Positions 1-64,000 of a stretch of DNA of 64,000 bases are shown here, in pieces. How positions within the stretch are numbered: the stretch's first letter is position 1; each line of letters begins with the position of its first letter. Source of the DNA: Paraconexibacter algicola. Lineage in GTDB: Bacteria > Actinomycetota > Thermoleophilia > Solirubrobacterales > Solirubrobacteraceae. Location of the stretch: the NCBI RefSeq assembly GCF_003044185.1, contig NZ_PYYB01000001.1, positions 620,001 to 684,000 on the forward strand. Reading direction: 5' to 3'. Made by a program: the position numbers and the translations under genes. The notes under the pieces were generated by a model. That model made no database searches. It had not been told where the DNA came from and saw only the letters and a program-made list of their open reading frames with translations.

Positions 1-958
1 CCAGCTCGTCCCGGGCGGTGACCGCGAGCGCACTGGGCTGGGCGAGCAGCGCGCGCAGGGCCGGCCCGTCGAGCAGCTCCTCCGCCCCGGTCCCCGCGAT
101 CACCTGCGCCTCGCCGCCCGCGTCGATCGCGCACAGGACGTGGCGGCCGGCCCCGGCGATGACGACGTGCCCCTGCCAGCGCACGACGTCCCACGGGCTC
201 TTCACCTGCTCGGTGAGGAGCGTCCGCGTCCCGCCGGGCAGCTCGATCCGCCAGACGCGGTCGCGCGCGGTCTCGCAGACCAGCAGGGCGTCGGGGCCGT
301 CGAAGCGCACGCCCTGCGGCTGGTAGAGCCCGCCGAGCTCGACCAGGACGACCCCGTCGAGCGTGGTGACGAGCACGCGGTCGTGGCCGCTGTCGGCGAC
401 GACGAGCCGCTGCCCGTCGGGGGCGATCGCGACCTTGCCGGGGAACGCGAGCTCGCCGCGCCCGGCGGCGGACGGACGGACGGACGGCAGCGGGCCGGGC
501 GGGCCGAGCGTGCCGGCCTCGCGGGCCTCCTCGACGAGCGCCTCGATCGCGGCGGCGAGCTCGACGGCGTGGCCCTCCCCCGCCACCGTCGCGGCGACGC
601 GGCCGGTCGGGTCGATCAGCACGAGCGTCGGCCAGGCGCGCACCCCGTAGGCGTCCCACAGCGCACCGTCGGGGTCCTCGAGCACCGGGTGCTCGAGCCG
701 CAGCCGGGCGGCGGCCGCGGCGACCGCGCCGTGGTCGCGCTCGTGCGGGAACTTCGGGGTGTGCACGGCGATCGTGGTGAGGACGTCCGCGAAGCGCCGC
801 TCCAGCCCGCGGAGCTCCTCGGCGACGTGCAGGCAGTTCACGCAGCAGCTCGTCCAGAAGTCCAGCAGCACCACGCGGCCGCGCAGGTCGGCGAGCGTCA
901 GCGGCCCGCCGCCCGACCAGCGGCCAGTACTCCGGAGTTCTGGCGCACGGACGCGCAC
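1..958 (-). CDS. Thioredoxin-fold plus NHL-repeat protein (NHLRC2-like), 3' end outside window
   Basis: The gene reads leftward off the window edge, so its C-terminus is missing. The GTG start at 958 gives an N-terminus MRVRAPEL followed by a thioredoxin-like domain (about residues 20-150) with a WTSCCVNCLH active-site segment. The CxxC-type pair has the unusual form CCVNC, which is typical of NHLRC2 relatives. Beyond about residue 170 the sequence has NHL/beta-propeller character (repeats around VADSGHDRVLV and FDGPDALLVCETARDRVW). No signal peptide is visible, so a cytoplasmic redox or scaffold role is inferred. It is divergent from the histidine kinase at 1010. The family assignment is firm; the substrate is unknown. 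Confidence 0.85.
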   Translation of the reverse strand, partial: MRVRAPELRSTGRWSGGGPLTLADLRGRVVLLDFWTSCCVNCLHVAEELRGLERRFADVLTTIAVHTPKFPHERDHGAVAAAAARLRLEHPVLEDPDGALWDAYGVRAWPTLVLIDPTGRVAATVAGEGHAVELAAAIEALVEEAREAGTLGPPGPLPSVRPSAAGRGELAFPGKVAIAPDGQRLVVADSGHDRVLVTTLDGVVLVELGGLYQPQGVRFDGPDALLVCETARDRVWRIELPGGTRTLLTEQVKSPWDVVRWQGHVVIAGAGRHVLCAIDAGGEAQVIAGTGAEELLDGPALRALLAQPSALAVTARDEL

Positions 959-995
959 GCGGTGGATGTCGAGGGGTCCGGACACCTGCGGGAAG

Positions 996-1001
996 TATCC
1001 T
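996..1001 (+). promoter_or_regulatory. Leaderless-type -10 box, TATCCT
   Basis: TATCCT ends 8 bases before the GTG start of the GAF histidine kinase. That spacing would place the transcript start at or next to the start codon. No clear -35 element is seen. Confidence 0.45.
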
Positions 1002-1009
1002 CCCCCCGC

Positions 1010-2305
1010 GTGACCGGTTCCGCAGGACAGGAGCTCGACGACCCGCGGCGGCTCGCCGCACTCGAGCGCCGTGGCCTGTTCGCCTCCGCTCCCGACACCT
1101 CGTTCGACCGCTTCACCCGCATCGTCGCAACGGTGCTCGACGTGCCGCTGGCGCAGCTGTCGCTCGTCGGCGAGCACGAGGAGCGCTACCTGAGCCGTCG
1201 CACCGACGACCCCGACCTGGCGGCGATGCTCTCCGGCCCGGTGGCCGACTCGGCGTGCCAGTGGGTCGTGCGCAGCGGCGCCGAGATCGTCGCCGAGGAC
1301 GCCGAGTCCCACGAGCTGCTGGCCGACAGCCCGGCGATCGGCAAGGGCCTGCGCGCGTACTGCGGCTTCCCGCTGCGCCGGTCCGGGGGCGAGATCATCG
1401 GGACGCTCTGCGCGATCGACTTCGCGCCGCGGCCGTGGACCGAGGAGCACGTGAAGCTCGTCTCCGACCTCTCCGACATGGTCGTCACCGAGATCGAGCT
1501 GCGCGACGCGCTCGAGCTCGCCACCGAGCGCACGCAGGAGCTCGAGGACGCGGCACGCGGCCTGCGGACGCTGCAGGACGTGCTCGACGAGTCCGAGCAC
1601 GAGCGCGACCGCACCGAGCGCGTGTCGATCGACCTCGCGTCGACGATCGCGCACGAGCTGCGCACGCCGCTGTTCGCGATCCGCGGGCTCGCCGAGGTGA
1701 TGCTCGCCGAGGCGCCCGCGTCCGGCCTCGCCACCGACGTGGCGATGATCGACCGGACCGCGCAGGAGGCGCTCGAGCTCGTCAACGAGCAGCTGCAGCT
1801 CGCGCGGACGGAGGCCGGGCACGCGGTCGTCGACGCCTCCGACGTCGCGCTCGAGGAGGTCCTCGGCGCGCTGCGCGGCATGATGGCCCCGGTCCCGCGC
1901 GCACCGGGCGTCGAGCTCGTCGTCGAGCCTGCGCCCGCCGACGTGCCGGCGCTGCGCACCGACCCGGGGAAGCTCGCGCAGATCCTGCGCAACCTCGTCG
2001 CCAACGCGCTCCGCCACACCGAGCGGGGCGAGGTCCGCGTCGCGGCGCGGCTCGTCGACGACGGCACGCGGGTCGCGTTCACGGTCCGCGACACCGGGGC
2101 CGGGATCCCGGCCGACGACCTCGAGCGGATCTTCCAGCCGTTCGAGCGGGCGGGCGACAGCGAGGACGGGCGGGGCACCGGGCTCGGGCTGCCGCTGGCG
2201 CGCAAGCTCGCCGACCTGCTCGGCGGCACCGTCGACGTCGAGAGCGAGCCGGGCGTCGGCTCGACGTTCACCGCGACGGTCGCGGCGCGCTACGGCGCGA
2301 CCTGA
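1010..2305 (+). CDS. GAF-domain sensor histidine kinase
   Basis: A 431-residue soluble kinase. A GAF domain (about 25-165) is followed by a coiled coil (about 165-205), a HisKA dimerisation domain with the phospho-acceptor in IAHELRTPL (His215), and a HATPase domain with N box NLVANALRH (about 328) and G boxes DTGAGIP and GTGLGLPLA. No transmembrane helix is present, so the GAF domain probably senses a cytoplasmic ligand or redox state. The GTG at 1010 is chosen because the GAF homology starts just after it and a TATCCT box lies 8 bases upstream. The same frame stays open far upstream, but that part is antisense to the NHL gene and is not homologous. No response regulator is adjacent. Its last 16 bases overlap the 3' end of nhaA on the other strand. 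Confidence 0.88.
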   Translation: MTGSAGQELDDPRRLAALERRGLFASAPDTSFDRFTRIVATVLDVPLAQLSLVGEHEERYLSRRTDDPDLAAMLSGPVADSACQWVVRSGAEIVAEDAESHELLADSPAIGKGLRAYCGFPLRRSGGEIIGTLCAIDFAPRPWTEEHVKLVSDLSDMVVTEIELRDALELATERTQELEDAARGLRTLQDVLDESEHERDRTERVSIDLASTIAHELRTPLFAIRGLAEVMLAEAPASGLATDVAMIDRTAQEALELVNEQLQLARTEAGHAVVDASDVALEEVLGALRGMMAPVPRAPGVELVVEPAPADVPALRTDPGKLAQILRNLVANALRHTERGEVRVAARLVDDGTRVAFTVRDTGAGIPADDLERIFQPFERAGDSEDGRGTGLGLPLARKLADLLGGTVDVESEPGVGSTFTATVAARYGAT

Positions 2306-3441
2306 GCGCGCCGCCGCAGGAGCAGCAGCACGCCGAGCGCGCCGCTCACCAGCGATCCGACGAGGATGCCGACCTTGGCGATCGCGATCTGCGCGCCGTC
2401 GACGTAGGCGAGCTGAGCGATGAACAGCGAGACGGTGAAGCCGATCCCGCCGAGCGCCGCCGCACCCCAGACGTGCCCGCGGTCCACGCCGTCGGGCAGC
2501 ACGCCCCAGCCGGCGCGCAGCGCGAGCATCGCCGCGCCGCCGATGCCCGAGAGCTTGCCGACGACGAGGCCGAGGACGATCGCCCACGCGAGCGTGCTGG
2601 ACGCCGCGTCCTGGAGCGTCCCGCCCCCGAGGTCGACCCCCGCGTTGGCGAGCGCGAACAGCGGCACGATCGCGAACGCGGTCACGTTGTGGAGCCGGTC
2701 CTCGAGCTCCTCCAGGACGTTGCGCCCGTCGATCTCCCCGGTGGGCATCAGCAGGCCGATGAGGACGCCGGCGATCGTGGCGTGCACCCCGGACTCGTGC
2801 ATCGCGACCCAGACGACGATCGCGAGCGGCACGTACTGCCACGGCCGGGTGGCGCCGAGCCGGCGCAGCTCGACCATCCCGACGAGGCCGAGCGCGGAGC
2901 CGGCGAGCCACAGGATCGACAGGTCGTCCGCGTAGAAGACGGCGATGATCGCGATCGCGAGGATGTCGTCGACGATCGCGATCGTCAGCAGGAACAGCTT
3001 GAGACTCGCGGGGATCCGGTCGCCCAGGAGGGCGAGGACGCCGACCGCGAACGCGATGTCGGTCGCGGCGGGGATCGCCCAGCCCGGAGCGTCCGGCGTC
3101 CCGGCCGTCAGGAGCGTGAACAGCAGCGCGGGGAGCGCGACGCCGCCGATCGCCGCGACCACCGGCAGCGTCGCGGTCCGGCGGTCCTGCAGCTCGCCGC
3201 AGACGAGCTCGCGCTTGATCTCCAGCCCGACGACGAAGAAGAAGATCGCCATCAGGCCGTCGTTGATCCAGTGGTGCAGGTCCAGCTCGAGCCCGAGGTC
3301 GAGCTTCGTCTCCCACAGCGCCACGTAGTCGTCCCCGAGCGGGCTGTTCGCCCACACGAGCGCGACGACGGTCGCGAGCGCGAGGACGATGCCGCCGGCG
3401 GCCTCGTCGTGGAGGAACTCGGCGAGGGCCGTGCGCTTCAC
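2290..3441 (-). CDS. nhaA: NhaA-type Na+/H+ antiporter
   Basis: A 383-residue inner-membrane antiporter that exchanges external protons for internal sodium, for pH and Na+ homeostasis. The NhaA hallmarks are visible: the WINDGLMAIFFFVVGLEIK segment (about 58-76), AATDIAFAVGVLALLG with Asp128, and IAIVDDILAIA with the tandem Asp158-Asp159 that binds the cation in E. coli NhaA (Asp163/164). About eleven hydrophobic helices are present and the length is normal. It begins inside the end of the CBS gene (4-base overlap, 3438-3441) and so is translationally coupled to it. It shares the strand and probable operon with a second cation or anion transporter upstream. Confidence 0.95.
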   Translation of the reverse strand: MKRTALAEFLHDEAAGGIVLALATVVALVWANSPLGDDYVALWETKLDLGLELDLHHWINDGLMAIFFFVVGLEIKRELVCGELQDRRTATLPVVAAIGGVALPALLFTLLTAGTPDAPGWAIPAATDIAFAVGVLALLGDRIPASLKLFLLTIAIVDDILAIAIIAVFYADDLSILWLAGSALGLVGMVELRRLGATRPWQYVPLAIVVWVAMHESGVHATIAGVLIGLLMPTGEIDGRNVLEELEDRLHNVTAFAIVPLFALANAGVDLGGGTLQDAASSTLAWAIVLGLVVGKLSGIGGAAMLALRAGWGVLPDGVDRGHVWGAAALGGIGFTVSLFIAQLAYVDGAQIAIAKVGILVGSLVSGALGVLLLLRRRAQVAP

Positions 3442-3905
3442 GAGGCGCGGTCCACCACCCGGGCGGCGAGCTCGCGGAAGAACGCGGAGCGCGTCACGAC
3501 CCCGACGACGTGCCCGTGCTCGAGCACCGGCACGAGCAGCACGCGGTGGTGCAGGAAGACCTCGGCGAGCTGGGCGTCGCCCGCGTCGACGTCGACCTCG
3601 ACGTGCTCGGTGTTCGCGTGCGACCCGACGGACTCGGCGATGCAGCCGGCGCGGCGGTCGATCGTCTCGTCGAGGGTGTGGGTGAGGAACCGCATCGACG
3701 TCATCTGGTCGAGGTAGCCGGGGAACAGCGCGGCGATGAACTCGCGCTCGCCGAAGATGCCGTGGTAGCGGCCGTCGGCCTTCAGGACCGGGACGGCGGG
3801 CAGCTTCGTCGTCGCGAGGATCTCGAGCGCGGCGGAGATCGGGTCGTCGACCGTGACCGTGGGGGTGTCGCGGACGATGGCGATGTCGGTGATCGAGCGG
3901 GGCAT
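3438..3905 (-). CDS. Tandem CBS-domain protein
   Basis: A 155-residue cytoplasmic protein made of two CBS motifs (about 8-60 and 95-150), the usual adenine-nucleotide-binding module. The ATG at 3905 gives MPRSITDIAIVR, a normal CBS N-terminus; the frame is open further upstream, but that stretch is antisense-coded composition. It sits between two ion transporters, with a 20-base gap after the transporter gene and a 4-base overlap with nhaA. This suggests it regulates one or both in response to AMP/ATP, as CBS modules do for several channels and transporters. That regulatory link is inference. Confidence 0.85.
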   Translation of the reverse strand: MPRSITDIAIVRDTPTVTVDDPISAALEILATTKLPAVPVLKADGRYHGIFGEREFIAALFPGYLDQMTSMRFLTHTLDETIDRRAGCIAESVGSHANTEHVEVDVDAGDAQLAEVFLHHRVLLVPVLEHGHVVGVVTRSAFFRELAARVVDRAS

Positions 3906-3925
3906 GGTGCAGGGACTCCGGGTGG

Positions 3926-5176
3926 TCAGACGTAGCGGATGCTCACGTACGCGGTGGCGACGAGCAGCGACAGCAAGGTGACCGGGACGCCGATCTTCAG
4001 GAACTCGACGAACCCGATCCGCCGACCGGCGCGGGCGGCGAGCCCGGAGGCGGCGACGTTGGCGGCGGCGGCGATGATCGTGGCGTTGCCGCCGAAGCAG
4101 GCGCCGAGCGCGAGCGCCCACCAGTAGGCGTCGTCGTCGCTCTCGTTGAGCTGCTCGACGACGGGGATCATCGCGGTCGTGAACGGGATGTTGTCGACGA
4201 GCCCGGAGGAGATCGCGCTGAACCAGGTGATGCCGAGCAGCTCGGCGGTGCGGTCACCGCCGGTGACGTCGGCGATGCCGTCGGCCATCTCGCCGATCGC
4301 GCCGGTCTCCTCGAGCGCGCCGACCATCACGAACAGGCCGACGAAGAAGAAGATCGTCGGCCACTCGACGCTCGCGAGCGTCTTCTCGAGCGTCTGCGTC
4401 GTGAGCAGCAGCATCAGCGCGGCGCCTGCGAGCGCCACGGTGGCGGGCTCGATGTGCAGCGGCTTGTGGACGAAGAACAGCAGGATCGTCCCGAGGAGCA
4501 CCGGGAGCAGCTTCTTCAGCTCGGTGGCGTCCTCGATCGCGCGGTCGGCGTCGAGCTCCATCACGCGGCGGCGGGCGTCCGGCGCGACCTGCAGCCGCGA
4601 CCGGAAGACGAGGTAGAGCAGCGGCACGACGACGAGCAGCGTGACGATCACCACCGGCGCGAGGTTCGTGAGGAACGCGCTGAAGCTGAGACCGGTCGCC
4701 CCGGCGATGAGGATGTTCGGCGGGTCGCCGATCAGCGTGGCGGTGCCGCCGATGTTCGACGCGAAGACCTCGATGAGGATCAGCGGGATCGGGTCGATGT
4801 CGAGCGCGTCCGCGAGCAGGAACGTGATCGGCACCATCAGCAGCACCGTCGTCAGGTTGTCCAGGAACGCGCTGAGCAGCGCGGTGGAGCCGGCGAGCAG
4901 CAGCACGAGCGCCAGCGGCCGGCCGCCGCTCGCCTGGCCGGCGCGGATCGCGAGGTACGTGTAGAGCCCGGTCGTCTCCGTGAGCTTGACGACGATCATC
5001 ATGCCCACGAGCAGGCCGATGGTCGCCCAGTCCACCGCCTCGATCGCCTGCTCCTGGTCGATCGTCTGCGTGAGCAGGACGAGGACCATGCCGGCGAGCG
5101 CGACCTTGGTGCGGTCGACCTTCTCGCTGGCGATGAGCGCGAGCGCGAGGGCGAAGAGGACGATGGCGAGCGTCAC
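3926..5176 (-). CDS. ArsB/NhaD-superfamily ion transporter
   Basis: A 416-residue protein with about eleven membrane segments and the two signature re-entrant regions of the ion transporter superfamily: SAFLDNLTTVLLMVPI and NIGGTATLIGDPPNILIA. A second copy of the first motif near the C-terminus reads SGLVDNIPFTTAMIPV. This internal duplication is typical of NhaD, ArsB and P-protein relatives, which move Na+/H+, arsenite or other anions. Co-transcription with nhaA and a CBS protein favours a sodium/proton (NhaD-like) role. The GTG start at 5176 has no good ribosome site. The substrate is not decided by sequence. Confidence 0.85.
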   Translation of the reverse strand: MTLAIVLFALALALIASEKVDRTKVALAGMVLVLLTQTIDQEQAIEAVDWATIGLLVGMMIVVKLTETTGLYTYLAIRAGQASGGRPLALVLLLAGSTALLSAFLDNLTTVLLMVPITFLLADALDIDPIPLILIEVFASNIGGTATLIGDPPNILIAGATGLSFSAFLTNLAPVVIVTLLVVVPLLYLVFRSRLQVAPDARRRVMELDADRAIEDATELKKLLPVLLGTILLFFVHKPLHIEPATVALAGAALMLLLTTQTLEKTLASVEWPTIFFFVGLFVMVGALEETGAIGEMADGIADVTGGDRTAELLGITWFSAISSGLVDNIPFTTAMIPVVEQLNESDDDAYWWALALGACFGGNATIIAAAANVAASGLAARAGRRIGFVEFLKIGVPVTLLSLLVATAYVSIRYV

Positions 5177-5319
5177 GGGAGGGGCGGCTCCGTTTCGGGC
5201 AGGGGTCGACGACGTGCCGACCAGGCTTCCCGGCTCACCTGTACGAGAGTCTACCCGGGACCGGTCGCCCCACCCGCCCTGAGTAGGAATTGCTCATGGT
5301 GCGCGCGACCGCCCGGGCC

Positions 5320-5325
5320 TACCGT
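5320..5325 (+). promoter_or_regulatory. Leaderless-type -10 box, TACCGT
   Basis: TACCGT ends 7 bases before the GTG start at 5333. It supports that start and a leaderless or near-leaderless transcript. The rest of 5177-5332 holds no other element I can support. Confidence 0.45.
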
Positions 5326-5332
5326 CGGCCGG

Positions 5333-6820
5333 GTGCTCCACCCCCGCTCGCTCCTGCCCATCCCGCTCGCCGTCGCGCTGACGCTCGTCCCGGCCGCGAC
5401 CGCCTCCGCCGCCACGCCGATACCGCTCGGGACGGTCGCGGCCGCCGACGTCGCCGTCGACGCGGCCGGCGCGGCGCACATCGCGCTCTCGGGCACCGAC
5501 GGCGCCGTGTCGCACTGCCTGATCCCCCGCGACGGGACCGGCTGCGTGCGGCGCACCCCGATCGCGATGCCGGGCGCGCCGATCGGCTCGGAGGTGCACG
5601 TGCAGGTCAACGGGGCCGCGGTGCTCGTCACCGCCGCCCGGTCCACCGGCGATCCCGACGGGGACGGTCCCGCGGTCGCCGTGTCCACCGACGGCGGGGC
5701 GAGCTTCGCCCCGGGCGTCCGGGTCGGCTCCTCGCAGGTGCTCGCCGGCCAGCAGGTCGTCGGCCCCGACGGCGCGCTGTGGCACGGCGTCATGTCCGGC
5801 GGCTTCCTGAACGTCGTCCGCGCCGCGTTCGACGGCTCCACCCCGACCTCGACGCCGCGGCTCGTGTTCGACGGCCCGGGCGCCGGGGTGGACCCGGCCG
5901 GGTTCGCGATCGTGGACGGCGTCGCGGTCGCCGTCCGGCCGACCGACCCCGCGGCGTTCTTCGCCCACCCGCTCGGCAGCGGCGACCCGCACATGGCCAC
6001 CTCCTGGTCGCCGCCCGGGACGCTGACCCCGACGGCGGGGCGCGTGATCGGCGAGCCGAGCCTCGCCAGCGGCGGGCGCGGCATGGTCCTCACGACGCTC
6101 GAGAACGGCTCGCTGGAGGCCGCGATCACCGCCCGCCGCTGGACCGGCGCGGGCTTCGGGCCGCCGGTCGTCCTCTACCGCAACCAGGGCGGCTCCAACA
6201 ACGCCAACAACGGGGAGATCACCGCGGACCCCGGCGGCCGCTTCCACGCCGTCTTCACCGGGGACAACGGCTCGACGCTGCGCTACGCGCGGTCGGCGGA
6301 CGGGGGCGCCACGTGGAGCCCCGCGCAGGTGCTGACGACCTCGCCCGACCGGTCCGTGCTGCGGGCGCGCGCGAGCGCGGCGGCGGACGGGCGCGGCTTC
6401 GCCGTCGCCGTCCGGGGCGAGGAGTGGTTCGCGCTGCCGCTGGAGCCGAGCGCCGGGCTGCCCGGCGAGCCGACGGTCACGACCAAGGTCACCGAGGGCG
6501 ACACCGACCTGCTGCTCGGCCTGCCCCGGGGCTGCCTGCCCGCGGGCGACGTGCGCGTGACGCTCACCCAGAGGGCGCGCAAGGTCAAGACGCGGCGCAG
6601 CACCGGCAGGCGCGTCGTCGTCAAGGTCACGCGGGTCGACTTCTCCGTCGACGGCCGCGACGTCCGCACCGACCGGCGCGCCCCGTTCACCCAGACGCTG
6701 CGCCTCGTCGGGCTCGCACCGGGCTCCACGCACGTCGTGCGCGCCCGCGCGTTCCTCAAGGTCCGGACCGGCAAGCAGCGGACCCGCTCGATCCGCCGGT
6801 CGGTGCGGATCTGCGCGTGA
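5333..6820 (+). CDS. Exported BNR/sialidase-like beta-propeller protein
   Basis: A 495-residue secreted protein. The GTG start gives a signal peptide of about 28 residues ending LVPAATASA. The body carries Asp-box (BNR) motifs such as STDGGASF and SADGGATWS, which mark turns of sialidase-like beta propellers. The catalytic Arg/Tyr set of true sialidases cannot be recognised, so enzymatic activity is doubtful. The last 110 residues form a beta-rich domain between two cysteines (GCLPAGDVRV to RICA) with VDFSVDGRDV, resembling Ig-like C-terminal modules of exported proteins in this group. The ligand is unknown. It converges on the LuxR gene, 6 bases away. Confidence 0.75.
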   Translation: MLHPRSLLPIPLAVALTLVPAATASAATPIPLGTVAAADVAVDAAGAAHIALSGTDGAVSHCLIPRDGTGCVRRTPIAMPGAPIGSEVHVQVNGAAVLVTAARSTGDPDGDGPAVAVSTDGGASFAPGVRVGSSQVLAGQQVVGPDGALWHGVMSGGFLNVVRAAFDGSTPTSTPRLVFDGPGAGVDPAGFAIVDGVAVAVRPTDPAAFFAHPLGSGDPHMATSWSPPGTLTPTAGRVIGEPSLASGGRGMVLTTLENGSLEAAITARRWTGAGFGPPVVLYRNQGGSNNANNGEITADPGGRFHAVFTGDNGSTLRYARSADGGATWSPAQVLTTSPDRSVLRARASAAADGRGFAVAVRGEEWFALPLEPSAGLPGEPTVTTKVTEGDTDLLLGLPRGCLPAGDVRVTLTQRARKVKTRRSTGRRVVVKVTRVDFSVDGRDVRTDRRAPFTQTLRLVGLAPGSTHVVRARAFLKVRTGKQRTRSIRRSVRICA

Positions 6821-6826
6821 GCGTCG

Positions 6827-9409
6827 CTAGCCCGCGGGCTCGCCGTCGAGCGCGGCGAGCGCCTGGGCGAGCTGCCCGCGGTCGGTGAGGTCGAGCTTGC
6901 GGTAGACGCTCGCCAGGTGGTTGTCGACCGTGCGGGTCGACACGCCGAGCGCGTCCGCGATCTCGCGGCTGCGCTCGCGGCGCGCGGCGCGCAGCGCGAT
7001 CTCGTGCTCGCGCCGCGTGAGGAGCCGCGGCCGGTCCGCGGCGCCCGCCGCCCCGTCCAGGCCCGCGCGCAGGGCGGTCGCGCGCAGCAGGGCGCGCCGT
7101 GCGTCCTCGGCGCGACGCTGCGTCCCTTGCAGCTCGGCGAGCTGGACGGCGGCGTCGGCGGCGGCGAGCGGGATGCCGGTGTCCGCCAGCGCGCCGACGA
7201 CGGTGGACAGCGCCTCCGCGTCCCGGCGGCGCAGCGCCGAGGCGTGCGCGGCGAACAGGGTCAGCAGCCCCGGGTCCGCCCGCCGGGCCGCGGCCTCGAG
7301 GTCGACGGCCACCGCGTCGGCGCCGCCGAGCCGGACCGCCTCGTAGCTCGTCAGCGCCCCGAGCAGCACCTGCTCGGCCGCGAGCCCGTCCGCTCCGGCC
7401 GCCGCCAGCAGCCGCACGGCGCCGGCACGGTCGCCGTCGTGCACGAGCAGCCAGGCGCGCGCCTGCGCGTGCTGGAGGGCCGCCTTCGGGTCGGCGAGCT
7501 CGTCGGGACCGATCGTGTCGAGCACCTCCCGCGCGGCCGTTGCCCGGCCGAGCTGCGCGAGCGCGGTCGCCCGGACCGCCCGCGCGACCGGCCGCAGCCC
7601 GACGAAGTCGCGCCACTCGAGCGCCCGGCTCGCCTCGAGCGCGCCGGTCGCCGCGACCCCCGCCCGACCGACGTGGAGGTCGAGCACCGCGGTCGCGTAG
7701 GACCACAGGCCCAGGGGCTCGTCATGGCGCTCGGCCACCCGGGCGACCTGCCGTCCGACGTGCGCGCGCGCCTCGTCCAGGCGCCCGCCCGCGACGAGCG
7801 CGAGGAACTGCGCGAGCTGGAGCAGGTCGCGGGCGTTGGGCAGCAGCTCGCCGTGCTCGGCGGCCAGCGGCAGCCCGGCACGGACGGCGCGCTCGCAGTC
7901 GGCGGAGCGCGCGCCCATCGCGCTGACGAGCGCGGTGAGCAGGTGCGCGTTCAGCTGCGCCGGCCCGCCCGCCCCGTCCTCCGGGGCGAGGTCCTCGACC
8001 TGCTCGCCGCGCATCATCCGCCACTTCGCGAGGTCGGCCTCCACGAATGCCGCCCAGTCGGCGTCGACGATGCGGTCGAGCGCCGCCCGGGCGACGGCGA
8101 TCGCCCCCGCCGGGTCGCCCGCACGGAGGGCCAGGTGCAGCCCGTGGCGCTGTGCGGCGAGCGCCCGCTCCTCGTCGTCGCCCGCCAGCGCCGAGGCGTG
8201 CTCGAGGGCGGCGATCGCCCCGGGGTCCTCGAGGGCGGAGAGCGCCCCGGCGCGGACGCGCGCCGCCCGGAACGACCCCGGCTCGACGGCCAGGACGGCC
8301 TGCGCGATCCGCGCGGCCAGCGGATGGTCCAGGAGCGCGAACGCGCGCTCCGCCGCCCCGATCGCCGCGGCGGGCTCCGGGGTCTCGCCGACGTCGAGCA
8401 GCAGCGCGACCGCGCGCAGCCGGGCGTCCTCGTCCTCGCGCGCGAGGAGCATGCCCGCGGCGCGCCGGGCGGCGGTCGCCCACCGGTCCGTGGGGGTGGT
8501 CGCGCGCAGCGCCTCGTCGTAGAGCGGGTGCGCGAGCCGGATCTCGACGCCGTCCCCGGCGGGCTCGAGCAGCACGAGCCCGGCCTGCTGCAGCGCGGAC
8601 GCGGTCCGCGCGTCGGCGCCGCGCGGGTCGAACGGCAGCGGCTGCCCGGCGGCGACGAGCTCGAGGAACGTCCGCGCCCCCCGGTCCAGCCCGGCGAAGC
8701 GCGCGACGACGAGCTCGAGCAGCCGTCGGCTCGGCACCAGGGAGCGCAGCGCCCATCCGCCGGGTCCCCGCGTCAGGCCGCCGGCCTGCTGCGCCCCGGC
8801 GACGAGCTCGTGCAGGAACAGCGGGTTGCCGCCGCTCTCCTCGTGCAGCGTCCGGGCCGCGGACGGGTCGACGGGTCCGCCGAGCACGGCGGCGACGAGC
8901 TCGCCGGCCTCCGCGAGGGTGAGCGGGCGGACCGGGTGCGGCTCCAGCCTGCCGTCCTCGACGAGCCGCTCGATCTCGGGCGGCAGCGACATCCCGTCCC
9001 GCGCGGTGAGCACGAGCCGCACGGCACCGCCGAGCGCGAGCTGCTGGACGGCCGCCGTCGACGCGGGGTCGAGGGCGGGGACGTCGTCGACGACCACGAC
9101 GAGCCCGGGGCGCGCGGCGGCGCGGGCGTGCAGCGCCGTGAGCGCCGCGGACGCGCTGTCGGCGCGGATGTCGAGCGCGGCGAGCAGCGGCGCGAGCGCG
9201 CCGAGCGGGATCTGGCGCAGGCCGGGGCCGGCGTGCAGCTCGACGGCGTCCGGGTCGGCGCGGCGGGCGGCCGCGACCGCGAGGCGGCTCTTGCCGACGC
9301 CGGCCTCCCCGGTCAGGAGCAGGCCGGCGGGTCGGGCGTCGCGCAGGCGCGACGCGAGGCGCTCGATGTCGTCGTCGCGGCCGACGAACGGCCGGGTCCC
9401 CACGGTCAT
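6827..9409 (-). CDS. Large ATP-binding LuxR-family regulator (LAL type)
   Basis: An 860-residue regulator with an N-terminal AAA/STAND ATPase and a C-terminal helix-turn-helix. Walker A is GEAGVGKS (34-41), and a Walker B segment LVVVVDDVPAL lies near residue 105. The middle 500 residues are alanine-rich helical repeats, like the TPR-type sensor arms of MalT and LAL regulators. The LuxR HTH occupies about 795-855 (LTRREHEIALRAA, then EIADALGVSTRTVDNHLASVYRKL). Such proteins bind a small effector, oligomerise with ATP and activate transcription. Nothing nearby identifies the effector; the gene stands alone between a BNR protein and sixA. Confidence 0.9.
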   Translation of the reverse strand: MTVGTRPFVGRDDDIERLASRLRDARPAGLLLTGEAGVGKSRLAVAAARRADPDAVELHAGPGLRQIPLGALAPLLAALDIRADSASAALTALHARAAARPGLVVVVDDVPALDPASTAAVQQLALGGAVRLVLTARDGMSLPPEIERLVEDGRLEPHPVRPLTLAEAGELVAAVLGGPVDPSAARTLHEESGGNPLFLHELVAGAQQAGGLTRGPGGWALRSLVPSRRLLELVVARFAGLDRGARTFLELVAAGQPLPFDPRGADARTASALQQAGLVLLEPAGDGVEIRLAHPLYDEALRATTPTDRWATAARRAAGMLLAREDEDARLRAVALLLDVGETPEPAAAIGAAERAFALLDHPLAARIAQAVLAVEPGSFRAARVRAGALSALEDPGAIAALEHASALAGDDEERALAAQRHGLHLALRAGDPAGAIAVARAALDRIVDADWAAFVEADLAKWRMMRGEQVEDLAPEDGAGGPAQLNAHLLTALVSAMGARSADCERAVRAGLPLAAEHGELLPNARDLLQLAQFLALVAGGRLDEARAHVGRQVARVAERHDEPLGLWSYATAVLDLHVGRAGVAATGALEASRALEWRDFVGLRPVARAVRATALAQLGRATAAREVLDTIGPDELADPKAALQHAQARAWLLVHDGDRAGAVRLLAAAGADGLAAEQVLLGALTSYEAVRLGGADAVAVDLEAAARRADPGLLTLFAAHASALRRRDAEALSTVVGALADTGIPLAAADAAVQLAELQGTQRRAEDARRALLRATALRAGLDGAAGAADRPRLLTRREHEIALRAARRERSREIADALGVSTRTVDNHLASVYRKLDLTDRGQLAQALAALDGEPAG

Positions 9410-9466
9410 CGCCGCGGATCCTGCCGCATGCGGGGGTGCCCCCGTCGCACCAGCCCGGCGTCGCGC

Positions 9467-9937
9467 TCAGGCGCCAGCGATCGCGCGTAGCTCGCGCGGG
9501 CGCAGCAGGACCGCGAGCTCGCCGCGGGAGCCGTCCATCCGGACGACCGCGATGCCGCCCTTCTTCATGTCGATCCGGGCGCCGGTGAGGTCGTGCACGA
9601 CCTGGCTGAAGTCGGGCTCGTGGCCGACGAGGAGGATCCGCTCGCCGTCGGAGGCGGCCTCCAGCAGGGCGAGCGCCTCGCCGGCGTCGAGGCCGACGAG
9701 GGCGTGGTGCACGACGGGGTCGCCGGGCAGCGCCGCGCAGGCCAGGGCGGCCGTGTCGTGCGCACGGACCTTCGGGCTCGTGAAGACGATGACGGGCGCG
9801 GCGTCCAGGGCGGCGATCGCCTGACCGGCGGCGCGCGCCTGGTCCTCGCCGCGGGCCGTCAGGCGCCGCTCGGCGTCGGCGCGTGTGCCGTGCGGCTCGG
9901 CCTCGCCGTGCCGCAGGAACCAGAGCTGTCGGGACAT
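9467..9937 (-). CDS. sixA: SixA-type phosphohistidine phosphatase
   Basis: A 156-residue histidine phosphatase. The RHG motif (Arg9-His10-Gly11) and the second catalytic histidine in LLVGHEPDF (His106) are present, and the short length lacking an extra helical domain is typical of SixA. Family members remove phosphate from phosphohistidine on signalling or PTS proteins; the in vivo target here is unknown. The ATG at 9937 is supported by TACCGT ending 9 bases upstream. Confidence 0.88.
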   Translation of the reverse strand: MSRQLWFLRHGEAEPHGTRADAERRLTARGEDQARAAGQAIAALDAAPVIVFTSPKVRAHDTAALACAALPGDPVVHHALVGLDAGEALALLEAASDGERILLVGHEPDFSQVVHDLTGARIDMKKGGIAVVRMDGSRGELAVLLRPRELRAIAGA

Positions 9938-9946
9938 ACGCCGCGA

Positions 9947-9952
9947 ACGGTA
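9947..9952 (-). promoter_or_regulatory. Leaderless-type -10 box for sixA, TACCGT
   Basis: On the minus strand TACCGT ends 9 bases before the sixA ATG, and no Shine-Dalgarno sequence is seen between them. Confidence 0.45.
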
Positions 9953-10000
9953 GCCCGTCGGCGTCCCCGCGCGTGAAGGATCTGCGTCAGGGGCCGACGC

Positions 10001-11350
10001 TCACAGGTCGAGCTCGATCCGGTAGACGCCGGGCGCGTCGGGATCGGGCGCGGGCGGCGTGCGCGCGATCCGGGCGTCGACCGCGACCTCGAGGCGCCGG
10101 CGGGCGGCGTGCGCGGCGAGCGCCCCGGTCCGCGGCACGTCGACCCGGACGCGCTCGTATCCGTCGACGTCGGGGACCGGCACGTCGGCGAGGACGCCGC
10201 CGTCGACCCCGAGCAGCCGCAGGCGCCGCCCCTCGCAGCGGCCGACCTCGGTGCAGAGCAGCTCGAAGCGCAGCGCCTCCGCGGTCACGACCGGGAAGGC
10301 CGGGACGCTGGCGCCGTCGCCGACGTCGCTGACGAGCAGGCGCTCGCAGCCGCGCGGGATCCGGGCGACCCGGTCGTCGGGGTCGACCACGTCGACGCCG
10401 GTCCCGCAGGTGGAGTCCGGATCGCGGAAGCTGACGCGGTCGTCGCCCGGCCCACCACTGACGCGGTCGCCCAGTACGACGTCGCCGCCGCCCCGGCCGC
10501 TGACGACGTCGTCGCCGTCGAAGCCGCGCAGGTCGTTGGGCCCGTCGTCGCCGAGCAGGACGTCGTCGCCGTCGCCGCCGAGCGCGTCCTCGATCCGGTG
10601 CAGGCGGTCCTCGGTCCCGCGGCGGCCGCCGCGTCCACGGGCGAGGTCGACGCGCACCGCGGTCGGGCGCCCCTCGTAGGTGATCGTGTCGCGGCCCCGG
10701 CCCCCGTCGAGGAGGTCGCGGTCGATGCGTCCGTCACCGCCGTCGCCGTCGAGCGTGTCGTCGCCGGTGTCGCCGCGCACGCGGTCGGCCCCGGCGTCGC
10801 CGGCGAGCGTGTCGTCCCCACCGCCACCGGCGAGGCGGTCGTCACCGGGACCGCCGCGCAGGGTGTCGGCCGCGCGGCCGCCGAGCAGCGTGTCGCGCCC
10901 CTCGTCGCCCTGGGCGACGAGCGGGGTCCGCGTGGCGGTGATCCGGTCCTCGCCCGTGCCGCCGCGGACCTCGATCGCCAGGCCGAAGCGACCGGGCGCG
11001 TCCAGCCGGTCGTCGCGGTCGCCGAGCCGCACGGCGATCCCGTCCAGCGGCAGCCCGGCCGTGCAGCGCACACGGGAGCGCGCGGTCCGCGCGCAGTCGC
11101 GACCGGCGGCGACGGGACGGCGAGAGCCGCGGTCCTCGACCGTCACGCTGCCGTCGGCGGCCTCGCGGACGACGACGCGGTTGGCCTCGCCGGGCGCCGC
11201 GGTCACCCGCAGGGTCGCGACGACCTCGTCCTCGCGGTCGCCTTCGACGGTGCGGACGTCGACGCGGACGGTCGTGGCCTGGGCCGCGGCGGGCGCGAGG
11301 AGGGCGAGCAGCACGGGCAGCAGCCAGCAGCGGGCACGGAGCGTGGTCAT
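10001..11350 (-). CDS. Exported RTX-like calcium-binding repeat protein
   Basis: A 449-residue secreted protein. The ATG at 11350 gives a clear signal peptide (hydrophobic core LLPVLLALLAPAA, likely cut after AQA). Residues about 110-290 hold a run of glycine/aspartate nonapeptides of the RTX type (GGPGDDRLAGG, GDTGDDTLDGDGGDG, GDGDDVLLGDDG), which form calcium-filled parallel beta rolls. The C-terminal 130 residues are beta-rich and contain cysteines. The family is often secreted by type I systems in Gram-negatives; here a Sec signal is used instead and no type I exporter is nearby. The role is unknown; surface structure or calcium binding is plausible. It is divergent from the TetR gene. 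Confidence 0.8.
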   Translation of the reverse strand: MTTLRARCWLLPVLLALLAPAAAQATTVRVDVRTVEGDREDEVVATLRVTAAPGEANRVVVREAADGSVTVEDRGSRRPVAAGRDCARTARSRVRCTAGLPLDGIAVRLGDRDDRLDAPGRFGLAIEVRGGTGEDRITATRTPLVAQGDEGRDTLLGGRAADTLRGGPGDDRLAGGGGDDTLAGDAGADRVRGDTGDDTLDGDGGDGRIDRDLLDGGRGRDTITYEGRPTAVRVDLARGRGGRRGTEDRLHRIEDALGGDGDDVLLGDDGPNDLRGFDGDDVVSGRGGGDVVLGDRVSGGPGDDRVSFRDPDSTCGTGVDVVDPDDRVARIPRGCERLLVSDVGDGASVPAFPVVTAEALRFELLCTEVGRCEGRRLRLLGVDGGVLADVPVPDVDGYERVRVDVPRTGALAAHAARRRLEVAVDARIARTPPAPDPDAPGVYRIELDL

Positions 11351-11403
11351 GGTGGGACAACCGCGGTGGCCGTCGCGAGTTACGGCCCCCCTCCGCGGTG
11401 CGC

Positions 11404-11433
11404 TTGACGGGCACCGCGCACTTCGCATACTGT
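11404..11433 (+). promoter_or_regulatory. Promoter of the TetR-ACAD operon
   Basis: TTGACG (11404-11409) and TACTGT (11428-11433) are 18 bases apart, and the -10 ends 7 bases before the GTG at 11441. This is the only promoter in the window where I see a good -35 as well as the leaderless-type -10. Confidence 0.6.
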
Positions 11434-11441
11434 CGGGTATG
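11426..11441. promoter_or_regulatory. Candidate TetR operator, CATAC-N6-GTATG
   Basis: Perfect 5-base inverted arms CATAC (11426-11430) and GTATG (11437-11441) flank 6 bases and straddle the -10 box and the first base of the start codon. The position is ideal for autorepression by the TetR protein encoded immediately downstream. Confidence 0.45.
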
Positions 11442-12043
11442 TGAGCGCCCCGCCCGCCCCGAGCTCCCGCGCCGCGACGGCCGCCGCCACGCGCACGAAG
11501 CTCATCGACGCCGCGATCGAGCGGTTCGCCACCGACGGGCCCGACGCGAGCTTCGACCAGGTCGCCGCCGACGCCGGCGTCACCAAGGGCGCGCTCTACC
11601 ACCACTTCGCCTCCAAGGACGGGCTGATCGAGGCCGTCTACCGCGAAACAATCCGGCGCCACAGCGAGCAGGTCATCGCGCGCTCCAGCGACGGCGACGG
11701 CCGCACCCGCCTGCTCGGCCTCGTCGACGAGAGCGCCCGGCTCTACGGCTCCCGGACCCCGTTCTACTCGCTGCTGACGCGCCTGCACCTCGAGGCCGGC
11801 ACGTCGCGTCCCAACCTCGCCGCGATCGCGCGCCGCGTCCAGCAGCGCCAGCGCGAGTACATGATCGACTGCGTCCGCTCCGGCCAGGAGGACGGGTCGA
11901 TCGACCCGTCGCTGGACGCGGTCGCGGTCGGCCTCACCGTCAACGCCGCGCTGCAGGGCTTCCTCGTGCAGCAACTCGAGGACCAGGCCACCCAGCTCGA
12001 CTGGGTCACGCGGTTCCGCTCCCTCATGGAAGGCATGCTGTGA
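11441..12043 (+). CDS. TetR-family regulator of the acyl-CoA dehydrogenase operon
   Basis: A 200-residue repressor-type protein. The N-terminal helix-turn-helix (about 20-65) contains SFDQVAADAGVTKGALYHHF, a textbook TetR recognition helix; the rest is a variable helical ligand-binding domain. The GTG start lies directly behind a promoter with a palindrome over its -10. The stop overlaps the next start by 4 bases (GTGA), so it is the first gene of a coupled operon. Regulators in this position usually sense the acyl-CoA handled by the downstream enzymes; here that would be an inferred hydroxy- or branched acyl-CoA. Confidence 0.88.
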   Translation: MSAPPAPSSRAATAAATRTKLIDAAIERFATDGPDASFDQVAADAGVTKGALYHHFASKDGLIEAVYRETIRRHSEQVIARSSDGDGRTRLLGLVDESARLYGSRTPFYSLLTRLHLEAGTSRPNLAAIARRVQQRQREYMIDCVRSGQEDGSIDPSLDAVAVGLTVNAALQGFLVQQLEDQATQLDWVTRFRSLMEGML

Positions 12044-13263
12044 TCGACTTCACGATCCCCGACGACGTCCAGGAGATCCTCGCGCGCATCGAGCGCTACA
12101 TCGAGGAGGACGTGCTCCCCGCCGAGGCGGAGATCGCCGACCCCGACGACGTCCTCACGAGCTGGCACGTCGTCGAGCGCCTGCGCGACCGCGCACGCGA
12201 GCTCGGCATCTACACCCCGCACCTGCCCGTCGAGTGGGGCGGCCTCGGGCTCGGCGTCCTCGCGATGTCGCTCGTCTCGCAGGCCTGCGGCGTCTCCGGC
12301 CTCGCCTCGCTCGGCCTCAACGCCATGGCCCCCGACGAGGGCAACATGCACACGCTGCTGATCGCCGGCACCGACGAGCAGCTGGAGGAGTACCTGCGCC
12401 CGCTCGCCGAGGGCCGCACGCGCTCGTGCTTCGCGATGACCGAGCCCGACGTCGCCTCCTCCGACCCGACGAACCTCGAGACCACCGCCGTCCGCGACGG
12501 CGACGAGTGGGTCATCAACGGCCGCAAGTGGTGCATCACCGGCGCCGAGGGCGCCGCGTTCGCGATCGTCGTCGCGAAGACCGGCAGCTCCGAGCCCGCC
12601 ACGCACCGCGACTACTCGCTGATCCTCGTGCCGTGCGACACGCCCGGCTGGGCGATCGAGCGCCACCCCGAGTGGATGGGCTCCCACTCCCCCGGCGGCC
12701 ATCCGATCGTGACGCTCACCGACGTGCGCGTCCCCGCCGGCAACCTCCTCGGCGGCGAGGGCGAGGGCTTCGTCATCGCGCAGAAGCGCCTCGCCGGCGG
12801 CCGCCTCGCGCACGCGATGCGCTGGATCGGCGTCTCGCAGCGCGCGCTGGACATGACGAGCGAGCGGCTGCTGCAGCGCCGCTCCTTCGGCAAGGAGCTC
12901 GCGCGCCACCAGGGCCTGCAGTTCATGATCGCCGACTCCGCGATGGACCTCTACGCCTCCAAGCTCATGGTCCTGCACGCCGCCTGGAAGGTCGAGAACG
13001 GCCTCCCCTACCGGCAGGAGATCGCGATGACCAAGACGTTCGTCAGCGAGGCCTTCGGGCGGATCGTCGACCGCGCCGTGCAGATCCACGGGGCGGCGGG
13101 GATCGCGATGGACCTGCCCATCGCCCGCTGGTACCAGGACGCGCGCGCCGCGCGGATCTACGACGGCGCCAGCGAGGTCCACCGCATGACGATCGCCCGG
13201 GAGCTGCTGAAGCTCTCGATGCAGGGACAGTCCACCCGCCAGGCCACCGGAGACATCTTCTAA
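12040..13263 (+). CDS. Acyl-CoA dehydrogenase, ACAD10/11-like
   Basis: A 407-residue flavoenzyme with all three acyl-CoA dehydrogenase domains. Visible motifs are CFAMTEPDVASSDPTN (FAD/substrate loop), VINGRKWCITGA, the RRSFGKELARHQ helix and the C-terminal QIHGAAGIAMDLPIARWYQDARA / IYDGASEVHR segments. The sequence GSHSPGGHP and lack of an obvious canonical catalytic Glu in the usual place resemble ACAD10/ACAD11 relatives, but this is a by-eye judgement. It starts at GTG 12040, overlapping the TetR stop. The next gene, 3 bases downstream, is an APH-like kinase, the same partner fused to ACAD10/11 in animals. Confidence 0.88.
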   Translation: MIDFTIPDDVQEILARIERYIEEDVLPAEAEIADPDDVLTSWHVVERLRDRARELGIYTPHLPVEWGGLGLGVLAMSLVSQACGVSGLASLGLNAMAPDEGNMHTLLIAGTDEQLEEYLRPLAEGRTRSCFAMTEPDVASSDPTNLETTAVRDGDEWVINGRKWCITGAEGAAFAIVVAKTGSSEPATHRDYSLILVPCDTPGWAIERHPEWMGSHSPGGHPIVTLTDVRVPAGNLLGGEGEGFVIAQKRLAGGRLAHAMRWIGVSQRALDMTSERLLQRRSFGKELARHQGLQFMIADSAMDLYASKLMVLHAAWKVENGLPYRQEIAMTKTFVSEAFGRIVDRAVQIHGAAGIAMDLPIARWYQDARAARIYDGASEVHRMTIARELLKLSMQGQSTRQATGDIF

Positions 13264-13266
13264 GCC

Positions 13267-14364
13267 ATGCCGTCCATGGAACTCGCCCACGACGACGTCG
13301 TCGAGACACACGAGGAGGGCGCGGCGAACGACCGCGTGCCGCTGCTGGTGCTCTCGTCGCTGCGGACCTTCTTCGACGGCGCCGGCATCGGCACCGGTGA
13401 GCAGGAGATCGGGGTCACCCCCGTCGGCGACGGGCACTCCAACCACACGTTCATCCTCGACCGCGGCGCCGACTCCGTGATCCTGCGGCGCCCGCCGCGC
13501 GGCCCGCTGCCGCCGTCCGCGCACGACATGCTGCGCGAGGCGCGCGTCCTGCGCGCCGTCCAGACGACCCCGGTGAAGGCGCCCGCGGTGCTCGCCACGT
13601 GCGCCGACGAGGCGGTGATCGGCGCGCCGTTCTACGTCATGGAGAAGATGGACGGGCACGTCATCACCGACACGGTGCCCGACGTCCTCGACACGCCCGA
13701 GCAGCGGCGCGCCCTGTCCTTCGAGCTCGTCGACGCGCTCGTCGAGCTGCACGCCGTGGACTGGCGGGCCGCCGGTCTGGGCGAGGGGTTCGGCAAGCCC
13801 GCCGGCTACCTGGAGCGCCAGGTCAAGCGGTTCCTCGGTCTCTGGGAGCACAACCGGACCCGCGAGATCCCCGAGGTCGAGCGCGTCGGCGCCTGGCTGC
13901 GCGAGCACATGCCCGCCCAGACCGACTCGACGATCGTGCACGGCGACTTCCGCCTGGGCAACGTCATGTACGCGCCCGAGGCGCCCGCCCGGCTGGTCGC
14001 GATCTTCGACTGGGAGATGTCGACGATCGGCGACCCCCTCGCCGACCTCGGCTACCTGCAGATGATGTGGAGCGAGGCGACCGACCCCGACGGCGGGATG
14101 TTCGAGCTCAACCGCGTCACGCGCGCCGAGGGCTTCCCGACCCGCGCCGAGATGGTCGCCCGCTACGAGGAGCGCTCGGGCCGCTCGATGACCGACATCA
14201 CCTGGTACACGACGCTCGCCCTCTGGAAGGCGATCGTGTTCATGGAGGGCAACTACAAGCGCGCCACCAGCGGCGCGTCCGACGACCCGTTCCTCAAGAC
14301 GTTCGGCGACGGCGTGATCGAGCTCGCCCGCCGCGCCGAGGAGGTGTCCCGGGGTGGCGCGTAA
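13267..14364 (+). CDS. APH-family kinase, ACAD10/11 N-terminal type
   Basis: A 365-residue phosphotransferase of the aminoglycoside/choline kinase fold. The nucleotide lobe contains VTPVGDGHSNHTFIL and VILRRPP; the catalytic loop reads IVHGDFRLGNVMY and the metal-binding segment IFDWEMSTIGDPLADLGY. All residues expected for phosphoryl transfer are present. Proteins of this branch are annotated as aminoglycoside kinases by default, but in LvaA and ACAD10/11 systems they phosphorylate the 4-hydroxy group of acyl-CoAs. The operon with an acyl-CoA dehydrogenase and an HAD protein makes that the better reading; antibiotic resistance is unlikely. Confidence 0.85.
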   Translation: MPSMELAHDDVVETHEEGAANDRVPLLVLSSLRTFFDGAGIGTGEQEIGVTPVGDGHSNHTFILDRGADSVILRRPPRGPLPPSAHDMLREARVLRAVQTTPVKAPAVLATCADEAVIGAPFYVMEKMDGHVITDTVPDVLDTPEQRRALSFELVDALVELHAVDWRAAGLGEGFGKPAGYLERQVKRFLGLWEHNRTREIPEVERVGAWLREHMPAQTDSTIVHGDFRLGNVMYAPEAPARLVAIFDWEMSTIGDPLADLGYLQMMWSEATDPDGGMFELNRVTRAEGFPTRAEMVARYEERSGRSMTDITWYTTLALWKAIVFMEGNYKRATSGASDDPFLKTFGDGVIELARRAEEVSRGGA

Positions 14365-14974
14365 GGGCCTCATCATGGACTGGGGCGGCGTCATGACGAC
14401 GTCGCTGTTCGCCTCCTTCGCCGCGTTCGACCGGGCGAGCGGTCTGGCCGACGGCACGGTCAAGCAGGCGTTCCGCACCGACCCCGAGGCCCGCGCGGCG
14501 CTCGACGACCTGGAGTGCGGCCGGGCGACCGTCGCGCAGTTCGAGGAGCGCTTCGCGGCCGTCCTGGGCCTGGACTCCGGGGACGGCCTGGCGCTGCGGC
14601 TGTTCTCCGGCGTCGGCCCGGACGACGCGATGCTCGACGCGGTCGAGGCGTTCCGCGCCGCCGGCGTGCGGACGGGCCTGCTGTCGAACTCGTGGGCCGA
14701 CGAGTCCTACGACCGTGGGCGCTTCGCCACGCTGTTCGACGTGCTCGTCATCAGCGGCGAGGAAGGCATGCGCAAGCCCGACCCGCGGATCTACGAGCTG
14801 GCGGTCGAGCGGATGGGACTGGCCGCGCAGGAGCTCGTGTTCGTCGACGACATCGGGGGCAACCTGAAGGTGCCGCGGGCGATGGGCATCCACACGGTCC
14901 TGCACGTCGACGCCGCCACGACGCTCGCCGAGCTGCAGGACGTGCTCGGCGTGCAGCTGCCCGCCGCCGCGTAG
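14354..14974 (+). CDS. HAD-superfamily protein, ACAD10 HAD-like
   Basis: A 206-residue HAD-IA protein. Motif I is MDWGGVM, with the nucleophile Asp but Gly where the general acid/base Asp usually stands; motif II is LLSNSW; Lys in GMRKPDPRIYE is motif III; motif IV is FVDDIGGN. The DxGGV variant is common in YihX/ACAD10-type HADs, so phosphatase activity may be weak or altered. The GTG at 14354 overlaps the kinase gene by 11 bases. Together the three genes reproduce, as separate chains, the HAD-APH-ACAD architecture of mammalian ACAD10. It is the last gene of the operon and converges on the minus-strand cluster 7 bases later. Confidence 0.82.
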   Translation: MARKGLIMDWGGVMTTSLFASFAAFDRASGLADGTVKQAFRTDPEARAALDDLECGRATVAQFEERFAAVLGLDSGDGLALRLFSGVGPDDAMLDAVEAFRAAGVRTGLLSNSWADESYDRGRFATLFDVLVISGEEGMRKPDPRIYELAVERMGLAAQELVFVDDIGGNLKVPRAMGIHTVLHVDAATTLAELQDVLGVQLPAAA

Positions 14975-14981
14975 CGCGCGC

Positions 14982-16217
14982 TCAGCGCCGCGTCGCCCGG
15001 TCGGCGCGCACCGCGCCGACCAGGTCGCCCGGGAGCGTGCCGAACGCGGTGGCCGCCCACGGCGTCTCCTGCTCGAGGTACGCGCGACCGCGGTCCTCGA
15101 GCACGTCCGGGCGACGGCCGGCGGCGACGTCCTTCGCGCACGCGGAGCAGACCGGCATGCGCGGCGCGCCGCCCCAGCGGGCCTGGGTCGTGCTGCGCCC
15201 GTGCGTGGGGTTGAGGCCGCACGGGGCCGGCGCGGGGGTCGGCTCGGCACGCCCGGCGTCCAGCGCGGTCGCGGCGCCGAGCTGCGCCCGGGCGGCGTCC
15301 TCGAGCACCAGGGCGCCGACGAGGTCGACGTCACGGGCGTCCGGATCGCCGGCGATCGCGGCGGCGACGTCGCGGATCTCCAGGGCGCGCTGCCAGTGCT
15401 CGGCGGCCGCCCCGGACTCGGGGGTCGGGGTGCGGTCGAGCAGCCCGGCGAACGCGACGAGCTCGTCGTCGAGCGTGCGGCGCAGCTGCGCGTGCCGGGC
15501 GTTGCGCGCCGCGGCGAACACGTGCGCGGGCAGCACCGGCGCCCCGTCCGGGGCCGGGGTGGCGCGCCGTCGCGCGAGGAGCAGCGCGCCGACCCCACCC
15601 GCGAGCACGACGAGCGCGACGCCCAGCAGCACGAACGGGACGGTCCCGCCGCCGTCCCCGGTCTCGTCGCCCCGGGCCGGCGTCGTGCCGGAGTCCTCGG
15701 CCTCGGAGCTGAGCTTGTCGCGGGCGCGCTGGGCGCGCGCGAGGACGTCGGGGTCGTCGAGCGCGTCGAGGAACCGCTCGATCGTGATGGCGACCGGCTC
15801 GCGGTACTCGCCCTCGAGGCTCGCGACCGTCGAGGCCGCGTAGGTGCGCGCGTCCTCGACGTCGGCGGGCTCGACCGTGAGCGACGAGTTGTCGGCCGCG
15901 ACGAGGGTCGCGTCGGTGTCGAGCCGTCGGCGCAGGACCTCCAGGAGCTTGCGCGGCTCGCCGTCGACCGCGTCCCCGGGCACGAGCGGGATCACGACGA
16001 CGAGCACGGGCGGGCGCCGGCCGCGGAGCTTGCGCAGGATCGTGCGGCGCTCCGTCGCGTCGAGGGACGAGCGGACCGCGTCGTCGACGTACAGCGGCGC
16101 GTCACGCAGGGCGTTCGCGGCGGTGTCGACGTCCTGGGCCTGCGCCGGGGTGGCGGTCCCGAGCGCCGGGAGGACGAGCGCGAGGGCGGCGATCAGCGCG
16201 CCGAGGCGACGGCTCAC
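14982..16217 (-). CDS. Secreted membrane-anchored protein, paralogue A (TPM-like, Cys/His site)
   Basis: A 411-residue protein in four parts: signal peptide (GALIAALALVLPALG, cut near AQA), an extracytoplasmic TPM-like alpha/beta domain starting ALRDAPLYVDD (about 35-190), a transmembrane helix (VPFVLLGVALVVLAGGVGALLLA) and a cytoplasmic C-terminal region. The end carries CGLNPTHGR and VCSACAKD, a Cys-His-Cys-Cys set likely to bind zinc, then WAATAFGTL. The same ending recurs in paralogue C. The GTG start at 16217 overlaps paralogue B by 4 bases. No function is known to me; the family looks lineage-restricted. Confidence 0.65.
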   Translation of the reverse strand: MSRRLGALIAALALVLPALGTATPAQAQDVDTAANALRDAPLYVDDAVRSSLDATERRTILRKLRGRRPPVLVVVIPLVPGDAVDGEPRKLLEVLRRRLDTDATLVAADNSSLTVEPADVEDARTYAASTVASLEGEYREPVAITIERFLDALDDPDVLARAQRARDKLSSEAEDSGTTPARGDETGDGGGTVPFVLLGVALVVLAGGVGALLLARRRATPAPDGAPVLPAHVFAAARNARHAQLRRTLDDELVAFAGLLDRTPTPESGAAAEHWQRALEIRDVAAAIAGDPDARDVDLVGALVLEDAARAQLGAATALDAGRAEPTPAPAPCGLNPTHGRSTTQARWGGAPRMPVCSACAKDVAAGRRPDVLEDRGRAYLEQETPWAATAFGTLPGDLVGAVRADRATRR

Positions 16218-16924
16218 GACCGGCCCTTCCGCCCGCGGCCCGCACCGGCGGCCGGACGCCGCACCGGCCTGGGACGCCGCACCACCCACCAGGCGGCGCC
16301 GAGCAGCGCGCCGCTTCCCCAGAGGATCACCATGACCTCCCATCCTGCCCCATCGCCGTCCTCCTCCTCGTCGTCGGGCAGCAGCGAGAAGACCGGGTCG
16401 ACCGGGCCGTCCGGTCGCGACAGGCCGAACGTCTCCCCGCGCGGCGCGGCCGCGACCTGCTGGATCACCCGGTCCAGCCGGACGCGGAGCTGGTCGAGGC
16501 TCTCGCGCGACGACGGGCCGTAGCGCAGGTCGAAGTCCAGCTCGACGTCGCGGTCGACCCGCGAGGGCAGGACGTCCACGACGCCGCGCTGGCTGACGAG
16601 GACCAGCACGGTCGGCTCCGGCCCCAGCCGGTCGGCGAGCCCGTAGAGGACGCGTTCCGCGTCGCCGCCGGACTCGTCCTCGTTGAGCAGCGGCAGCACC
16701 GCGACGAGCAGCCGGAACGGCGGATCGAGCTGCGCGATCCGCTCCCGGGTGGCGCGGGCGAGCGCGGGCGGGAACGCGTCCTGCATGTCGATCGACACGA
16801 AGACCGGATCGGTGCGCAGCGCCTGCGCGACCGTGTCCAGGCGCCCGGAGGCGCTCGCGGGCGCGGGCCCCGTCCCGAGGAGCACGGTCGCGGCGGCGAG
16901 CAGCAGCAGGACGGCGCGGCGCAT
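16214..16924 (-). CDS. Secreted membrane-anchored protein, paralogue B (short form)
   Basis: A 236-residue relative of its two neighbours. It has a signal peptide (AVLLLLAAATVLLGTG), then ALRTDPVFVS and an extracytoplasmic domain to about residue 190, an acidic stretch DDEEEDGDGAG, one transmembrane helix (VMVILWGSGALLGAAWWVV) and a short basic tail. It lacks the C-terminal Cys/His domain present in paralogues A and C, so it may be a partner subunit. The ATG at 16924 shares one base with the stop of paralogue C (TGATG), and its own stop overlaps paralogue A by 4 bases. Confidence 0.62.
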   Translation of the reverse strand: MRRAVLLLLAAATVLLGTGPAPASASGRLDTVAQALRTDPVFVSIDMQDAFPPALARATRERIAQLDPPFRLLVAVLPLLNEDESGGDAERVLYGLADRLGPEPTVLVLVSQRGVVDVLPSRVDRDVELDFDLRYGPSSRESLDQLRVRLDRVIQQVAAAPRGETFGLSRPDGPVDPVFSLLPDDEEEDGDGAGWEVMVILWGSGALLGAAWWVVRRPRPVRRPAAGAGRGRKGRS

Positions 16925-18087
16925 CAGCGACCGTCCTGCGCGAGCGCGCGGCCGACGTCGGGATCCAGCGCGCCGAACCCGGTCCGCGCCCAGACGCTGC
17001 GCCGCTCCCAGTAGGGGCGGCCGTCGTGCAGCAGCGCCGACGGGGCACGGCGACCCGCGATGTCCCGGGCGCACGCGCGGCAGGCCGGGACGGCGACGGT
17101 CTCGCCGTCCTGCGACCAGCGGGACTCCGCCTTCGCCCGGCCGTGCCGGGGGTCGTAGAAGCAGCGCGGGTCGGCGTGCCCGCGGCGGAGCACGTCGAGC
17201 CCCATGCCCGCGAGCACGAGCGCCCCGAGGTCGTCGAGCTCGCCGTCGCGGTCGCGGTCCAGGGCGACGCTCGCGGCCGCCGCGAGCTCGAACGCCCGCT
17301 CGGGCGGACTCGTCGCGCGGTCCAGCGCGGTGGCGAGACGCTGCACCGCGAGCTCCGCCTCCGCGCGCGTCCCGGGATCGAGCGCCCGGCCGCGCGCGGT
17401 CGCCCGGGGCGGCGCCCCGGGTCCGTGGCGCAGCAGCGTGCGGCGCGTCACGACCGCGGCCACCGGCAGCCCGAGGATGCCGCCGAGGATCCACCAGACG
17501 CCGCTGCCGCCGCCCTCGTCCTCCTCCGCGCGGTCGTCCTCGAACGGCGGACCACCCTCGTTCGGGGGGATCTGGCGGCGCTCCGCGCGCGGCAGCCGCG
17601 GCTCGCCGCGCATCAGCCCGAGCACGTAGAGGACCTCGCGGGCGGGCCGGATATCCTCGGGCAGGTCGAAGAAGGCGGCGAGCGTGGCGTCGCGGCCGTC
17701 CAGCCGCGGCCGGACCCCGAACGCGTCCGCCTCCGGCGAGGTGCCCTTGCCGACGACGTACAGGCCGTCGCGGCCGAGCGCGTCGCGCAGCTGGGCGGCC
17801 CAGCCGTCGGAGGGCTGCTGGATCGCGGTCGGGCCCGGCGGGGTGATCCCGGGCGCGAGCACGACGTAGGTCGGGAACGGCATCCGCGCGACCGCCCGCC
17901 GCAGGGCGGCGACCTCCTGCGGGCTGACGATCCGCGAGAACGAGTCGCTGACGAACACCGGGTCGCGGCGCAGCTCGCGCGCGACGAGGTCGACCCGGTC
18001 CGGGTCGGCCGCCAGGGCGGTCGCGGACGGGCCGACGGCGAGCAGCGCCGTCAGGACGGCGAGGACGAGCTGAACCGGCCGGCTCAC
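16924..18087 (-). CDS. Secreted membrane-anchored protein, paralogue C (Cys/His site)
   Basis: A 387-residue protein with the same plan as paralogue A: signal peptide (LVLAVLTALLAVGPSA), extracytoplasmic domain beginning LVARELRRDPVFVS, an acidic linker (EDDRAEEDEGGGSG), a transmembrane helix (GVWWILGGILGLPVAAVV) and a cytoplasmic domain. The C-terminus has CFYDPRHGR and ACRACARD, then PYWERRSVWARTGFGAL, aligning with paralogue A. The metal site is inferred from the conserved Cys/His spacing. It starts at GTG 18087, overlapping the YdeI-like gene by 4 bases. Upstream neighbours include a CtaG protein, so a role at the membrane in metal or cytochrome biology is possible but unproven. Confidence 0.65.
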   Translation of the reverse strand: MSRPVQLVLAVLTALLAVGPSATALAADPDRVDLVARELRRDPVFVSDSFSRIVSPQEVAALRRAVARMPFPTYVVLAPGITPPGPTAIQQPSDGWAAQLRDALGRDGLYVVGKGTSPEADAFGVRPRLDGRDATLAAFFDLPEDIRPAREVLYVLGLMRGEPRLPRAERRQIPPNEGGPPFEDDRAEEDEGGGSGVWWILGGILGLPVAAVVTRRTLLRHGPGAPPRATARGRALDPGTRAEAELAVQRLATALDRATSPPERAFELAAAASVALDRDRDGELDDLGALVLAGMGLDVLRRGHADPRCFYDPRHGRAKAESRWSQDGETVAVPACRACARDIAGRRAPSALLHDGRPYWERRSVWARTGFGALDPDVGRALAQDGR

Positions 18088-18647
18088 CGCGCGAGCCGCT
18101 CCCCGGCCGCGCAGGCGGCGCGCAGCTGCTCGAGGCGGCGCAGCCGGGTGTCCGGGCGCTTGGCGTTGCCGATCCAGAAGACCATCTGCCGTCGATACCC
18201 CGCCGGGCAGGCATCCCAAAACTCCGCGGCCCGCGGATCCTCCCGCAGGCGCGCCTCGTCGGCCTCCGGCAGCCGGTCGGGGGTCGCGGCGATCGAGTAC
18301 CCGGGGTCGTCGGGGTCGCGGGCGGCGAACGCGGCGCGGCCCGCGTCGGTCATCCGTCCCTGCGCCTCGAGCTCGGCGACGAGCCGGACGTTCACCGCGC
18401 TCCACCGCGAGCCCGGCCGGCGCGGCGTGAAGCGGACGGTGTGGCGCTCGTCGTCGATGCGGTTCAGCCGCCCGTCGATCCAGCCGAAGCACAGCGCCTC
18501 CCGGACGCTCTGCTCCCAGCTGAGCACCTGGCGGCCCGTGTGCGCCTTCCAGTAGCCGACCTGCACCTCGGTCGCGGTCGCGTGGTGCGCCGCGAGCCAC
18601 GTGCGCCACGCGGCGGGACCGTCGAAGAAGACCGGCTCGCCGCTCAC
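18084..18647 (-). CDS. YdeI/OmpD-associated family protein
   Basis: A 187-residue cytoplasmic protein. The N-terminal FFDGPAAWRTWLAAHH, then VGYWKAHTGR, REALCFGWIDGRLNRID and RFTPRRPGSRWSAVN are hallmarks of the YdeI (bacteriocin-protection) family, and the C-terminal YRRQMVFWIGNAKRPDTRLRRLEQL matches the family end. The biochemical role of the family is poorly known; some members are linked to antimicrobial-peptide tolerance. The GTG at 18647 overlaps the CtaG gene by 4 bases, so it is tightly coupled in the operon. Confidence 0.82.
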   Translation of the reverse strand: MSGEPVFFDGPAAWRTWLAAHHATATEVQVGYWKAHTGRQVLSWEQSVREALCFGWIDGRLNRIDDERHTVRFTPRRPGSRWSAVNVRLVAELEAQGRMTDAGRAAFAARDPDDPGYSIAATPDRLPEADEARLREDPRAAEFWDACPAGYRRQMVFWIGNAKRPDTRLRRLEQLRAACAAGERLAR

Positions 18648-19540
18648 GCACCGGCCGCCCGGTCGTCGATCCGCGCCCGCAGCTCCTCCCCGCGGCCGGC
18701 CGCGACGGCGCGGCGCGCCCGGGCGGGGTCGAGCGTCACGCCGCGGGCGGCGGCGTGCTCGAGCAGCAGCTGCTGCTCCTCGCTCTGGCGGGCGGTGCGC
18801 AGGAACAGGACGGCGAACAGGCAGATCGTCAGGATCGACTCCTCGACCATCATGACGGTCCCGGCCGTCACCTGGTCGGCCTCCCGGGAGAGGTCGAAGA
18901 CGCCGGGCGTGTAGCCGTCGTAGAACGCGCCGCCGCCGAACAGGAAGACGTTCGCGAGGACGGCGCCGACCATCCGCACCATCAGGACGTAGCCGAGCGC
19001 CCACGCGTTCGTGAACCAGGTCGGGCGCGGCAGCGGACCGAACAGCGGCATCCACACCGCGGCCCCGAGCGAGACGAACGTCAGGTGCTGGACGGCGTGC
19101 ACGACCTCGCTGTCGAGCGCCGCCTCGTGCACGACCGGGACGTGCCACAGCGCGAGGTTCGCCGCCCACAGCACGACCGCGACGACGGGATGCGTGACGA
19201 TCCGCAGGCGGTCGAACGCCCGGATCCGCAGGACGGGCGCCAGCAGCGGCCCGGTGAGGCCGAGGACGAGCAGCAGCGCCCCGAGGTCGGCCATCAGGAG
19301 GTGCTCGGCCATGTGCGCCCAGAACACCTCGTCGGCCATGTGGCCGAGCGGCGAGGTGAGCGCGACGGCGATGAGGCCGAGGCCGCCGAGGAAGCACCCC
19401 TGCCGCCAGCCGGGGACCGCGCGCGGCGTGCCCGCCAGGGTGGCGCAGCGGCGCAGGTACAGGACCGCGACGACGAGCTGCGGGAGCAGCTGCAGCGGGG
19501 CGAGCTGGACCCCTCCGACGTGGGCGAGGACGGCGGTCAC
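18644..19540 (-). CDS. CtaG-family (caa3 oxidase assembly) membrane protein
   Basis: A 298-residue protein with about seven membrane helices. Histidines in AEHLLMADLGALLLVLG and HAVQHLTFVSLGA match the Caa3_CtaG family, which is required for assembly or copper loading of cytochrome c oxidase in Bacillus. The last 55 residues are a charged cytoplasmic tail. The GTG start at 19540 has TAGGCT ending 9 bases upstream; that box overlaps the TAG stop of the preceding gene. No oxidase subunit is in this window. Confidence 0.85.
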   Translation of the reverse strand: MTAVLAHVGGVQLAPLQLLPQLVVAVLYLRRCATLAGTPRAVPGWRQGCFLGGLGLIAVALTSPLGHMADEVFWAHMAEHLLMADLGALLLVLGLTGPLLAPVLRIRAFDRLRIVTHPVVAVVLWAANLALWHVPVVHEAALDSEVVHAVQHLTFVSLGAAVWMPLFGPLPRPTWFTNAWALGYVLMVRMVGAVLANVFLFGGGAFYDGYTPGVFDLSREADQVTAGTVMMVEESILTICLFAVLFLRTARQSEEQQLLLEHAAARGVTLDPARARRAVAAGRGEELRARIDDRAAGA

Positions 19541-19549
19541 GGGACCGCG

Positions 19550-19555
19550 AGCCTA
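19550..19555 (-). promoter_or_regulatory. -10 box TAGGCT overlapping an upstream stop codon
   Basis: On the minus strand TAGGCT ends 9 bases before the ctaG-like GTG. Its TAG is the stop codon of the gene at 19553-20248, so the operon from CtaG onward can be started separately. Confidence 0.45.
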
Positions 19556-20248
19556 CGGGGCGGGCGGGGTCCCGCTCGCCGGCGCGGGGACGGCGGGCGC
19601 GGGCGTGGCCGCGGGCGCCGCGGTGCGCGGGGGCGCGACGAGGTCGATCACCGTGCCGACGGCGTCCGCGGTCGGCCGCCCGAGGATCGGCAGCGGCCGG
19701 ACGATGTCGTCGACCACCTCGCCGAGGCCGCGCACGATGTCGGCGACCGGCCGCGGCCGCGGGGTCGGGGTGGCGACGGGCTGCGGGGTCGCGGTCGGCT
19801 GCTGCGGGGTGGCGGTCGGGGTCGGCGCGGGCGTGCCGGACCCGCCGCCGCCCGGGTCGCCGGTCCCGCCGCCGCCGTCGCCGTCGCCGGGGTCTGCGGT
19901 GGGCGCGCGCCCGTCCTCCCCGTCGGTCCCGGCGGCGGGTCCGCGGCCGCCGCGCTCGCGGTCCGCCGTGGTGGTGGCGGTGGTGCCGGCACCCCGGGTG
20001 CGGGCGGGCGTCGCACGCGGCACGGCGGGGACCGCGGACGGCGACGTCGCGGTGCCCGAGCCGAGCGCGATGACGACCGGGTCCTCGCCGGGGAGGGTCG
20101 GTCCGCCGACGAGCTGGCCGAGGCCGCCGAGGCCGCCTCCGCCGACGCCGGCGGCGACCGCGACCGCGACGAGCAGGCCCACGGGGACGAGCGCCGCCGC
20201 ACCGGCGGTGCTCAGGATGGTGCGCAGCAGTGTCCCTCGACGACCCAT
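19553..20248 (-). CDS. Membrane-anchored Pro/Thr/Gly-rich protein
   Basis: A 231-residue protein of unknown function. One N-terminal hydrophobic segment (AGAALVPVGLLVAVAVAAGV) acts as signal or anchor. It is followed by a long low-complexity region rich in Gly, Pro, Thr and Ala (PTPTATPQQPTATPQPVATP), which is probably disordered and extracytoplasmic. A short hydrophobic, more conserved-looking segment near 165-205 (VADIVRGLGEVVDDIVRPL) is the only candidate domain. TACGGT ends 8 bases before the ATG. Confidence 0.55.
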   Translation of the reverse strand: MGRRGTLLRTILSTAGAAALVPVGLLVAVAVAAGVGGGGLGGLGQLVGGPTLPGEDPVVIALGSGTATSPSAVPAVPRATPARTRGAGTTATTTADRERGGRGPAAGTDGEDGRAPTADPGDGDGGGGTGDPGGGGSGTPAPTPTATPQQPTATPQPVATPTPRPRPVADIVRGLGEVVDDIVRPLPILGRPTADAVGTVIDLVAPPRTAAPAATPAPAVPAPASGTPPAP

Positions 20249-20256
20249 CGCTCCCC

Positions 20257-20262
20257 ACCGTA
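20257..20262 (-). promoter_or_regulatory. Leaderless-type -10 box, TACGGT
   Basis: TACGGT on the minus strand ends 8 bases before the ATG at 20248. A GGGGAG run lies between, so a leadered start cannot be excluded. Confidence 0.4.
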
Positions 20263-20298
20263 GTCGGTCGACGCCCGGCGGGCGAGCGCGTTCCGGCG

Positions 20299-20304
20299 TA
20301 CGAT
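20299..20304 (+). promoter_or_regulatory. Leaderless-type -10 box, TACGAT
   Basis: TACGAT ends 9 bases before the ATG at 20314 of the hybrid histidine kinase. Confidence 0.45.
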
Positions 20305-20313
20305 CGCTCGCGC

Positions 20314-22748
20314 ATGCGGCGTCTGTCGATCGCGCGGTCCCTCCAGCTGGCCCTCCTCGGGCTCACCGTCGCGCTGACCGCGATCGCCGCGCTCGGGGTC
20401 GGCGCCCTCTACCAGTCGCGCCAGGACTACGAGGACCGGCTCGCCGAGGGCCTGCAGCTGCAGGCCAGCGCGGGCCGGCTGCTGGCCGCCGGGGTCGTCG
20501 AGGAGGCGACGCTGCGGCTGCGCCGCGGTCCGGACGGGCTCACCGAGCGCCGCCGCGCCCGCGCCGCGTACCGCGCGGCGAACCGCGAGGCGCTCGCGCT
20601 CGCGCAGGGCGACGCGGCGAGGCGATCACCGCCGCGGCCGCCGGCCAGCAGCTCCTGCGCCTGCGCCCGACCTCGGCGACCGCGCCGCTGGCCGCCCGCG
20701 AGCCGCTGGCCCGGCTCAGCCGCCGTCAGACGCAGCGGATCGCGGACGCCCGCGACGAGGCGCAGAGCGAGACACGCCGGGCCGTGATCGCGATCGTCAG
20801 CGGCGGCGGTCTGGCGTTCCTCGTGGCGCTCGTGCTGATCGCCGCGCTGGTCGCCGCCGTGCGCCGCCCGCTGGACGACCTCGTCGGCGCGAGCGCCCGG
20901 CTGGCCGGCGGCGAGGACGACGCGCGCGTGCGCGAGGACGGCCCGGACGAGCTGCGGCTGCTGGCCCGCTCGTTCAACCAGATGGCCGGGGACGTGCAGG
21001 ACGCGGCGACGCGGCTGCGGCGCGAGCGCGACCGCCTCGACGTCACCGTCCGCAGCCTCGGCGACGCGCTCGTGCAGACCGACGCCGACGGCCGCGTGGT
21101 GAGCGCCAACCCGCGCGCGGGCGAGCTCGTCCCCGAGCTGGCGGTCGGCACCGTCCTCGACGCGGCGAGCGCGCCCGCCGAGCTCGCGCAGGCGCTCGAG
21201 GGCGAGGTCGTCGTCGAGCAGGACGAGACCCGCACGCTCGCGATCACCGCGGCGCGGCTGCCCGAGCAGGGCGGGGTCGTCTGGACGATCCGCGACGTGT
21301 CCGAGCGCGCCCGGCTGGAGCGGCTGAAGAGCGAGTTCGTGGCGACCGCGTCGCACGAGCTGCGCAGCCCGCTCACGTCGATCAAGGGCTTCGTCGAGCT
21401 GCTCGCCTCCGGCGAGGACCTGCAGCCGCGCCAGCGGGAGTTCCTCGACATCGTCCTCGTGTCGACGAACCGGCTCGTCGACCTCGTCAACGACCTGCTC
21501 GACGTCGCCCGGGTCGAGGCCGGCCGGCTGGAGATCCACCGGCGTCCGACCGCGCTGCACGAGGTCGTGCAGGAGGTGACGACGCTGTTCGGTCCGCGGC
21601 TGGCGACGAAGCGCCAGCGCCTGTCGGTCGACGTCCCCGAGGACCTGCCGCGCGCGCACGCCGACCCGGCCCGCGTCCGGCAGATCCTCACGAACCTCCT
21701 CACCAACGCGCACCTGTACACGCAGGAGGGCGGCGCGATCTCGATCACGGGGCGCGCCGACGGGCGCTCCGCGGTGCGGTTCGACGTGGCCGACGACGGG
21801 CGCGGCATGAGCCGCGAGGAGATCGCCACCGTGTTCGACCGCTTCGTGCGCGTCGGCGGCGAGGGCGACCGCACGACCGGCTCCGGGCTCGGCCTGTCGA
21901 TCGTCAAGTCGCTCGTCGACCTGCACGAGGGCCGGGTCGACGTCGAGAGCGCTCCCGGCGTCGGGACGACGTTCTCGGTGCGGCTGCCGGTGAGCAGCGC
22001 GGTCGGCACGGCGGGCGCGGCGCGCGACGCGCTGCGCGGCAAGCGGGTGCTCGTCGTCGACGACGAGGAGGACGTGGCGCGCCTGGTCGCCGAGCGGCTG
22101 GTGGACTTCGGCGTCCAGACCGAGATCGCCCGTGACGGCGCCGGCGCGCTGGAGCGCCTGCGCGCGGAGCGGTTCGACGCGGTGACGCTCGACATCCTGA
22201 TGCCGGGCATGAGCGGGTTCGAGGTGATGCGCGCGCTGCGCGCCGACCCGGACCTCGCGCGGCTCCCGGTGGTCGTGGTGTCGGTCTTCTCGGGCCGCGA
22301 GGCGCTCTCGGGCGAGTGGGTGGTCAGCAAGCCGATCGACCCGGGCGAGCTCGCCGACGCGCTCGGGGCCGCGGTGCTCGCCGACCGGGTGCGCGTGCTC
22401 GCGGTCGGGCGCCCGGAGATCCGCGACGAGCTCGACCGCGGCCTCACCGCGCTGGGGATCGAGCACGAGTGGGCGACCTCGCCGCAGGAGGCGACCGCGC
22501 GGTGCGCCCAGCGCTACTACGAGGTGGCGCTGGTGGACGCCGGACTGCCCGACGCCGCGCAGGTGATCGCCGGCCTGGACCTGCGCGGGCGGCGGCTGCG
22601 CCGCTCGGTCGTGGTGTTCGGCAGCGCCGACGACGAGATCTCCGGGTACGCGCGCCTGGACGCGGAGCCGGTGCCGATCAGCGACGCGGGCGCGGTGGTG
22701 CTCGGGCTGCTCGATGCACCGGTCGGCAGCCGCGCGCAGGACGGATAG
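20314..22748 (+). pseudogene. Hybrid sensor histidine kinase with an N-terminal frameshift
   Basis: The gene is intact except that the frame changes near 20618. Up to there one frame encodes the start, a transmembrane helix (LQLALLGLTVALTAIAALGVG) and the outer sensor domain. After it a different frame encodes the rest without a stop. One extra base after 20618 would join them as QGDAAEAITAAAAGQQ. Downstream domains in order: second transmembrane helix (IVSGGGLAFLVALVLIAAL), HAMP, PAS-like segment, HisKA (TASHELRSPLTSIKGF), HATPase (NLLTNAHLYT, DDGRGMS, GSGLGLSIVK), a receiver (VLVVDDEE, phospho-Asp in LDILMPGMSGFE) and a second degenerate receiver-like domain. It is either a sequencing error, recent inactivation or a recoded gene. 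It is followed by HD-GYP and response-regulator genes. Confidence 0.82.
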
Positions 22749-22751
22749 GCT
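22746..22751 (+). promoter_or_regulatory. -10 box TAGGCT overlapping an upstream stop codon
   Basis: The TAG is the stop of the histidine kinase. TAGGCT ends 9 bases before the ATG of the HD-GYP gene, giving it a possible promoter of its own. Confidence 0.45.
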
Positions 22752-22760
22752 CACAGCGGG

Positions 22761-23498
22761 ATGGACGACACCCTCGACGAGCTCGCGACGCTGCGCCACC
22801 AGCTCCAGACGCACGAGCGGCTGGCGGCGGACAAGGAGCGCCAGCTGGAGCGCTACGCCGCCGACCTGCGCGAGACGTTCAAGCAGGAGCGTGCCCGCAC
22901 CGAGCAGCTGCGTGCCTCCTACATGGCGACCGTGCGGGCGCTCGCCAACGCGGTCGAGCGCCGTGACGCGTACACGGGCAAGCACGCGGAGCGCGTCGCC
23001 GCCTACGGGCTGGAGTTCGCGCGCGCGGCGGGGCTGAAGCTCGCGGAGGACCCGGAGATCGAGTTCGGCTTCCTCCTGCACGACGTCGGGAAGGTCGGGG
23101 TGCCGGACGCGATCCTGTTCAAGCCCGCGCCGCTGGACGACGCCGAGCGGCGGCTGATGGAGCGCCACCCGGTGATCGGCGACGAGATCCTGCGGGAGAT
23201 CGACTTCCTCGGCGTCGCGAAGGAGGTCGTGCGCTCCCACCACGAGCGCTGGGACGGCACCGGCTACCCGGACGGGCTGGCCGGGGAGGCGATCCCGCCC
23301 GCCGCACGCATCTTCGCGGTCGCGGACACGCTCGACGCGCTGACGACGGCGCGTCCGTACCGGCCGGGGCGCAGCTTCGCGGTCGCGCGCGAGATCATCG
23401 TGGCGGGCTCGGGCACGCAGTTCGACCCGGCCGCGGTCGAGGCGTACGGCCAGGTGTCCGACGAGCGGCTGCGCGAGATCCACGACGAGCTGAGCTGA
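22761..23498 (+). CDS. HD-GYP domain phosphodiesterase
   Basis: A 245-residue protein predicted to hydrolyse cyclic di-GMP. An N-terminal coiled coil (about 1-50) leads into HD-GYP: HAERVAAYG, the HD pair in FLLHDVGKVGVPD, HPVIGDEIL, SHHERWDGTGYPDGL (the GYP loop) and VADTLDALTTARPYRPG. All metal-ligand motifs look intact. It lacks its own receiver, but one is encoded 7 bases downstream and a hybrid kinase upstream, so the three probably form one phosphorelay that controls c-di-GMP or a related nucleotide. Confidence 0.9.
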   Translation: MDDTLDELATLRHQLQTHERLAADKERQLERYAADLRETFKQERARTEQLRASYMATVRALANAVERRDAYTGKHAERVAAYGLEFARAAGLKLAEDPEIEFGFLLHDVGKVGVPDAILFKPAPLDDAERRLMERHPVIGDEILREIDFLGVAKEVVRSHHERWDGTGYPDGLAGEAIPPAARIFAVADTLDALTTARPYRPGRSFAVAREIIVAGSGTQFDPAAVEAYGQVSDERLREIHDELS

Positions 23499-23505
23499 TC
23501 GCCCC

Positions 23506-23877
23506 GTGCCGAAGACCGTCCTGATCGTCGACGACGACCCGTTCATCCGCAAGCTCATCGCGACGACGCTCGAGGACGTGGCGGGCTTCGAGCTGCACGA
23601 GGCCGCCGACGGCGAGGAGGCACTCGAGGTCGCGGACGCCACCACCCCGTCGATCGTGTTCCTCGACATCGACATGCCGCGACGCGACGGCATCAGCACG
23701 TGCGCGGAGCTGCGTCGCCGTCCGGCGGGCGCCGACGCGACGATCGTCATGCTGACCGCCGCCGCAGGCTCCGAGTACGAGGCGGGCTCGCGTGCGGCGG
23801 GCGCCGACCTCTTCCTCACCAAGCCGTTCAGCCCGCTCGACCTGCTGCGCCTCGTCGACGAGCTCGGCGCCTCCTAG
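23506..23877 (+). CDS. Single-domain response regulator (CheY-like)
   Basis: A 123-residue receiver with no output domain. Acidic pocket VDDDP, phosphoacceptor Asp in VFLDIDMPRRDG, conserved Thr in VMLTAAAG and Lys in FLTKPFSP are all present. The GTG start lies 7 bases after the HD-GYP stop. As a stand-alone receiver it probably relays phosphate between the hybrid kinase and another partner, or acts on the HD-GYP protein in trans. A hairpin at 23927-23951 and a long palindrome at 24053-24080 follow. Confidence 0.9.
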   Translation: MPKTVLIVDDDPFIRKLIATTLEDVAGFELHEAADGEEALEVADATTPSIVFLDIDMPRRDGISTCAELRRRPAGADATIVMLTAAAGSEYEAGSRAAGADLFLTKPFSPLDLLRLVDELGAS

Positions 23878-23926
23878 CCACCGGCGCCGGCCGACTGCCG
23901 CGCGCCACGATCAGATCCTCTGCACC

Positions 23927-23951
23927 TCAGCTCATCGCAATGGTGAGCTGA
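23927..23951 (+). terminator. Hairpin after the response regulator
   Basis: Eight-base arms TCAGCTCA (23927-23934) and TGAGCTGA (23944-23951) with a 9-base loop lie 49 bases after the stop. No U-tract follows, so this is a possible terminator or mRNA-stabilising stem. Confidence 0.4.
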
Positions 23952-24052
23952 CGCGCACTCGGCGTCGACGACGCGCCCGCGGAGCGAAGGCTCTGCTGAC
24001 ACGGCGCGGCCGCCTGCGCGCGCGGTCAGCTGCACCACGCACCCGCGCAGCG
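23952..24052. other. Gene-free spacer with two similar G/C-rich segments
   Basis: Nothing codes here. Two degenerate copies of CCCGCGNAGCGNAAGG occur (near 23980 and 24042), the second running into the palindrome at 24053. They could be remnants of a duplicated terminator. Confidence 0.3.
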
Positions 24053-24080
24053 GAAGGGGGCTTGCGCGCAAGCCCCCTTC
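24053..24080. terminator. 28-base perfect palindrome, bidirectional terminator
   Basis: A perfect inverted repeat with arms beginning GAAGGGGGCTTGC and ending GCAAGCCCCCTTC, essentially without a loop beyond GC. It lies between the plus-strand response regulator and the minus-strand aldehyde dehydrogenase, where a two-way terminator is expected. Its A/T-rich edges (GAAG and CTTC) suit both directions. Confidence 0.65.
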
Positions 24081-24091
24081 GCGCCGGACGC

Positions 24092-25633
24092 CTAGTCGCG
24101 CTTGCCGCGCCCGTAGAGGAGGTTGAACGTCTTGCCCAGGAGCTTCGTGACGCGGGAGTTGTACGGGTACATGTACAGCTCCTTCTTCATCGCGAAGCGG
24201 GTGACGACGATCGCCTGCTGCTGGCAGTACTTGCGGATGCCGCCGGCGCCGTGCCGGGTGCCGAGGCCCGACGCCTTCGCGCCGCCCATCGGCAGCTCCA
24301 GCGCCGTGTAGTTGACGAGCGAGTCGTTGATGCAGACGGCACCGGACTCGAGGCGGCGGCCGACGGCCTCCGCGCGGTGCACGTCCTTGCCGTAGACCGA
24401 GGCGCCGAGGCCGTACGGGGAGTCGTTGGCCAGGCGGATCGCCTCCTCCGCGTCGGAGACCTTCATGATCGGCAGCGTCGGGCCGAACGTCTCCTCGGTC
24501 ATGCACTCCATCGTGTGGTCGACGTCGACCAGGACCGTCGGCTCGAACCAGTAGCCGGCACCGGAGCCGCGCTTGCCGCCGACGAGCACCTTCGCGCCCT
24601 TGGCCTTCGCGTCCTCGACGTGCCGCTCGACGATGTCGACCTGCGGCGGGAAGGTCATCGAGCCGACGTCCGCCGTGCCCATCTCCCCGGAGCCCTGGCG
24701 CAGTGCGCGGGCCTTCTCGGTCACCTTCGCGACGAACGCGTCGTAGACGGGCTCCTCGACGTACACGCGCTCGACCGAGATGCAGGTCTGGCCGCCGTTG
24801 AACATGCCCCAGTAGATCGCGCTGTTGGCGGCCCGCTCGAGGTCGGCGTCGGCGAGGACGATCAGCGGGTCCTTGCCGCCGAGCTCCAGCGAGACCGGCG
24901 TCAGCGTCTCGGCCGCGCGCTGCATGACCTTCTTGCCGGTGGCGGTCGAGCCGGTGAACATGATCATGTCGACCTCGTCGGTCAGCGCGGCGCCGGTGCC
25001 GCCACGGCCGGTGGCGACCTGGAAGACGTGCTCGGGGACACCGCACTCGCGCAGCCCCTCGAGGAGCTTCAGCGACGTCAGCGGCGTGACCTCGGACGGC
25101 TTGAGGATGACCGCGTTGCCGGCGGCCAGCGCCGGGATGCAGTCGCCGAAGGAGTTCGTCAGCGGGTAGTTCCACGGGCCGATCACGCCGACGAGGCCGA
25201 GCGGCTTGTAGCGCGTGATGAGCTTCTTGCCCTTCACCAGGACGTTCGCGGACTTGACCTTCTCGTCGGCCAGGTAGACCGGGGCGTTGTCGGCCCAGAA
25301 GCCGAACGCGGCCGCGCCGTAGGAGATCTCGGCGAGCTGCGCGTCCTCGTAGGTCTTGCCGGTCTCCGAGCGGATGACCGCGATGATCTCGTCGCGGTTG
25401 TCCAGGACCCACTTCTGCATCCGCTTGAGGATGCGCCCGCGGCCCTCGAAGCCGAGCGCCTCCCACGCGGGCTGGACGGCGCGGGCCTTGCGCGCCATCT
25501 CCTTGACCTCGTCCGCCCCCATGTCGGGGACGTGCGCGATGACCTGGCCGGTCGCCGGGTTCTCGACCGGGATCTGCGACCCCTCGGGCGCGCTCCCGTT
25601 CGTCTCGACGACCTGCTCCTCGACGCTCGCCAT
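24092..25633 (-). CDS. NAD(P)-dependent aldehyde dehydrogenase
   Basis: A 513-residue cytoplasmic enzyme that oxidises aldehydes to acids. The general base is Glu250 in SLELGGKDP and the catalytic Cys284 is in GGQTCISVER; GPWNYPL, KPSEVTP and FTGSTATGK form the cofactor site. The long C-terminal tail (KKELYMYPYNSRVTKLLG) resembles succinate-semialdehyde and fatty-aldehyde type dehydrogenases. The ATG at 25633 is preferred over an in-frame upstream ATG because GGGAGAGG precedes it. A direct repeat lies upstream and may be an operator. The substrate is not decided. Confidence 0.9.
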   Translation of the reverse strand: MASVEEQVVETNGSAPEGSQIPVENPATGQVIAHVPDMGADEVKEMARKARAVQPAWEALGFEGRGRILKRMQKWVLDNRDEIIAVIRSETGKTYEDAQLAEISYGAAAFGFWADNAPVYLADEKVKSANVLVKGKKLITRYKPLGLVGVIGPWNYPLTNSFGDCIPALAAGNAVILKPSEVTPLTSLKLLEGLRECGVPEHVFQVATGRGGTGAALTDEVDMIMFTGSTATGKKVMQRAAETLTPVSLELGGKDPLIVLADADLERAANSAIYWGMFNGGQTCISVERVYVEEPVYDAFVAKVTEKARALRQGSGEMGTADVGSMTFPPQVDIVERHVEDAKAKGAKVLVGGKRGSGAGYWFEPTVLVDVDHTMECMTEETFGPTLPIMKVSDAEEAIRLANDSPYGLGASVYGKDVHRAEAVGRRLESGAVCINDSLVNYTALELPMGGAKASGLGTRHGAGGIRKYCQQQAIVVTRFAMKKELYMYPYNSRVTKLLGKTFNLLYGRGKRD

Positions 25634-25648
25634 CAGCCTCTCCCTCTC

Positions 25649-25668
25649 CAACGTGTTCGACAACGTGT
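25649..25668. promoter_or_regulatory. Direct repeat upstream of the aldehyde dehydrogenase
   Basis: Two identical 8-mers CAACGTGT (25649-25656 and 25661-25668) are separated by TCGA, 16-36 bases upstream of the start codon. They are A/T-richer than their surroundings, which suggests a regulator-binding site. Confidence 0.4.
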
Positions 25669-25714
25669 CACGGACACCGTACCGCGTCCTGGCCACCCGG
25701 CCAGGGAGATCGCG

Positions 25715-26095
25715 TCAGGAGCGCGCGGAGACGTAGTACCAGTGCCCGTCCTCGCGCACGAACGTGCTGTGCTCGTGGAGCGCCCCGTCGCGGTGGCGGG
25801 CGACGAACCGGACGGTGTCCTCGGTGGCGGCGAGGACCTCGAGCCCCAGCCAGGCGTCGCCGTCGTCGAGGACGAGCCGGACCGGTCGCGTCGACGGGTG
25901 CCAGGTGGCGAGCAGGTAGTCGACGTCCTCGACGACGTAGGCGCTGTAGCGGGAGCGCATCAGCCGCTCCGCGGTCGGCGCGGTCGGGCTGCCGGCGCGG
26001 CGGCCGCGGTGCAGCGGCCCGCAGCAGTCCGCGTACGGAGCGCCGCTGCCGCACGGGCAGCCGACCGGCGGTCGCGGGGCGCCGAGCAGCGGCAC
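25715..26095 (-). CDS. YchJ-like SEC-C motif protein (UPF0225)
   Basis: A 126-residue protein. The N-terminal [17 protein letters not shown] is a SEC-C zinc-binding motif, followed by [26 protein letters not shown], the YchJ family signature, and an NTF2-like sheet ending HWYYVSARS. The family function is unknown. It starts at GTG 26095, one base after the pyridoxal kinase stop, so the two are co-translated. Confidence 0.88.
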
Positions 26096-26096
26096 G

Positions 26097-26948
26097 TCAG
26101 GTCAGCGGCTCGGCCGCGAAGACGCGGTCGGGCGTGACGAGCTGGTCCTGCGCGGCGACGAGCAGGATCTCCCGCGAGCCGGCGTCCGCGGTCGCCTTCA
26201 GCACCCCGTAGGTGGCCGACGCGGCGTGCGCGAGCGCCTCCTGCGGGCTGCCGGTGCGGGCGAGCTGCACCGAGAAGAGCGCGGCGATCATGTCGCCCGC
26301 CCCGTTGACCGAGACGTCGAGCTTCGGGGTGCGCACCCGCCAGGTGGCGCCGTCCTGCGAGACGACGAGGTCGATCGCGTCCGGCGGCGTGTCCTCGAGG
26401 TGCACGGAGGTCGCGAGGATCGTCGACGGCCCGAGCGCGTGGACGGCGGCGAGCGCGTCGGCGAGCGCGGACCGCGTGCGGCTCTCGATGCCGGAGAGGT
26501 AGTCGAGCTCGAAGTGGTTGGGGGTGACGACGTCGGCGCGCGGGACCGCCTGGTCGCGCATGAGCTCGGGGATCCCGGGACGGACGAAGACGCCGCGCCC
26601 GACGTCCCCGATCACCGGGTCGCAGCAGTAGCGCGCCTGCGGGTTGGCGGCGCGGACGCGGTCGACCGCGGCGAGGATCGCGCTGCCCACGTCGGCGGAG
26701 CCCATGTAGCCCGACAGGACGCCGTTGCAGCTCGGCAGGACGCCGCGGGCGGTGATGCCGTCGAGCAGCTCGTCGACGAACGGGCCGTCGAAGACCCGGC
26801 CGGTCCAGTCCCCGTAGCCGGTGTGGTTGGAGAACTGGACCGTGTGGACCGGCCACACCTCGACGCCGAGGCGCTGCATGGCGAAGGTGGCGGAGGCGTT
26901 GCCGACGTGCCCGTAGGCGACGTGCGACTGGATCGACAGGACGTTCAT
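26097..26948 (-). CDS. pdxY: Pyridoxal kinase
   Basis: A 283-residue ribokinase-fold enzyme that makes pyridoxal 5'-phosphate in the B6 salvage pathway. [61 protein letters not shown] and the anion hole/catalytic [11 protein letters not shown] are all typical of PdxY. The ATG at 26948 has TAGCAT ending 8 bases upstream and no Shine-Dalgarno, so it is probably leaderless. It is followed by the YchJ-like gene. Confidence 0.93.
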
Positions 26949-26956
26949 CGGGGTCG

Positions 26957-26962
26957 ATGCTA
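26957..26962 (-). promoter_or_regulatory. Leaderless-type -10 box for pdxY, TAGCAT
   Basis: TAGCAT on the minus strand ends 8 bases before the pdxY ATG. Confidence 0.45.
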
Positions 26963-27027
26963 CGCCGCGCGCGGTCCGGGGGTCCGGCACCCCGGGACGG
27001 ACCCGGGGAGCCGGAGGTGGTCCGGCG

Positions 27028-27486
27028 TCAGTCGGTGATCGTGACCGTCTGGATGCCCATCGGCTCGACCGGGCGGTCGCGCGCGTCGGTCTGCGTGCCC
27101 TCGATCTTGTCGACGACGTCCATCCCGGACGTGACCTGGCCGAAGACCGTGTGCTTGCCGTCGAGCCACTCGGCGGCGCCGATGGTGACGATGAAGAACT
27201 GCGAGCCGTTGGTGTTCGGGCCGGCGTTCGCCATCGCGAGCGCACCGCGGACGACCTTGTGGTCGTTGAACTCGTCCTCGAACGTGTAGCCCGGGCCACC
27301 GGTGCCGGTGCCCTGCGGGCAGCCGCCCTGGATCATGAAGTCCTTGATCACCCGGTGGAAGATCAGGCCGTCGTAGAAGCCCTTCCCGGCGAGGTCCTTG
27401 AAGTTCTGGACGGTCTTCGGCGCGTCCGCGTCGAAGAGCTCGAAGACGATCTCGCCCTCGGTGGTGCTCATGGTGGCAGTAGACAT
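27028..27486 (-). CDS. Peptidyl-prolyl cis-trans isomerase, cyclophilin type
   Basis: A 152-residue cytoplasmic cyclophilin that speeds prolyl isomerisation during folding. Core residues are present: [19 protein letters not shown] (catalytic Arg), [19 protein letters not shown] and [17 protein letters not shown]. No signal peptide is present. The first ATG (27486) is chosen over one 15 bases later because TAGGGT ends 7 bases before it. Confidence 0.93.
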
Positions 27487-27493
27487 GCCACCG

Positions 27494-27499
27494 ACCCTA
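27494..27499 (-). promoter_or_regulatory. -10 box TAGGGT overlapping an upstream stop codon
   Basis: TAGGGT on the minus strand ends 7 bases before the cyclophilin ATG. Its TAG is the stop of the zinc-ribbon gene. Confidence 0.45.
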
Positions 27500-28609
27500 C
27501 TTGAGCAGGCTCAGCTCCTGGATGCGGACCGTCGGGGACTTCGTCGGCGGGGTCGTGATCCAGACGAGCACGTACCGGGCGTCGCGCACGCCGCGCAGCG
27601 AGATGCGCTCCTTGGCGTCGTCGGCGACGTTGCCGTCCTTCGTGCTCTCGTCGACCTTCGAGCGGTCGGCGTAGTGCTCCCAGCGGGTGTCGATGACGTC
27701 CTTGGGGATCTCGCTGCTCTTCGTGCCGTAGAGCTCGACGCGGTAGCCGGGCGTGTCGGTGAGCAGCTCGATCGCGCGGACCTTCGTGGCCTTCTCGAGG
27801 TCGATGACGAGGCCGACGCCCATCGGCTTGGCCGGGTCGGCGGTCGAGACGCGGAAGGCGGTGTCGCGGTCGTTGTCGTAGGCGTCGACGGGGTCGCCCT
27901 TGGCGGTGACGCGACCGTACGGGTCGTAGATCGAGACGGTGTCGGCGCCGAGCTCGATCGCCGTGAGGGACGGCGTCGTCTCCTTCGTGTCGTCCTCCTC
28001 CGTCGTCGTGTCCGTGCCGGAGTCGCTGCCGCCGCCGGTGGAGCCGGAGCCGCCGGAGCTGCCGGTGTCGGTGTCGGTCGAGCCGCCGCCGCTGGGGGTG
28101 ACGGGCGTGATCGGGGTCGACGGGACGACGGGGGTCACGGGCGTGGACGGGGCGGGCTTCGTCGCCTCGGGCAGCGTGACGGTCGGCAGGGCGGCCGCGC
28201 CGGTCGGGGCGGCGGGCGCGCCCGCGGCGCCGGTCGGGGCGGGCGGCACGGAGGCGGGCGGGAGGTCGGGGACGGCCTGGGCGATCGGGCCGGCCGCGGC
28301 GGGGGCCGGGCCACCCGCGTCGATCTTCGCGTCCTCGCTCAGCGCCGCGTAGCTGGCGGTGATCGCGCCGCCCGCGAGCAGCAGCGTCGCGCCGGCGACG
28401 CTGAGCATCGCGCGCAGCCCGGGACGGGTGCCGAGACGGCCCGGGGCGGCGGTCCCGCACTCCAGGCACCAGTCCTGCTCGGCGGCCATCGTCGAGCCGC
28501 AGGTGTCGCACACGCGGGGCGCGGCCTGCGGCGCCTCGCTCCCGGGCGGGAGCTGGCCGTCGGCCGCCGTGCCGGTGGCGTTCTCGTGCTCTCCGAGGAC
28601 GGGCTGCAT
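27497..28609 (-). CDS. Zinc-ribbon membrane protein with discoidin-like outer domain
   Basis: A 370-residue protein. A cytoplasmic zinc ribbon (CDTC at 34-37, CLEC at 48-51) is followed by one transmembrane helix ([21 protein letters not shown]), a disordered Pro/Thr/Ser/Gly linker of about 110 residues, an acidic patch ([11 protein letters not shown]) and a beta-rich domain (about 225-370) with [33 protein letters not shown] and ARYVLVWIT. That domain resembles F5/8 type C (discoidin) carbohydrate-binding folds, which also occur at the end of actinobacterial MviN-linked proteins. A cell-envelope role is inferred. Confidence 0.7.
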
Positions 28610-28680
28610 CGCACCCAGGGTCGCACATCGCGGCGCCGCGGGGCAACGAGCACCCCGCGCCGCCGGGCCGGTGCGGGCGG

Positions 28681-30399
28681 TCAGCCGCGGGCGCGCTGGA
28701 GGCGCAGCGGCGCCCCCGCGAGCTCGGTCCCGTCGATCTCGGCGAGCACGCGCTCGACCTCGGCGCCGGGGACCTTCAGCAGCGTGAAGCGCGTCAGGAC
28801 GCGCACGTCCTGGACGACCTCGCCGTCGAGGCCGGTGACCTTCACGACGTGCTTGACGACCGCGGGGACGTCGATGCCGTCGGCGGTGCCGAGCGCGGCG
28901 AGCAGCGTCACGGGGGGCTCGTCGCCGTGGGGCGTGAGCTTCGGCTTGGTGTGGCGACGCGGGCGCTTCTTCGGCGCGGGCTCGGGCTCGGGCTCCGCGT
29001 CGGCCGCGGGCTCGTCGGCCGCGGGCGCCTCCTCGCCGGCGACCTCCACGGGAGCCGCCGGCTCCTCCGCGGGCGTCTCCTCGGCGACGGGCTCCTCGGC
29101 GGGCGTCTCCTCCGCGGGCGTCTCCTCGGCGGGCGTCTCGTCCTTCGTGGCCTTCGCGCGGCGCGTGCGGCGGCGCTTGGGCGCGGCGGGCGCCTCGTCG
29201 GCGGCCACCTCGACCGCCGGGGCCTCGCCCTCCGCCTCGGCGACGGGCGCGGCGTCGACCACCTCGGGCTCCGGCTCGTCGCCGTCGCGCACGACCCCGG
29301 GCGACCACTGGCCGATCTGGTGGTTGATGTGCGCCTCGATCTTCGCCATGTCCTCGGCCTGCTTGGGCTCGACGAACGTGACCGCCCGGCCGGTGCGCCC
29401 GGCGCGGCCGGTGCGGCCGATGCGGTGCACGTACACGTCGGGCTTCGGCACGTCGTAGTTGACGACGTGCGTGACGGTCGAGATGTCCAGGCCGCGGGCG
29501 GCGACGTCGGTGGCGACGAGGATCGGCACGCGGCCGCCCTTGAAGCCGAGCATGACGCCGTCGCGGCTGCCCTGGCTCATGTCACCGTGCAGCGCCTTGA
29601 CGTTCAGCCCCTTGTCGCGGAGCGTCTTGTAGAGCTGGTCGGCGCGGATCTTCGTGCGGACGAAGACGATCGCCTGGTCGGGCTTCTCGGACTTCAGGAC
29701 CTCGACGAGCTTCGCCGGCTTGTCCTTCTGCCCGACGGTCGCCTGGAACTGCGCGACGGTGTCGACGGTCAGCGTCGCCGCCTGGACCTTCACGTGGACC
29801 GGGTCGTAGAGGTAGTTGTCCGCGAGCTTGCGGATCGGCGGCGCCATCGTCGCGCTGAACAGCGCGGTCTGGCGGCTGTTCGGGGTCAGCGACAGGATCT
29901 TCGCGACGTCGTCCAGGAACCCGAGGTCGAGCATCTCGTCCGCCTCGTCCAGCACGACGAAGCGGCAGTCGTGCAGCACGAGCGAGTGCCGGCTGATGAG
30001 GTCGAGCACCCGGCCGACCGTGCCGACGACGACGTGGCCGCCGCCCTTCAGCTGCGCCTGCTGGGTCTTGATCGGCGCGCCGCCGAACACCGCGACGACG
30101 TCGACGCCGTGCGGGGCGCCGTAGCCGCGGATCGCCTGCGTGACCTGGATGCAGAGCTCGCGCGTGGGCGTCAGGACGAGCGCCTGCACCTCCTGCACGT
30201 CGGTGTCGATGTACTCGACGATGGGCAGGCCGAACGCCGCGGTCTTGCCGGAGCCGGTCTGCGCCTGGCCGATCACGTCCCGGCCCTGCAGCATCGCGGG
30301 GATGGCCTGCTCCTGGATCGGAGACGGCTTCTCGTAGCCGACGTCCTTGAGCGCCTTGAGGGTTGCCTCTTTGAGCCCGAGGTCGGCGAAGGTCGTCAT
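28681..30399 (-). CDS. DEAD-box RNA helicase with DbpA-type RNA-binding domain
   Basis: A 572-residue ATP-dependent RNA helicase (DeaD/CsdA/DbpA group) for ribosome assembly or mRNA turnover. Motifs: Q motif (F4, PSPIQEQAI), Walker A AQTGSGKT (46-53), PTREL, DEAD (151-154), SAT (182-184), ARGLDI and HRIGRTGR. After about residue 370 comes an acidic Ala/Glu/Pro linker with near-perfect ETPAE repeats and a basic patch (KKRPRRHTKPK). A DbpA RNA-binding domain (about 495-570, VTLLAALGTADGIDV) follows. GGGAGGCG precedes the ATG. Confidence 0.93.
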   Translation of the reverse strand: MTTFADLGLKEATLKALKDVGYEKPSPIQEQAIPAMLQGRDVIGQAQTGSGKTAAFGLPIVEYIDTDVQEVQALVLTPTRELCIQVTQAIRGYGAPHGVDVVAVFGGAPIKTQQAQLKGGGHVVVGTVGRVLDLISRHSLVLHDCRFVVLDEADEMLDLGFLDDVAKILSLTPNSRQTALFSATMAPPIRKLADNYLYDPVHVKVQAATLTVDTVAQFQATVGQKDKPAKLVEVLKSEKPDQAIVFVRTKIRADQLYKTLRDKGLNVKALHGDMSQGSRDGVMLGFKGGRVPILVATDVAARGLDISTVTHVVNYDVPKPDVYVHRIGRTGRAGRTGRAVTFVEPKQAEDMAKIEAHINHQIGQWSPGVVRDGDEPEPEVVDAAPVAEAEGEAPAVEVAADEAPAAPKRRRTRRAKATKDETPAEETPAEETPAEEPVAEETPAEEPAAPVEVAGEEAPAADEPAADAEPEPEPAPKKRPRRHTKPKLTPHGDEPPVTLLAALGTADGIDVPAVVKHVVKVTGLDGEVVQDVRVLTRFTLLKVPGAEVERVLAEIDGTELAGAPLRLQRARG

Positions 30400-30450
30400 C
30401 TCGCCTCCCAGCTTAGGGGCCGGGCGGCATTCCCGCCTGCGGGGTGGGCC

Positions 30451-31404
30451 TCAGCGTCGCGGGTCGAGCAGCAGCTTGCCCTGGGTGCGACGGCCCACGA
30501 GGTCCTCCTGGGCGCGTCGCGCGTCGCTCAGCGCGTACGTCTCGCCGACCACGACGCGCAGCCGTCCGGCGGCCGCGTGGGCGTACAGGTCGTCGAGGGC
30601 GCGCGCGACGAGACCGGGCTTGTCGTGGCAGTGCCCGAACCAGAAGCCGGTGACCGTGAGCGAGCGCCGCAGCAGCTTGCCGGTGCGGACCTCGTTCTGG
30701 TCCTTGGAGGCGATCCCGTAGGCGATCATCCGGCCGAACGGGGCGAGCGCGTCGAGGCACCGGTCGAACACCGCGCCGCCCGACATCTCGAACACGACGT
30801 CGACCGGCTCGCCGCCGTTGGCCTCCAGGATCCGCTCGGTCAGGCCCTCCGCGTCGGTGTCGGTCGCGGCGTCGGCGCCGAGCTCCAGGCAGAGCCGGCG
30901 CTTGTCCTCGCTGGAGGCGGTGGCGATGACGCGCCCGGCGCCGAGCGGCCGGCCGAGCTGCACGGCGAGCGAGCCGACGCCGCCGGCGCCGGAGATGACG
31001 ACGACGCTCTCGCCCTCGCGCACGTGGCCCTGGTCGTACAGCAGCCACGCGGTCAGGCCCTGGAGCAGCAGCGCGAGCGCGGTGCCGTCGTCGACGCCGT
31101 CGGGGATCGGGTAGCAGCGGTCCTTGCGCACCGCCGCGTACTGCGCGTAGCCGCCGGCGCCGCCGGTCATCGCGACAACCCGCTCACCGGTGTCCTGGCG
31201 GATGCCCGCGACCTCCGCCCCGGGGATCAGCGGCAGCGAGGCCTTCTGCACGTAGGAGTTCTCGCGCGTGTGCGTGTCGGCGAAGTTCATGCCGATCGTC
31301 GTGACCTCGACGAGCACCTCGTCGGGGCCGGGCTCCGGGATCGGGAGGTCGACGACGTGGAGGACCTCGGGTCCTCCGAACTCGGTCTGCTGGACGGCGC
31401 GCAT
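30451..31404 (-). CDS. NADPH:quinone oxidoreductase-like MDR protein
   Basis: A 317-residue medium-chain dehydrogenase/reductase without the structural zinc loop. MRAVQQTEFGGPEVLHV, GMNFADTHTRENSY and the Rossmann motif SGAGGVGSLAVQLG match quinone oxidoreductase (QOR) proteins, which reduce quinones or enones with NADPH. The ATG at 31404 shares a symmetric -10 with the divergent PfkB gene. A true substrate cannot be read from sequence. Confidence 0.88.
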   Translation of the reverse strand: MRAVQQTEFGGPEVLHVVDLPIPEPGPDEVLVEVTTIGMNFADTHTRENSYVQKASLPLIPGAEVAGIRQDTGERVVAMTGGAGGYAQYAAVRKDRCYPIPDGVDDGTALALLLQGLTAWLLYDQGHVREGESVVVISGAGGVGSLAVQLGRPLGAGRVIATASSEDKRRLCLELGADAATDTDAEGLTERILEANGGEPVDVVFEMSGGAVFDRCLDALAPFGRMIAYGIASKDQNEVRTGKLLRRSLTVTGFWFGHCHDKPGLVARALDDLYAHAAAGRLRVVVGETYALSDARRAQEDLVGRRTQGKLLLDPRR

Positions 31405-31413
31405 AGGGCGTGA

Positions 31414-31423
31414 ACGGTAGCCT
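31414..31423. promoter_or_regulatory. Symmetric bidirectional -10 element ACGGTAGCCT
   Basis: Read rightward it contains TAGCCT (31418-31423), ending 9 bases before the PfkB ATG. Read leftward it contains TACCGT (31419-31414), ending 9 bases before the oxidoreductase ATG. The TA step at 31418-31419 is common to both, and both start codons are equally distant from it. Confidence 0.55.
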
Positions 31424-31432
31424 CGCCCGCCT

Positions 31433-32365
31433 ATGAGCGTGACCGTGGTCGGATCCATCGCCTTCGACGGCGTCAAGACGCCGTTCGGGGAGCGCGAGCG
31501 CATGCTGGGCGGCGCCGCGACCCACTTCGCCCTCGCGGCGTCGTTCTTCGACGAGATCCGCGTGGTCGGTCCGGTCGGCGACGACTTCGACGACGCCGCG
31601 TGGAAGACCCTGCGCACGCGCGGGATCAACACCGACGACGTCGAGCACGTCGCGGGCGGCAAGACGTTCTTCTGGAAGGGCGTCTACGGGGAGAACCTCA
31701 ACTCGCGCGAGACGCTGGAGACGGACCTCAACGTCTTCGAGACGTTCGACCCGAAGCTCTCCCAGGCCGCCCAGGACGCCGACGTCCTGTTCCTGGCGAA
31801 CATCCAGCCCGACCTCCAGTACGGCGTCCTGCAGCAGTGCACGAAGGCGCGCTTCACCGCCCTGGACTCGATGGACCTGTGGATCAACATCGCGCGCGAG
31901 TCGCTCGAGAAGACCATCAAGGCGGTCGACTGCCTGATCCTCAACGACGAGGAGCTCGAGCAGCTCACCGGCAAGCCCACCACCTACGGCGCGGCGCAGG
32001 AGATCCTCGGCTGGGGCCTGAAGGCGGTCGTCGGCAAGCAGGGCAAGTACGGCGCGGCGCTCTACACCGCCGACGGCGTGTTCGCGCTGCCCGCCTACCC
32101 GATGACCGACGTCGTCGACCCGACCGGCGCGGGCGACACGTTCGCCGGCGGCTTCGTCGGCTCGATCGCGGCGACCGAGGGCGAGATCACCCACGACGTG
32201 CTCAAGCGCGCAATGGCCTACGGCACGGCGATCGCCTCGTTCAACGTCCAGGAGTTCGGGACCGAGCGTGTCGAGCGGCTCACCGGCGACGAGATCGCGG
32301 CGCGCGTCGCGGATCTCCAGGGCATGACGGCGTTCGACGCCACGCCCGTCGCCCTCCGCGGCTAA
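31433..32365 (+). CDS. PfkB-family carbohydrate/nucleoside kinase
   Basis: A 310-residue ribokinase-fold kinase. LGGAATHFALAASFF and VGPVGDDF form the substrate lid, LNDEELEQLTG the central signature, and DPTGAGDTFAGGF the ATP/anion-hole motif with catalytic Asp235. Members phosphorylate sugars or nucleosides (ribokinase, adenosine kinase, fructokinase). The sequence has adenosine/sugar-kinase features but I cannot choose. No Shine-Dalgarno; the shared -10 suggests a leaderless message. Confidence 0.9.
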   Translation: MSVTVVGSIAFDGVKTPFGERERMLGGAATHFALAASFFDEIRVVGPVGDDFDDAAWKTLRTRGINTDDVEHVAGGKTFFWKGVYGENLNSRETLETDLNVFETFDPKLSQAAQDADVLFLANIQPDLQYGVLQQCTKARFTALDSMDLWINIARESLEKTIKAVDCLILNDEELEQLTGKPTTYGAAQEILGWGLKAVVGKQGKYGAALYTADGVFALPAYPMTDVVDPTGAGDTFAGGFVGSIAATEGEITHDVLKRAMAYGTAIASFNVQEFGTERVERLTGDEIAARVADLQGMTAFDATPVALRG

Positions 32366-32479
32366 ACCTCGATCGCGAGTTCGTTCGCGCCAGCTTGGGA
32401 TCGTCGCTGAACCGGCGGCGGTCCCTCGTCGCACGCCCCTCCGCAGGTTCCACACACCATCAGACCTTCGGAGGGTCCG

Positions 32480-33178
32480 TTGACCGATCACCTCAAGGCC
32501 GTCGACCATCTGGTCGAGGACGCGCCCAACCTCGATCTCCGCAACTGGGACGGCACCAACCGCGCGCAGTTCCTCCGCCGTGCGGGTGGCGGCTTCGCCC
32601 TCGTCGCCGGCGGCTCGGTCCTGGCCTCGGCCACGCCGACCTACGCGCAGTCGTCCGGCCCGACCGCCAAGGAGATCCTCGACACGGCGTTCATCGCCGA
32701 GAACCTCGCGGTCTTCGTCTACACCGCGGGCGCCGGCCTGAAGTTCGCCAAGAGCAACTCGCGGACCGGCGTGAAGAAGGGCCAGAAGTTCTTCACGGGC
32801 CGCAACGCCGTGTACCTGAAGGCCGCGCTCAAGAACGAGCAGGACCACCGCGACTTCCTGGGCAACGCGCTCGGCTCGGCCAAGCCGACCGTCCCGCAGT
32901 TCCAGGTGCCCAAGTCGGCCGTCGCCTCGCCGCTGGCCGTCCTGAAGTTCGCGCTCGCGCTCGAGACCGCGTTCGTGTCGACCTACCTCGGCGCGATCAA
33001 GTCGGGCGCCCTCGACGCGGCCACCACCCTCGTCGCGGCGCAGGTCGCGGCCAACGAGGCCTCGCACCAGGGCTTCTTCTCCTTCGCCACCGGTGGCAAG
33101 GGCGTCACGAAGTCGCTGCCGGACACGGTCACGCTGGCGCAGGCCACCACGGCGCTCTCGCCGTACTTCAAGTCGTAG
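32480..33178 (+). CDS. Tat-exported ferritin-like protein
   Basis: A 232-residue protein starting at TTG behind a strong GGAGGG site (32470-32475). A late twin-arginine-type motif (FLRRAGGGFALVAGG, about 31-45) precedes cleavage near YAQ. The mature part is a four-helix ferritin-like domain with likely di-iron ligands: Glu in FIAENLAV, ExxH in NEQDH, Glu in ALETAFV and ExxH in NEASH. Exported relatives are abundant in Thermoleophilia; iron storage or oxidation outside the cytoplasm is inferred. A cupredoxin gene follows after a terminator. Confidence 0.82.
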   Translation: MTDHLKAVDHLVEDAPNLDLRNWDGTNRAQFLRRAGGGFALVAGGSVLASATPTYAQSSGPTAKEILDTAFIAENLAVFVYTAGAGLKFAKSNSRTGVKKGQKFFTGRNAVYLKAALKNEQDHRDFLGNALGSAKPTVPQFQVPKSAVASPLAVLKFALALETAFVSTYLGAIKSGALDAATTLVAAQVAANEASHQGFFSFATGGKGVTKSLPDTVTLAQATTALSPYFKS

Positions 33179-33208
33179 CACCGCAGTACCGGAACGGAAC
33201 GGAACGGC

Positions 33209-33239
33209 GAGGCCGTCGCGCCCTGGGCGCGACGGCCTC
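33209..33239 (+). terminator. Strong hairpin after the ferritin-like gene
   Basis: Perfect 14-base arms (GAGGCCGTCGCGCC and its complement) with a 3-base CTG loop, 30 bases after the stop. Just upstream is a triple GGAAC tandem repeat (33191-33205) that can pair with CGTTCC downstream to lengthen the stem. No U-tract is present. Confidence 0.65.
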
Positions 33240-33278
33240 CGTCGTTCCGTGATCCGGTGCGCCGTCGCGCACGCAGTG

Positions 33279-33716
33279 ATGGACATGACCCGTCACGCAC
33301 GTCACGCCCTCCTCGCCGGCGCCGCGGCCGCCGCGCTCGTCCCGGTCGCCCTCGCGTCCGCGCAGGACGGGCCGCCCACCCCGACCGCGTCGGCCGCCGC
33401 GACGAAGACGGTGACCATGCAGGGCGTCGCCTTCTCCCCGAAGACGGTGCGCATCTCCAAGGGCGGCAAGGTCCGCTTCCGCTGGGCGGACAACGGGATC
33501 GTCCACAACGTCACCCCGGTCGGCAGCAAGCGCTTCAAGCTCGTCGTCAACGGCCGGTCGCGCGCGACCGCGTCCAACCGCACCAAGGGCACCGTGACGA
33601 CCGCGGCCATCACGAAGGCCGGCACCTACACCTACATCTGCACGATCCACGCCCAGTCCGAGCCCGACGGCTCGTTCGCGCCGGGCAGCATGGTCGGGCG
33701 GATCATCGTCAAGTAG
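33279..33716 (+). CDS. Exported cupredoxin (plastocyanin-like)
   Basis: A 145-residue secreted blue-copper type protein. Signal peptide LLAGAAAAALVPVALASAQ is followed by a cupredoxin barrel; a complete type 1 copper set is visible as His76 (IVHNV), Cys121, His124 (YICTIH) and Met138 (PGSMVG). It probably carries electrons or binds copper outside the membrane. GTG 33276 and ATG 33285 are alternative starts. Its end overlaps the convergent beta-helix gene by 8 bases. Confidence 0.85.
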   Translation: MDMTRHARHALLAGAAAAALVPVALASAQDGPPTPTASAAATKTVTMQGVAFSPKTVRISKGGKVRFRWADNGIVHNVTPVGSKRFKLVVNGRSRATASNRTKGTVTTAAITKAGTYTYICTIHAQSEPDGSFAPGSMVGRIIVK

Positions 33717-35373
33717 CGACCCGCAGGCGCAGCCGCAGGGTCCGCTTGCTGCGCTGCCCGTCGGGCGCGGAGACCGCGACGGTGACCGACATCGTCGCGG
33801 TGCGCGCCCGCCGGATCCCCTGCCGCTGCGCCTTCGTCAAGCGGACCGCGACGACGCGCTGGCGTCCCGCCTGCAGCGAGAAGGTCGCCCGGCGCAGCGC
33901 GTAGGAGGTCAGGCGGCGCCCGGTGCGGCCCGTCCGCAGCACGCGCGCGCTGATCCCGGCGTCGCAGGCGACCCCGGGGCAGGCGAGCACCATCAGCGAG
34001 ACGACGTCCCGGTTCGGGACCGTGATCGTGCCGGCGCCGCTGCGCGCGGCCCGGTCGACGTAGCCGACCCCGGGCGTGAGCGTCGGGGTGAGGCGGAAGA
34101 CCTTGCGCCCGATCGCCTTGCGCGCGGCGGCCAGCAACTCCGCGCCGGTCGGGACGGCCGTGGGCGTCGCGGCCGGGGTCGGGGTCGCGGCCGGGGTCGG
34201 GGTCGCGGCCGGGGTCGGGGTCGCGGCCGGCGGGGCGGGCTGGACGGCGGGCGGCGCCGTGACGGTCACCGGCGCGGCGACCGTCTGCCCGTCGAGCGTC
34301 GCGGTGACCGTCGCGGTCCCCGGCTGCTCGCCGGAGACGAGCGCCGCGGCGGCCGCCCCCGCGCTGGTCGCCGCGGACGAGGGGGTGACCGTCCCGAGAT
34401 CGGTCGTGAAGGCGATCGGGGTGCCGTCGGGGAACGCGGCCCCGAGGGCCGTGCCGCCCGCGTCGCGGACGACGTCGGCGGTGAGCGCCGCGCGGGCGCC
34501 GCCGGTGGCGATCGCTCCCGGGCCGGCGGCGAGCCGCAGGACCAGCGGCGAGGCCGCGTCGACCGACGGGTCGACCGTGCTGCAACCCGGGCTGCCCGGG
34601 CCGCCGTTGCAGCCCCACCAGACGCCGCGCGCGTCGACCGGCACGTCGGCGACCACCGCGGTGCCCGCGATGCCGACGATGCGGTCGGCGCGCAGGGTCA
34701 CGGTCGGTCGCGGGGCGCCGGTCGCGGTGTCGCGCACCTCGACCGCGCGTCCGCCGCCGGTGATCGCGGTGCCGGAGACCACGGCCTGGGTCGCCGCCGG
34801 ACCGACGCCGGCCTCGGCGTCGAGCACCTGGATCCCGGCCCCGTTGTCGGCGAGACGGCCGTCGAGGACGTCGAGGCGGTCGGCTCCGGCCGCGCGGACG
34901 CCCACGGCGTGCCCGCTGACGGCGACGCCGACGAGCGCCGCGGAGGCGCCGACCACGCGCACACCGGCGTCCGTGACCGCCAGCGGATCGGCGGGCGGCG
35001 GGCACGCGGGTCCGCAGCTGCCGGTGACCGACACGCCGCGCAGCGTGGCGACCGCTCCGCCGTCGACGCGCACGCCGGTGGCGGCGCCGCTCGCGACCGC
35101 GACGCGGTCGAGCGTGACGTCGGCGCCGCTCACCCGCACCACCGGGGAGCCACCGGAGAGGGTGGCACCCGCCCCGGTGAGCGTGAGGTCCTTGCCGACG
35201 AGCACCGGGCCGGCGTGCTGGCCGGGGAGCAGCGTCACGGTGTCGCCCGGCGCGGAGGCGTCGACGGCCGCCTGGACGCTGTCGCCGGGGGTGACGTCGC
35301 GGTTGGCCGCAGCCGCCGTCGCGGGGACGGCGGCACAGGTCAGCAGGGCGAGGAGGGCGGGAAGCGCACGCAT
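33709..35373 (-). CDS. Exported right-handed beta-helix protein with Ig-like domain
   Basis: A 554-residue secreted protein. Signal peptide RALPALLALLTCAAVPATA; residues about 25-290 are NosD/pectate-lyase-like helical rungs (GDSVQAAVDASAPGDTVTLLPG, then repeated V-rich strands such as LDRVAVASGAATGVRVDGG). An Ig-like (Big_1) domain follows (LVSGEQPGTATVTATLDG), then a short AATPTP repeat linker encoded by 18-base tandem repeats, and a 150-residue beta-rich C-terminal domain ending in RTLRLRLRV. Polysaccharide binding or surface display is plausible; no catalytic residues can be assigned. Confidence 0.75.
   Translation of the reverse strand: MRALPALLALLTCAAVPATAAAANRDVTPGDSVQAAVDASAPGDTVTLLPGQHAGPVLVGKDLTLTGAGATLSGGSPVVRVSGADVTLDRVAVASGAATGVRVDGGAVATLRGVSVTGSCGPACPPPADPLAVTDAGVRVVGASAALVGVAVSGHAVGVRAAGADRLDVLDGRLADNGAGIQVLDAEAGVGPAATQAVVSGTAITGGGRAVEVRDTATGAPRPTVTLRADRIVGIAGTAVVADVPVDARGVWWGCNGGPGSPGCSTVDPSVDAASPLVLRLAAGPGAIATGGARAALTADVVRDAGGTALGAAFPDGTPIAFTTDLGTVTPSSAATSAGAAAAALVSGEQPGTATVTATLDGQTVAAPVTVTAPPAVQPAPPAATPTPAATPTPAATPTPAATPTAVPTGAELLAAARKAIGRKVFRLTPTLTPGVGYVDRAARSGAGTITVPNRDVVSLMVLACPGVACDAGISARVLRTGRTGRRLTSYALRRATFSLQAGRQRVVAVRLTKAQRQGIRRARTATMSVTVAVSAPDGQRSKRTLRLRLRVAT
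34166..34219. repeat. Three 18-base tandem repeats in coding sequence
   Basis: The unit GTCGCGGCCGGGGTCGGG occurs three times without change, plus a partial fourth copy, and encodes the AATPTP linker on the minus strand. Such exact repeats can change copy number by slippage. Confidence 0.8.
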
Positions 35374-35435
35374 CGCCGCGGATGATGGCGGAGCACGGTG
35401 CCCGGGGGCGCCGTGTCCCGCGGGACGGCGTCGGG

Positions 35436-36014
35436 CTAGACGCCCCGCATGATCGACATGACGATCCGCGCGGCCTTCTTCTGGCCGACGGTGCCCGCCG
35501 CGATCTCGGGCAGCATGCCGAAGACGAGGCCGCCGAACGCGGCGACGTGCATCGCGCCGGTGATGTCCTTGCGGAGCTCGCCGGCCTTCTGCGCGCGCTT
35601 GATCACGACCGCGATCGGGGCGTGGACGTCGGCGCGCTCGTCGTCGATGCCCGGGCCGAGCATCGTCGTGAAGCGGTAGATCCGGTACCGGTCGCCGACG
35701 TCGAAGAGCGCGAGCGCGATCTTCTCGAGCGCCGCCATCGGGGCGAGCGACTCGTCGGCGGCGAGCCGCTCGACCTCGACCTGGGTCTCGCGGAACGCCT
35801 GGATGCGGACGGCGTGGATCAGCTCGTCGCGCGAGGCGAAGTGGCGGTGGACGGTCGCGCGGTGCAGGCCGCAGGCGACGGCGACGTCCTGCACCGAGGC
35901 CGACGGGTTCTCCGCGAGGACGCGGCTGGCGGCGTCGACGATGGCGCTGGCGTTGCGCACGGCGTCGGCACGGCGACCACGGCTGACGGCGGTGGCGCTG
36001 GCGATCTCGGACAT
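35436..36014 (-). CDS. TetR-family transcriptional regulator
   Basis: A 192-residue regulator. The HTH (about 25-65) contains SVQDVAVACGLHRATVHRHF; the ligand domain is helical with no recognised relatives. The ATG at 36014 is preferred over an in-frame one at 36083 because it matches the family N-terminus and has a GAGG site upstream. It is divergent from the subtilisin gene, with 224 bases between that hold a TATCCT box and a small palindrome. The target is unknown. Confidence 0.85.
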   Translation of the reverse strand: MSEIASATAVSRGRRADAVRNASAIVDAASRVLAENPSASVQDVAVACGLHRATVHRHFASRDELIHAVRIQAFRETQVEVERLAADESLAPMAALEKIALALFDVGDRYRIYRFTTMLGPGIDDERADVHAPIAVVIKRAQKAGELRKDITGAMHVAAFGGLVFGMLPEIAAGTVGQKKAARIVMSIMRGV

Positions 36015-36051
36015 CTGGTTGCTGACCTCGTTGCTCGAAGAAGTTGGGGAA

Positions 36052-36074
36052 CGGTTGGAACCGCGACAAGGATA
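36052..36074 (-). promoter_or_regulatory. Putative promoter and operator of the TetR gene
   Basis: On the minus strand TATCCT (36074-36069) could be a -10 with a roughly 45-base leader before the ATG at 36014. The perfect palindrome CGGTT-GG-AACCG (36052-36063) lies at the expected transcript start, a position suited to autorepression. The rest of 36015-36238 shows nothing I can name. Confidence 0.35.
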
Positions 36075-36238
36075 CGCGTTCAAGGGGGTCGCGGACCACC
36101 CCGAAGAAGTGGGGATCTGCGTCCTACGTCACATGTCCATCCCACGGACGGGACGCTGGAGGGCCCGCGGCGCCCCCGCCGATCCCCGGAGCACGGCGAC
36201 CACGGACGGTCGCCCATCGAACGCCAAGGAGGCACCCG

Positions 36239-37537
36239 ATGCTCCGCCGCTCCCGCGTCGGTGCGCCGCTGCGCACCGTCCTGCACGTCCTCGTCACGCT
36301 CGTCGTCTGCGCGCTCGCCGCGACCCCGGCCCTCGCGGTCCGGCCCGACGACCCGCGCCTGGCCGACGTCTGGGCCTTCGACGGCGACGCGCCGATGGGC
36401 ATCGACAGCGCCTGGGACCAGACCGTCGGCGGCGACGTGGTGGTGGCGATCCTCGACACCGGCATCGACCTCACGCACCCCGACCTGCGCGACAACCTCT
36501 GGACGAACCCCGGCGAGATCCCCGGCAACGGCCGCGACGACGACGGCAACGGCTACGTCGACGACGTCCACGGCGCCGACGTCGTGAGCGGGGACGGCGT
36601 CCCGCAGGACGACAACGGGCACGGGACACATGTCGCGGGCATCATCGCCGCGCGCGGCGGCAACGGGATCGGCACCGCCGGGGTCGCGTGGCGGGCGCGG
36701 ATCATGCCCGTGAAGGTCCTCGACGGCGGTGCGGGCGGCGACACCGGCGGGGTCGCACGCGGCGTCGACTACGCGATCTCCAAGGGCGCGCGCATCATCA
36801 ACCTCAGCCTCGCGGGCAACCAGCGCAGCCCGGTGCTCGACGACGCGCTGCAGCGCGCGCAGGACGCCGGGATCCTCGTGGTCGCGGCGGCCGGCAACCA
36901 GCACCGCGACCTGGCGATCCTGCCCTCCTGGCCCGCGGCCTCGCCGCTGGACAACGTCGTGTCGGTCGCGGCGACGACGGTCGAGGGACTGCTCGCGTCG
37001 ATCTCGAGCTTCGGCTCGCCGGTCGACCTCGCCGCCCCCGGCGACCTCATCCTCTCCACGGCGCTGGGCGGCGACTACGAGTGGCGCACCGGCACCTCGA
37101 TGGCCTCGCCGATGGTCGCGGGCGTCGCGACGCTCGTCGCCAGCGTCGCCCCGACGGCCGACTGGCGCACCCTGCGCGACGCGGTCGTCGGCGGCGCGCG
37201 GCGCACCGTCCTGCCGATCGGGGGCGGCACGCTCGACGCCGCCGGCGCGCTGCGGCGCGTGATCCCGGCCGACCGCTGGCGGGCCCCCGGGGCCGCGGCG
37301 CCGGCGCCGACCACGACCGGCGCGCGGACGACGCCGACCGCGACCGCCTCCGCGACGCAGGAGCGCGACCGGCAGGCCAAGGCGCTCGCCGCCGCCACCG
37401 CGGACGCGAAGGCCGAGGCGACCCACGAGCTGCGCCGCTCGCGGCTGCAGGCGCGCAGCGCGCGCCTGGCCCGCTCCTCGCGCGGCGCGCGGTCGCGGGC
37501 GCTGCTGCCCGGGGTCGTGCCGGTGCGCGCCGCCTGA
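36239..37537 (+). CDS. Secreted subtilisin-like serine protease (S8)
   Basis: A 432-residue exported protease. The ATG has an ideal AAGGAGG site 6 bases upstream. Signal peptide LVTLVVCALAATPALA; catalytic triad Asp73 (ILDTGIDLTHPD), His128 (NGHGTHVAG) and Ser287 (GTSMASPMVAG), with the oxyanion Asn in AAAGNQ. The propeptide is very short. The catalytic domain ends near residue 345, followed by an Ala/Thr-rich linker and a highly basic Arg-rich tail (about 375-425), which may bind the envelope. Confidence 0.93.
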   Translation: MLRRSRVGAPLRTVLHVLVTLVVCALAATPALAVRPDDPRLADVWAFDGDAPMGIDSAWDQTVGGDVVVAILDTGIDLTHPDLRDNLWTNPGEIPGNGRDDDGNGYVDDVHGADVVSGDGVPQDDNGHGTHVAGIIAARGGNGIGTAGVAWRARIMPVKVLDGGAGGDTGGVARGVDYAISKGARIINLSLAGNQRSPVLDDALQRAQDAGILVVAAAGNQHRDLAILPSWPAASPLDNVVSVAATTVEGLLASISSFGSPVDLAAPGDLILSTALGGDYEWRTGTSMASPMVAGVATLVASVAPTADWRTLRDAVVGGARRTVLPIGGGTLDAAGALRRVIPADRWRAPGAAAPAPTTTGARTTPTATASATQERDRQAKALAAATADAKAEATHELRRSRLQARSARLARSSRGARSRALLPGVVPVRAA

Positions 37538-37577
37538 CCGGCGCGCGCCGTCGCCCCGCCCCCGGCGCGCCCGGTTT
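37537..37577 (+). terminator. Hairpin terminator after the subtilisin gene
   Basis: The left arm ACCGGCGCGCGCCG and the right arm CGGCGCGCCCGGT pair with one bulge; TTT follows at 37575-37577. Confidence 0.5.
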
Positions 37578-37601
37578 CCCCATCGATCGAGGGCACCCGG
37601 G

Positions 37602-37607
37602 TACCCT
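37602..37607 (+). promoter_or_regulatory. Leaderless-type -10 box, TACCCT
   Basis: TACCCT ends 7 bases before the GTG at 37615 and helps to justify that small gene. Confidence 0.45.
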
Positions 37608-37614
37608 CGGGCAC

Positions 37615-37884
37615 GTGGGCTGGACGTTCTTCTTCCTCATGGTCGTGCTGAAGCTCCCGATCGCCGCGCTCTTCTGGATCGTCTGGCGGGCGATCAAGGA
37701 CGTCGACGAGCCGGCCCCGGCGGACGGCGAGGACGGCGGCACGAAGACGCCCCCGCTGCCCGAGGGCCCCTCCTCCCGCCCGCGCCCGCCGCGCCGCGGT
37801 CCGCACGGCGACCCGCCGCTGCCCTCGCCCCCGCGCACCCGGACGCCCGCGGTCGCGCGGCGCCGTGTCGGCGGCCGCGGCTGA
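37615..37884 (+). CDS. Small single-helix membrane protein with Pro/Arg-rich tail
   Basis: An 89-residue protein of unknown function. MGWTFFFLMVVLKLPIAALFWIVWRAIKD is a strong N-terminal membrane helix of the kind common in actinobacterial small proteins; the rest (about 30-89) is Pro-, Gly- and Arg-rich and probably disordered in the cytoplasm. The start is supported by the TACCCT box 7 bases upstream. It precedes dcd by 63 bases. Confidence 0.6.
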   Translation: MGWTFFFLMVVLKLPIAALFWIVWRAIKDVDEPAPADGEDGGTKTPPLPEGPSSRPRPPRRGPHGDPPLPSPPRTRTPAVARRRVGGRG

Positions 37885-37947
37885 GCCCCGCAAACTGCGG
37901 ACGTTTCGACGCCGCCCCGGTCCGCCCGGGGTGCGACACTTCAGCCG

Positions 37948-38535
37948 ATGACCGCCTCCGTGCTCTCCGACGGGACGATCCGGCGCCTCGTGGACGAGGG
38001 CCACGTGCGCATCGACCCCTGGGACCCGACGATGGTGCAGCCCGCCAGCGTCGACCTGAAGCTCGGGAACACCTTCCGCGTCTTCCACAACTTCCGGGTC
38101 GCGGCGATCGACCTCGCGGAGCCGCCGACGAACCTCACCGAGCTCGTCACCTGCGAGGAGGGCGAGTCGTTCGTCATCCACCCGGGCGAGTTCGTCCTCG
38201 GCCGCACCGAGGAGTGGGTCGAGCTGCCCGCCGACCTCGTCGCCCGGATCGAGGGCAAGAGCTCGCTCGGCCGCCTCGGCCTGATCGTGCACGCGACCGC
38301 CGGGTTCGTCGATCCGGGCTGGAAGGGCACGCTGACGCTCGAGATCACGAACCTCACGCGCGTGCCGATCGTCCTGTGGCCGGGCAAGCCGATCGCGCAG
38401 CTGTCGTTCATGACGCTCGACCGGCCCGCCGAGCGCCCGTACGGCCACCCCGAGCTCGGCAGCCACTACCACGGCCAGGTCGACGCGACGGAGTCCCGCT
38501 ACGAAGGCGGCCCCGCGCAGTCCTCGGTGGGTTAG
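37948..38535 (+). CDS. dcd: dCTP deaminase, probably dUMP-forming
   Basis: A 195-residue enzyme of pyrimidine deoxynucleotide synthesis. MVQPASVDLKLGNTFRVF, ARIEGKSSLGRLGLIVHATAGFVDPGWKG and LTLEITNL are the conserved active-site blocks. Similarity of the HATAGFVDPG loop to the mycobacterial enzyme suggests a bifunctional form that yields dUMP directly from dCTP. It is followed by two small coupled genes. GACACT, a near match to the TAnnnT box, ends 7 bases before the ATG. Confidence 0.95.
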   Translation: MTASVLSDGTIRRLVDEGHVRIDPWDPTMVQPASVDLKLGNTFRVFHNFRVAAIDLAEPPTNLTELVTCEEGESFVIHPGEFVLGRTEEWVELPADLVARIEGKSSLGRLGLIVHATAGFVDPGWKGTLTLEITNLTRVPIVLWPGKPIAQLSFMTLDRPAERPYGHPELGSHYHGQVDATESRYEGGPAQSSVG

Positions 38536-38538
38536 TCT
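38533..38538 (+). promoter_or_regulatory. -10 box TAGTCT overlapping the dcd stop codon
   Basis: The dcd TAG stop forms the start of TAGTCT, which ends 8 bases before the next ATG. Confidence 0.45.
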
Positions 38539-38546
38539 CGCCGCCC

Positions 38547-38771
38547 ATGCACGCACTGCTCACCATCGCCACCACCGAGGGAGCAGAGGAGACGTCCAAG
38601 ACGCTCTTCTACGTCCTGGGATCCGCCCTCGCCGTCTTCGCGGTGCTCCTCTCCGGTCTCGGCATGTCCCGTCCCGACTTCCCGGGCACCGACGGCGCCG
38701 CCCGCGCCACGATCGGCACGGCCGTCGTGCTCGTGGTCGCCGCGATGGCGGCCGTGATCATCACCGCGTGA
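38547..38771 (+). CDS. Small two-helix membrane protein
   Basis: A 74-residue protein of unknown function with two hydrophobic segments (TLFYVLGSALAVFAVLLSGLG and ATIGTAVVLVVAAMAAVIIT) joined by a short polar loop. It is likely a hairpin in the membrane with both ends outside or both inside. It overlaps the next gene by 4 bases. Confidence 0.7.
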   Translation: MHALLTIATTEGAEETSKTLFYVLGSALAVFAVLLSGLGMSRPDFPGTDGAARATIGTAVVLVVAAMAAVIITA

Positions 38772-39121
38772 CCGGGCGCGACGACGGCCCGGCGATCAGC
38801 TTCAAGGTGCTCCGCCGGGGCACCGTCGTCCGCACGTCCGACGGCGTCGAGATCGGCAAGGTCCGCCGCGTCCTGGAGCTCGACCGCGAGAACCTGTTCG
38901 ACGGGATCGAGGTCGACACCGCGGACCGCCGGATCTTCGTCGACGCGCCCGAGGTCGACCACATCGCCGAGCGCGCGGTGACGCTGTCGATCGACGCGGC
39001 GGAGGTCGCGGCGCTCCCGGACGCGCAGTCGCGCCTCAAGGCGCGCGTGGAGATGGCACCATCGGTCCGCCGCGCAAAGCGGTTCGGCCGCAAGATGAAG
39101 GATCGATGGGAGAAGCGATGA
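38768..39121 (+). CDS. PRC-barrel-like protein
   Basis: A 117-residue cytoplasmic protein. FKVLRRGTVVRTSDGVEIGKVRRVLEL is a PRC-barrel-like beta segment, followed by a second beta portion (RRIFVDAPEVDHIAERAVTLSID) and a basic tail (RRAKRFGRKMKDRWEKR) that may bind nucleic acid or membrane. The GTG at 38768 overlaps the previous stop; its own stop overlaps the methyltransferase start (ATGA). Confidence 0.65.
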   Translation: MTGRDDGPAISFKVLRRGTVVRTSDGVEIGKVRRVLELDRENLFDGIEVDTADRRIFVDAPEVDHIAERAVTLSIDAAEVAALPDAQSRLKARVEMAPSVRRAKRFGRKMKDRWEKR

Positions 39122-39984
39122 GCACCACCAACGGCACCACCGCGGCAGCGGCCCAGGCGACGCTCGCCGAGCGGGCTGCCGCCCTCAGCTGGTACCACAC
39201 GCTGGATCTCCCGGGTGGGATCGAGACCGCCGGGCACTTCGACACGCGGCCGACGGTCGCGAAGGTCCCTCTCCCCGCCCGCCTGGACGGCAAGCGCTGC
39301 CTGGACGTCGGCACCTGGGACGGGTTCTGGGCGTTCGAGATGGAGCGCCGCGGCGCGGCGTCGGTGACGGCGATCGACCTCGACGACCCGTCGCGCTGGG
39401 ACTGGCCGCCGGAGGCGCGCCTGCGCCTGGACCGGGACGCCGACCGGCTCGCCTACCTCGAGCAGTACAAGAAGGACGCGGCCGGGTTCCGGCTGGCGAA
39501 GGAGGCGCTGGACTCGAAGGTCGAGCGGATCGACTGCTCGGTCTACGACCTCGACCCCGCCGTCCACGGCACCTTCGACGTCGTCTTCCTCGGCTCGCTG
39601 CTGCTGCACCTGCGCGACCCGGTCAGCGCGCTCAGCGCCCTGCGCAGCGTCTGCTCCGGCGAGGCGATCATCGCGGACACGATCGAGCTGCTCCCGTCGC
39701 TGCTGCGCCCGCGCACGCCCAGCGCCCGGCTCGAGGGCCTGGACCAGTCGTGGTGGTGGCAGCCCAACGCGGCCGCGTTCCGCCGCATGGTGCGCTCGGC
39801 CGGGTTCGACATCGTCGAGCAGACCGGCATCTACTTCCTGCCGATCGGCGCCTCGCACCCCAAGCCGCCCGTCCTGTCGCGCGCGACCTGGCGCGAGCTG
39901 CTCACGGCCGGCGGCCGCGAGAAGGTGGTCATCCGCCTGAAGGGCATCCCGCACACCGCGGTGCGGGCGACGCCGCAGCGGTAG
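39118..39984 (+). CDS. SAM-dependent methyltransferase (CmoB/DUF1698-like)
   Basis: A 288-residue class I methyltransferase. Motif I KRCLDVGTWDGFWAFEME binds S-adenosylmethionine, followed by SVTAIDLDD, FDVVFLGSLLLHLRDP and the EGLDQSWWWQPNAAAFRRM segment that recalls CmoB-like enzymes acting on tRNA, although the N-terminal part is shorter. The substrate is unknown. ATG 39118 (ATGA overlap, GGGAGAAG upstream) is preferred to ATG 39106. Confidence 0.82.
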   Translation: MSTTNGTTAAAAQATLAERAAALSWYHTLDLPGGIETAGHFDTRPTVAKVPLPARLDGKRCLDVGTWDGFWAFEMERRGAASVTAIDLDDPSRWDWPPEARLRLDRDADRLAYLEQYKKDAAGFRLAKEALDSKVERIDCSVYDLDPAVHGTFDVVFLGSLLLHLRDPVSALSALRSVCSGEAIIADTIELLPSLLRPRTPSARLEGLDQSWWWQPNAAAFRRMVRSAGFDIVEQTGIYFLPIGASHPKPPVLSRATWRELLTAGGREKVVIRLKGIPHTAVRATPQR

Positions 39985-40025
39985 CGCCCGGGCCCGCCCG
40001 GTGACGGGCGTGGCCGCTCGTGGCG

Positions 40026-40047
40026 GCCCGGCGCCGGAGCGCCGGGC
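40026..40047. terminator. Hairpin between convergent genes
   Basis: Perfect 9-base arms GCCCGGCGC and GCGCCGGGC with a CGGA loop sit between the methyltransferase (plus) and RGG-protein (minus) stops, so it can act in both directions. Confidence 0.5.
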
Positions 40048-40059
40048 GACGCGCACCGG

Positions 40060-41325
40060 CTAGTAGCCGCGCCGCTGGATGCGCTCCTCGCGCTCCTTCT
40101 TGCGGCGCTCCTCGCGCTCCTTCTTCTCGGCCTCCTTGGCGGCGGCCGCGTCGACGATCTGCAGGCCGGCGAACGGGGAGTTCGACGGCTTCTCGTCGGC
40201 GAACGTGTAGGTTTCGGGCTCGGCGTTGTCGTCGCGGCGCGGACGGCGCGGACGGTCGAAGCCGTCGCCGCCACGACCGCCGCGGTCGCCACCGGGACGG
40301 CCGCCGCCGCGGCCACCGCGGTCGCCGCCGGGCCCGCCGCGGCGCGGACCGCCGCGACCGCCGCGCCCCTGAGGCGCGGGCTGCAGGGCGGCGACCTCCG
40401 CGGCCTCCTCCTTGGAGAGGAGCGCGAAGCAGACGTCGAGGTTCTCGGCCGTGGCGAGCACCTGGTAGGCGAGCGCCCGATCCAGGGCGCGGTGCGCGAG
40501 CGCACCGCCGCCGCGACGGCGCAGCTCCTTGCGCCAGTCCTCGGCCTCGCGGAGCATCTTCGCGAACGTGTCGCGCTCCTTCTGGTGCAGCGCGGTGACC
40601 GCGTCGCGGCAGGCGCGGCGGCCGCCGAACTGCTCGAGCAGCGTGCGGCCGGCGTCGCGCAGGTCGTCGAACGGCAGCGGGCCCTCGATCGGCTTCATCG
40701 GCGGGCGCTTCGGGCGCGGCCGCTTGCCACCGCCGGGCTGCCCGGGCTGGCCCGGCTTGCGGGCGGCCTTGGCGGCCTTCTTGCCGGCGCCGCGCAGGCG
40801 CGGCTGCTCGCCGGGCCGCGCGACGGCGATCGGCCGCGTCGGGATCGACGGGTCGACCGACGAGGAGATCGCCTGGATCTCGGCGACGGACTGCCCGCGC
40901 TGCTCGCCGGCTGCGGGGGCGTCACCGGCGGGGGCGTCGCCCTCCGCCGCCGGGGCGGCCTGCTCGGGCGCGGGCGCCGGCTCCGGGGTCGGCTCGGGGG
41001 CCGGGGTGGGCTCGGGAGCGGGGGCGGGCTCGGGGGCCGGGGTGGGCTCCGGCACCGGGGCGGGGTCGGGCGTCGGCACCTCGGCCGGGGCGGGCTCCGG
41101 CACGCTCGGCACCGGCTCCGCGGGCGTCGCGGGCTCCGCGGGCGTGGCCGGGACGGGCGTCTCGGGGACCACCGGGGTCGGCGCCTCCGCGGGCGGCGCC
41201 GGCTCGGCCGGCTGCGGCACCTCGGCGGCGGGCGGCTGCGGCGCGGCGGCCGCGTCCGCCGACGGCGTCTCGCCGGCCGGCTCGTCGGGGGCGGGCGGGG
41301 TGGTCTGGGGATCCTCGACGCTCAT
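40060..41325 (-). CDS. RGG-box protein with Pro/Glu-rich N-terminus
   Basis: A 421-residue cytoplasmic protein I do not recognise. Residues 1-140 are almost only Pro, Ala, Glu and Thr (PEPTPAPEPAPAPEPTPAPE), and 165-212 are basic. Residues 215-315 form the only ordered-looking domain (PFDDLRDAGRTLLEQFGG, ACRDAVTALHQKERDTFAKM, HRALDRALAYQVLATAENLD). Residues 319-355 hold RGG/GGDRGGRGG repeats, as in RNA-binding proteins, and the end is a charged helix (EAEKKEREERRKKEREER). The makeup suggests an RNA-binding, possibly condensate-forming protein. The frame is long and GC-biased, but the coherent domain and RGG block support a real gene. Confidence 0.7.
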   Translation of the reverse strand: MSVEDPQTTPPAPDEPAGETPSADAAAAPQPPAAEVPQPAEPAPPAEAPTPVVPETPVPATPAEPATPAEPVPSVPEPAPAEVPTPDPAPVPEPTPAPEPAPAPEPTPAPEPTPEPAPAPEQAAPAAEGDAPAGDAPAAGEQRGQSVAEIQAISSSVDPSIPTRPIAVARPGEQPRLRGAGKKAAKAARKPGQPGQPGGGKRPRPKRPPMKPIEGPLPFDDLRDAGRTLLEQFGGRRACRDAVTALHQKERDTFAKMLREAEDWRKELRRRGGGALAHRALDRALAYQVLATAENLDVCFALLSKEEAAEVAALQPAPQGRGGRGGPRRGGPGGDRGGRGGGRPGGDRGGRGGDGFDRPRRPRRDDNAEPETYTFADEKPSNSPFAGLQIVDAAAAKEAEKKEREERRKKEREERIQRRGY

Positions 41326-41420
41326 GACGGCTCCGATGATCGCGGGTTCGCGCGCGCGGCGTCGAGCGACCGCCGATGCGCGACGTCCGCGCGCGCCCGC
41401 GCGACGGGGCGCGGGCGTCC

Positions 41421-42047
41421 TCAGACGGGCCGCGCGGGGCTGCCGCCGACGTGCGCGCCCGGCGGCACGTCCTTCGTCACCACCGAGCCCGGACGCACCA
41501 CCGCGCCAGCCCCGATCGTCACGCCCGGGTTGACGATCACGCCGGTGCCGAGCGTCGCGCCGTCCTCGATCCGCACGGGCCGCGGCGCGGCCATCGGCTG
41601 CTGCGCGACCGGCGTGTCCGGGTCCCGGTAGTCGTGGTAGGTGTCGCCGATGAGGATCCGGTCGCCGCCGAGCACGTCGGCGCCGATCGTCACCTCCCCC
41701 AGGCAGGCGATCGTGAGGTCGCGCCCGAAGCGCGTGCGGTCCCCGATCGTCAGCCGCGGGTCGAACGCCTGCCGGGGCACCGCATCGCCCTGGGTGACCT
41801 GGACCGAGCGGTCCTGCGTCAGCGCGAACCACGTGTAGTCGCCCAGGTGCACGTCGGCCCCGATGAACACGCACTCCGGCTGCGTGACCGTGCGTGGCCA
41901 GCCGATCGTCGACCCGGCGCCGAACGCGCCGAACGGCGGGATCCGCCGGCGCCGCCGCCAGCGCTGCCGCCACGACAGGCCGCGGTCGCGCGCCGCGTGG
42001 TCGATCACCCCGCGCCGATCCGTAGAAGAGGGAGATTGAGCCGCCAT
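41421..42047 (-). CDS. Left-handed beta-helix (hexapeptide) acyltransferase
   Basis: A 208-residue transferase-like protein. From about residue 45 on, hexapeptide rungs appear (FIGADVHLGDYTWF, LTIGDRTRFGRDLTIACLGEVTIGADV, VIVNPGVTIGAGAVVRPGSVVTKDVPPGAHVGGSPA), the usual end of O-acetyltransferases. The N-terminal WRQRWRRRRRIPPFGAFG is strongly basic. The acceptor is unknown; capsule or lipid sugars are common for the family. TAGCCT ends 9 bases upstream of the ATG. Confidence 0.85.
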   Translation of the reverse strand: MAAQSPSSTDRRGVIDHAARDRGLSWRQRWRRRRRIPPFGAFGAGSTIGWPRTVTQPECVFIGADVHLGDYTWFALTQDRSVQVTQGDAVPRQAFDPRLTIGDRTRFGRDLTIACLGEVTIGADVLGGDRILIGDTYHDYRDPDTPVAQQPMAAPRPVRIEDGATLGTGVIVNPGVTIGAGAVVRPGSVVTKDVPPGAHVGGSPARPV

Positions 42048-42056
42048 CGCGCGGGA

Positions 42057-42062
42057 AGGCTA
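42057..42062 (-). promoter_or_regulatory. Leaderless-type -10 box, TAGCCT
   Basis: TAGCCT on the minus strand ends 9 bases before the acyltransferase ATG at 42047. The divergent citrate synthase has a TAGTAT box at 42074-42079 with a leader and an AAGGAG site. Confidence 0.45.
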
Positions 42063-42117
42063 TCCACGCCGACTAGTATGCGGCTGACCCCGAGAGAGAC
42101 CCCGAAGGAGCACGTCA

Positions 42118-43443
<1,326 letters not shown>

Positions 43444-43447
43444 GCCG

Positions 43448-43900
43448 ATGGCCCCCTCCGCCGCCCACGCCGACCGGTTCCGGGAGCTCGCCGCCGGCGG
43501 GACCCCCGTGCCGGTCGCGGACGCCCACGCCCTCTTCGACGCGCTCGACGCCGTCGACTGCGAGGAGATGCTGGGCGAGTGGGACGGCGGCGTGATCGTG
43601 ACCGGCCACCCGGGCGAGCAGCAGCTCGGCGCGCTCGGGTGGGCCGGCAAGTCGTTCCGGGGTCGCGACGACGTCGACCCGATCGTCTGCCGGACCGCCG
43701 ACGGCGGCCGGGAGGCGAACCCGATCCTCGGCGCGGCGACCTTGCGCGCGGTCGAGCACCGCGGCGTCGTCACCGCGACGATGGTCTACGACAAGCACCC
43801 GGTGTTCGACCACTTCCGCCGGGTGGACGAGCGGACCGTCCTGGGGCTGATGGACCGCAAGGGCGACGCGCCGCTCTTCTTCTGGCTCACGCGCGCCTGA
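43448..43900 (+). CDS. GXWXG / DUF4334 family protein
   Basis: A 150-residue cytoplasmic protein. The N-terminal DALDAVDCEEMLGEWDGG carries the GxWxG motif; the remainder (GWAGKSFRGRDDVDPIV, ATMVYDKHPVFDHFRRVDERTVLGLMDRKG) matches the DUF4334 domain. The family function is unknown; it may bind a lipid or small molecule. It starts 4 bases after gltA and is probably co-transcribed with it, a link that is likely positional only. Confidence 0.82.
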   Translation: MAPSAAHADRFRELAAGGTPVPVADAHALFDALDAVDCEEMLGEWDGGVIVTGHPGEQQLGALGWAGKSFRGRDDVDPIVCRTADGGREANPILGAATLRAVEHRGVVTATMVYDKHPVFDHFRRVDERTVLGLMDRKGDAPLFFWLTRA

Positions 43901-43902
43901 AG

Positions 43903-43918
43903 CTGACGCCGGCGTCAG
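43903..43918. repeat. Perfect 16-base palindrome CTGACGCC/GGCGTCAG
   Basis: A loopless inverted repeat 2 bases after the GXWXG stop and 51 bases before the GNAT start. It could be a terminator stem or a protein-binding site for the GNAT promoter. Confidence 0.5.
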
Positions 43919-43956
43919 TCGGTGACCGCACGCACACACGTTCGCCCCGATCGGCG

Positions 43957-43962
43957 TACCGT
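43957..43962 (+). promoter_or_regulatory. Leaderless-type -10 box, TACCGT
   Basis: TACCGT ends 7 bases before the GTG of the GNAT gene. Confidence 0.45.
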
Positions 43963-43969
43963 TGGGTAG

Positions 43970-44545
43970 GTGTTCGCGCAACTTCTTGGATATCGCTTCA
44001 TGTCGCTCCGCGACGGCCGGCGCGTCCTCGTGCGGCCGGTCAGTCCCGACGACAAGGCCCTGATCGCCTGGGGCGTCTCGCAGCTGTCCCGCGAGTCGTC
44101 GTACCTGCGGTTCTTCTCCACCCGCAACAAGCTCTCCGCCGGGGAGCTGCGCTATCTCACCGAGGTCGACCACGTCGACCACGAGGCGCTCGTCGCCGTC
44201 CTCGCCGACGACCCCTCGACGCTCGTCGGGGTCGCGCGGTTCGTCCGCCAGACCGACGACCCGGAGGCGGCCGAGGTCGCCATGACGATCGGTGACCCGT
44301 TCCAGGGCCAGGGCGTCGGCCGCGAGCTGCTCGAGCTGCTGATGGAGGCCGGGCGCGAGCGCGGCATCCGCCGCTTCGTGGCGATCATGCTCGCCGAGAA
44401 CACCGGGGCGCAGCGCCTCTTCGGCAACGCCGGGCCGGTGCTCGAGATCCGCCGCGACGGCGGCGAGGTCCGCCTCGTGTTCGACCTCGGCACCGAGCGC
44501 ACCCGCCCGCGCGCCGAGATCCCCGAGCTGCTCGCCGCCGCCTGA
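43970..44545 (+). CDS. GNAT-family N-acetyltransferase
   Basis: A 191-residue acetyltransferase. SLRDGRRVLVRPVSPDDKALI and ESSYLRFFSTRNKLSAGELRYLTEVDHVDHEAL resemble the acetyltransferase part of protein lysine acetyltransferases (Pat-type), while VAMTIGDPFQGQGVGRELLELLMEAG supplies the acetyl-CoA binding R/QxxGxG/A motif (QGQGVG). Protein acetylation is a reasonable guess. No cyclic-nucleotide domain is fused, unlike mycobacterial Pat. Confidence 0.87.
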   Translation: MFAQLLGYRFMSLRDGRRVLVRPVSPDDKALIAWGVSQLSRESSYLRFFSTRNKLSAGELRYLTEVDHVDHEALVAVLADDPSTLVGVARFVRQTDDPEAAEVAMTIGDPFQGQGVGRELLELLMEAGRERGIRRFVAIMLAENTGAQRLFGNAGPVLEIRRDGGEVRLVFDLGTERTRPRAEIPELLAAA

Positions 44546-44553
44546 GCGGCCGC

Positions 44554-44559
44554 TAGGGT
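44554..44559 (+). promoter_or_regulatory. Leaderless-type -10 box, TAGGGT
   Basis: TAGGGT ends 10 bases before the ATG at 44570. Confidence 0.4.
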
Positions 44560-44569
44560 CGGCGTCCCC

Positions 44570-44911
44570 ATGGATGCCCACCTGAAGCTGCTGGCCGAGG
44601 CCGGCCTGAAGATCGGCGAGGCGGAGGAGGCCCTCGACGAGGGCGTCTTCACCCACGCGCGCGACCTGCTCGACGAGGCCGAGGCGGCGCTCGCCGCCCT
44701 GCGCGCGGCGTGGCCGGACATGAGCGCGGCCGAGCGCCGGATCATCGGCGCGTCGGCCAAGCCCGTCGCCGACCGGGCCGCGGCAGCCGCCGCCCGGATC
44801 CCCCGGCGGCGGGCCCTGTCGGAGGGTGCGCCCGAGGTCGACCCCGACGAGGACGTCGAGCCCGGCGCGGCGCCCGTCGTCACCGACCAGCGGACCGACG
44901 GCGCCGGCTGA
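44570..44911 (+). CDS. Small helical protein of unknown function
   Basis: A 113-residue protein. Residues 1-75 are amphipathic helices rich in Ala, Glu and Leu (LAEAGLKIGEAEEALDEGVF, ARDLLDEAEAALAALRAAW) and could form a helical bundle; the last 40 residues are acidic and disordered. No relative is recognised. It is followed after 1 base by another small gene, and both have normal codon bias. Confidence 0.65.
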   Translation: MDAHLKLLAEAGLKIGEAEEALDEGVFTHARDLLDEAEAALAALRAAWPDMSAAERRIIGASAKPVADRAAAAAARIPRRRALSEGAPEVDPDEDVEPGAAPVVTDQRTDGAG

Positions 44912-44912
44912 C

Positions 44913-45248
44913 ATGGCGCTGACCGTCGTCGTCCGCGTGCGCGGGAAGGTGCACAAGCACCCCTGCCCGGACCTCGACGAGGCGCTCGCGGTCCTCGAAC
45001 GCGAGCTGCGCGCCACCGCCACCGCCGTCGGGCGCACCGGCGACACGACCGTGCTCGGCCGCGACTACGCGCCCGAGGCCCAGGTCGTCGTGCGCGGCGA
45101 GCTGCGCGGCGGTCCGCGCCACGCCGGCATCGACGTGCGCGGGGACGGCTCGGCGCAGGCCTGGACCGGCCGGGTGCGCAAGCAGCCCGTCGCGCCGCAG
45201 GGCCGCGAGGACGCCTACCGGGCGCTGCGGCGCGCGCTCGGCGCCTAG
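44913..45248 (+). CDS. Small beta-rich protein of unknown function
   Basis: A 111-residue protein beginning MALTVVVRVRGKVHKHP. The pattern is an alpha/beta fold: helix DLDEALAVLERELRATATAV, strands around VVVRGELRG and AGIDVRGDGSAQAWTG, and a C-terminal helix REDAYRALRRALG. No family is recognised. The ATG lies 1 base after the previous stop, so the two are probably coupled. Confidence 0.65.
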   Translation: MALTVVVRVRGKVHKHPCPDLDEALAVLERELRATATAVGRTGDTTVLGRDYAPEAQVVVRGELRGGPRHAGIDVRGDGSAQAWTGRVRKQPVAPQGREDAYRALRRALGA

Positions 45249-45277
45249 GCGGCCGGGACGCCCGCCGTCCGGGACGA

Positions 45278-46444
<1,167 letters not shown>

Positions 46445-46456
46445 GTGTGCTGCCAC

Positions 46457-47296
46457 CTACCCCTTGACGGCGCCGGACGTGAGCCCCGCCACGATCCGGC
46501 GCTGGAAGATCAGGACGAAGACGATGATCGGGATCGTCACCAGGATCGCGGCGGCGGCGATGTTGCCGGTCGGCGCGGTGAACTGGGACTCCCCGGTGAA
46601 GAACGCGATCGCCGCCGGGACCGTGCGTGACGCGTCCGACGAGGTCAGCGAGATCGAGAAGACGAAGTCGTTCCAGCAGAAGATGAAGACGAGGATCGCC
46701 GCCGTGAACATGCCGGGGGCGGCGAGCGGCACGATCACCTTGCGGAACGCCTGGAACGGCGTGGCGCCGTCGACCTGGGCGGCCTCCTCGAGGTCGAACG
46801 GGATCTCGCGGAAGAACGCGACGAGGATGTAGATCGCCAGCGGCAGCGCGAACGTCAGGTACGGGATGATCAACCCGAGGTACGTGTCGTAGATGTGCAG
46901 CGCCCGCCACATGTCGAACAGCGGGCCGACCGTGGAGATCGGCGGGAACATCGCGATCGCCAGCGCGCCGGCGAGGATCGCGCGACGGCCCGGGAACTCC
47001 AGGCGCGCGATCGCGTAGGCGGTGAAGGACGCGAGCACGATCGCGATCGACGTGGCGATCAGCGCGATGAGGATCGAGTTGATCAGCGGTCGCAGCAGCG
47101 GCGAGTCGAGCCCCCCCTCGAACAGGGTCGTGTAGTTGTCCAGCGTCCACTGCGCCGGGACGAGCCGCCCGTCCCCGACCGTCGCGGGCGTCTTGAACGA
47201 CAGCATCAGCAGCCACAGGACCGGGGTCAGCGCGCTGATCAGCACGGCCGCGAGGCCGACGGTCCAGAAGAGCTTCTCGCGACCGGTGGACCGCAC
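46457..47296 (-). CDS. ABC sugar permease, MalG/SugB type
   Basis: A 279-residue inner-membrane subunit with six helices. The EAA loop [21 protein letters not shown] couples to the ATPase. The first helix ([20 protein letters not shown]) and the P2-type domain (about 30-75) are normal for MalG. The GTG at 47296 has GGAGGT 5-6 bases upstream, inside the end of the MalF-type gene. Confidence 0.92.
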
Positions 47297-47298
47297 GG

Positions 47299-48207
47299 CT
47301 AGACCTCCCGGCCCGGGGCCTGGGTGCCGAGGCCGCGCGTGAAGACGACCGCGATCGCCACGACGAGGACGAACAGCAGCACCGACACGGTCGAGCCCAG
47401 CCCGAGGTTCAACCGCGAGATGAGCTGGTTGTAGCCGAGGATCGACACGGACTCGGTGTCCTGCGCGCCGCGGGTCATCACGAAGATCGAGTCGAAGACC
47501 CGGAAGGCCTCCAGCGTGCGGAACAGCAGCGCGACGAGGATCGCCGGCCGCATCAGCGGCAGCGTGATCCGCGTGAACCGCTGCCACGCGTTCGCGCCGT
47601 CGACCTTCGCCGCCTCGTAGAGGCTCTCGTCGATCGTGGTGAGACCGGCGAGCAGCAGGAGCGCCATGAACGGCGTGGTCTTCCAGACCTCCGCCATGAC
47701 GATCACGACCATCGAGGAGAACCGCTCCCCGAACCAGGCCTTGTCGTCGTCGACGAACGGCAGCCCGTTCACGAACCCCGCCGACGGGTCGAAGGCGTAG
47801 AACCACGCGAACGCGGCGACGACCGTGACGATGCCGTACGGGATCAGGACCGCGGTGCGCGCGACGCCGCGGCCGAAGATCGCCCGGTGCATGACCATCG
47901 CGAGCGCGAGGCCGAGCACGAGCTCGATCGCCACCGACACGACCGCGATCACGACCGTGTTGAACAGCGCGGTCCACCAGAGCTCCGAGGTGAGGACCGT
48001 GACGTAGTTGGCCAGGCCGACGAAGCCGCCCTCGCCCGGGAAGCGCAGGTCCTTCTCCTGGAGCGAGAGGACGACCGCGTAGCCGATCGGGTACGCGGTG
48101 ACGAGCAGCATCACCGCCACCGCGGGGGCGCACAGCAGCAGGCCCAGCCGCCGCTCGGCGCGGGCGCGCTCGGACAGGACCGGCTTCGGGCCCGACGCGC
48201 GGGCCAT
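47299..48207 (-). CDS. ABC sugar permease, MalF/SugA type
   Basis: A 302-residue permease with six helices and EAA loop [21 protein letters not shown]. It lacks the large P2 domain of E. coli MalF, as is usual for three-component CUT1 importers of actinobacteria. Its ATG directly follows the stop of the binding-protein gene. Confidence 0.92.
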
Positions 48208-49452
48208 CTACAGCAGCCCCTCGCGGTCGATCGCCTGCTGGACCTTCTCGCGCAGGTCGTCGTAGGCCTTGGCCGGGTCGAGCTTCGTCAGCGGGTGCAG
48301 CGCCCGCTGGATCGCCAGCGACACGTCCTGGTAGGCGGGCGACTCCGACGGGCGCGGCTCCGCGTCCTCGATCGACTCCCGGATCGTGCGGGCGAAGCCC
48401 GGGTAGGCGTCCTTCACCGTGCGACGGTCGAACAGGTCGGGGCGCACGGGCGGCAGGCCCTCGCGCTTGGTGACCTCGAGCTGGTTGCGCGACGAGACGA
48501 GGCACTCGATCGCGTCCCAGGCGCGGTCCGGGTCCTTCGCGTAGGACGACACGCCGAGGTTGAAGCCGCCCAGCGGCGGGTTGCTCGGCCGCGAGGGGTC
48601 GACGCGCGGGTACTTCGCCGCGGCCATCTGCTCGTACACGGCCGGGGCGTTGGCCTTCGCGGCCGGGTAGACGAACGGGTAGTTCAGCTCGAACGTCGCG
48701 GTGCCCGCCTCGAAGCTCTTGCTCGCCGAGTCCTCGTCGGAGGTGTCGATGTCGGCGGTGCCGTGGGTGCGGGCGAGGCGCGCGAGGATCTCCAGGGCGC
48801 GCACGGTCGGGGCGCGCCGCAGGCCGAGGCGGTCCGGACCGTCGAGGACGCGCGTGCCGGCGGAGTTGATCAGCGCGCTCGCCAGCACGACGAGGCCCTC
48901 GTAGCGGGAGCCCTGGATCGCGACGACCCCGTCGTCGCCGAGCCGGTCGGCCTCGTCGAGCAGCTCGTCCCAGGTGCGCGGCGCCCGGTCGACCCGGTCC
49001 TTGCGGTACCAGAGCAGCTGCGTGTTGGACCACAGCGGCGCCGCGTACAGGCGGTTCTCGAAGGTCGCCGTCCGGCGGACGCTGTCGAAGACGCCGCGGG
49101 TGAGCGTCGCGCGCCGGGCGGCGGGAACGGGGCGCAGCCAGCCGGCGTTCGCGAACTCGCCGGTCCAGACGACGTCGGCGCCGATGATGTCGATCGTGTC
49201 GTCCTCGGCGCCGAGGCGGCGGACGAGCTGCTCGCGCTGCTGGTCGGCCTGGCTGGGGAGGTACTCGAGCCGGATCCGGTAGCGGCCGTCGGACTGCCGG
49301 CTGCAGCGGTCGGCGAGCACGTCGAGCGCACCGCCGGGCTGCTTGGCGATGAACCAGGTCAGGGTGCGAGAGCCGGAGTCCTCGCCCGACCCGCACGCGG
49401 ACAGCGCGACGGTGGCGAGCAGGACGAGGGTGAGTGCGGTGACCCGGCGCAT
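48208..49452 (-). CDS. Sugar-binding lipoprotein, LpqY-like
   Basis: A 414-residue extracytoplasmic solute-binding protein. The signal peptide ends with a lipobox LSAC, so Cys20 is lipid-modified. The body matches CUT1 binding proteins ([59 protein letters not shown]). The order SBP-permease-permease-ATPase and the WTGEF segment resemble the trehalose importer LpqY-SugABC of mycobacteria; the substrate is inferred to be trehalose or another alpha-glucoside. Confidence 0.87.
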
Positions 49453-49516
49453 GCCTGCCGCTCGGTACCCGGCGCATCGCGGCGGCGAACGCGGATCGCG
49501 CGCCGAGGCGCCCGGC

Positions 49517-50191
49517 CTACAGGTGCAGCCCGGCGCCGTTGGCCTTCAGCCAGCGCTGCGGCTCGCGGTAGCCCGGGCAGTGCCGGGCCACGAGCGCCCA
49601 GAACCGCGGGCCGTGGTTCATCTCGACCAGGTGGCACGCCTCGTGCCAGATCACGTAGTCGAGGACCGGTTCGGGCGCCAGCAGCAGCCGCCAGTTGAAG
49701 CTCAGCGCCCCGTCGGAGGTGCACGAGCCCCAGCGGGTCTTCTGGTCGCGGATCGTCAGCCGCGTGACGGTCCGCCCCAGGCGCGTGGCGGCCGCGTCGA
49801 CGCGCGGCCCGATCTCGCCGCGGGCGGCGCGCCGGTACCAGCGCTCGAGCGCGTCGCGCTGCCCGGCCGCGGCGGGCGGGACGAGCAGCACGTCGCCGCG
49901 ACGGTGCACGCGGGTGCGGCCCGGCTCCTCACGCAGCCACAGGTCGAAGCCGAGGTAGGGGACGACGCCCGGCGGCCGCTCGAACCGCGCGAGCAGCGCG
50001 GCCTGCTCGGCCAGGCGCCGCTCGATCCACGGGCGCAGCTCGACGATCGCGCGCTCCGCCTCGGCCTCCCGCGCCCGGGCCGGGAGCACGACCTCGACGC
50101 CCTCCCGCGGGTCGACGGTCACCCGCACGCGCCGCGCCCGCGGCGAGCGACGGATCGTGTACGGGATGTCGTGCGAGGGCCGGGACGCCAC
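49517..50191 (-). CDS. YgjP-like metallopeptidase-fold protein (M48/DUF45)
   Basis: A 224-residue cytoplasmic protein. Zinc-ligand HExxH appears as HEACH (His183, Glu184, His187) in YVIWHEACHLVEMNHGPRF, with the third ligand probably the His of NHGPRF, and the family block TRWGSCTSDGALSFNWRL upstream. The family hydrolyses unknown substrates. The GTG at 50191 has TACCCT ending 9 bases upstream. Confidence 0.87.
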   Translation of the reverse strand: MASRPSHDIPYTIRRSPRARRVRVTVDPREGVEVVLPARAREAEAERAIVELRPWIERRLAEQAALLARFERPPGVVPYLGFDLWLREEPGRTRVHRRGDVLLVPPAAAGQRDALERWYRRAARGEIGPRVDAAATRLGRTVTRLTIRDQKTRWGSCTSDGALSFNWRLLLAPEPVLDYVIWHEACHLVEMNHGPRFWALVARHCPGYREPQRWLKANGAGLHL

Positions 50192-50200
50192 GGGCCCGCA

Positions 50201-50206
50201 AGGGTA
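50201..50206 (-). promoter_or_regulatory. Leaderless-type -10 box, TACCCT
   Basis: TACCCT on the minus strand ends 9 bases before the GTG of the YgjP-like gene. Confidence 0.45.
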
Positions 50207-50223
50207 CGACCCGGCGCCGACGG

Positions 50224-50244
50224 GCCCGCGCCCGTCGCGCGGGC
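50224..50244 (-). terminator. Hairpin after the DUF445 gene
   Basis: Eight-base perfect arms GCCCGCGC and GCGCGGGC with a 5-base loop begin 2 bases after the DUF445 stop. No U-tract. Confidence 0.4.
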
Positions 50245-50246
50245 GC

Positions 50247-51488
50247 TCAGAGCAGCTCGGACAGCGCGTGGATCAGCAGGCCCGCGAGGCCGCCGACGAC
50301 GGTGCCGTTGATGCGGATGAACTGCAGGTCGCGGCCGACCATCAGCTCCAGCCGTCGCGCCGCCTCGTCGCCGTCCCACTGGTCGATCGTGTGCGTGATG
50401 ACGGTGGTCAGCTCGGCCCCGTAGGTGTCGACGAGGGACGTGACGGCCTCCGCCGTGCGCTCGTCGACGCGGGCGCGCAGCGCGTCGTCGGCCAGGAGCC
50501 GGGCGCCGAGGTCGGCGAGCAGGACGCTCGCGCGCTCCTGCAGGGCGCCGCGCTCGTCGCGCAGCGCGGCGGTCAGCGCCTCCCGCACGGAGAGCGTCAG
50601 CGACGTCGCCGCGTCGGCCGCGGCGCGGCCGGCGAGGATCCGGCGCTTGAGCTCGTCGGCCCGGGCGCGGGTGCGCGGGTCGTGCTGCAGGTCGCGGGCG
50701 AGGCGGCGCAGCAGCTCGTCGGCGGCGGCGCGCGCCCGGTGGTGCGGGTCGTCGCGGATCTCGGCGACGAACCGCACGAACTCGCGGTAGACGCGACGGG
50801 ACACGCCGCGCTCGACGAACCGCGGCGACCACTCCGGCAGCCGGTCGGTGACGAGCTCGGTGACCGTGTCGGCGTTGTCGACGAGCCAGTCGTGCGTCTC
50901 GACGATCACGAGGTCGACGACGACCGTGTGGGCGCGGTCGTCCAGGACCCGCTCGAGCACGTGCCCGACGACCGGGGCCAGCGACTCGTTGGCCAGGCGC
51001 GGCAGCACGGCCTGCTCGACGATCGCGCGGACCTCGTCCTCCTGCAGGCCGTCGAGACCCCGGGCGAGCGTCGGCGCGGCGCGGCGCACCACGCGCGCCG
51101 CGTTCTCGGGGCGGCCGATCCAGGTGCCGGCGCGACGGGCGGGCTCCGCGTCGAGCACGCGGTCGCGGACGATCTCGGCGGTGAGGAAGTTCTCGGTGAC
51201 GAACGACTCGAGGCTGCGGCCGAGCTGCTGCTTGCGCCGCGGGATCAGCGCCGTGTGCGGGATCGGCAGCCCGAGCGGGTGACGGAACAGCGCGGTCACC
51301 GCGAACCAGTCCGCGACGGCGCCGACCATCGACGCCTCGGCGGCGGCGTTGACGTAGCCGAGCGCGCCGTCCTGCCCGAAGGTCAGCGCGTAGACGGCGG
51401 CGGCGAGCAGCAGCAGGCCGAGCGCCACCGCCTGCATCCGTCGCAGGCCGCGCAGGCGGGATTCGTCGGTCTCGTGGAGGTCGTTCAT
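50247..51488 (-). CDS. DUF445 family membrane protein
   Basis: A 413-residue protein. An N-terminal helix (AVALGLLLLAAAVYALTF) is followed by the diagnostic EASMVGAVADWFAVTALFRHPLG and PIPHTALIPRRKQQLGRSLESFVTENFLT. The rest is long helices with little hydrophobicity, and a second membrane helix sits at the very C-terminus (INGTVVGGLAGLLIHALSELL). The family function is unknown; some relatives are annotated as YheB/UPF0754. It is divergent from the small gene at 51517. Confidence 0.88.
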   Translation of the reverse strand: MNDLHETDESRLRGLRRMQAVALGLLLLAAAVYALTFGQDGALGYVNAAAEASMVGAVADWFAVTALFRHPLGLPIPHTALIPRRKQQLGRSLESFVTENFLTAEIVRDRVLDAEPARRAGTWIGRPENAARVVRRAAPTLARGLDGLQEDEVRAIVEQAVLPRLANESLAPVVGHVLERVLDDRAHTVVVDLVIVETHDWLVDNADTVTELVTDRLPEWSPRFVERGVSRRVYREFVRFVAEIRDDPHHRARAAADELLRRLARDLQHDPRTRARADELKRRILAGRAAADAATSLTLSVREALTAALRDERGALQERASVLLADLGARLLADDALRARVDERTAEAVTSLVDTYGAELTTVITHTIDQWDGDEAARRLELMVGRDLQFIRINGTVVGGLAGLLIHALSELL

Positions 51489-51500
51489 GGGGGGCTCTGG

Positions 51501-51510
51501 AAGGTACGGT
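51501..51510. promoter_or_regulatory. Bidirectional -10 element AAGGTACGGT
   Basis: Rightward TACGGT (51505-51510) ends 6 bases before the ATG at 51517. Leftward TACCTT (51506-51501) ends 12 bases before the DUF445 ATG. The TA step is shared. The leftward spacing is longer than in other cases. Confidence 0.42.
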
Positions 51511-51516
51511 TCGGGG

Positions 51517-51804
51517 ATGCCGGGCCCGCGCTCGATCGTCCGCCTCCCGCCGCAGGTGCGACCGCCGTTCCGGGTGTTCGTCAGCGGCGTGCCGCAGCGG
51601 GAGGGCGAGGACTATCTCGTCGAGGACGGGTTCCTGGTCTTCCCCGGGCGCGAGCTGCGCAAGGACCGGGTGAGCGGCTGGCGCTGGTTCCTCGGCGCGT
51701 GGGGCGTCGGGACCTATCGCCAGGACGACTCGGTGGACGTGCAGTACGAGCTCGACGGCCGACCGCTGGTCGCGGAGGGCCTGGAGATCGAGCTCGGGCC
51801 GTGA
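51517..51804 (+). CDS. Small conserved-looking protein of unknown function
   Basis: A 95-residue beta-rich protein (PFRVFVSGVPQREGEDYLVEDGFLVFPGREL, then GWRWFLGAWGVGTYRQDDSVDVQYELDG). The Trp-rich stretch and regular strand pattern suggest a small beta sandwich. ATG 51517 is preferred to one 30 bases upstream because TACGGT ends 6 bases before it and the upstream one would overlap the divergent start. It converges on metF with a 10-base gap. Confidence 0.7.
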   Translation: MPGPRSIVRLPPQVRPPFRVFVSGVPQREGEDYLVEDGFLVFPGRELRKDRVSGWRWFLGAWGVGTYRQDDSVDVQYELDGRPLVAEGLEIELGP

Positions 51805-51814
51805 CCCGGGCGCC

Positions 51815-52741
51815 TCAGGCGGTCGCCTTCTCCGGCGGCACGGCGAGGCCGGTCGCGCGCTCCCACGGGCGCCAGAGCTTCAGGGCACTGAGGATCGCGC
51901 GCGTCGCGGGCGAGCGGTTGAGCGTGTAGAAGTGAATGCCGGGGCAGCCGCCGGCGAGCAGGTCGGCGCACTGCAGCGTCGCGTAGGAGACGCCGAGCTC
52001 GGCGACCGCCTCCGGGTTCTCGCGGCGGGCGTCCAGCGCCTGCTCGAGGCCCGCGGGGAGCGCGCAGCCCGACAGCGTCGTCATCCGCTTGATGCCCTCG
52101 ACGTTCGTGATCGGCATGATCCCGGCGATGATCGGGACGGTGATCCCGGCCGCGCGGGCGCGCTCGACGAAGTCGAAGTAGAAGCGGTTCTCGAAGAACA
52201 GCTGGGTGACGAGGAACGTCGCGCCCGCGTCGACCTTCTGCTTGAGGTACTCGAGGTCGGCCTCGGGCGAGACGGCGTCGATGTGCGTCTCCGGGAAGGC
52301 CGCACCGGCGATCGCGAACTCCGGGTACTCCGCGGCGAGCAGCTCGACGAGCTCGCGCGAGTACTCGAGGCCGCCGTCGGTCTTCGTCCAGCGCGTCTCG
52401 CCCGCGGGCGGGTCGCCGCGCAGGGCCAGGACGTTCTCGACGCCCGCGTCGCGCAGCTGGTCCAGCGCGCCGCGCAGGTCGTCGGTCGTGGCGTTGACGC
52501 AGGTGAAGTGCGCCATCGCCTCGAGGCCGAACTTCTCCTTGATCGTGGAGACGATCTCGATCGTCTTCTCGCGGGTGCTGCCGCCGGCGCCGTAGGTGAC
52601 GCTGACGTACGCGGGCTCCAGCGGCTGCAGCTCGCGCAGCGCCGCGTAGAGGTTCTCCTCCCCCGCCTCGGTCTTCGGCGGGAAGAACTCGAAGGAGAAC
52701 GTGGGGTCGCCGTTGCGGGCGAGAAGCTCGTCGATCCTCAT
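51815..52741 (-). CDS. metF: 5,10-methylenetetrahydrofolate reductase
   Basis: A 308-residue TIM-barrel flavoenzyme that makes 5-methyltetrahydrofolate for methionine synthesis. FSFEFFPPKTEAGEENL carries the catalytic Glu; VSVTYGAGGSTREKTIEI, HFTCVNATTDDL, LRGDPPAGE and TQLFFENRFYFDF, IIAGIMPITN are the canonical blocks. The ATG at 52741 is headed by TAAGGT ending 10 bases upstream, within a 26-base palindrome that is a likely operator. Confidence 0.96.
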   Translation of the reverse strand: MRIDELLARNGDPTFSFEFFPPKTEAGEENLYAALRELQPLEPAYVSVTYGAGGSTREKTIEIVSTIKEKFGLEAMAHFTCVNATTDDLRGALDQLRDAGVENVLALRGDPPAGETRWTKTDGGLEYSRELVELLAAEYPEFAIAGAAFPETHIDAVSPEADLEYLKQKVDAGATFLVTQLFFENRFYFDFVERARAAGITVPIIAGIMPITNVEGIKRMTTLSGCALPAGLEQALDARRENPEAVAELGVSYATLQCADLLAGGCPGIHFYTLNRSPATRAILSALKLWRPWERATGLAVPPEKATA

Positions 52742-52750
52742 CTCGCGGCG

Positions 52751-52776
52751 AACCTTAACACGGTCGTGTCAAGGTT
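52751..52776. promoter_or_regulatory. 26-base near-perfect palindrome over the metF promoter
   Basis: Arms AACCTTAACACG (52751-52762) and CGTGTCAAGGTT (52765-52776) pair at 11 of 12 positions around a central GT. On the minus strand the arms include TTGACA and the -10-like TAAGGT (52757-52752), 10 bases before the metF ATG. It also contains the stop codon of the upstream MBL gene. It is either a large operator or a terminator stem; the A/T-rich arms and position favour an operator. Confidence 0.6.
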
Positions 52777-53788
52777 GGGTAGGGGCGACCTCCCACCGCT
52801 CCGGAGCGCCCTGCTCGCCCGCGACCCGCGCCGCCCGGCCGAGCGCCTCGAGGTGCGTCAGGTACGACAGCGTCTCCGTCATCCGCCACGCCGCGTTGAG
52901 CGCGCTCGTCGCGTCCCCGTACACGCGCGGCAGCGCGTCGAACGCCGTGATCGGCCCGTGCTCGGAGAGCACGAGCTGCACCCGGTCCAGCCGCTCGTGC
53001 ACGAGCTCGCGGTTGGCGTCGATGTGCGCCTGGACGTCGGTGAACGTCCGGCCGTGCCCCGGCAGGCACAGGCGCGCGTCGAGCCGCTCGACGACGTCCA
53101 GCGAGGACAGGAACTCCCCGACCGGGTCCGGCGAGTAGCCGTAGTCGTAGTAGAGCGACACCCGGCCGAGCAGGTGGTCGCCGCTGATCAGCAGCCGCCG
53201 GTCGCGCTGGTGCAGGCACACGTGCGAGGGCGCGTGCCCGGGCGTCTCGTGGACGGTCCAGGGCCCCAGGTCGGTCTCCACCACCACGCCCGGGACCAGG
53301 TCGCGGTCCGCCACCACGACCTCCTCGATCCCGTAGCCGCGCGTCTTCGCCTCCGCCGCGTACGTGCGCAGCGGCGCCTCCGGCACCCCGGACTGCAACG
53401 CCACCTCGATCCGGCGCTCGATCGCCGCGTCCGGATCCGACGCGTTGGCGGTCATGTGCTCCACCGCCGGGTGCATCCACAGCTCGCAGCCGCTGCGCGC
53501 CATGATCGCGGCGGCCTGCCCGTAGTGGTCGGAGTGCGCGTGCGTGCAGACCAGCAGGCGCACGTGCTCCAGCCGCAGGTTCACCTGCGCGAGCGCGCGC
53601 TCCAGGTGCGCCAGCGACCCCGGCTCGTGCATGCCGCAGTCGAACAGCACGATCCCGTCACCGCGGGCGACCGCCCAGGCGTTGACGTGCGGCACACCGG
53701 GCCACGGCAGGGGCAGACGCAGACGCCAGACGCCGGGCATGACGCGCTCGCCACGCCCCACCTCGCGCTTGTGGGAGGGGGAGGACAC
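52769..53788 (-). CDS. Metallo-beta-lactamase-fold hydrolase
   Basis: A 339-residue cytoplasmic protein. The metal motif is CTHAHSDHYG (His83, His85, Asp87, His88); later ligands lie in HETPGHAPSH and ISGDHLLG, and the C-terminal CLPGHGRTF supplies the last His. A helical C-terminal extension (about 245-339, with RVYGDATSALNAAWRMTETLSYLTHLEALG) resembles MBL-LACTB2-type proteins with a winged-helix-like tail. The substrate is unknown. It shares a bidirectional -10 with the next gene, another MBL protein. Confidence 0.88.
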   Translation of the reverse strand: MSSPSHKREVGRGERVMPGVWRLRLPLPWPGVPHVNAWAVARGDGIVLFDCGMHEPGSLAHLERALAQVNLRLEHVRLLVCTHAHSDHYGQAAAIMARSGCELWMHPAVEHMTANASDPDAAIERRIEVALQSGVPEAPLRTYAAEAKTRGYGIEEVVVADRDLVPGVVVETDLGPWTVHETPGHAPSHVCLHQRDRRLLISGDHLLGRVSLYYDYGYSPDPVGEFLSSLDVVERLDARLCLPGHGRTFTDVQAHIDANRELVHERLDRVQLVLSEHGPITAFDALPRVYGDATSALNAAWRMTETLSYLTHLEALGRAARVAGEQGAPERWEVAPTQP

Positions 53789-53795
53789 CGCCGGG

Positions 53796-53805
53796 AGTCT
53801 AGGAT
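53796..53805. promoter_or_regulatory. Bidirectional -10 element AGTCTAGGAT
   Basis: Rightward TAGGAT (53800-53805) ends 6 bases before the ATG at 53812; leftward TAGACT (53801-53796) ends 7 bases before the GTG at 53788. One TA step serves both genes in a 23-base intergenic gap. Confidence 0.55.
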
Positions 53806-53811
53806 TTCGCG

Positions 53812-55002
53812 ATGGCCGCCACCCCGACGAAGGTCGCCGACGCGTACTTCGACGCGATCGCCCGACACGATCTCGAGGCCGCCGTCGCGCTCTGGGCGCC
53901 GGGCGGACGCGAGCACGTCCGCGGACAGGTGGACACCGTCGCCCCCGAGGGCGTCCGCGCCTTCCTCGGCGGGCTGCTCGCCGCCGTGCCCGACCTGCGG
54001 TTCGAGGTCGTCGCCAAGACCGTGCAGCGCGAGCGCGTCGCCGTGCGCTGGGTCGCGACCGGCACGTTCACCGGTCAGGCCTACCAGGGGATCGCCGCCA
54101 CCGGCGCGCGCATCAGGCTCGAGGGGATCGACGAGCTGCAGGTCCGCGACGGGCTGATCGTTGAGAACAACGCGTACACCGACGGCATGACGTTCGCGCG
54201 GCAGATCGGCCTGCTGCCCGAGCCCGGCACCCCCGCCTACGGACGGCTCGCCGCCGCGGCCAACGCGCGGACCCGCGCGACCCGCCGCCTGGCCGGCAGC
54301 CGCCCGGAGGAGATCGCCGACGGCGTGTGGCTCGTGCGCGGCGGCGTCCCGCGGTCGATGAACGTCTACCTCGTGCGCGACCCCGCCGACGGCCGGATCG
54401 TCGTCTTCGACGCCGGCATCCGCGCGATGACCGCCGCGGTCGCGCGGGCCGGCGCCGCGCTCGGCGGCATCAAGCAGGTCGTCCTCGGGCACGGCCATCA
54501 GGACCACCGCGGCGCCGCGCCCGGCCTGCGCGTCCCCGTGCTCTGCCACCCCGACGACGTCGCCATCGCGCAGGGCGACGGCGGCTTCTCGGGGTTCGAC
54601 CTCTCGCTGCTGAAGCCGCCGGCGCGATGGCTGTACCCGCACCTGCTGAAGACGTGGGACGGCGGCCCCGTCGAGATCGCCGGGACCGTCCAGGAGGGCG
54701 ACGCGGTCGCGGGCTTCGAGGTCGTCCACTGCCCCGGGCACGCCGACGGGCTCATCGCTCTCTGGCGGTCCTCCGACCGGCTCGCGCTCAGCAGCGACGT
54801 CTTCTACACCGCCAATCCCGAGACCGGGCAGCACGGCGCGCCGCGCGTGCCCCTGCGCGCGTTCAACCTCGACCACGAGCAGGCGCGCGCCTCGATCCGC
54901 AAGCTCGCCGCGCTCCGGCCCGCGGCCGCGTGGCCGGGCCACGCCGAGGGCATCAGCGGCGACGTGGAGTCCCAGCTCCTGCGTGCGGCGGAGACGACCT
55001 GA
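53812..55002 (+). CDS. NTF2/SnoaL-like domain fused to a metallo-beta-lactamase domain
   Basis: A 396-residue two-domain protein. Residues 1-130 form a SnoaL/NTF2-like cone (VADAYFDAIARHDLEAAVALWAPGG, FEVVAKTVQRERVAVRWVATGTFTG, ENNAYTDGMTFARQIGLLP). Residues about 160-396 are an MBL fold with HGHQDHRG (His227, His229, Asp231, His232), HCPGHADG and SSDVFYT, and WPGHAEG near the end. The combination puts a small-molecule-binding cone next to a hydrolase and suggests a hydrophobic substrate. The gene is divergent from a second MBL gene. Confidence 0.82.
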   Translation: MAATPTKVADAYFDAIARHDLEAAVALWAPGGREHVRGQVDTVAPEGVRAFLGGLLAAVPDLRFEVVAKTVQRERVAVRWVATGTFTGQAYQGIAATGARIRLEGIDELQVRDGLIVENNAYTDGMTFARQIGLLPEPGTPAYGRLAAAANARTRATRRLAGSRPEEIADGVWLVRGGVPRSMNVYLVRDPADGRIVVFDAGIRAMTAAVARAGAALGGIKQVVLGHGHQDHRGAAPGLRVPVLCHPDDVAIAQGDGGFSGFDLSLLKPPARWLYPHLLKTWDGGPVEIAGTVQEGDAVAGFEVVHCPGHADGLIALWRSSDRLALSSDVFYTANPETGQHGAPRVPLRAFNLDHEQARASIRKLAALRPAAAWPGHAEGISGDVESQLLRAAETT

Positions 55003-55424
55003 TGGGCAAGCGCTCGCGCCGCCGCGGCGGCCCCGCCGACGACGGACCGTCCTCGTTCGCCGACCTCGGGATCGACCTCGACCTCGACCTCGACGCCGAG
55101 CCCGAGGTCACCCGGACGATCGGCGAGCACGGCGTCCTGACGCTGCGGCTCGGCATGTCCCCCGGCACCCGCAGCGAGTACGACCAGCTGCTCAAGGGCT
55201 TCCGCTCCACCGCCGCCGCCACCCAGGAGGACCGCTGGGCGCGCGCCGTCGAGTTCCTGTTCGAGCGGCTCGTCGTCCGCTGGGAGGTCGCCGGCGTCGC
55301 CACGAGCGGGCAGAAGGACCTGCTGCGACGCCTGCGCGTCGCCACCCGCGACGAGCGCCACGCGATCCGCGACGGCCTGCGCCAGCACCTCGCCGAGCAC
55401 CTGCCGGACGTCCCGGCGCCCTGA
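55002..55424 (+). CDS. Unknown protein, helical C-terminus
   Basis: A 140-residue cytoplasmic protein of unknown function. A basic start (MGKRSRRRGG) and Asp-rich stretch (GIDLDLDLDAEPEV) precede VLTLRLGMSPGTRSEYDQLLKG and long helices (AVEFLFERLVVRWEVAG, LLRRLRVATRDERHAIRDGLRQHL). Its ATG shares one base with the preceding stop (TGATG), so it is translated with the NTF2-MBL protein and may be its partner. Confidence 0.68.
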   Translation: MGKRSRRRGGPADDGPSSFADLGIDLDLDLDAEPEVTRTIGEHGVLTLRLGMSPGTRSEYDQLLKGFRSTAAATQEDRWARAVEFLFERLVVRWEVAGVATSGQKDLLRRLRVATRDERHAIRDGLRQHLAEHLPDVPAP

Positions 55425-55436
55425 GCGGCGGGCGCC

Positions 55437-56627
55437 CTACGAGGCCGCGAGCGCGCGGTCGATCAGCAGCGCGGTCACCAGGTCGGTCCGGCGCTGCGCC
55501 AGCGGCGCGCCGAGCGCCTCCTGCGCCTGCGCGAGCCGGTGGCTGACGGTCTTCTCGTGCACCCCGAGCAGCGCCGCCGCGCCCGTCTTGCGCTCCCCCG
55601 CGTCGAAGTACGCCCGCAGCGTCTCGCGCAGCCGCACGGCCCGCGGCGTCGCGGCGCCCAGCTCCTCCCCGAGGACCGTGGCGACCAGGCGGCGCGCCGC
55701 GTCCTCGTCGGCCAGGAGCGCGGCGAGCACCGCCACGTCCGGGTAGGCGACCGCGGCGCCGCCCGGATGGATCCGCTCCAGGGCGCGCAGCGCGACCAGC
55801 GCGTCACGGGCACCGCCCACCAGCTCCCCGACGCCGGGACGGACGGTCGCGACCACGCACCAGGTCCCGGCCGGTACGGCGGCGAGCGCGGTCGCCGCCG
55901 CCCGGCGCGCGTCCGTCCCCACGGCGAACCAGCTGACGTGCGCGCCGTCGACGAGGTCGAGCCCCATCCGCGGCGGGTCCGCGAGCGCCGCGGCGACCCG
56001 TCCGACCGCCGCCGCCGGGCCGCCCGTCGGCGCGCGGACCGCGACGACGACCTGCGCGCGGTCGAGCGGGTGGTCGAGCAGCGCGGGGTCCGCGGGCTCC
56101 CCGGCGAGCAGGGCGCGCAGCAGCGCCTCTCGCCGCCGTCCGGACACCGCCGCCTCCGCGGCGATCGCCGACCAGCGCCGCACGATCAGCTCGCTGATCC
56201 GGTCGACGTACCGGGCCAGGTGGTCCGCCGAGGCGCGGGCCAGCCGGTGATGGGTCGCCGCGTCGGCCCCGCTCGCGGCGATCCGGTCGAGCCACAGCAG
56301 CAGCAGCGCGGCCGCCCCGAGCCGGTAGGCGCGCAGCATCACCGGCAGCGCGTCCTCCTGCGCGGCGAGCCGGTCCAGCAGCTCCAGCGCGCCCTCGGGC
56401 ACGTCGAGTCCGTCGGCCGGCATGCCGCCCGCCAGGGTCGTGACGATCGCCTGCACGTTCGCCCGCGAGGTGGAGCGCACGAGCTCCCGCAGCGCGCCGT
56501 CCGGGCCCGCCAGCTCGGGCTGGCGGTCGAGGATCGCGGCGGACACCGCGTCGGTGAGCGCCTCGAGGTCGGGGAGCGCGGCGAGCGCGAAGGCGCGCAG
56601 CGCCGCGTCGTCGAGGTCCTCGCCCAT
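55437..56627 (-). CDS. PucR-family transcriptional regulator
   Basis: A 396-residue regulator. A helical N-terminal domain (about 1-150) is followed by a GGDEF-like middle region (about 165-300) and a C-terminal PucR HTH (about 335-395: VRLRETLRAYFDAGERKTGAAALLGVHEKTVSHRLAQAQEALG). PucR-type proteins control purine, proline or aromatic catabolism. It lies 9 bases downstream of the oxidoreductase gene on the same strand and may control it. TAGCAT ends 6 bases before the ATG, so it also has its own promoter. Confidence 0.87.
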   Translation of the reverse strand: MGEDLDDAALRAFALAALPDLEALTDAVSAAILDRQPELAGPDGALRELVRSTSRANVQAIVTTLAGGMPADGLDVPEGALELLDRLAAQEDALPVMLRAYRLGAAALLLLWLDRIAASGADAATHHRLARASADHLARYVDRISELIVRRWSAIAAEAAVSGRRREALLRALLAGEPADPALLDHPLDRAQVVVAVRAPTGGPAAAVGRVAAALADPPRMGLDLVDGAHVSWFAVGTDARRAAATALAAVPAGTWCVVATVRPGVGELVGGARDALVALRALERIHPGGAAVAYPDVAVLAALLADEDAARRLVATVLGEELGAATPRAVRLRETLRAYFDAGERKTGAAALLGVHEKTVSHRLAQAQEALGAPLAQRRTDLVTALLIDRALAAS

Positions 56628-56633
56628 CGGCCG

Positions 56634-56639
56634 ATGCTA
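56634..56639 (-). promoter_or_regulatory. Leaderless-type -10 box, TAGCAT
   Basis: TAGCAT on the minus strand ends 6 bases before the pucR-type ATG, overlapping the end of the oxidoreductase gene. Confidence 0.42.
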
Positions 56640-58355
56640 TGCGGCGGACACGACCTCCCCGTCACGGCGGGCGCGGCCCCGCTTGACGGCATGCCGGCGG
56701 CAGACGAAGAACGGGTCCCAGTCGGGGCCGTGGTCGGGCAGCGCCGCGCGGTCCGCGATCACCTCGCCGCCGTGGAACGCCGCCATCAGGTCGCGGCCGA
56801 CGATCGCCGAGGCCGTGCCGACGCCGCCGCGCATCGTGAACGCGATCCCGTACAGGAACACGGTCGACGCACCCGCCAGGTACAGCCCGTCGATCTCGGT
56901 GCGGACCGGCAGCCGCCGCCCCGGCCCGATCTGCTCCTTGCTGTTCAGCGGCCCGTACGGCATCCGCGAGAGCGTGTACCGCTCGTGCGTCTGCGGCGTC
57001 GCGGACTCCTGCCAGACCACGTGCCCGCGCAGCTCCGGCAGGGCCTCCAGCGTGCGCTCGAGCATCACCGCCTCGACCTCGGCCTTGCGCTCCTGGTAGG
57101 CGGGCCGGTCCTCGTAGTCCTCGCCCGCGTACGGATCGCCGCCGCCCCAGAACGCCGGATCGTCCGGGACCGTCGTGAACGCCTCGATCGACGAGTGGCC
57201 CGGCGTGCCGAAGTGCCGCACGCCGCCGGTCTTGAGCGTCGGGGAGCTGATCGCCAGCCAGCCGTCCGGGTCCCACCGGCCACGGTCCATGAGGTCGAAG
57301 GTCGTCTGCTGGTCGTAGCGGCGGTGCAGGACGTAGTTCGTCGCCGGCCGCGTCGCCGACAGGTCGATGTCGGCCGCGAGGTACAGCGAGAAGATCGAGT
57401 GCGGTCGCTCGAACCGCCGGATCCGCCGCACCGTCCGGGCCTTCAGGTGCTCCGGGCCCACGAGGTCCAGGAACGTGCGGTGCGCGTCGGCGTTGCTGAC
57501 GACGACGTCCGCGGCGATCCGCTCCCCCTCGTCGAGCGTCACCCCCGTCACGCGACCGGCGACGACGTCGATCGACCGCACGCGCGCCTTCGTCCGGACC
57601 GCGCCGCCGTGGCTGCGGATCACCTCCGTGAGGTTCGCGGCGAGCACCTGGCCGCCCTGCGTCGGGAAGAACGCCCCCGCCTTGAAGTAGTGGCGCAGCA
57701 GCGCGGCGACGAGCAGGGCGGGCGTGCGGTCCGGCGGCGTGTTGTGCAGGTGCACGAGCGACACCAGCGCCGCCGACGCCTGCGGGCTCAGCCCGTTGCG
57801 GGCGAACAGCGCGGTGATCGGCTGTTCGAGGCCGCGCACGATCTGCGCGAGCTCGAGCGGGCGGCGCGCGAGCGGCAGCATCGCGCCGACGGCGTGCGGC
57901 ACGTCGTTGATGCGGTCGAACCCCTCCCCGATCAGGCGCAGGTACGCGACGCAGCGGCGCAGCCCGTCGGCGTCCGCCGGGAACGCGGCGGCGAGGTTGT
58001 CGGCCAGGCCCTCCCACGAGGTCGGCACCCGGAACGCGTGCTCGGGCAGCTGGACCGTGTCCATCCCCGCGTCGTCCATCCGCGACCAGGCGATCCGGTC
58101 CTCCACCCCGAGACCGCGCAGGACCGTCGGGATGAGGCCGTCGGACCCCGGGACGCAGCCACCGACGTAGTGCACGCCGACGTCGAACTCCCAGGCCTTG
58201 CGGCGGCGGAACACCTGCGAGCAGCCGCCGAGCATCTCGTGCTGCTCGAGGACGAGGACCGAGCGGCCGCACGCGGCGAGGCACGCCGCCGTCGTCAGGC
58301 CACCGAGACCGGAGCCGACGACGATCACGTCGTGGCGGGGGACGGAGGAGCTCAT
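56637..58355 (-). CDS. CrtI/RetSat-like FAD oxidoreductase
   Basis: A 572-residue flavoprotein. The N-terminal dinucleotide motif VIVVGSGLGGLTTAACLA (Gly14, 16, 18) and VLEQHEMLGGCSQVF bind FAD; GVHYVGG, HNTPPDRTPALL, FPTQGGQVLAANLTEVI and a C-terminal LYLAGASTVFLYGIAFTMRGG complete the phytoene desaturase / carotenoid isomerase / retinol saturase pattern. No other carotenoid gene is nearby, so the substrate may be another polyene or lipid. GGGGAG precedes the ATG. Confidence 0.87.
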   Translation of the reverse strand: MSSSVPRHDVIVVGSGLGGLTTAACLAACGRSVLVLEQHEMLGGCSQVFRRRKAWEFDVGVHYVGGCVPGSDGLIPTVLRGLGVEDRIAWSRMDDAGMDTVQLPEHAFRVPTSWEGLADNLAAAFPADADGLRRCVAYLRLIGEGFDRINDVPHAVGAMLPLARRPLELAQIVRGLEQPITALFARNGLSPQASAALVSLVHLHNTPPDRTPALLVAALLRHYFKAGAFFPTQGGQVLAANLTEVIRSHGGAVRTKARVRSIDVVAGRVTGVTLDEGERIAADVVVSNADAHRTFLDLVGPEHLKARTVRRIRRFERPHSIFSLYLAADIDLSATRPATNYVLHRRYDQQTTFDLMDRGRWDPDGWLAISSPTLKTGGVRHFGTPGHSSIEAFTTVPDDPAFWGGGDPYAGEDYEDRPAYQERKAEVEAVMLERTLEALPELRGHVVWQESATPQTHERYTLSRMPYGPLNSKEQIGPGRRLPVRTEIDGLYLAGASTVFLYGIAFTMRGGVGTASAIVGRDLMAAFHGGEVIADRAALPDHGPDWDPFFVCRRHAVKRGRARRDGEVVSAA

Positions 58356-58439
58356 GCCCGCATGCTCCCCGCGGCGCCGCGGCGACCGCAAGGGCGGGTT
58401 GGGAGCGCCACAGGCTCCGCCCCGGACAACGCGGCCCCG

Positions 58440-58445
58440 TAGGGT
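58440..58445 (+). promoter_or_regulatory. Leaderless-type -10 box, TAGGGT
   Basis: TAGGGT ends 6 bases before the ATG at 58452. Confidence 0.45.
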
Positions 58446-58451
58446 TGCGCC

Positions 58452-59612
58452 ATGCCCGTCACCGTCCCTGATCGCCTGCTGCTCGGCTCCGGCCCGTCGC
58501 CCGTCCCGCAGCAGATCCTCGACGCCCTCGCCCGGCCGACGATCGGGCACCTCGACCCGGCGTTCGGCGCCCTCATGGACGAGGTCGCCGACGGCCTGCG
58601 CACCGCGTTCCGGACCGCGAACCGCGTCGCGTTCCCGGTCAGCGCGACCGGCAGCGGCGGCATGGACCTCATGGTCGCCAACCTCGTGCAGCCCGGGGAC
58701 CGCGTCGTCTGCGGCATCCACGGCCTGTTCGGGCAGCGGATGGCCGAGGCGCTCGGCCGGCAGGGCGCGCACGTCGTGCGGGTGGACGCCGAGTGGGGCC
58801 GGGCGATCGACCCGCAGGAGCTCGTCACCGCGATCCACGCGGGCGACACCGCCGCGGCGTTCGTCGTCCACGGCGAGACGTCCACGGGCGTCGCGCAGCC
58901 CCTCGACGGCATCGCCGACGCCTGCCGCGAGCACGACGCCCTGTTCCTCCTGGACTGCGTGACCTCGTTCACCGGGCACCCGCTCGACCTCGACGCGAGC
59001 GGCGTCGACGCGGCGTTCAGCGGCAGCCAGAAGTGCCTCAACGCGCCCCCCGGCCTCGCGCCGTTCACGCTCGGCGACCGGGCGATGCAGCGCGTCGACG
59101 GCGGCTCGCGCTCCTGGTACTTCGACCTCTCGCTGGTGCTCGGCTACTGGCGCGACGGCGGCGCCGCGGGCGGCGCGCGCGCCTACCACCACACCGCCCC
59201 GATCAACAGCGTCTACGCGCTGCACGAGGCGCTCGAGCTCGTCCACGACGAGGGGCTGCAGGCGCGCTGGGACCGGCACGCCACCGCGCACGCCGCGCTG
59301 CGCGACGCGCTCGCGGTGCTCGGGCTGCCGCGCCTGGCGCCCGAGGGCGAGCAGCTCCACCCGCTGCTCGCGGTCACGCCCCCGCCGGACGTCGACGAGG
59401 CGGCCGTCCGCGGCGCGCTGCTGCAGGACCACGGCATCGAGATCTCCGGTGGCCTCGGCCCGCTCGCCGGCCGGCTCTGGCGCGTCGGGGTCATGGGCGT
59501 CGGCGCGAACCCCGAGCCACAGGAGCGGCTCGTCACCGCGCTCGCGACGCTGCTCGGGCGCGAGGCCGCCCCCGCGCTCGATGCGCTCGCGGCGGGCTGG
59601 GCGGCCGCGTGA
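58452..59612 (+). CDS. Class V aminotransferase (alanine-glyoxylate type)
   Basis: A 386-residue PLP enzyme. LLLGSGPSPVPQQILDAL opens as in serine/alanine-glyoxylate aminotransferases; SATGSGGMDLMVANLV and FVVHGETSTGVAQPLDGI bind substrate and cofactor; LLDCVTSF holds the PLP-ring Asp; and the Schiff-base lysine is Lys194 in SGSQKCLNAPPG. YHHTAPINSVYALHEAL follows. The stop overlaps the next gene by 4 bases (GTGA), and together three genes form an operon. Confidence 0.92.
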   Translation: MPVTVPDRLLLGSGPSPVPQQILDALARPTIGHLDPAFGALMDEVADGLRTAFRTANRVAFPVSATGSGGMDLMVANLVQPGDRVVCGIHGLFGQRMAEALGRQGAHVVRVDAEWGRAIDPQELVTAIHAGDTAAAFVVHGETSTGVAQPLDGIADACREHDALFLLDCVTSFTGHPLDLDASGVDAAFSGSQKCLNAPPGLAPFTLGDRAMQRVDGGSRSWYFDLSLVLGYWRDGGAAGGARAYHHTAPINSVYALHEALELVHDEGLQARWDRHATAHAALRDALAVLGLPRLAPEGEQLHPLLAVTPPPDVDEAAVRGALLQDHGIEISGGLGPLAGRLWRVGVMGVGANPEPQERLVTALATLLGREAAPALDALAAGWAAA

Positions 59613-60727
59613 GCCACGAGGAGGACACCGCGACGGTCGCCGGGATCGTCGACCCGGCCGCGTTCGCCGACCTCATCGCGGGCTACTGCCTGGAGGTCGA
59701 GCCCCACCAGCAGGTCACCGTCCGCTCGACGACGCTCGCCGCCCCGCTGCTGCTGGAGCTGCAGCGCGCGATCCTGCAGCGTGAGGGCTGGCCGCTGCTG
59801 CGCGTCGAGCTCCCGGGACAGACCCGCGGGTACTACGAGCACGCCGCCGACTGGCAGCTCGACGACTTCCCGCAGCTGACCCTCACCGAGGCGAAGAAGC
59901 TCGACGCGACCGTGGCGATCCAGGCCCCCGACGACGTGCACGCTCTCCAGGGCCTCGACCCGCAGAAGCTCATGCGCGCCCGCCGCGCCCGCGGGCCCGT
60001 CTCCGAGGCGACGATGAAGAAGCGCTGGTGCACGAGCCTGTGGCCGACCGCGTCGCTGGCCGCGGGCGCCGGCATGAGCCTCACCGAGTTCGCGACGTTC
60101 GTGCGCGGCGCGCTGTTCCTCGACCGGCCCGCCGGACCGGTGGCGGCCTGGAACGAGCTCGGGCACTTCCAGGACCAGCTCATCCGGCGCGTCGCGCCGG
60201 CGAGCGAGATCCGGATCGAGGCACCGGGCACCGACCTGCGGCTCAAGGTCAAGGGGCGCGGCTGGGTGAACTCCGACGGCAAGCGCAACATGCCCTCCGG
60301 CGAGGTCTTCACCGGCCCGCACGAGCGCAGCGCCACCGGGCACATCCGCTTCGACGTGCCGTCGTCCCCCGCCGGGGTCGAGGTGTCCGGCGTCGAGCTC
60401 GAGTTCCGCGACGGCGAGGTCGTCAAGGCCCGCGCCGACGTCGGCGACGCGTACCTCCAGCAGGCGCTCGCGACCGACGACGGCGCCCGCCGCCTGGGCG
60501 AGCTCGGCATCGGCACGAACTTCGGGATCAACCGCCCCGTCGGCGTCATCCTCTTCGACGAGAAGATCGGCGGCACCGTGCACTGTGCGCTCGGACGCAG
60601 CTACGACGAGACCGGCGGAAAGAACCGCAGCGCGCTGCACTGGGACCTCATCTGCGACCTGCGCGGAGGCGGCCGCCTCACCGCCGACGGCGAGGTCTTC
60701 CAGGAGAACGGGAAGTTCGTGCTGTGA
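59609..60727 (+). CDS. M29-family aminopeptidase
   Basis: A 372-residue metallo-aminopeptidase. The active site block VHCALGRSYDETGGKNRSALHWDLICDLR supplies His, Tyr, His and Asp; upstream glutamates lie in MPSGEVFTGPHERSATGHIRF and LGELGIGTNFGIN. The N-terminal domain (ADLIAGYCLEVEPHQQVTVRST) is typical of AmpS/PepS. It is cytoplasmic and removes N-terminal residues. The GTG overlaps the aminotransferase, and the stop overlaps the hydrolase gene, by 4 bases each. Confidence 0.92.
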   Translation: MSHEEDTATVAGIVDPAAFADLIAGYCLEVEPHQQVTVRSTTLAAPLLLELQRAILQREGWPLLRVELPGQTRGYYEHAADWQLDDFPQLTLTEAKKLDATVAIQAPDDVHALQGLDPQKLMRARRARGPVSEATMKKRWCTSLWPTASLAAGAGMSLTEFATFVRGALFLDRPAGPVAAWNELGHFQDQLIRRVAPASEIRIEAPGTDLRLKVKGRGWVNSDGKRNMPSGEVFTGPHERSATGHIRFDVPSSPAGVEVSGVELEFRDGEVVKARADVGDAYLQQALATDDGARRLGELGIGTNFGINRPVGVILFDEKIGGTVHCALGRSYDETGGKNRSALHWDLICDLRGGGRLTADGEVFQENGKFVL

Positions 60728-61605
60728 CTCGCCAGGACGTCTGGTTCACCAGCGGCGGCGAGCGGATCGCCGCCTGGTGGTACCCCGCCGCCGGCCGCGC
60801 CGACGGGGAGCGCGGTACCTGCGTCGTGATGGCCAACGGCTTCAGCATGACCCGCCACGACGGGCTGCCCGCCTACGCGCAGGCGCTCAGCGACGCGGGC
60901 GCCGGCGTGCTCGTCTTCGACCACCGCTTCCTCGGCGACAGCGGCGGCACGCCCCGCCAACGGTTCCGGGCCGGCGAGCAGCTCGAGGACTGGCGCAACG
61001 CGCTCGCCTACGTGCGCGGCCGTGACGACGTCGACCCCGCGCGCGTCGTCGCCTGGGGCTTCAGCTTCTCCGGCGGGCACGTCACGAAGCTCCTGCAGCG
61101 CGACCACGGCCTCGCGGCCGGGCTCCTCGTCTGCCCGTTCGTCGACGGCCCCCGCCGGGTGCTGAGCGCCGGCCCGGCCGACATCGCCTGGCTGCTGCCG
61201 CGCGCGCTCGCCGACCTCGCCGGCCGCCACACGACGATCCCGGTGACCGCCCAGCCCGGCTCCCGCGCCGCGATGACGCTCCCCGGCGAGGCCGACGGCT
61301 TCGCCCGCGCCGTCCCGGCGGGCTCGCCCTGGCGCAACGAGATCTCGCCCGGGCTGTTCGCCACGGTCGCGCTGCACGCCCCGTGGATCACCGCGGCACG
61401 GATCCGCGTGCCGGTGTGGATCGCGCTCGGCGAGCGCGACGTCAGCGCCCCCGCGGCCGGGATCGAGGCGCTCGCCCGGCGCGCGCCGCACGCCGAGCTG
61501 CACCGCTACGACCACGACCACTTCGATCCGTTCGTCGGCGAGGAGCCCGCGCGGCTCGCCGCCGCCCAGATCGCGTTCCTGCGACAGCGGTCACTGTTGC
61601 ACTAG
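60724..61605 (+). CDS. Alpha/beta hydrolase
   Basis: A 293-residue serine hydrolase. MANGFSMTRHDGLPAYAQAL carries the oxyanion region, VFDHRFLGDSGG a lid-proximal strand, GFSFSGG the nucleophile elbow, LGERDVSAPA the acid and YDHDHFDPF the catalytic His. Length and motifs resemble dienelactone-hydrolase or acetyl-xylan-esterase-like enzymes. It is coupled to an aminopeptidase and an aminotransferase, so a peptide-derived or amino-acid-derived ester/amide is conceivable. Confidence 0.87.
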   Translation: MTRQDVWFTSGGERIAAWWYPAAGRADGERGTCVVMANGFSMTRHDGLPAYAQALSDAGAGVLVFDHRFLGDSGGTPRQRFRAGEQLEDWRNALAYVRGRDDVDPARVVAWGFSFSGGHVTKLLQRDHGLAAGLLVCPFVDGPRRVLSAGPADIAWLLPRALADLAGRHTTIPVTAQPGSRAAMTLPGEADGFARAVPAGSPWRNEISPGLFATVALHAPWITAARIRVPVWIALGERDVSAPAAGIEALARRAPHAELHRYDHDHFDPFVGEEPARLAAAQIAFLRQRSLLH

Positions 61606-61608
61606 AAT
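61603..61608 (+). promoter_or_regulatory. -10 box TAGAAT overlapping the hydrolase stop codon
   Basis: TAGAAT begins with the TAG stop of the hydrolase. A start site near 61615 would exclude the in-frame GTG at 61612 and point to the ATG at 61633. Confidence 0.4.
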
Positions 61609-61632
61609 CCCGTGGCGGATGGGACGCCACGG

Positions 61633-62253
61633 ATGAGCGAGACCATGTACGGCCCCGGCGGGCGCATGTACGGCTTCCCGCCGGGCATGCGCGCCGTCCG
61701 CCACGACGACGACGTGCACGCGCTCGCCGGCGCACGGATCGACGACGTCGAGGGACGCCGGATCGGCACGATCGCCGCGATCCTCGTCTCCCGCCACGAC
61801 GGGCACAACCGCTTCTTCCTCGTCCGTCGGCGCGGGCGCAGCGGCGGGCTGTGCGCCGTGCCCGTGCAGGGCGCGGTCGCCGGTGGCGGCCGGGTGTGGT
61901 GCCCCTACCCCGGCCGGCAGATCGACCGTGGGCCGCGGCTGCCCGAGCACGGCGTGCTCAGCCCCCGCGTCGACCGCGAGCTGCGCGGCCTCTTCGGCCT
62001 CCCCGCCCCCGCGACCGAGGCGCCCGCCTGGGAGCGCCGCGCGTCGGTCAGCCGCGCGCAGCGCGACCCCGCCCGTCCCGAGGCGATCCTCTGGATCCCC
62101 GGACCGCGCGCCGCGGACGACCGGCGCTCCGGGCTGGACCGGCGCACCGGCGAGCCCGCCCCGGGAGCGGCGCCGACCGGCGACGGCGCGCTGCCCGTCG
62201 CGCTCGAGCGCCGACGCCAGGGCCGCCGGATCACCGACCTGCTGGACGGATAG
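61633..62253 (+). CDS. PRC-barrel-like protein of unknown function
   Basis: A 206-residue protein. After a Gly/Tyr/Met-rich start (MSETMYGPGGRMYGFPPG), residues 25-95 form a small barrel (ALAGARIDDVEGRRIGTIAAILV, GHNRFFLVRRRG, LCAVPVQGAVAGGGRVWCPY) like PRC-barrel proteins. The second half is Pro/Arg-rich, with DRRSGLDRRTGE and ERRRQGRRITDLLDG. GTG 61612 is an alternative start. The function is unknown; relatives sometimes act in photosystems or RNA metabolism. Confidence 0.62.
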   Translation: MSETMYGPGGRMYGFPPGMRAVRHDDDVHALAGARIDDVEGRRIGTIAAILVSRHDGHNRFFLVRRRGRSGGLCAVPVQGAVAGGGRVWCPYPGRQIDRGPRLPEHGVLSPRVDRELRGLFGLPAPATEAPAWERRASVSRAQRDPARPEAILWIPGPRAADDRRSGLDRRTGEPAPGAAPTGDGALPVALERRRQGRRITDLLDG

Positions 62254-62370
62254 CCCTTCAGGCCGGGGACCCGCCTGCCGATATCCGTCCAGGGCCGTCC
62301 ACCGCGCCGGAACCTCCCGCCCGTCGCGGGGTTGGCAGCTCCGAAACCCGGCAGTCATGGAGGCACTGCA

Positions 62371-64000
62371 ATGGCCCGTCCCACGGCCCATCGACATCAC
62401 CCCAGCCGTCGTCTCGCCCTCGCGCTCGTCGCGAGCGCCGGACTCGCCGCCGCCGCCCCGGCCGGCGCGCAGGCCGCCACGAACCCGTTCAACTGCGACG
62501 CCAGCGCGCTGCGCGGCGTCGTCCTGGGCACCGCGTCGCTGGAGCCCGCCTCCGCCAACCGCGGCCAGGCGTCCTGCCAGAACGCCACCGGCGGCCTCAC
62601 CGGGGTGCTGCCCGCGCCGCTCGCCGCGTCCGCGGTCGTCGCCCGCACGATCTCCGGCGGTCCCGCCGACCGCCCCGACCTGCGCACCGCGCTCGCCATC
62701 GGCGGCCTCGCCGACGTGAAGATCGGGGCGCTCGGCCTGCCGCTGCAGCTGCCGGTCGACACCGTCCTGGACTCCGTGCAGCCGCTGCTCGTGCCGCTGA
62801 ACGGCCTGCTCGCGCCCGTCGCGTCGCTGCTCGGCGTCCCGAACCTCTCGCTGGACCTGCGGCCCGCGCTGGCCCAGCTGCTCCCCGACGGCGGGCTGCC
62901 CGACAGCATCGTCTCCGCCGACGCCGTGCTCGCCTACGCGGGCGCCCGCTGCACCGACGGGAAGGCCGTCCCGTTCTCGACCTCCTCGGTCACCGGGCTG
63001 AAGGTCCTCGGACAGCCGGTCGTCGTCGACTCCGCGCTGCAGGACACGCTGAACCTCATCGACACCGCCTCGATCGACCCGTCGCGGCTCGACCCGCTGG
63101 CGCTCCTGCCCACCGCCACGCTCGACACGCTCACCGGGACCCCGCTCGTCAGCGGGCTCGTGAACACCGCGCTGCGGCCGCTGATCCAGTCGCTGCTCGA
63201 CGCGCTCCCGAACATCGAGGTGCCCGCCACCGTCGCCAACGTGAAGATCACCGCCGGCGGCCGCAGCGCGGAGGACGGCGTCCTCACCCAGCAGGCGCTG
63301 CGCGTCCAGATCAGCGTGCTGAACCAGGCGATCGCCGACGTGACGATCGGCGAGGCGCGCGTGAACACCGCGGGCGCCGACTGCACCCCGCCCGCCCCGG
63401 CGGTCACCCCGCCGACCACCACCGACCTCGCGCTGCAGTGCACCACGCGGCGGCTCGTGCTCGAGGACGTCATCGCGCGCGGCGACCGCGTCTCGCTCAT
63501 CGGCGCGGCCGACCGGGCGCTCGCCGGGAAGACCGTGTCGATCCGCTTCCTCGCCACCGGCCGGACCGTGGCGCGGGTGCGGATCGCCCCCGACGGCAGC
63601 TTCCGCGCGACCGCGCCGCTGCCCTCCCGGAGCGTGCGCTCCGGCAACCGCGCGCGCTACCAGGCGGTCGTCGGACGCGAGAAGTCCCTCGACCTCAAGC
63701 TCGAGCGGCGGATGGTCGTCAGCGGGGTCTCCGTCCGCGACGGCAAGGTCACGATCGCCGGCCGCGTCACCCGCCCGCTCGCACGTCCGGCCGCGACGAT
63801 CACCGTCACGCGCCGGGTGTCCTGCAAGAAGATGGCGGTCGTCGCGCGCGTGAAGCCCCGCTCGGACGGCAGCTTCCGCGTGACCGTGCCCGCCCCCGAG
63901 GGGCAGCTGGCCGCCGTGTACCGGCTCGGGACGCGCGTGCGCAAGACCGCGGGGAACGCCAAGACGTTCCCGACGTTCACGCTGCCGCGCGCCGTCGACC
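62371..64000 (+). CDS. Long exported protein with two repeated beta domains, 3' end outside window
   Basis: The ATG has GGAGG 7 bases upstream, and the first 36 residues are a signal peptide (LALALVASAGLAAAAPAGAQA). Residues 40-360 are hydrophobic-rich, with many Leu/Pro/Val repeats (LPLQLPVDTVLDSVQPLLVPLNGLL) and three cysteines, and resemble choice-of-anchor A/G type regions. From about residue 350 two beta domains follow in series (LEDVIARGDRVSLIGAADRALAGKTVSIRFL, then VSGVSVRDGKVTIAGRVTRPLA), each ending in SFR motifs. No stop is reached. The function is unknown; the pattern suggests a cell-surface protein. Confidence 0.65.
   Translation, partial: MARPTAHRHHPSRRLALALVASAGLAAAAPAGAQAATNPFNCDASALRGVVLGTASLEPASANRGQASCQNATGGLTGVLPAPLAASAVVARTISGGPADRPDLRTALAIGGLADVKIGALGLPLQLPVDTVLDSVQPLLVPLNGLLAPVASLLGVPNLSLDLRPALAQLLPDGGLPDSIVSADAVLAYAGARCTDGKAVPFSTSSVTGLKVLGQPVVVDSALQDTLNLIDTASIDPSRLDPLALLPTATLDTLTGTPLVSGLVNTALRPLIQSLLDALPNIEVPATVANVKITAGGRSAEDGVLTQQALRVQISVLNQAIADVTIGEARVNTAGADCTPPAPAVTPPTTTDLALQCTTRRLVLEDVIARGDRVSLIGAADRALAGKTVSIRFLATGRTVARVRIAPDGSFRATAPLPSRSVRSGNRARYQAVVGREKSLDLKLERRMVVSGVSVRDGKVTIAGRVTRPLARPAATITVTRRVSCKKMAVVARVKPRSDGSFRVTVPAPEGQLAAVYRLGTRVRKTAGNAKTFPTFTLPRAVD

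What the first reader, a model, noticed from the sequence alone, without database searches (positions are those of the whole stretch)
996..61608. Widespread leaderless promoter signature: TAnnnT 6-10 bases before start codons
At least 24 genes show TAnnnT (often TAGGNT, TACCNT or TAGCNT) ending 6-10 bases before the start. Plus-strand starts: 1010, 5333, 11441, 20314, 22761, 31433, 37615, 38547, 43970, 44570, 51517, 53812, 58452. Minus-strand starts: 9937, 19540, 20248, 26948, 27486, 31404, 42047, 50191, 52741, 53788, 56627. If A and T are each about 13 percent, chance gives roughly one gene with this pattern among about 60. Only the TetR-operon promoter has a clear -35. Leaderless transcription with a TAnnnT -10 is known in Mycobacterium. 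That it is this dense here, and that it settles start-codon choice, follows from the sequence; the leaderless state itself is inferred.
Basis: partly seen in the sequence, partly recalled or inferred. Interest (0 to 1): 0.72.

Follow-up and report, generated by a model that had tools for sequence, protein, structure and literature searches.

The report
Leaderless-gene promoters, some shared by neighbours
About a fifth to a third of the genes in this actinobacterium carry a short promoter box placed so that the RNA should begin at, or within a few bases of, the start codon, which is a known actinobacterial habit; the unexpected extra is that some back-to-back gene pairs appear to share one two-base core of that box.

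Summary
Confirmed. All 24 listed genes have TAnnnT ending 6-10 bases before the start. Starts called from coding potential alone give 21 of 65 window genes with the box (shuffles: mean 0.6) and 149 of 701 genes in 800 kb of the same genome; same-shape A/T patterns give 4-20 of 701. No general -35 and no Shine-Dalgarno excess in this class. Of 40 Solirubrobacterales-type relatives of the 31433 gene, 37 keep the box. The host is a Solirubrobacterales bacterium. The reading, leaderless transcription from a -10-only promoter, is well supported but published for Actinobacteria: Zheng 2011 reports TANNNT about 12 bp upstream in around 20% of genes.

Beyond the finding: divergent pairs 53788/53812 and 31404/31433 share one TA in a self-complementary ANNNTANNNT. 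Genome-wide this arrangement occurs 40 times against 8 for the reversed pattern; of 39 sites checked, 11 are exact divergent start pairs. Across 30 versions of the 31404/31433 pair the gap ranges from 27 to 178 bp, yet both boxes sit at their own start codons in 24. Transcript ends were not measured.

The parts
996..1001 (+). -10 box TATCCT of the gene starting at 1010 (GAF histidine kinase)
5320..5325 (+). -10 box TACCGT of the gene starting at 5333
11428..11433 (+). -10 box TACTGT of the gene starting at 11441 (TetR-type regulator)
11404..11409 (+). TTGACG, the only -35-like hexamer (TTG plus at least 5 of 6) at proper spacing (18 bp) among the boxed window genes that were called
20299..20304 (+). 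-10 box TACGAT of the gene starting at 20314
22746..22751 (+). -10 box TAGGCT of the gene starting at 22761 (HD domain)
31418..31423 (+). -10 box TAGCCT of the gene starting at 31433 (PfkB-family kinase); its TA (31418-31419) is shared with the box of 31404
37602..37607 (+). -10 box TACCCT of the gene starting at 37615
38533..38538 (+). -10 box TAGTCT of the gene starting at 38547
43957..43962 (+). -10 box TACCGT of the gene starting at 43970 (GNAT acetyltransferase); start codon open, 44000 is the alternative
44554..44559 (+). -10 box TAGGGT of the gene starting at 44570
51505..51510 (+). -10 box TACGGT of the gene starting at 51517
53800..53805 (+). -10 box TAGGAT of the gene starting at 53812 (SnoaL + metallo-beta-lactamase-fold protein); its TA (53800-53801) is shared with the box of 53788
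58440..58445 (+). -10 box TAGGGT of the gene starting at 58452 (class-V aminotransferase)
9947..9952 (-). -10 box TACCGT of the gene starting at 9937 (histidine phosphatase)
19550..19555 (-). -10 box TAGGCT of the gene starting at 19540 (CtaG)
20257..20262 (-). -10 box TACGGT of the gene starting at 20248
26957..26962 (-). -10 box TAGCAT of the gene starting at 26948 (Phos_pyr_kin-family kinase)
27494..27499 (-). -10 box TAGGGT of the gene starting at 27486 (cyclophilin); the coding-only caller prefers 27471
31414..31419 (-). -10 box TACCGT of the gene starting at 31404 (zinc-binding dehydrogenase, quinone-oxidoreductase-like)
42057..42062 (-). -10 box TAGCCT of the gene starting at 42047 (hexapeptide-repeat protein); the coding-only caller prefers 42008
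50201..50206 (-). -10 box TACCCT of the gene starting at 50191 (YgjP-like)
52752..52757 (-). -10 box TAAGGT of the gene starting at 52741 (methylenetetrahydrofolate reductase), lying inside an operator-like palindrome
53796..53801 (-). -10 box TAGACT of the gene starting at 53788 (metallo-beta-lactamase-fold protein)
56634..56639 (-). -10 box TAGCAT of the gene starting at 56627
31414..31423 (.). Shared self-complementary double -10 (ANNNTANNNT) between divergent starts 31404 and 31433 (28 bp between start codons)
53796..53805 (.). Shared self-complementary double -10 (ANNNTANNNT) between divergent starts 53788 and 53812 (23 bp between start codons)

Best explanation
These boxes are the -10 elements of housekeeping-sigma promoters that act without a -35. 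They sit 6-10 bp before the start codon, so RNA polymerase should start the transcript on, or within a few bases of, the start codon. The mRNA is then leaderless, or has a leader of at most about 4 nt, and must be translated without Shine-Dalgarno pairing (recalled: by ribosomes that recognise the 5'-terminal AUG/GUG with initiator tRNA). Shown here: the box, its sharp position, its enrichment, the general absence of -35 and Shine-Dalgarno signals, and its conservation at the genes tested. Inferred: which sigma factor reads it, the transcript 5' end and the mode of translation. In the tightest divergent pairs a single TA serves both boxes, so one element should fire in either direction but probably bind only one polymerase at a time.
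For: Enrichment and position: 170 of 766 genes against a shuffle mean of 9.1 (sd 2.9, max 18). Specific to the order T-A-3-T: the seven permuted patterns give 4-20 of 701 in the genome sample against 149. Not upstream stop codons: genes with a divergent neighbour, which have no upstream stop, show it in 78 of 246. Boxed genes lack a Shine-Dalgarno excess while the rest have it, and the 16S rRNA keeps its anti-Shine-Dalgarno tail. Boxed genes use ATG more (121 of 170 against 306 of 596) and never TTG, and the spacer is poorer in A (6-8% at -6 to -3, against 12-15% in unboxed genes). Orthologue footprint for the 31433 gene: box in 37 of 40 Solirubrobacterales-type loci; in those 37 the T, A and T carry 2.84 bits and no position 12-32 bp upstream of the box exceeds 0.32 bits. 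For the 31404/31433 pair, 30 distinct arrangements (own included): minus-side box in 29, plus-side box in 25, with gaps from 27 to 178 bp. Identical motifs lie at mapped starts of leaderless genes in M. tuberculosis (PMC3898074, passages) and were tested by mutation in Deinococcus (PMC12340547, passages).
Against: No transcript data for this organism. Boxes at -16 and -15 could give leaders of 1-4 nt, so strictly leaderless and nearly leaderless cannot be told apart. A pyrimidine before the start codon, expected of an RNA start, is no commoner in boxed genes (110 of 170) than in the others (368 of 596). About 1% of genes would carry a box by chance. A few boxed genes do have a -35 (TTG with at least 5 of 6 in 4 of 170, shifted controls 0-1). 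385 of 766 genes have neither box nor Shine-Dalgarno 4-mer, so much is left unexplained. In two stretches of other families of the same class only 1 of 38 genes had the box, and four of six genomes elsewhere in the phylum gave 1.4-8.4% (in three of them no more genes than at a control position), so the trait is uneven.
Confidence: 0.93

Rival explanations
1. The boxes are -10 elements, but the true translation starts lie further downstream, so the mRNAs have short ordinary leaders.
For: For 27486, 42047 and 43970 the coding-only caller preferred starts 15, 39 and 30 nt downstream. For 43970 the homologues that have a box carry it before starts equivalent to residues 4-17, mostly 6-11, whereas the window gene has its box before residue 1; a start at 44000 (residue 11) with a 30-nt leader is possible for this gene.
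Against: For 20 of 24 genes the coding-only caller chose the listed start in each run. The peak is relative to independently called starts. Of 29 homologue loci of 43970, 14 have a box at a candidate start of their own, so the placing is kept even where the start moves. Boxed genes have no Shine-Dalgarno excess.
Confidence: 0.05
2. The motif is a by-product of composition, stop codons (TAG/TAA) of the preceding gene, or start-codon context, not a promoter.
For: TAG/TAA are stop codons and some same-strand neighbours are close.
Against: Genes with a divergent neighbour show it as often (78 of 246) as the best same-strand class (36 of 109); permuted patterns and internal ATG/GTG codons do not; the box is conserved where the sequence further upstream is not.
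Confidence: 0.01
3. The shared-TA elements are not bidirectional promoters: one direction is real and the mirror box is chance.
For: Of 39 sites checked, 12 have a called start on one side only and 11 fit neither class. In 79 other genomes of the phylum the pattern is not enriched overall (4,375 against 4,146), and in 11 of 61 family genomes the control is as high or higher.
Against: 11 of 39 sites are exact divergent start pairs and 5 more are within 30 nt on both sides. In the 864 kb sample, of 8 divergent pairs with 22-32 bp between starts 5 have both boxes and 3 of these share the TA; if boxes were placed independently, sharing would be 0-18% of double-boxed pairs at those gaps. Seven of 24 double-boxed versions of the 31404/31433 pair share the TA, in at least three places on the tree.
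Confidence: 0.3

Closest known systems
TA-led leaderless genes of Actinobacteria (Zheng et al. 2011, PMC3160421; passages and section 7 read)
   Same: TANNNT core about 12 bp before the start codon, little information in the three inner bases at high G+C, around 20% of genes, detected by sequence alone.
   Different: Conexibacter and Rubrobacter do not occur in its main text. Here orthologue footprints and divergent pairs are added; the share is 21% in the genome sample and 24 of about 66 window genes if all listed starts are accepted.
Leaderless transcriptome of Mycobacterium tuberculosis (Cortes et al. 2013, PMC3898074; passages read)
   Same: TANNNT -10, no conserved -35, RNA start at the start codon.
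   Different: There the RNA ends are measured; here they are inferred.
-10-motif next to ORFs in Deinococcus-Thermus (PMC12340547; passages read)
   Same: Same motif and placement; there the -10 alone is enough for transcription and adding a -35 strengthens it.
   Different: Different phylum; experimental there.
Bidirectional promoters of Escherichia coli and Salmonella (PMC12825309, PMC10268837; passages read; the 2021 founding paper was not held)
   Same: Symmetric -10 used in both directions; the E. coli paper names 23 bp among the common spacings between the two starts, which by my arithmetic is what a shared TA gives.
   Different: There 18 bp is commonest; 'leaderless' does not occur in PMC10268837 and was not searched for in PMC12825309. 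Here both presumed RNA starts coincide with start codons, and the 18-bp form is rare (10 sites against 5 in the control).

Membership tests
Leaderless genes with a TANNNT -10 promoter (actinobacterial type) | TAnnnT at a fixed distance, about 12-16 bp before the start codon, well above chance | tested here: met
Leaderless genes with a TANNNT -10 promoter (actinobacterial type) | No Shine-Dalgarno signal in the class | tested here: met
   17 of 170, against 22 and 28 at control positions
Leaderless genes with a TANNNT -10 promoter (actinobacterial type) | No required -35 | tested here: met
   (no clear information peak upstream); TTG with at least 5 of 6 in 4 of 170, shifted controls 0-1
Leaderless genes with a TANNNT -10 promoter (actinobacterial type) | Start-of-RNA context (pyrimidine before, purine at the start codon) | tested here: inconclusive
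   C/T at -1 in 110 of 170 boxed and 368 of 596 unboxed genes, no real difference
Leaderless genes with a TANNNT -10 promoter (actinobacterial type) | Transcript 5' end at the start codon | not testable with these tools
   no RNA data
Leaderless genes with a TANNNT -10 promoter (actinobacterial type) | Conserved in orthologues | tested here: met
   for the 31433 and 31404 genes; for 43970 (14 of 29); other genes not tested or unclear
Bidirectional (symmetric -10) promoters | Two -10 elements overlapping on opposite strands at a preferred offset | tested here: met
   shared-TA pattern 40 against 8; a 3-bp offset gives 1 against 1
Bidirectional (symmetric -10) promoters | Transcripts in both directions from the element | not testable with these tools
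   needs RNA ends or reporters
Bidirectional (symmetric -10) promoters | 18-bp start-to-start spacing as the commonest form (E. coli, Salmonella) | tested here: not met
   10 sites against 5; the shared-TA (23-bp type) form dominates here. Not filed as a member; the claim is only that it may work like one

The most novel reading that the evidence does not exclude
In Solirubrobacteraceae a ten-base self-complementary element, ANNNTANNNT, is a complete two-way promoter for two leaderless genes: one TA is the core of both -10 boxes, both RNAs begin at their start codons, and 23-32 bp hold all the promoter and start signals of both genes. Because the two polymerases compete for the same bases, the pair would be wired as an either-or switch by geometry alone. 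The shared state has been entered or left several times at the same gene pair.
Probability: 0.5. Interest if true: 0.55.

Novelty: new member of a known kind. Interest (0 to 1): 0.38.

Why it matters
For annotation: in this genome the box is a strong, independent guide to the start codon for roughly a fifth of genes. For biology: it extends the sequence evidence for leaderless expression to an actinobacterial order for which my searches of the held papers showed no transcript-start map, with a natural footprint across dozens of relatives for one gene pair. The shared-TA pairs offer compact, testable divergent promoters in which promoter competition and leaderless translation meet.

Tried and rejected
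Considered and rejected: upstream stop codons as the source of TA (genes with a divergent neighbour show the box equally); a specific TAGGNT/TACCNT consensus (inner positions carry 0.00-0.15 bits); a -35 as a general feature (9, 7 and 4 of 170 boxed genes with TTG plus at least 3, 4 and 5 matches; shifted controls 1-4, 1-3 and 0-1, so a small minority may have one); near-miss boxes as a large second class (some excess: CAnnnT 44 against 22.9, GAnnnT 57 against 25.3 of 596, smaller for the others); a pyrimidine at -1 as support for an RNA start (no difference from unboxed genes).

Tried, little gained: Rfam on the window gave no match and one tRNA-Gly was found. Relatives of the 53812 protein did not give a clean footprint: 30 loci, partner found in 10 of 30 with the own genome counted, starts varying. 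The reverse-pattern control for the shared-TA element is clear in the own genome (40 against 8) and in the family (1,439 against 805 in 60 other genomes; forward exceeds control in 50 of 61 with the own genome counted), but there is no overall enrichment in 79 other genomes of the phylum sample (4,375 against 4,146; forward above control in 38, at least twofold in 9). Box share in sampled relatives, all 17 rows, is.

One search repeats the test with tblastn on all 29 homologue loci: 14 have a box before a candidate start. The count tables are not touched by this.

Papers: searches. 'Leaderless' with 'Solirubrobacter' gave 1 paper (a toxin-antitoxin paper, listing only) and with 'Thermoleophilia' 1 paper (passages). 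'Leaderless' with 'bidirectional promoters' gave 4 (listing only), none by its title on this subject. Absence from print is claimed only for these searches of this open-access library.


Full report
What was claimed and what is there. The finding lists 24 genes with TAnnnT ending 6-10 bases before the start codon. Reading each upstream region confirmed all 24. The window is about 75% G+C with A and T near 13% each. To avoid circularity I wrote a gene caller that uses codon statistics only. On the window it found 65 genes and chose 20 of the 24 listed starts exactly; 27486, 42047 and 43970 were placed 15-39 nt inside, and 20314 was missed. Trained on 864 kb it called 66 genes, again 20 of 24 exactly, now with 20314 but not 1010.

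Chance. With the larger model's starts 21 of 65 window genes have the box at -16..-12; 100 dinucleotide shuffles give 0.59 on average and 3 at most. The window is one stretch of a 4.74 Mb genome in six contigs. In 40 other stretches of 20 kb, 149 of 701 genes have the box. The histogram is 8, 26, 20, 41, 55 at -16 to -12 and 1-3 per position just outside. The seven other A/T patterns of the same shape give 4-20 of 701; the same box gives 4 at -45..-41 and 13 at -60..-56. For window and sample together it is 170 of 766 against a shuffle mean of 9.1, sd 2.9. ATG/GTG codons inside genes have it in 6 of 9,130 in-frame and 1 of 2,883 out-of-frame cases.

What kind of signal. Aligned on the box, only T, A and T carry strong information; the three inner bases carry 0.15, 0.07 and 0.00 bits, and no -35 stands out. 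TTG with at least five of six matches to TTGACA at spacing 16-19 occurs in 4 of 170 boxed genes (shifted controls 0-1), one of them 11441, the TetR-type gene. Boxed genes have Shine-Dalgarno 4-mers at background (17 of 170 against 22 and 28), the others have a clear excess (211 of 596 against 78 and 87), and 385 of 766 genes have neither signal. The 16S rRNA keeps its anti-Shine-Dalgarno tail. Boxed genes start with ATG in 121 of 170 and never with TTG, the others with ATG in 306 of 596; A is scarcer in the spacer of boxed genes, but a pyrimidine at -1 is not commoner (110 of 170 against 368 of 596). By context the box is found in 78 of 246 genes with a divergent neighbour, 36 of 109 same-strand genes with a 16-60 bp gap, 31 of 148 with a longer gap, and 22 of 237 within 15 bp of an upstream neighbour, that is, mostly where a transcript must begin.

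Host and relatives. The protein encoded at 31433 has its nearest relatives in Solirubrobacterales, 85% identical in Paraconexibacter antarcticus and 86% in a Solirubrobacterales MAG. Of 40 such loci, 37 keep TAnnnT at -17..-12; in these 37 the T, A and T carry 2.84 bits; no position 12-32 bp upstream of the box exceeds 0.32 bits, though two nearer positions reach 0.41 and 0.75. In 17 rows of sampled genomes (the own genome, 15 relatives singly, two pooled) the boxed share is 21.4% in the own genome, 8.6-29.5% in seven of its family, 17.4% and 12.2% in two other families of the order, 1 of 38 in two other families of the class, and 1.4, 2.9, 7.2, 8.4, 14.8 and 23.9% in six genomes elsewhere in the phylum; each single relative rests on only 34-86 genes.

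Interpretation. A -10 element 6-10 bp before the start codon puts the expected RNA start at the start codon or within about 4 nt of it. This is the published mark of leaderless genes: Zheng 2011 detected leaderless genes, marked by TANNNT about 12 bp upstream, in 86 of 89 actinobacterial genomes at around 20% (PMC3160421; passages, section 7). In M. tuberculosis measured starts show TANNNT without a conserved -35, and for 26% of genes with a primary start the RNA begins at the start codon (PMC3898074, passages). In Deinococcus the motif was tested by mutation (PMC12340547, passages).

One start left open. At 43970 the box marks a GTG, while codon statistics prefer 44000. Of 29 homologue loci 14 have a box before a candidate start, at positions equivalent to residues 4-17 and mostly 6-11, so the relatives seem to begin about where 44000 lies; the window gene either has a short extension or a 30-nt leader.

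Beyond the finding: shared boxes. Two window pairs, 53788/53812 and 31404/31433, have 23 and 28 bp between start codons, and both boxes use the same TA (ANNNTANNNT, whose pattern is its own reverse complement). In 864 kb of this genome there are 123 adjacent divergent pairs; of 8 with 22-32 bp between starts 5 have both boxes and 3 share the TA. Over this genome plus the sampled relatives, 28 of 287 pairs have both boxes, and the shared offset, with 3 pairs, is the most frequent single offset. Genome-wide the pattern with start codons on both sides occurs 40 times against 8 for the pattern read backwards. Of 39 sites checked, 11 are exact divergent start pairs by the coding-only caller, 5 more lie within 30 nt on both sides, 12 have a called start on one side only and 11 fit none of these. 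The 18-bp form known from E. coli occurs 10 times against 5, and a 3-bp offset once against once.

A natural experiment. For 31404/31433, 30 distinct divergent arrangements (own included) have gaps of 27-178 bp (boxes sought at -18..-12). The minus-side box is present in 29, the plus-side box in 25, both in 24; 7 of those 24, own included, share the TA, all with gaps of 28-32 bp. When the gap widens the boxes separate, and in the double-boxed cases each stays with its own start codon. On a tree of the two joined proteins the shared state appears in at least three separate places (own genome; a clade of four with support 1.000; L205 next to an unshared sister, support 0.995); several deeper nodes are weak. 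This argues that each box serves its own start codon and that sharing is the compressed end state. Bidirectional promoters with a 23-bp spacing are known in E. coli (PMC12825309, passages). Combining them with start codons at both RNA starts was not found in my searches.

Limits. No RNA ends are available. Starts are called, not annotated. The relatives are partly MAGs, and some labels are plainly wrong. The reverse-pattern enrichment holds in the family as a whole (1,439 against 805 in 60 other genomes) but not in the rest of the phylum sample (4,375 against 4,146 in 79).

Noticed in passing
window 52751-52776; L348 2001-2026; L347 2000-2025: A 26-bp palindrome (AACCTT-N14-AAGGTT type) occurs three times in the genome (0, 1 and 1 mismatches) and not in the reversed control: before metF (52741), before a 121-aa MerR-type regulator followed by adenosylhomocysteinase, and before a metH-like gene. 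In the first two the leaderless -10 TAAGGT lies inside the palindrome. It looks like a methyl-cycle regulon repressed by occlusion; which protein binds is untested.
   Followed up: partly
whole genome G000: Forty Sigma70 region-2 matches in 4.74 Mb, a large set of sigma factors; which of them read the TAnnnT boxes was not tested.
   Followed up: no
L062, L064, L072, L073: Records titled Bifidobacterium breve encode proteins 69-71% identical to this Solirubrobacterales protein; the species labels are almost certainly wrong.
   Followed up: no
window 53812-55002: Fusion of a SnoaL-like domain with a metallo-beta-lactamase fold, divergent from another metallo-beta-lactamase-fold gene; ten other genomes of the family match it over nearly its whole length.
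   Followed up: no
window 30399 (-): A called start with TAnnnT at -16 that also has a GGGAGG stretch before the ATG; possibly a Shine-Dalgarno gene with a chance or alternative box.
   Followed up: no

Follow-up and report, generated by a model that had tools for sequence, protein, structure and literature searches.

Phosphorylation of a hydroxyacyl-CoA by a dedicated kinase, followed by elimination of the phosphate by an acyl-CoA dehydrogenase (ACAD), is established chemistry for LvaA/LvaC and for ACAD10/11 (PMC11342911, PMC12440821). In the levulinate operon of Pseudomonas putida, the kinase and the ACAD are encoded by separate genes, and a 4-hydroxyacyl-CoA is phosphorylated before the phosphate is removed (PMC11342911). 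Mammalian ACAD10 is a HAD-kinase-ACAD fusion. Its HAD domain has an incomplete DxD motif and next to no phosphatase activity, and it holds the kinase in check (PMC11342911). ACAD11 combines the kinase and ACAD parts in one chain and has no HAD. Residues R626, H634 and R637 of mouse ACAD11 hold the 4-phosphate and D753 is the catalytic base, and substitutions in this region abolish the reaction (PMC12440821).

The TetR-ACAD-APH-HAD operon

The window analysed here is a stretch of 64,000 nucleotides of Paraconexibacter algicola, located within contig C1 of the 4.7-Mb genome. Four close-packed genes for a TetR-family regulator, an ACAD, an APH-type kinase and a HAD protein occupy positions 11441-14974 (+), as the first-pass annotation had listed them, and each of the four families is supported by a Pfam profile. 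The TetR protein, the putative regulator of the operon (11441..12043, +), begins at a GTG codon and matches TetR_N (PF00440, E=7.8e-15). It is followed by an ACAD10/11-type acyl-CoA dehydrogenase (12040..13263, +), assigned by Pfam ACAD domains, by its matches to PDB 4hr3 and to human and mouse ACAD11, by the residues R250/H258/R261/D375 and by phylogeny. The next gene encodes an APH-fold kinase of the ACAD11-kinase type (13267..14364, +; PF01636, E=8e-47; PDB 9o56, 3dxp and 8v3u; D227/N232/R184; tree). The last encodes a HAD-IA protein of the soluble-epoxide-hydrolase-N-like subclass (14354..14974, +; TIGR02247; invariant residues; fold model).

The GTG start of the ACAD gene overlaps the TetR stop codon and the GTG start of the HAD gene lies 11 bp inside the APH gene. 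The ACAD and APH genes are 3 bp apart and do not overlap, a small correction to the first-pass annotation. The tight spacing and the overlaps suggest that TetR, ACAD, APH and HAD are carried on a single transcript. Both flanking genes lie on the opposite strand; read from the sequence, the upstream ORF resembles calcium-binding-repeat proteins and the downstream ORF a membrane protein. Inverted repeats 5' of the TetR gene are short and GC-rich and are not put forward as an operator. TetR homologues lie directly 5' of the same ACAD type at five further loci (L165, L166, L183, L215 and L217). The genes adjoining the operon include no recognised acyl-CoA synthetase or reductase.

The operon contains the same three parts as ACAD10. 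In both, the HAD carries a single Asp in place of the usual DxD, the kinase is of the same family, and the ACAD has the same catalytic Asp and phosphate pocket (PMC11342911, PMC12440821). They differ in that the window genes are separate, in the order ACAD-APH-HAD after TetR, and in that the ACAD forms a deep sister branch. ACAD11 shares the kinase and ACAD parts, and its residues R626, H634, R637, D753, D220, N225 and R176 are all matched here, but its parts are fused, a HAD is absent, and identity to the window proteins is 39% (ACAD) and 30% (kinase). The lva operon resembles the window operon in the separation of its kinase and ACAD genes; it carries no HAD gene (PMC12440821), whereas the window operon does, and the latter is without an identified adjoining CoA ligase or reductase.

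The gene content matches that of a split ACAD10, because the ACAD groups with the ACAD10/11 type and the kinase is nearest to ACAD11-type kinases. Our preferred reading, to which we assign a probability of roughly 0.7, is that the operon would form a split ACAD10-like catabolic module, in which the kinase and a phosphate-eliminating ACAD feed hydroxyacyl-CoAs into β-oxidation.

The acyl-CoA dehydrogenase

Alignment places R250, H258, R261 and D375 of the window ACAD at the positions of R626, H634, R637 and D753 of mouse ACAD11. The catalytic position is thus occupied by Asp rather than Glu, and D375 is invariant in the alignment of this family (A4). Across 143 aligned ACADs, the four-residue set (RHRD) is present in essentially every family member, the exceptions being four sequences in which Asn replaces the second Arg and a single truncated sequence. 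P. algicola encodes four ACADs with all four residues. The set is missing from all 22 ACADs of this genome that were aligned from outside the family, and these carry Glu or other residues at the catalytic position. Among solved structures, the window ACAD is closest in sequence to 4hr3 and to human and mouse ACAD11, with MCAD and SCAD ranking lower. Its structure model (pLDDT 86.5), built on an alignment from which one plasmid-record sequence was left out, agrees with this: the predicted fold is nearest to 4hr3 and ACAD11 in Foldseek, ahead of the medium- and short-chain enzymes.

A maximum-likelihood tree was calculated for 118 sequences, with 15 ACADs of the same genome and 1ukw as the outgroup. 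Like the kinase tree described below, it was of a quick type with SH-aLRT as the only support measure, and it represented the ACAD10, ACAD11 and LvaC enzymes by mouse ACAD11. The RHRD carriers and mouse ACAD11 form one clade of 102 sequences (SH-aLRT 100), apart from the ordinary ACADs. Inside this clade, the window-type ACADs constitute their own deep branch of 12 sequences (support 100), while mouse ACAD11, 39% identical to the window protein, nests elsewhere with pseudomonad and other sequences. By residues and phylogeny, the window ACAD is of the ACAD10/11 kind, since it falls in the same clade, yet its separate deep branch indicates that it is not an ortholog of ACAD11. It is probably not an ortholog of ACAD10 and LvaC either. 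No close LvaC candidate was found in the 12 genomes searched. The first-pass proposal of a split ACAD10 is supported in part, with the ACAD as a relative and not an ortholog. Neither outcome that the first-pass annotation had named as contradicting it was observed: the ACAD does not group with ordinary β-oxidation dehydrogenases bearing a catalytic Glu, and the kinase does not group with antibiotic kinases but is nearest to ACAD11-type chains.

The deep branching also bears on the substrate. The same kinase and phosphate-elimination chemistry could serve other compounds than linear 4-hydroxy acids, with the hydroxyl elsewhere on the chain or with branched or cyclic natural-product acids. The separate clade of the window-type ACADs and their pocket motif (RLAGGRLAHAMR / DGASEVH, as against RLGPGRIHHCMR / DGPDEVH) would fit such a shift, and the presence of four RHRD ACADs in one genome suggests different substrates. 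The four phosphate-handling residues are nevertheless unchanged and the known members use 4-hydroxyacyl-CoAs, and we consider the shift unlikely, at about one chance in five, relative to the 4-hydroxyacyl-CoA substrates of the preferred reading.

It is much less probable that the ACAD is an ordinary β-oxidation dehydrogenase with the kinase and HAD as chance neighbours. RHRD ACADs without a kinase do exist: for many of them (loci L055-L083) no kinase gene was found within up to 6 kb, and two of the RHRD ACADs of P. algicola have no neighbouring kinase gene. The RHRD signature therefore marks a class of chemistry and not necessarily a partner. Against chance association stand the replacement of the catalytic Glu by Asp, the R/H/R pocket, the separation from ordinary ACADs in the tree, and the conserved adjacency of the two genes. 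Window-type ACADs, at 73-87% identity, are present in 19 of 61 relatives (own genome counted). Of the 17 genomes whose contigs permit a judgement, 16 have an APH kinase gene immediately next to the ACAD gene. The exception (G012) has the ACAD and no such kinase.

The kinase and the HAD protein

The nearest solved chains to the kinase are 9o56 (E 2.5e-72), 3dxp (9e-52) and mouse ACAD11 (4.9e-42). D227, N232 and R184 correspond to D220, N225 and R176 of the ACAD11 kinase, to which the protein is 30% identical; these are the catalytic Asp, the Asn that partners it and a substrate-side Arg. The outgroup kinase 9fsg retains the same three residues, which are thus a sign of competence and not of specificity. 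The position matching ACAD11 R86 is ambiguous. In a tree built without choline kinase, the window kinase groups with other ACAD-linked kinases, and the two top-scoring of the nine APH-family matches in this genome are those that lie with RHRD-type ACADs and HADs. A role as an antibiotic or choline kinase, in resistance or other small-molecule metabolism, would be in keeping with the APH fold and a weak similarity to APH(3') (40 bits vs a cut-off of 205), but is highly improbable given the ACAD11-type nearest chains, macrolide and viomycin kinases that match only at E ~0.007, and the conserved operon with ACAD and HAD.

Motif I of the HAD protein reads D9-W-G11-G-V, with the nucleophile D9 present and Gly at D+2. 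The other catalytic positions are retained: S111-N112 (motif II), K141 (motif III) and the acidic pair D165-D166 (motif IV). The lack of the second Asp, already pointed out in the first-pass annotation, is not peculiar to this operon but a trait of the subclass: nearly every member examined carries DxGG (DxAG in one), including copies without an adjoining kinase. DxGG as the mark of an operon-specific pseudo-enzyme was ruled out, since kinase-unlinked relatives carry it as well.

The protein scores 110.5 bits against TIGR02247 (sEH-N-like HAD), below the curated cut-off of 125.4. Its model (pLDDT 95.6) matches best the phosphatase domain of soluble epoxide hydrolase (TM 0.84), and E. coli YihX follows at a TM of ~0.76. 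These are the closest solved folds, and the window HAD retains the nucleophile, the Lys and the acidic pair; it differs from sEH in motif I (DWGGV vs DLDGV) and in its genomic partners. In sequence it is about equally close to the sEH phosphatase domain and to the HAD domain of ACAD10, a lead only, obtained with what we take to be the human ACAD10 sequence, in which the HAD Asp falls at position 48, matching the published position. Motif I of YihX is likewise not known to contain a second Asp. YihX functions as a phosphatase (PMC4251788, PMC8938923), which cautions against equating the missing second Asp with loss of activity.

Gene linkage and proposed function

The association of the HAD with the kinase is broad. 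Taking HADs of at least 44% identity within 200 bp of the kinase, the two genes are adjacent in 29 of 31 judgeable genomes among the 61 relatives (exceptions G023 and G011). Among 149 phylum-wide genomes, a HAD match occurs in 24 from other orders, and the kinase adjoins it in 11 of these; no nearby kinase was found for the distant HADs at L191-L196. In many relatives the APH-HAD pair occurs without the ACAD; in some, an ACAD-APH pair is followed by a short-chain dehydrogenase in place of the HAD. The complete triad is found in the window's genus and in genomes G014 and G035. Rhodococcus, Arthrobacter and Massilia plasmids carry kinase-ACAD pairs as well.

A second APH/HAD/ACAD triad is located in the same genome (C1:2224686-2230045), in a divergent arrangement. 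Its neighbours, read from the sequence, are SDRs, an enoyl-CoA hydratase-like ORF and a CaiB-type CoA-transferase-like ORF. The gene order is beyond chance, because related genomes repeat the order TetR-ACAD-APH-HAD or ACAD-APH and a second set exists in the same genome.

In the split ACAD10-like module, the kinase would use ATP to phosphorylate the hydroxyl group of a hydroxyacyl-CoA, with a 4-hydroxyacyl-CoA as the likeliest substrate, and so give a phosphoacyl-CoA. Phosphate elimination by the ACAD would follow, with its FAD passing through a transient redox cycle and with Asp375 and the Arg250/His258/Arg261 phosphate pocket taking part. The resulting 2-enoyl-CoA would enter ordinary β-oxidation, with no net oxidation in the elimination step. 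The HAD may act together with the kinase or upon it, as a hydrolase of stray phospho-acids or phosphoacyl-CoA or as a brake like the HAD domain of ACAD10. The TetR protein would control the gene set, probably via an acyl-CoA ligand. We infer from residues, tree and linkage that the LvaA/LvaC-ACAD10/11 chemistry carries over to this operon, with 4-hydroxy acids as the putative substrates.

Several observations were counted against the split-module reading: the 39% identity of the ACAD to mouse ACAD11 and its own deep branch, the kinase-less RHRD ACADs, the genome G012, and the operon's surroundings, in which no adjoining synthetase or reductase was identified.

As a pattern of gene content, the kinase-HAD coupling across many actinobacteria corresponds to the N-terminal half of ACAD10, and we regard it as the most useful new point. 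The available sections of the ACAD10/11 literature (PMC11342911, PMC12440821) and a literature search yielded no description of such a broad coupling. In human ACAD10 the HAD domain restrains its own kinase (PMC11342911); since many actinobacteria encode the corresponding HAD separately, next to the kinase gene, its effect is testable by adding or omitting the protein. We tentatively suggest, at clearly less than even odds, that the hydroxyacyl-CoA kinase has a dedicated partner in the free-standing HAD, either phosphatase or brake, and that the two were coupled in bacteria before the ACAD10 fusion. If so, this operon could serve as a system for studying the HAD domain of human ACAD10. For the wider family, the operon would extend the phosphate-elimination branch of the acyl-CoA dehydrogenases to a deep clade, and the four-residue signature may allow annotators to stop labelling such genes as ordinary β-oxidation enzymes.

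Genes flanking the operon

The TetR-ACAD-APH-HAD operon lies between genes of the opposite strand. A divergent ORF (window 10001-11340, minus strand) contains repeated GGxGxD-type calcium-binding-like repeats. On the other side, tandem ORFs that are convergent with the operon (window 14982-18651, minus strand) are similar to each other and carry signal-like and membrane-like segments.

Another APH/HAD/ACAD set elsewhere in the genome

Outside the window, the genome contains a second APH/HAD/ACAD set (G000:C1:2224686-2230045; extracted locus L020:687-6046). Here the HAD gene adjoins the ACAD gene and the APH gene is located at a distance of 2.4 kb, with two plus-strand ORFs, an SDR and a medium-chain dehydrogenase, between APH and HAD/ACAD. 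An enoyl-CoA hydratase-like ORF and a CaiB-type ORF follow.

ACADs and kinases in other arrangements

The same genome encodes further ACADs of the RHRD type, named for the four ACAD10/11 residues, at G000:C1:318187-319365 and G000:C5:152882-154042; no kinase gene was found within about 8 kb of either. All four residues are also present in some two dozen ACADs (loci L055-L083), whose sources include Acidimicrobiia and Nonomuraea; no APH kinase was found within up to 6 kb of these ACADs. Locus L082 is on a contig named Bifidobacterium breve (CAMBEL010000005.1), and its ACAD clusters with Acidimicrobiia; the name is probably wrong.

In the relative genome G036, the match to the kinase 3' of the ACAD (L205:7349-8435) is split over two overlapping frames, resembling a frameshift. 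APH-HAD pairs without an ACAD occur in other families of the order (loci L167-L182, L187 and L197), where genes encoding MutM-like glycosylase and aldehyde dehydrogenase are often present in the surroundings.
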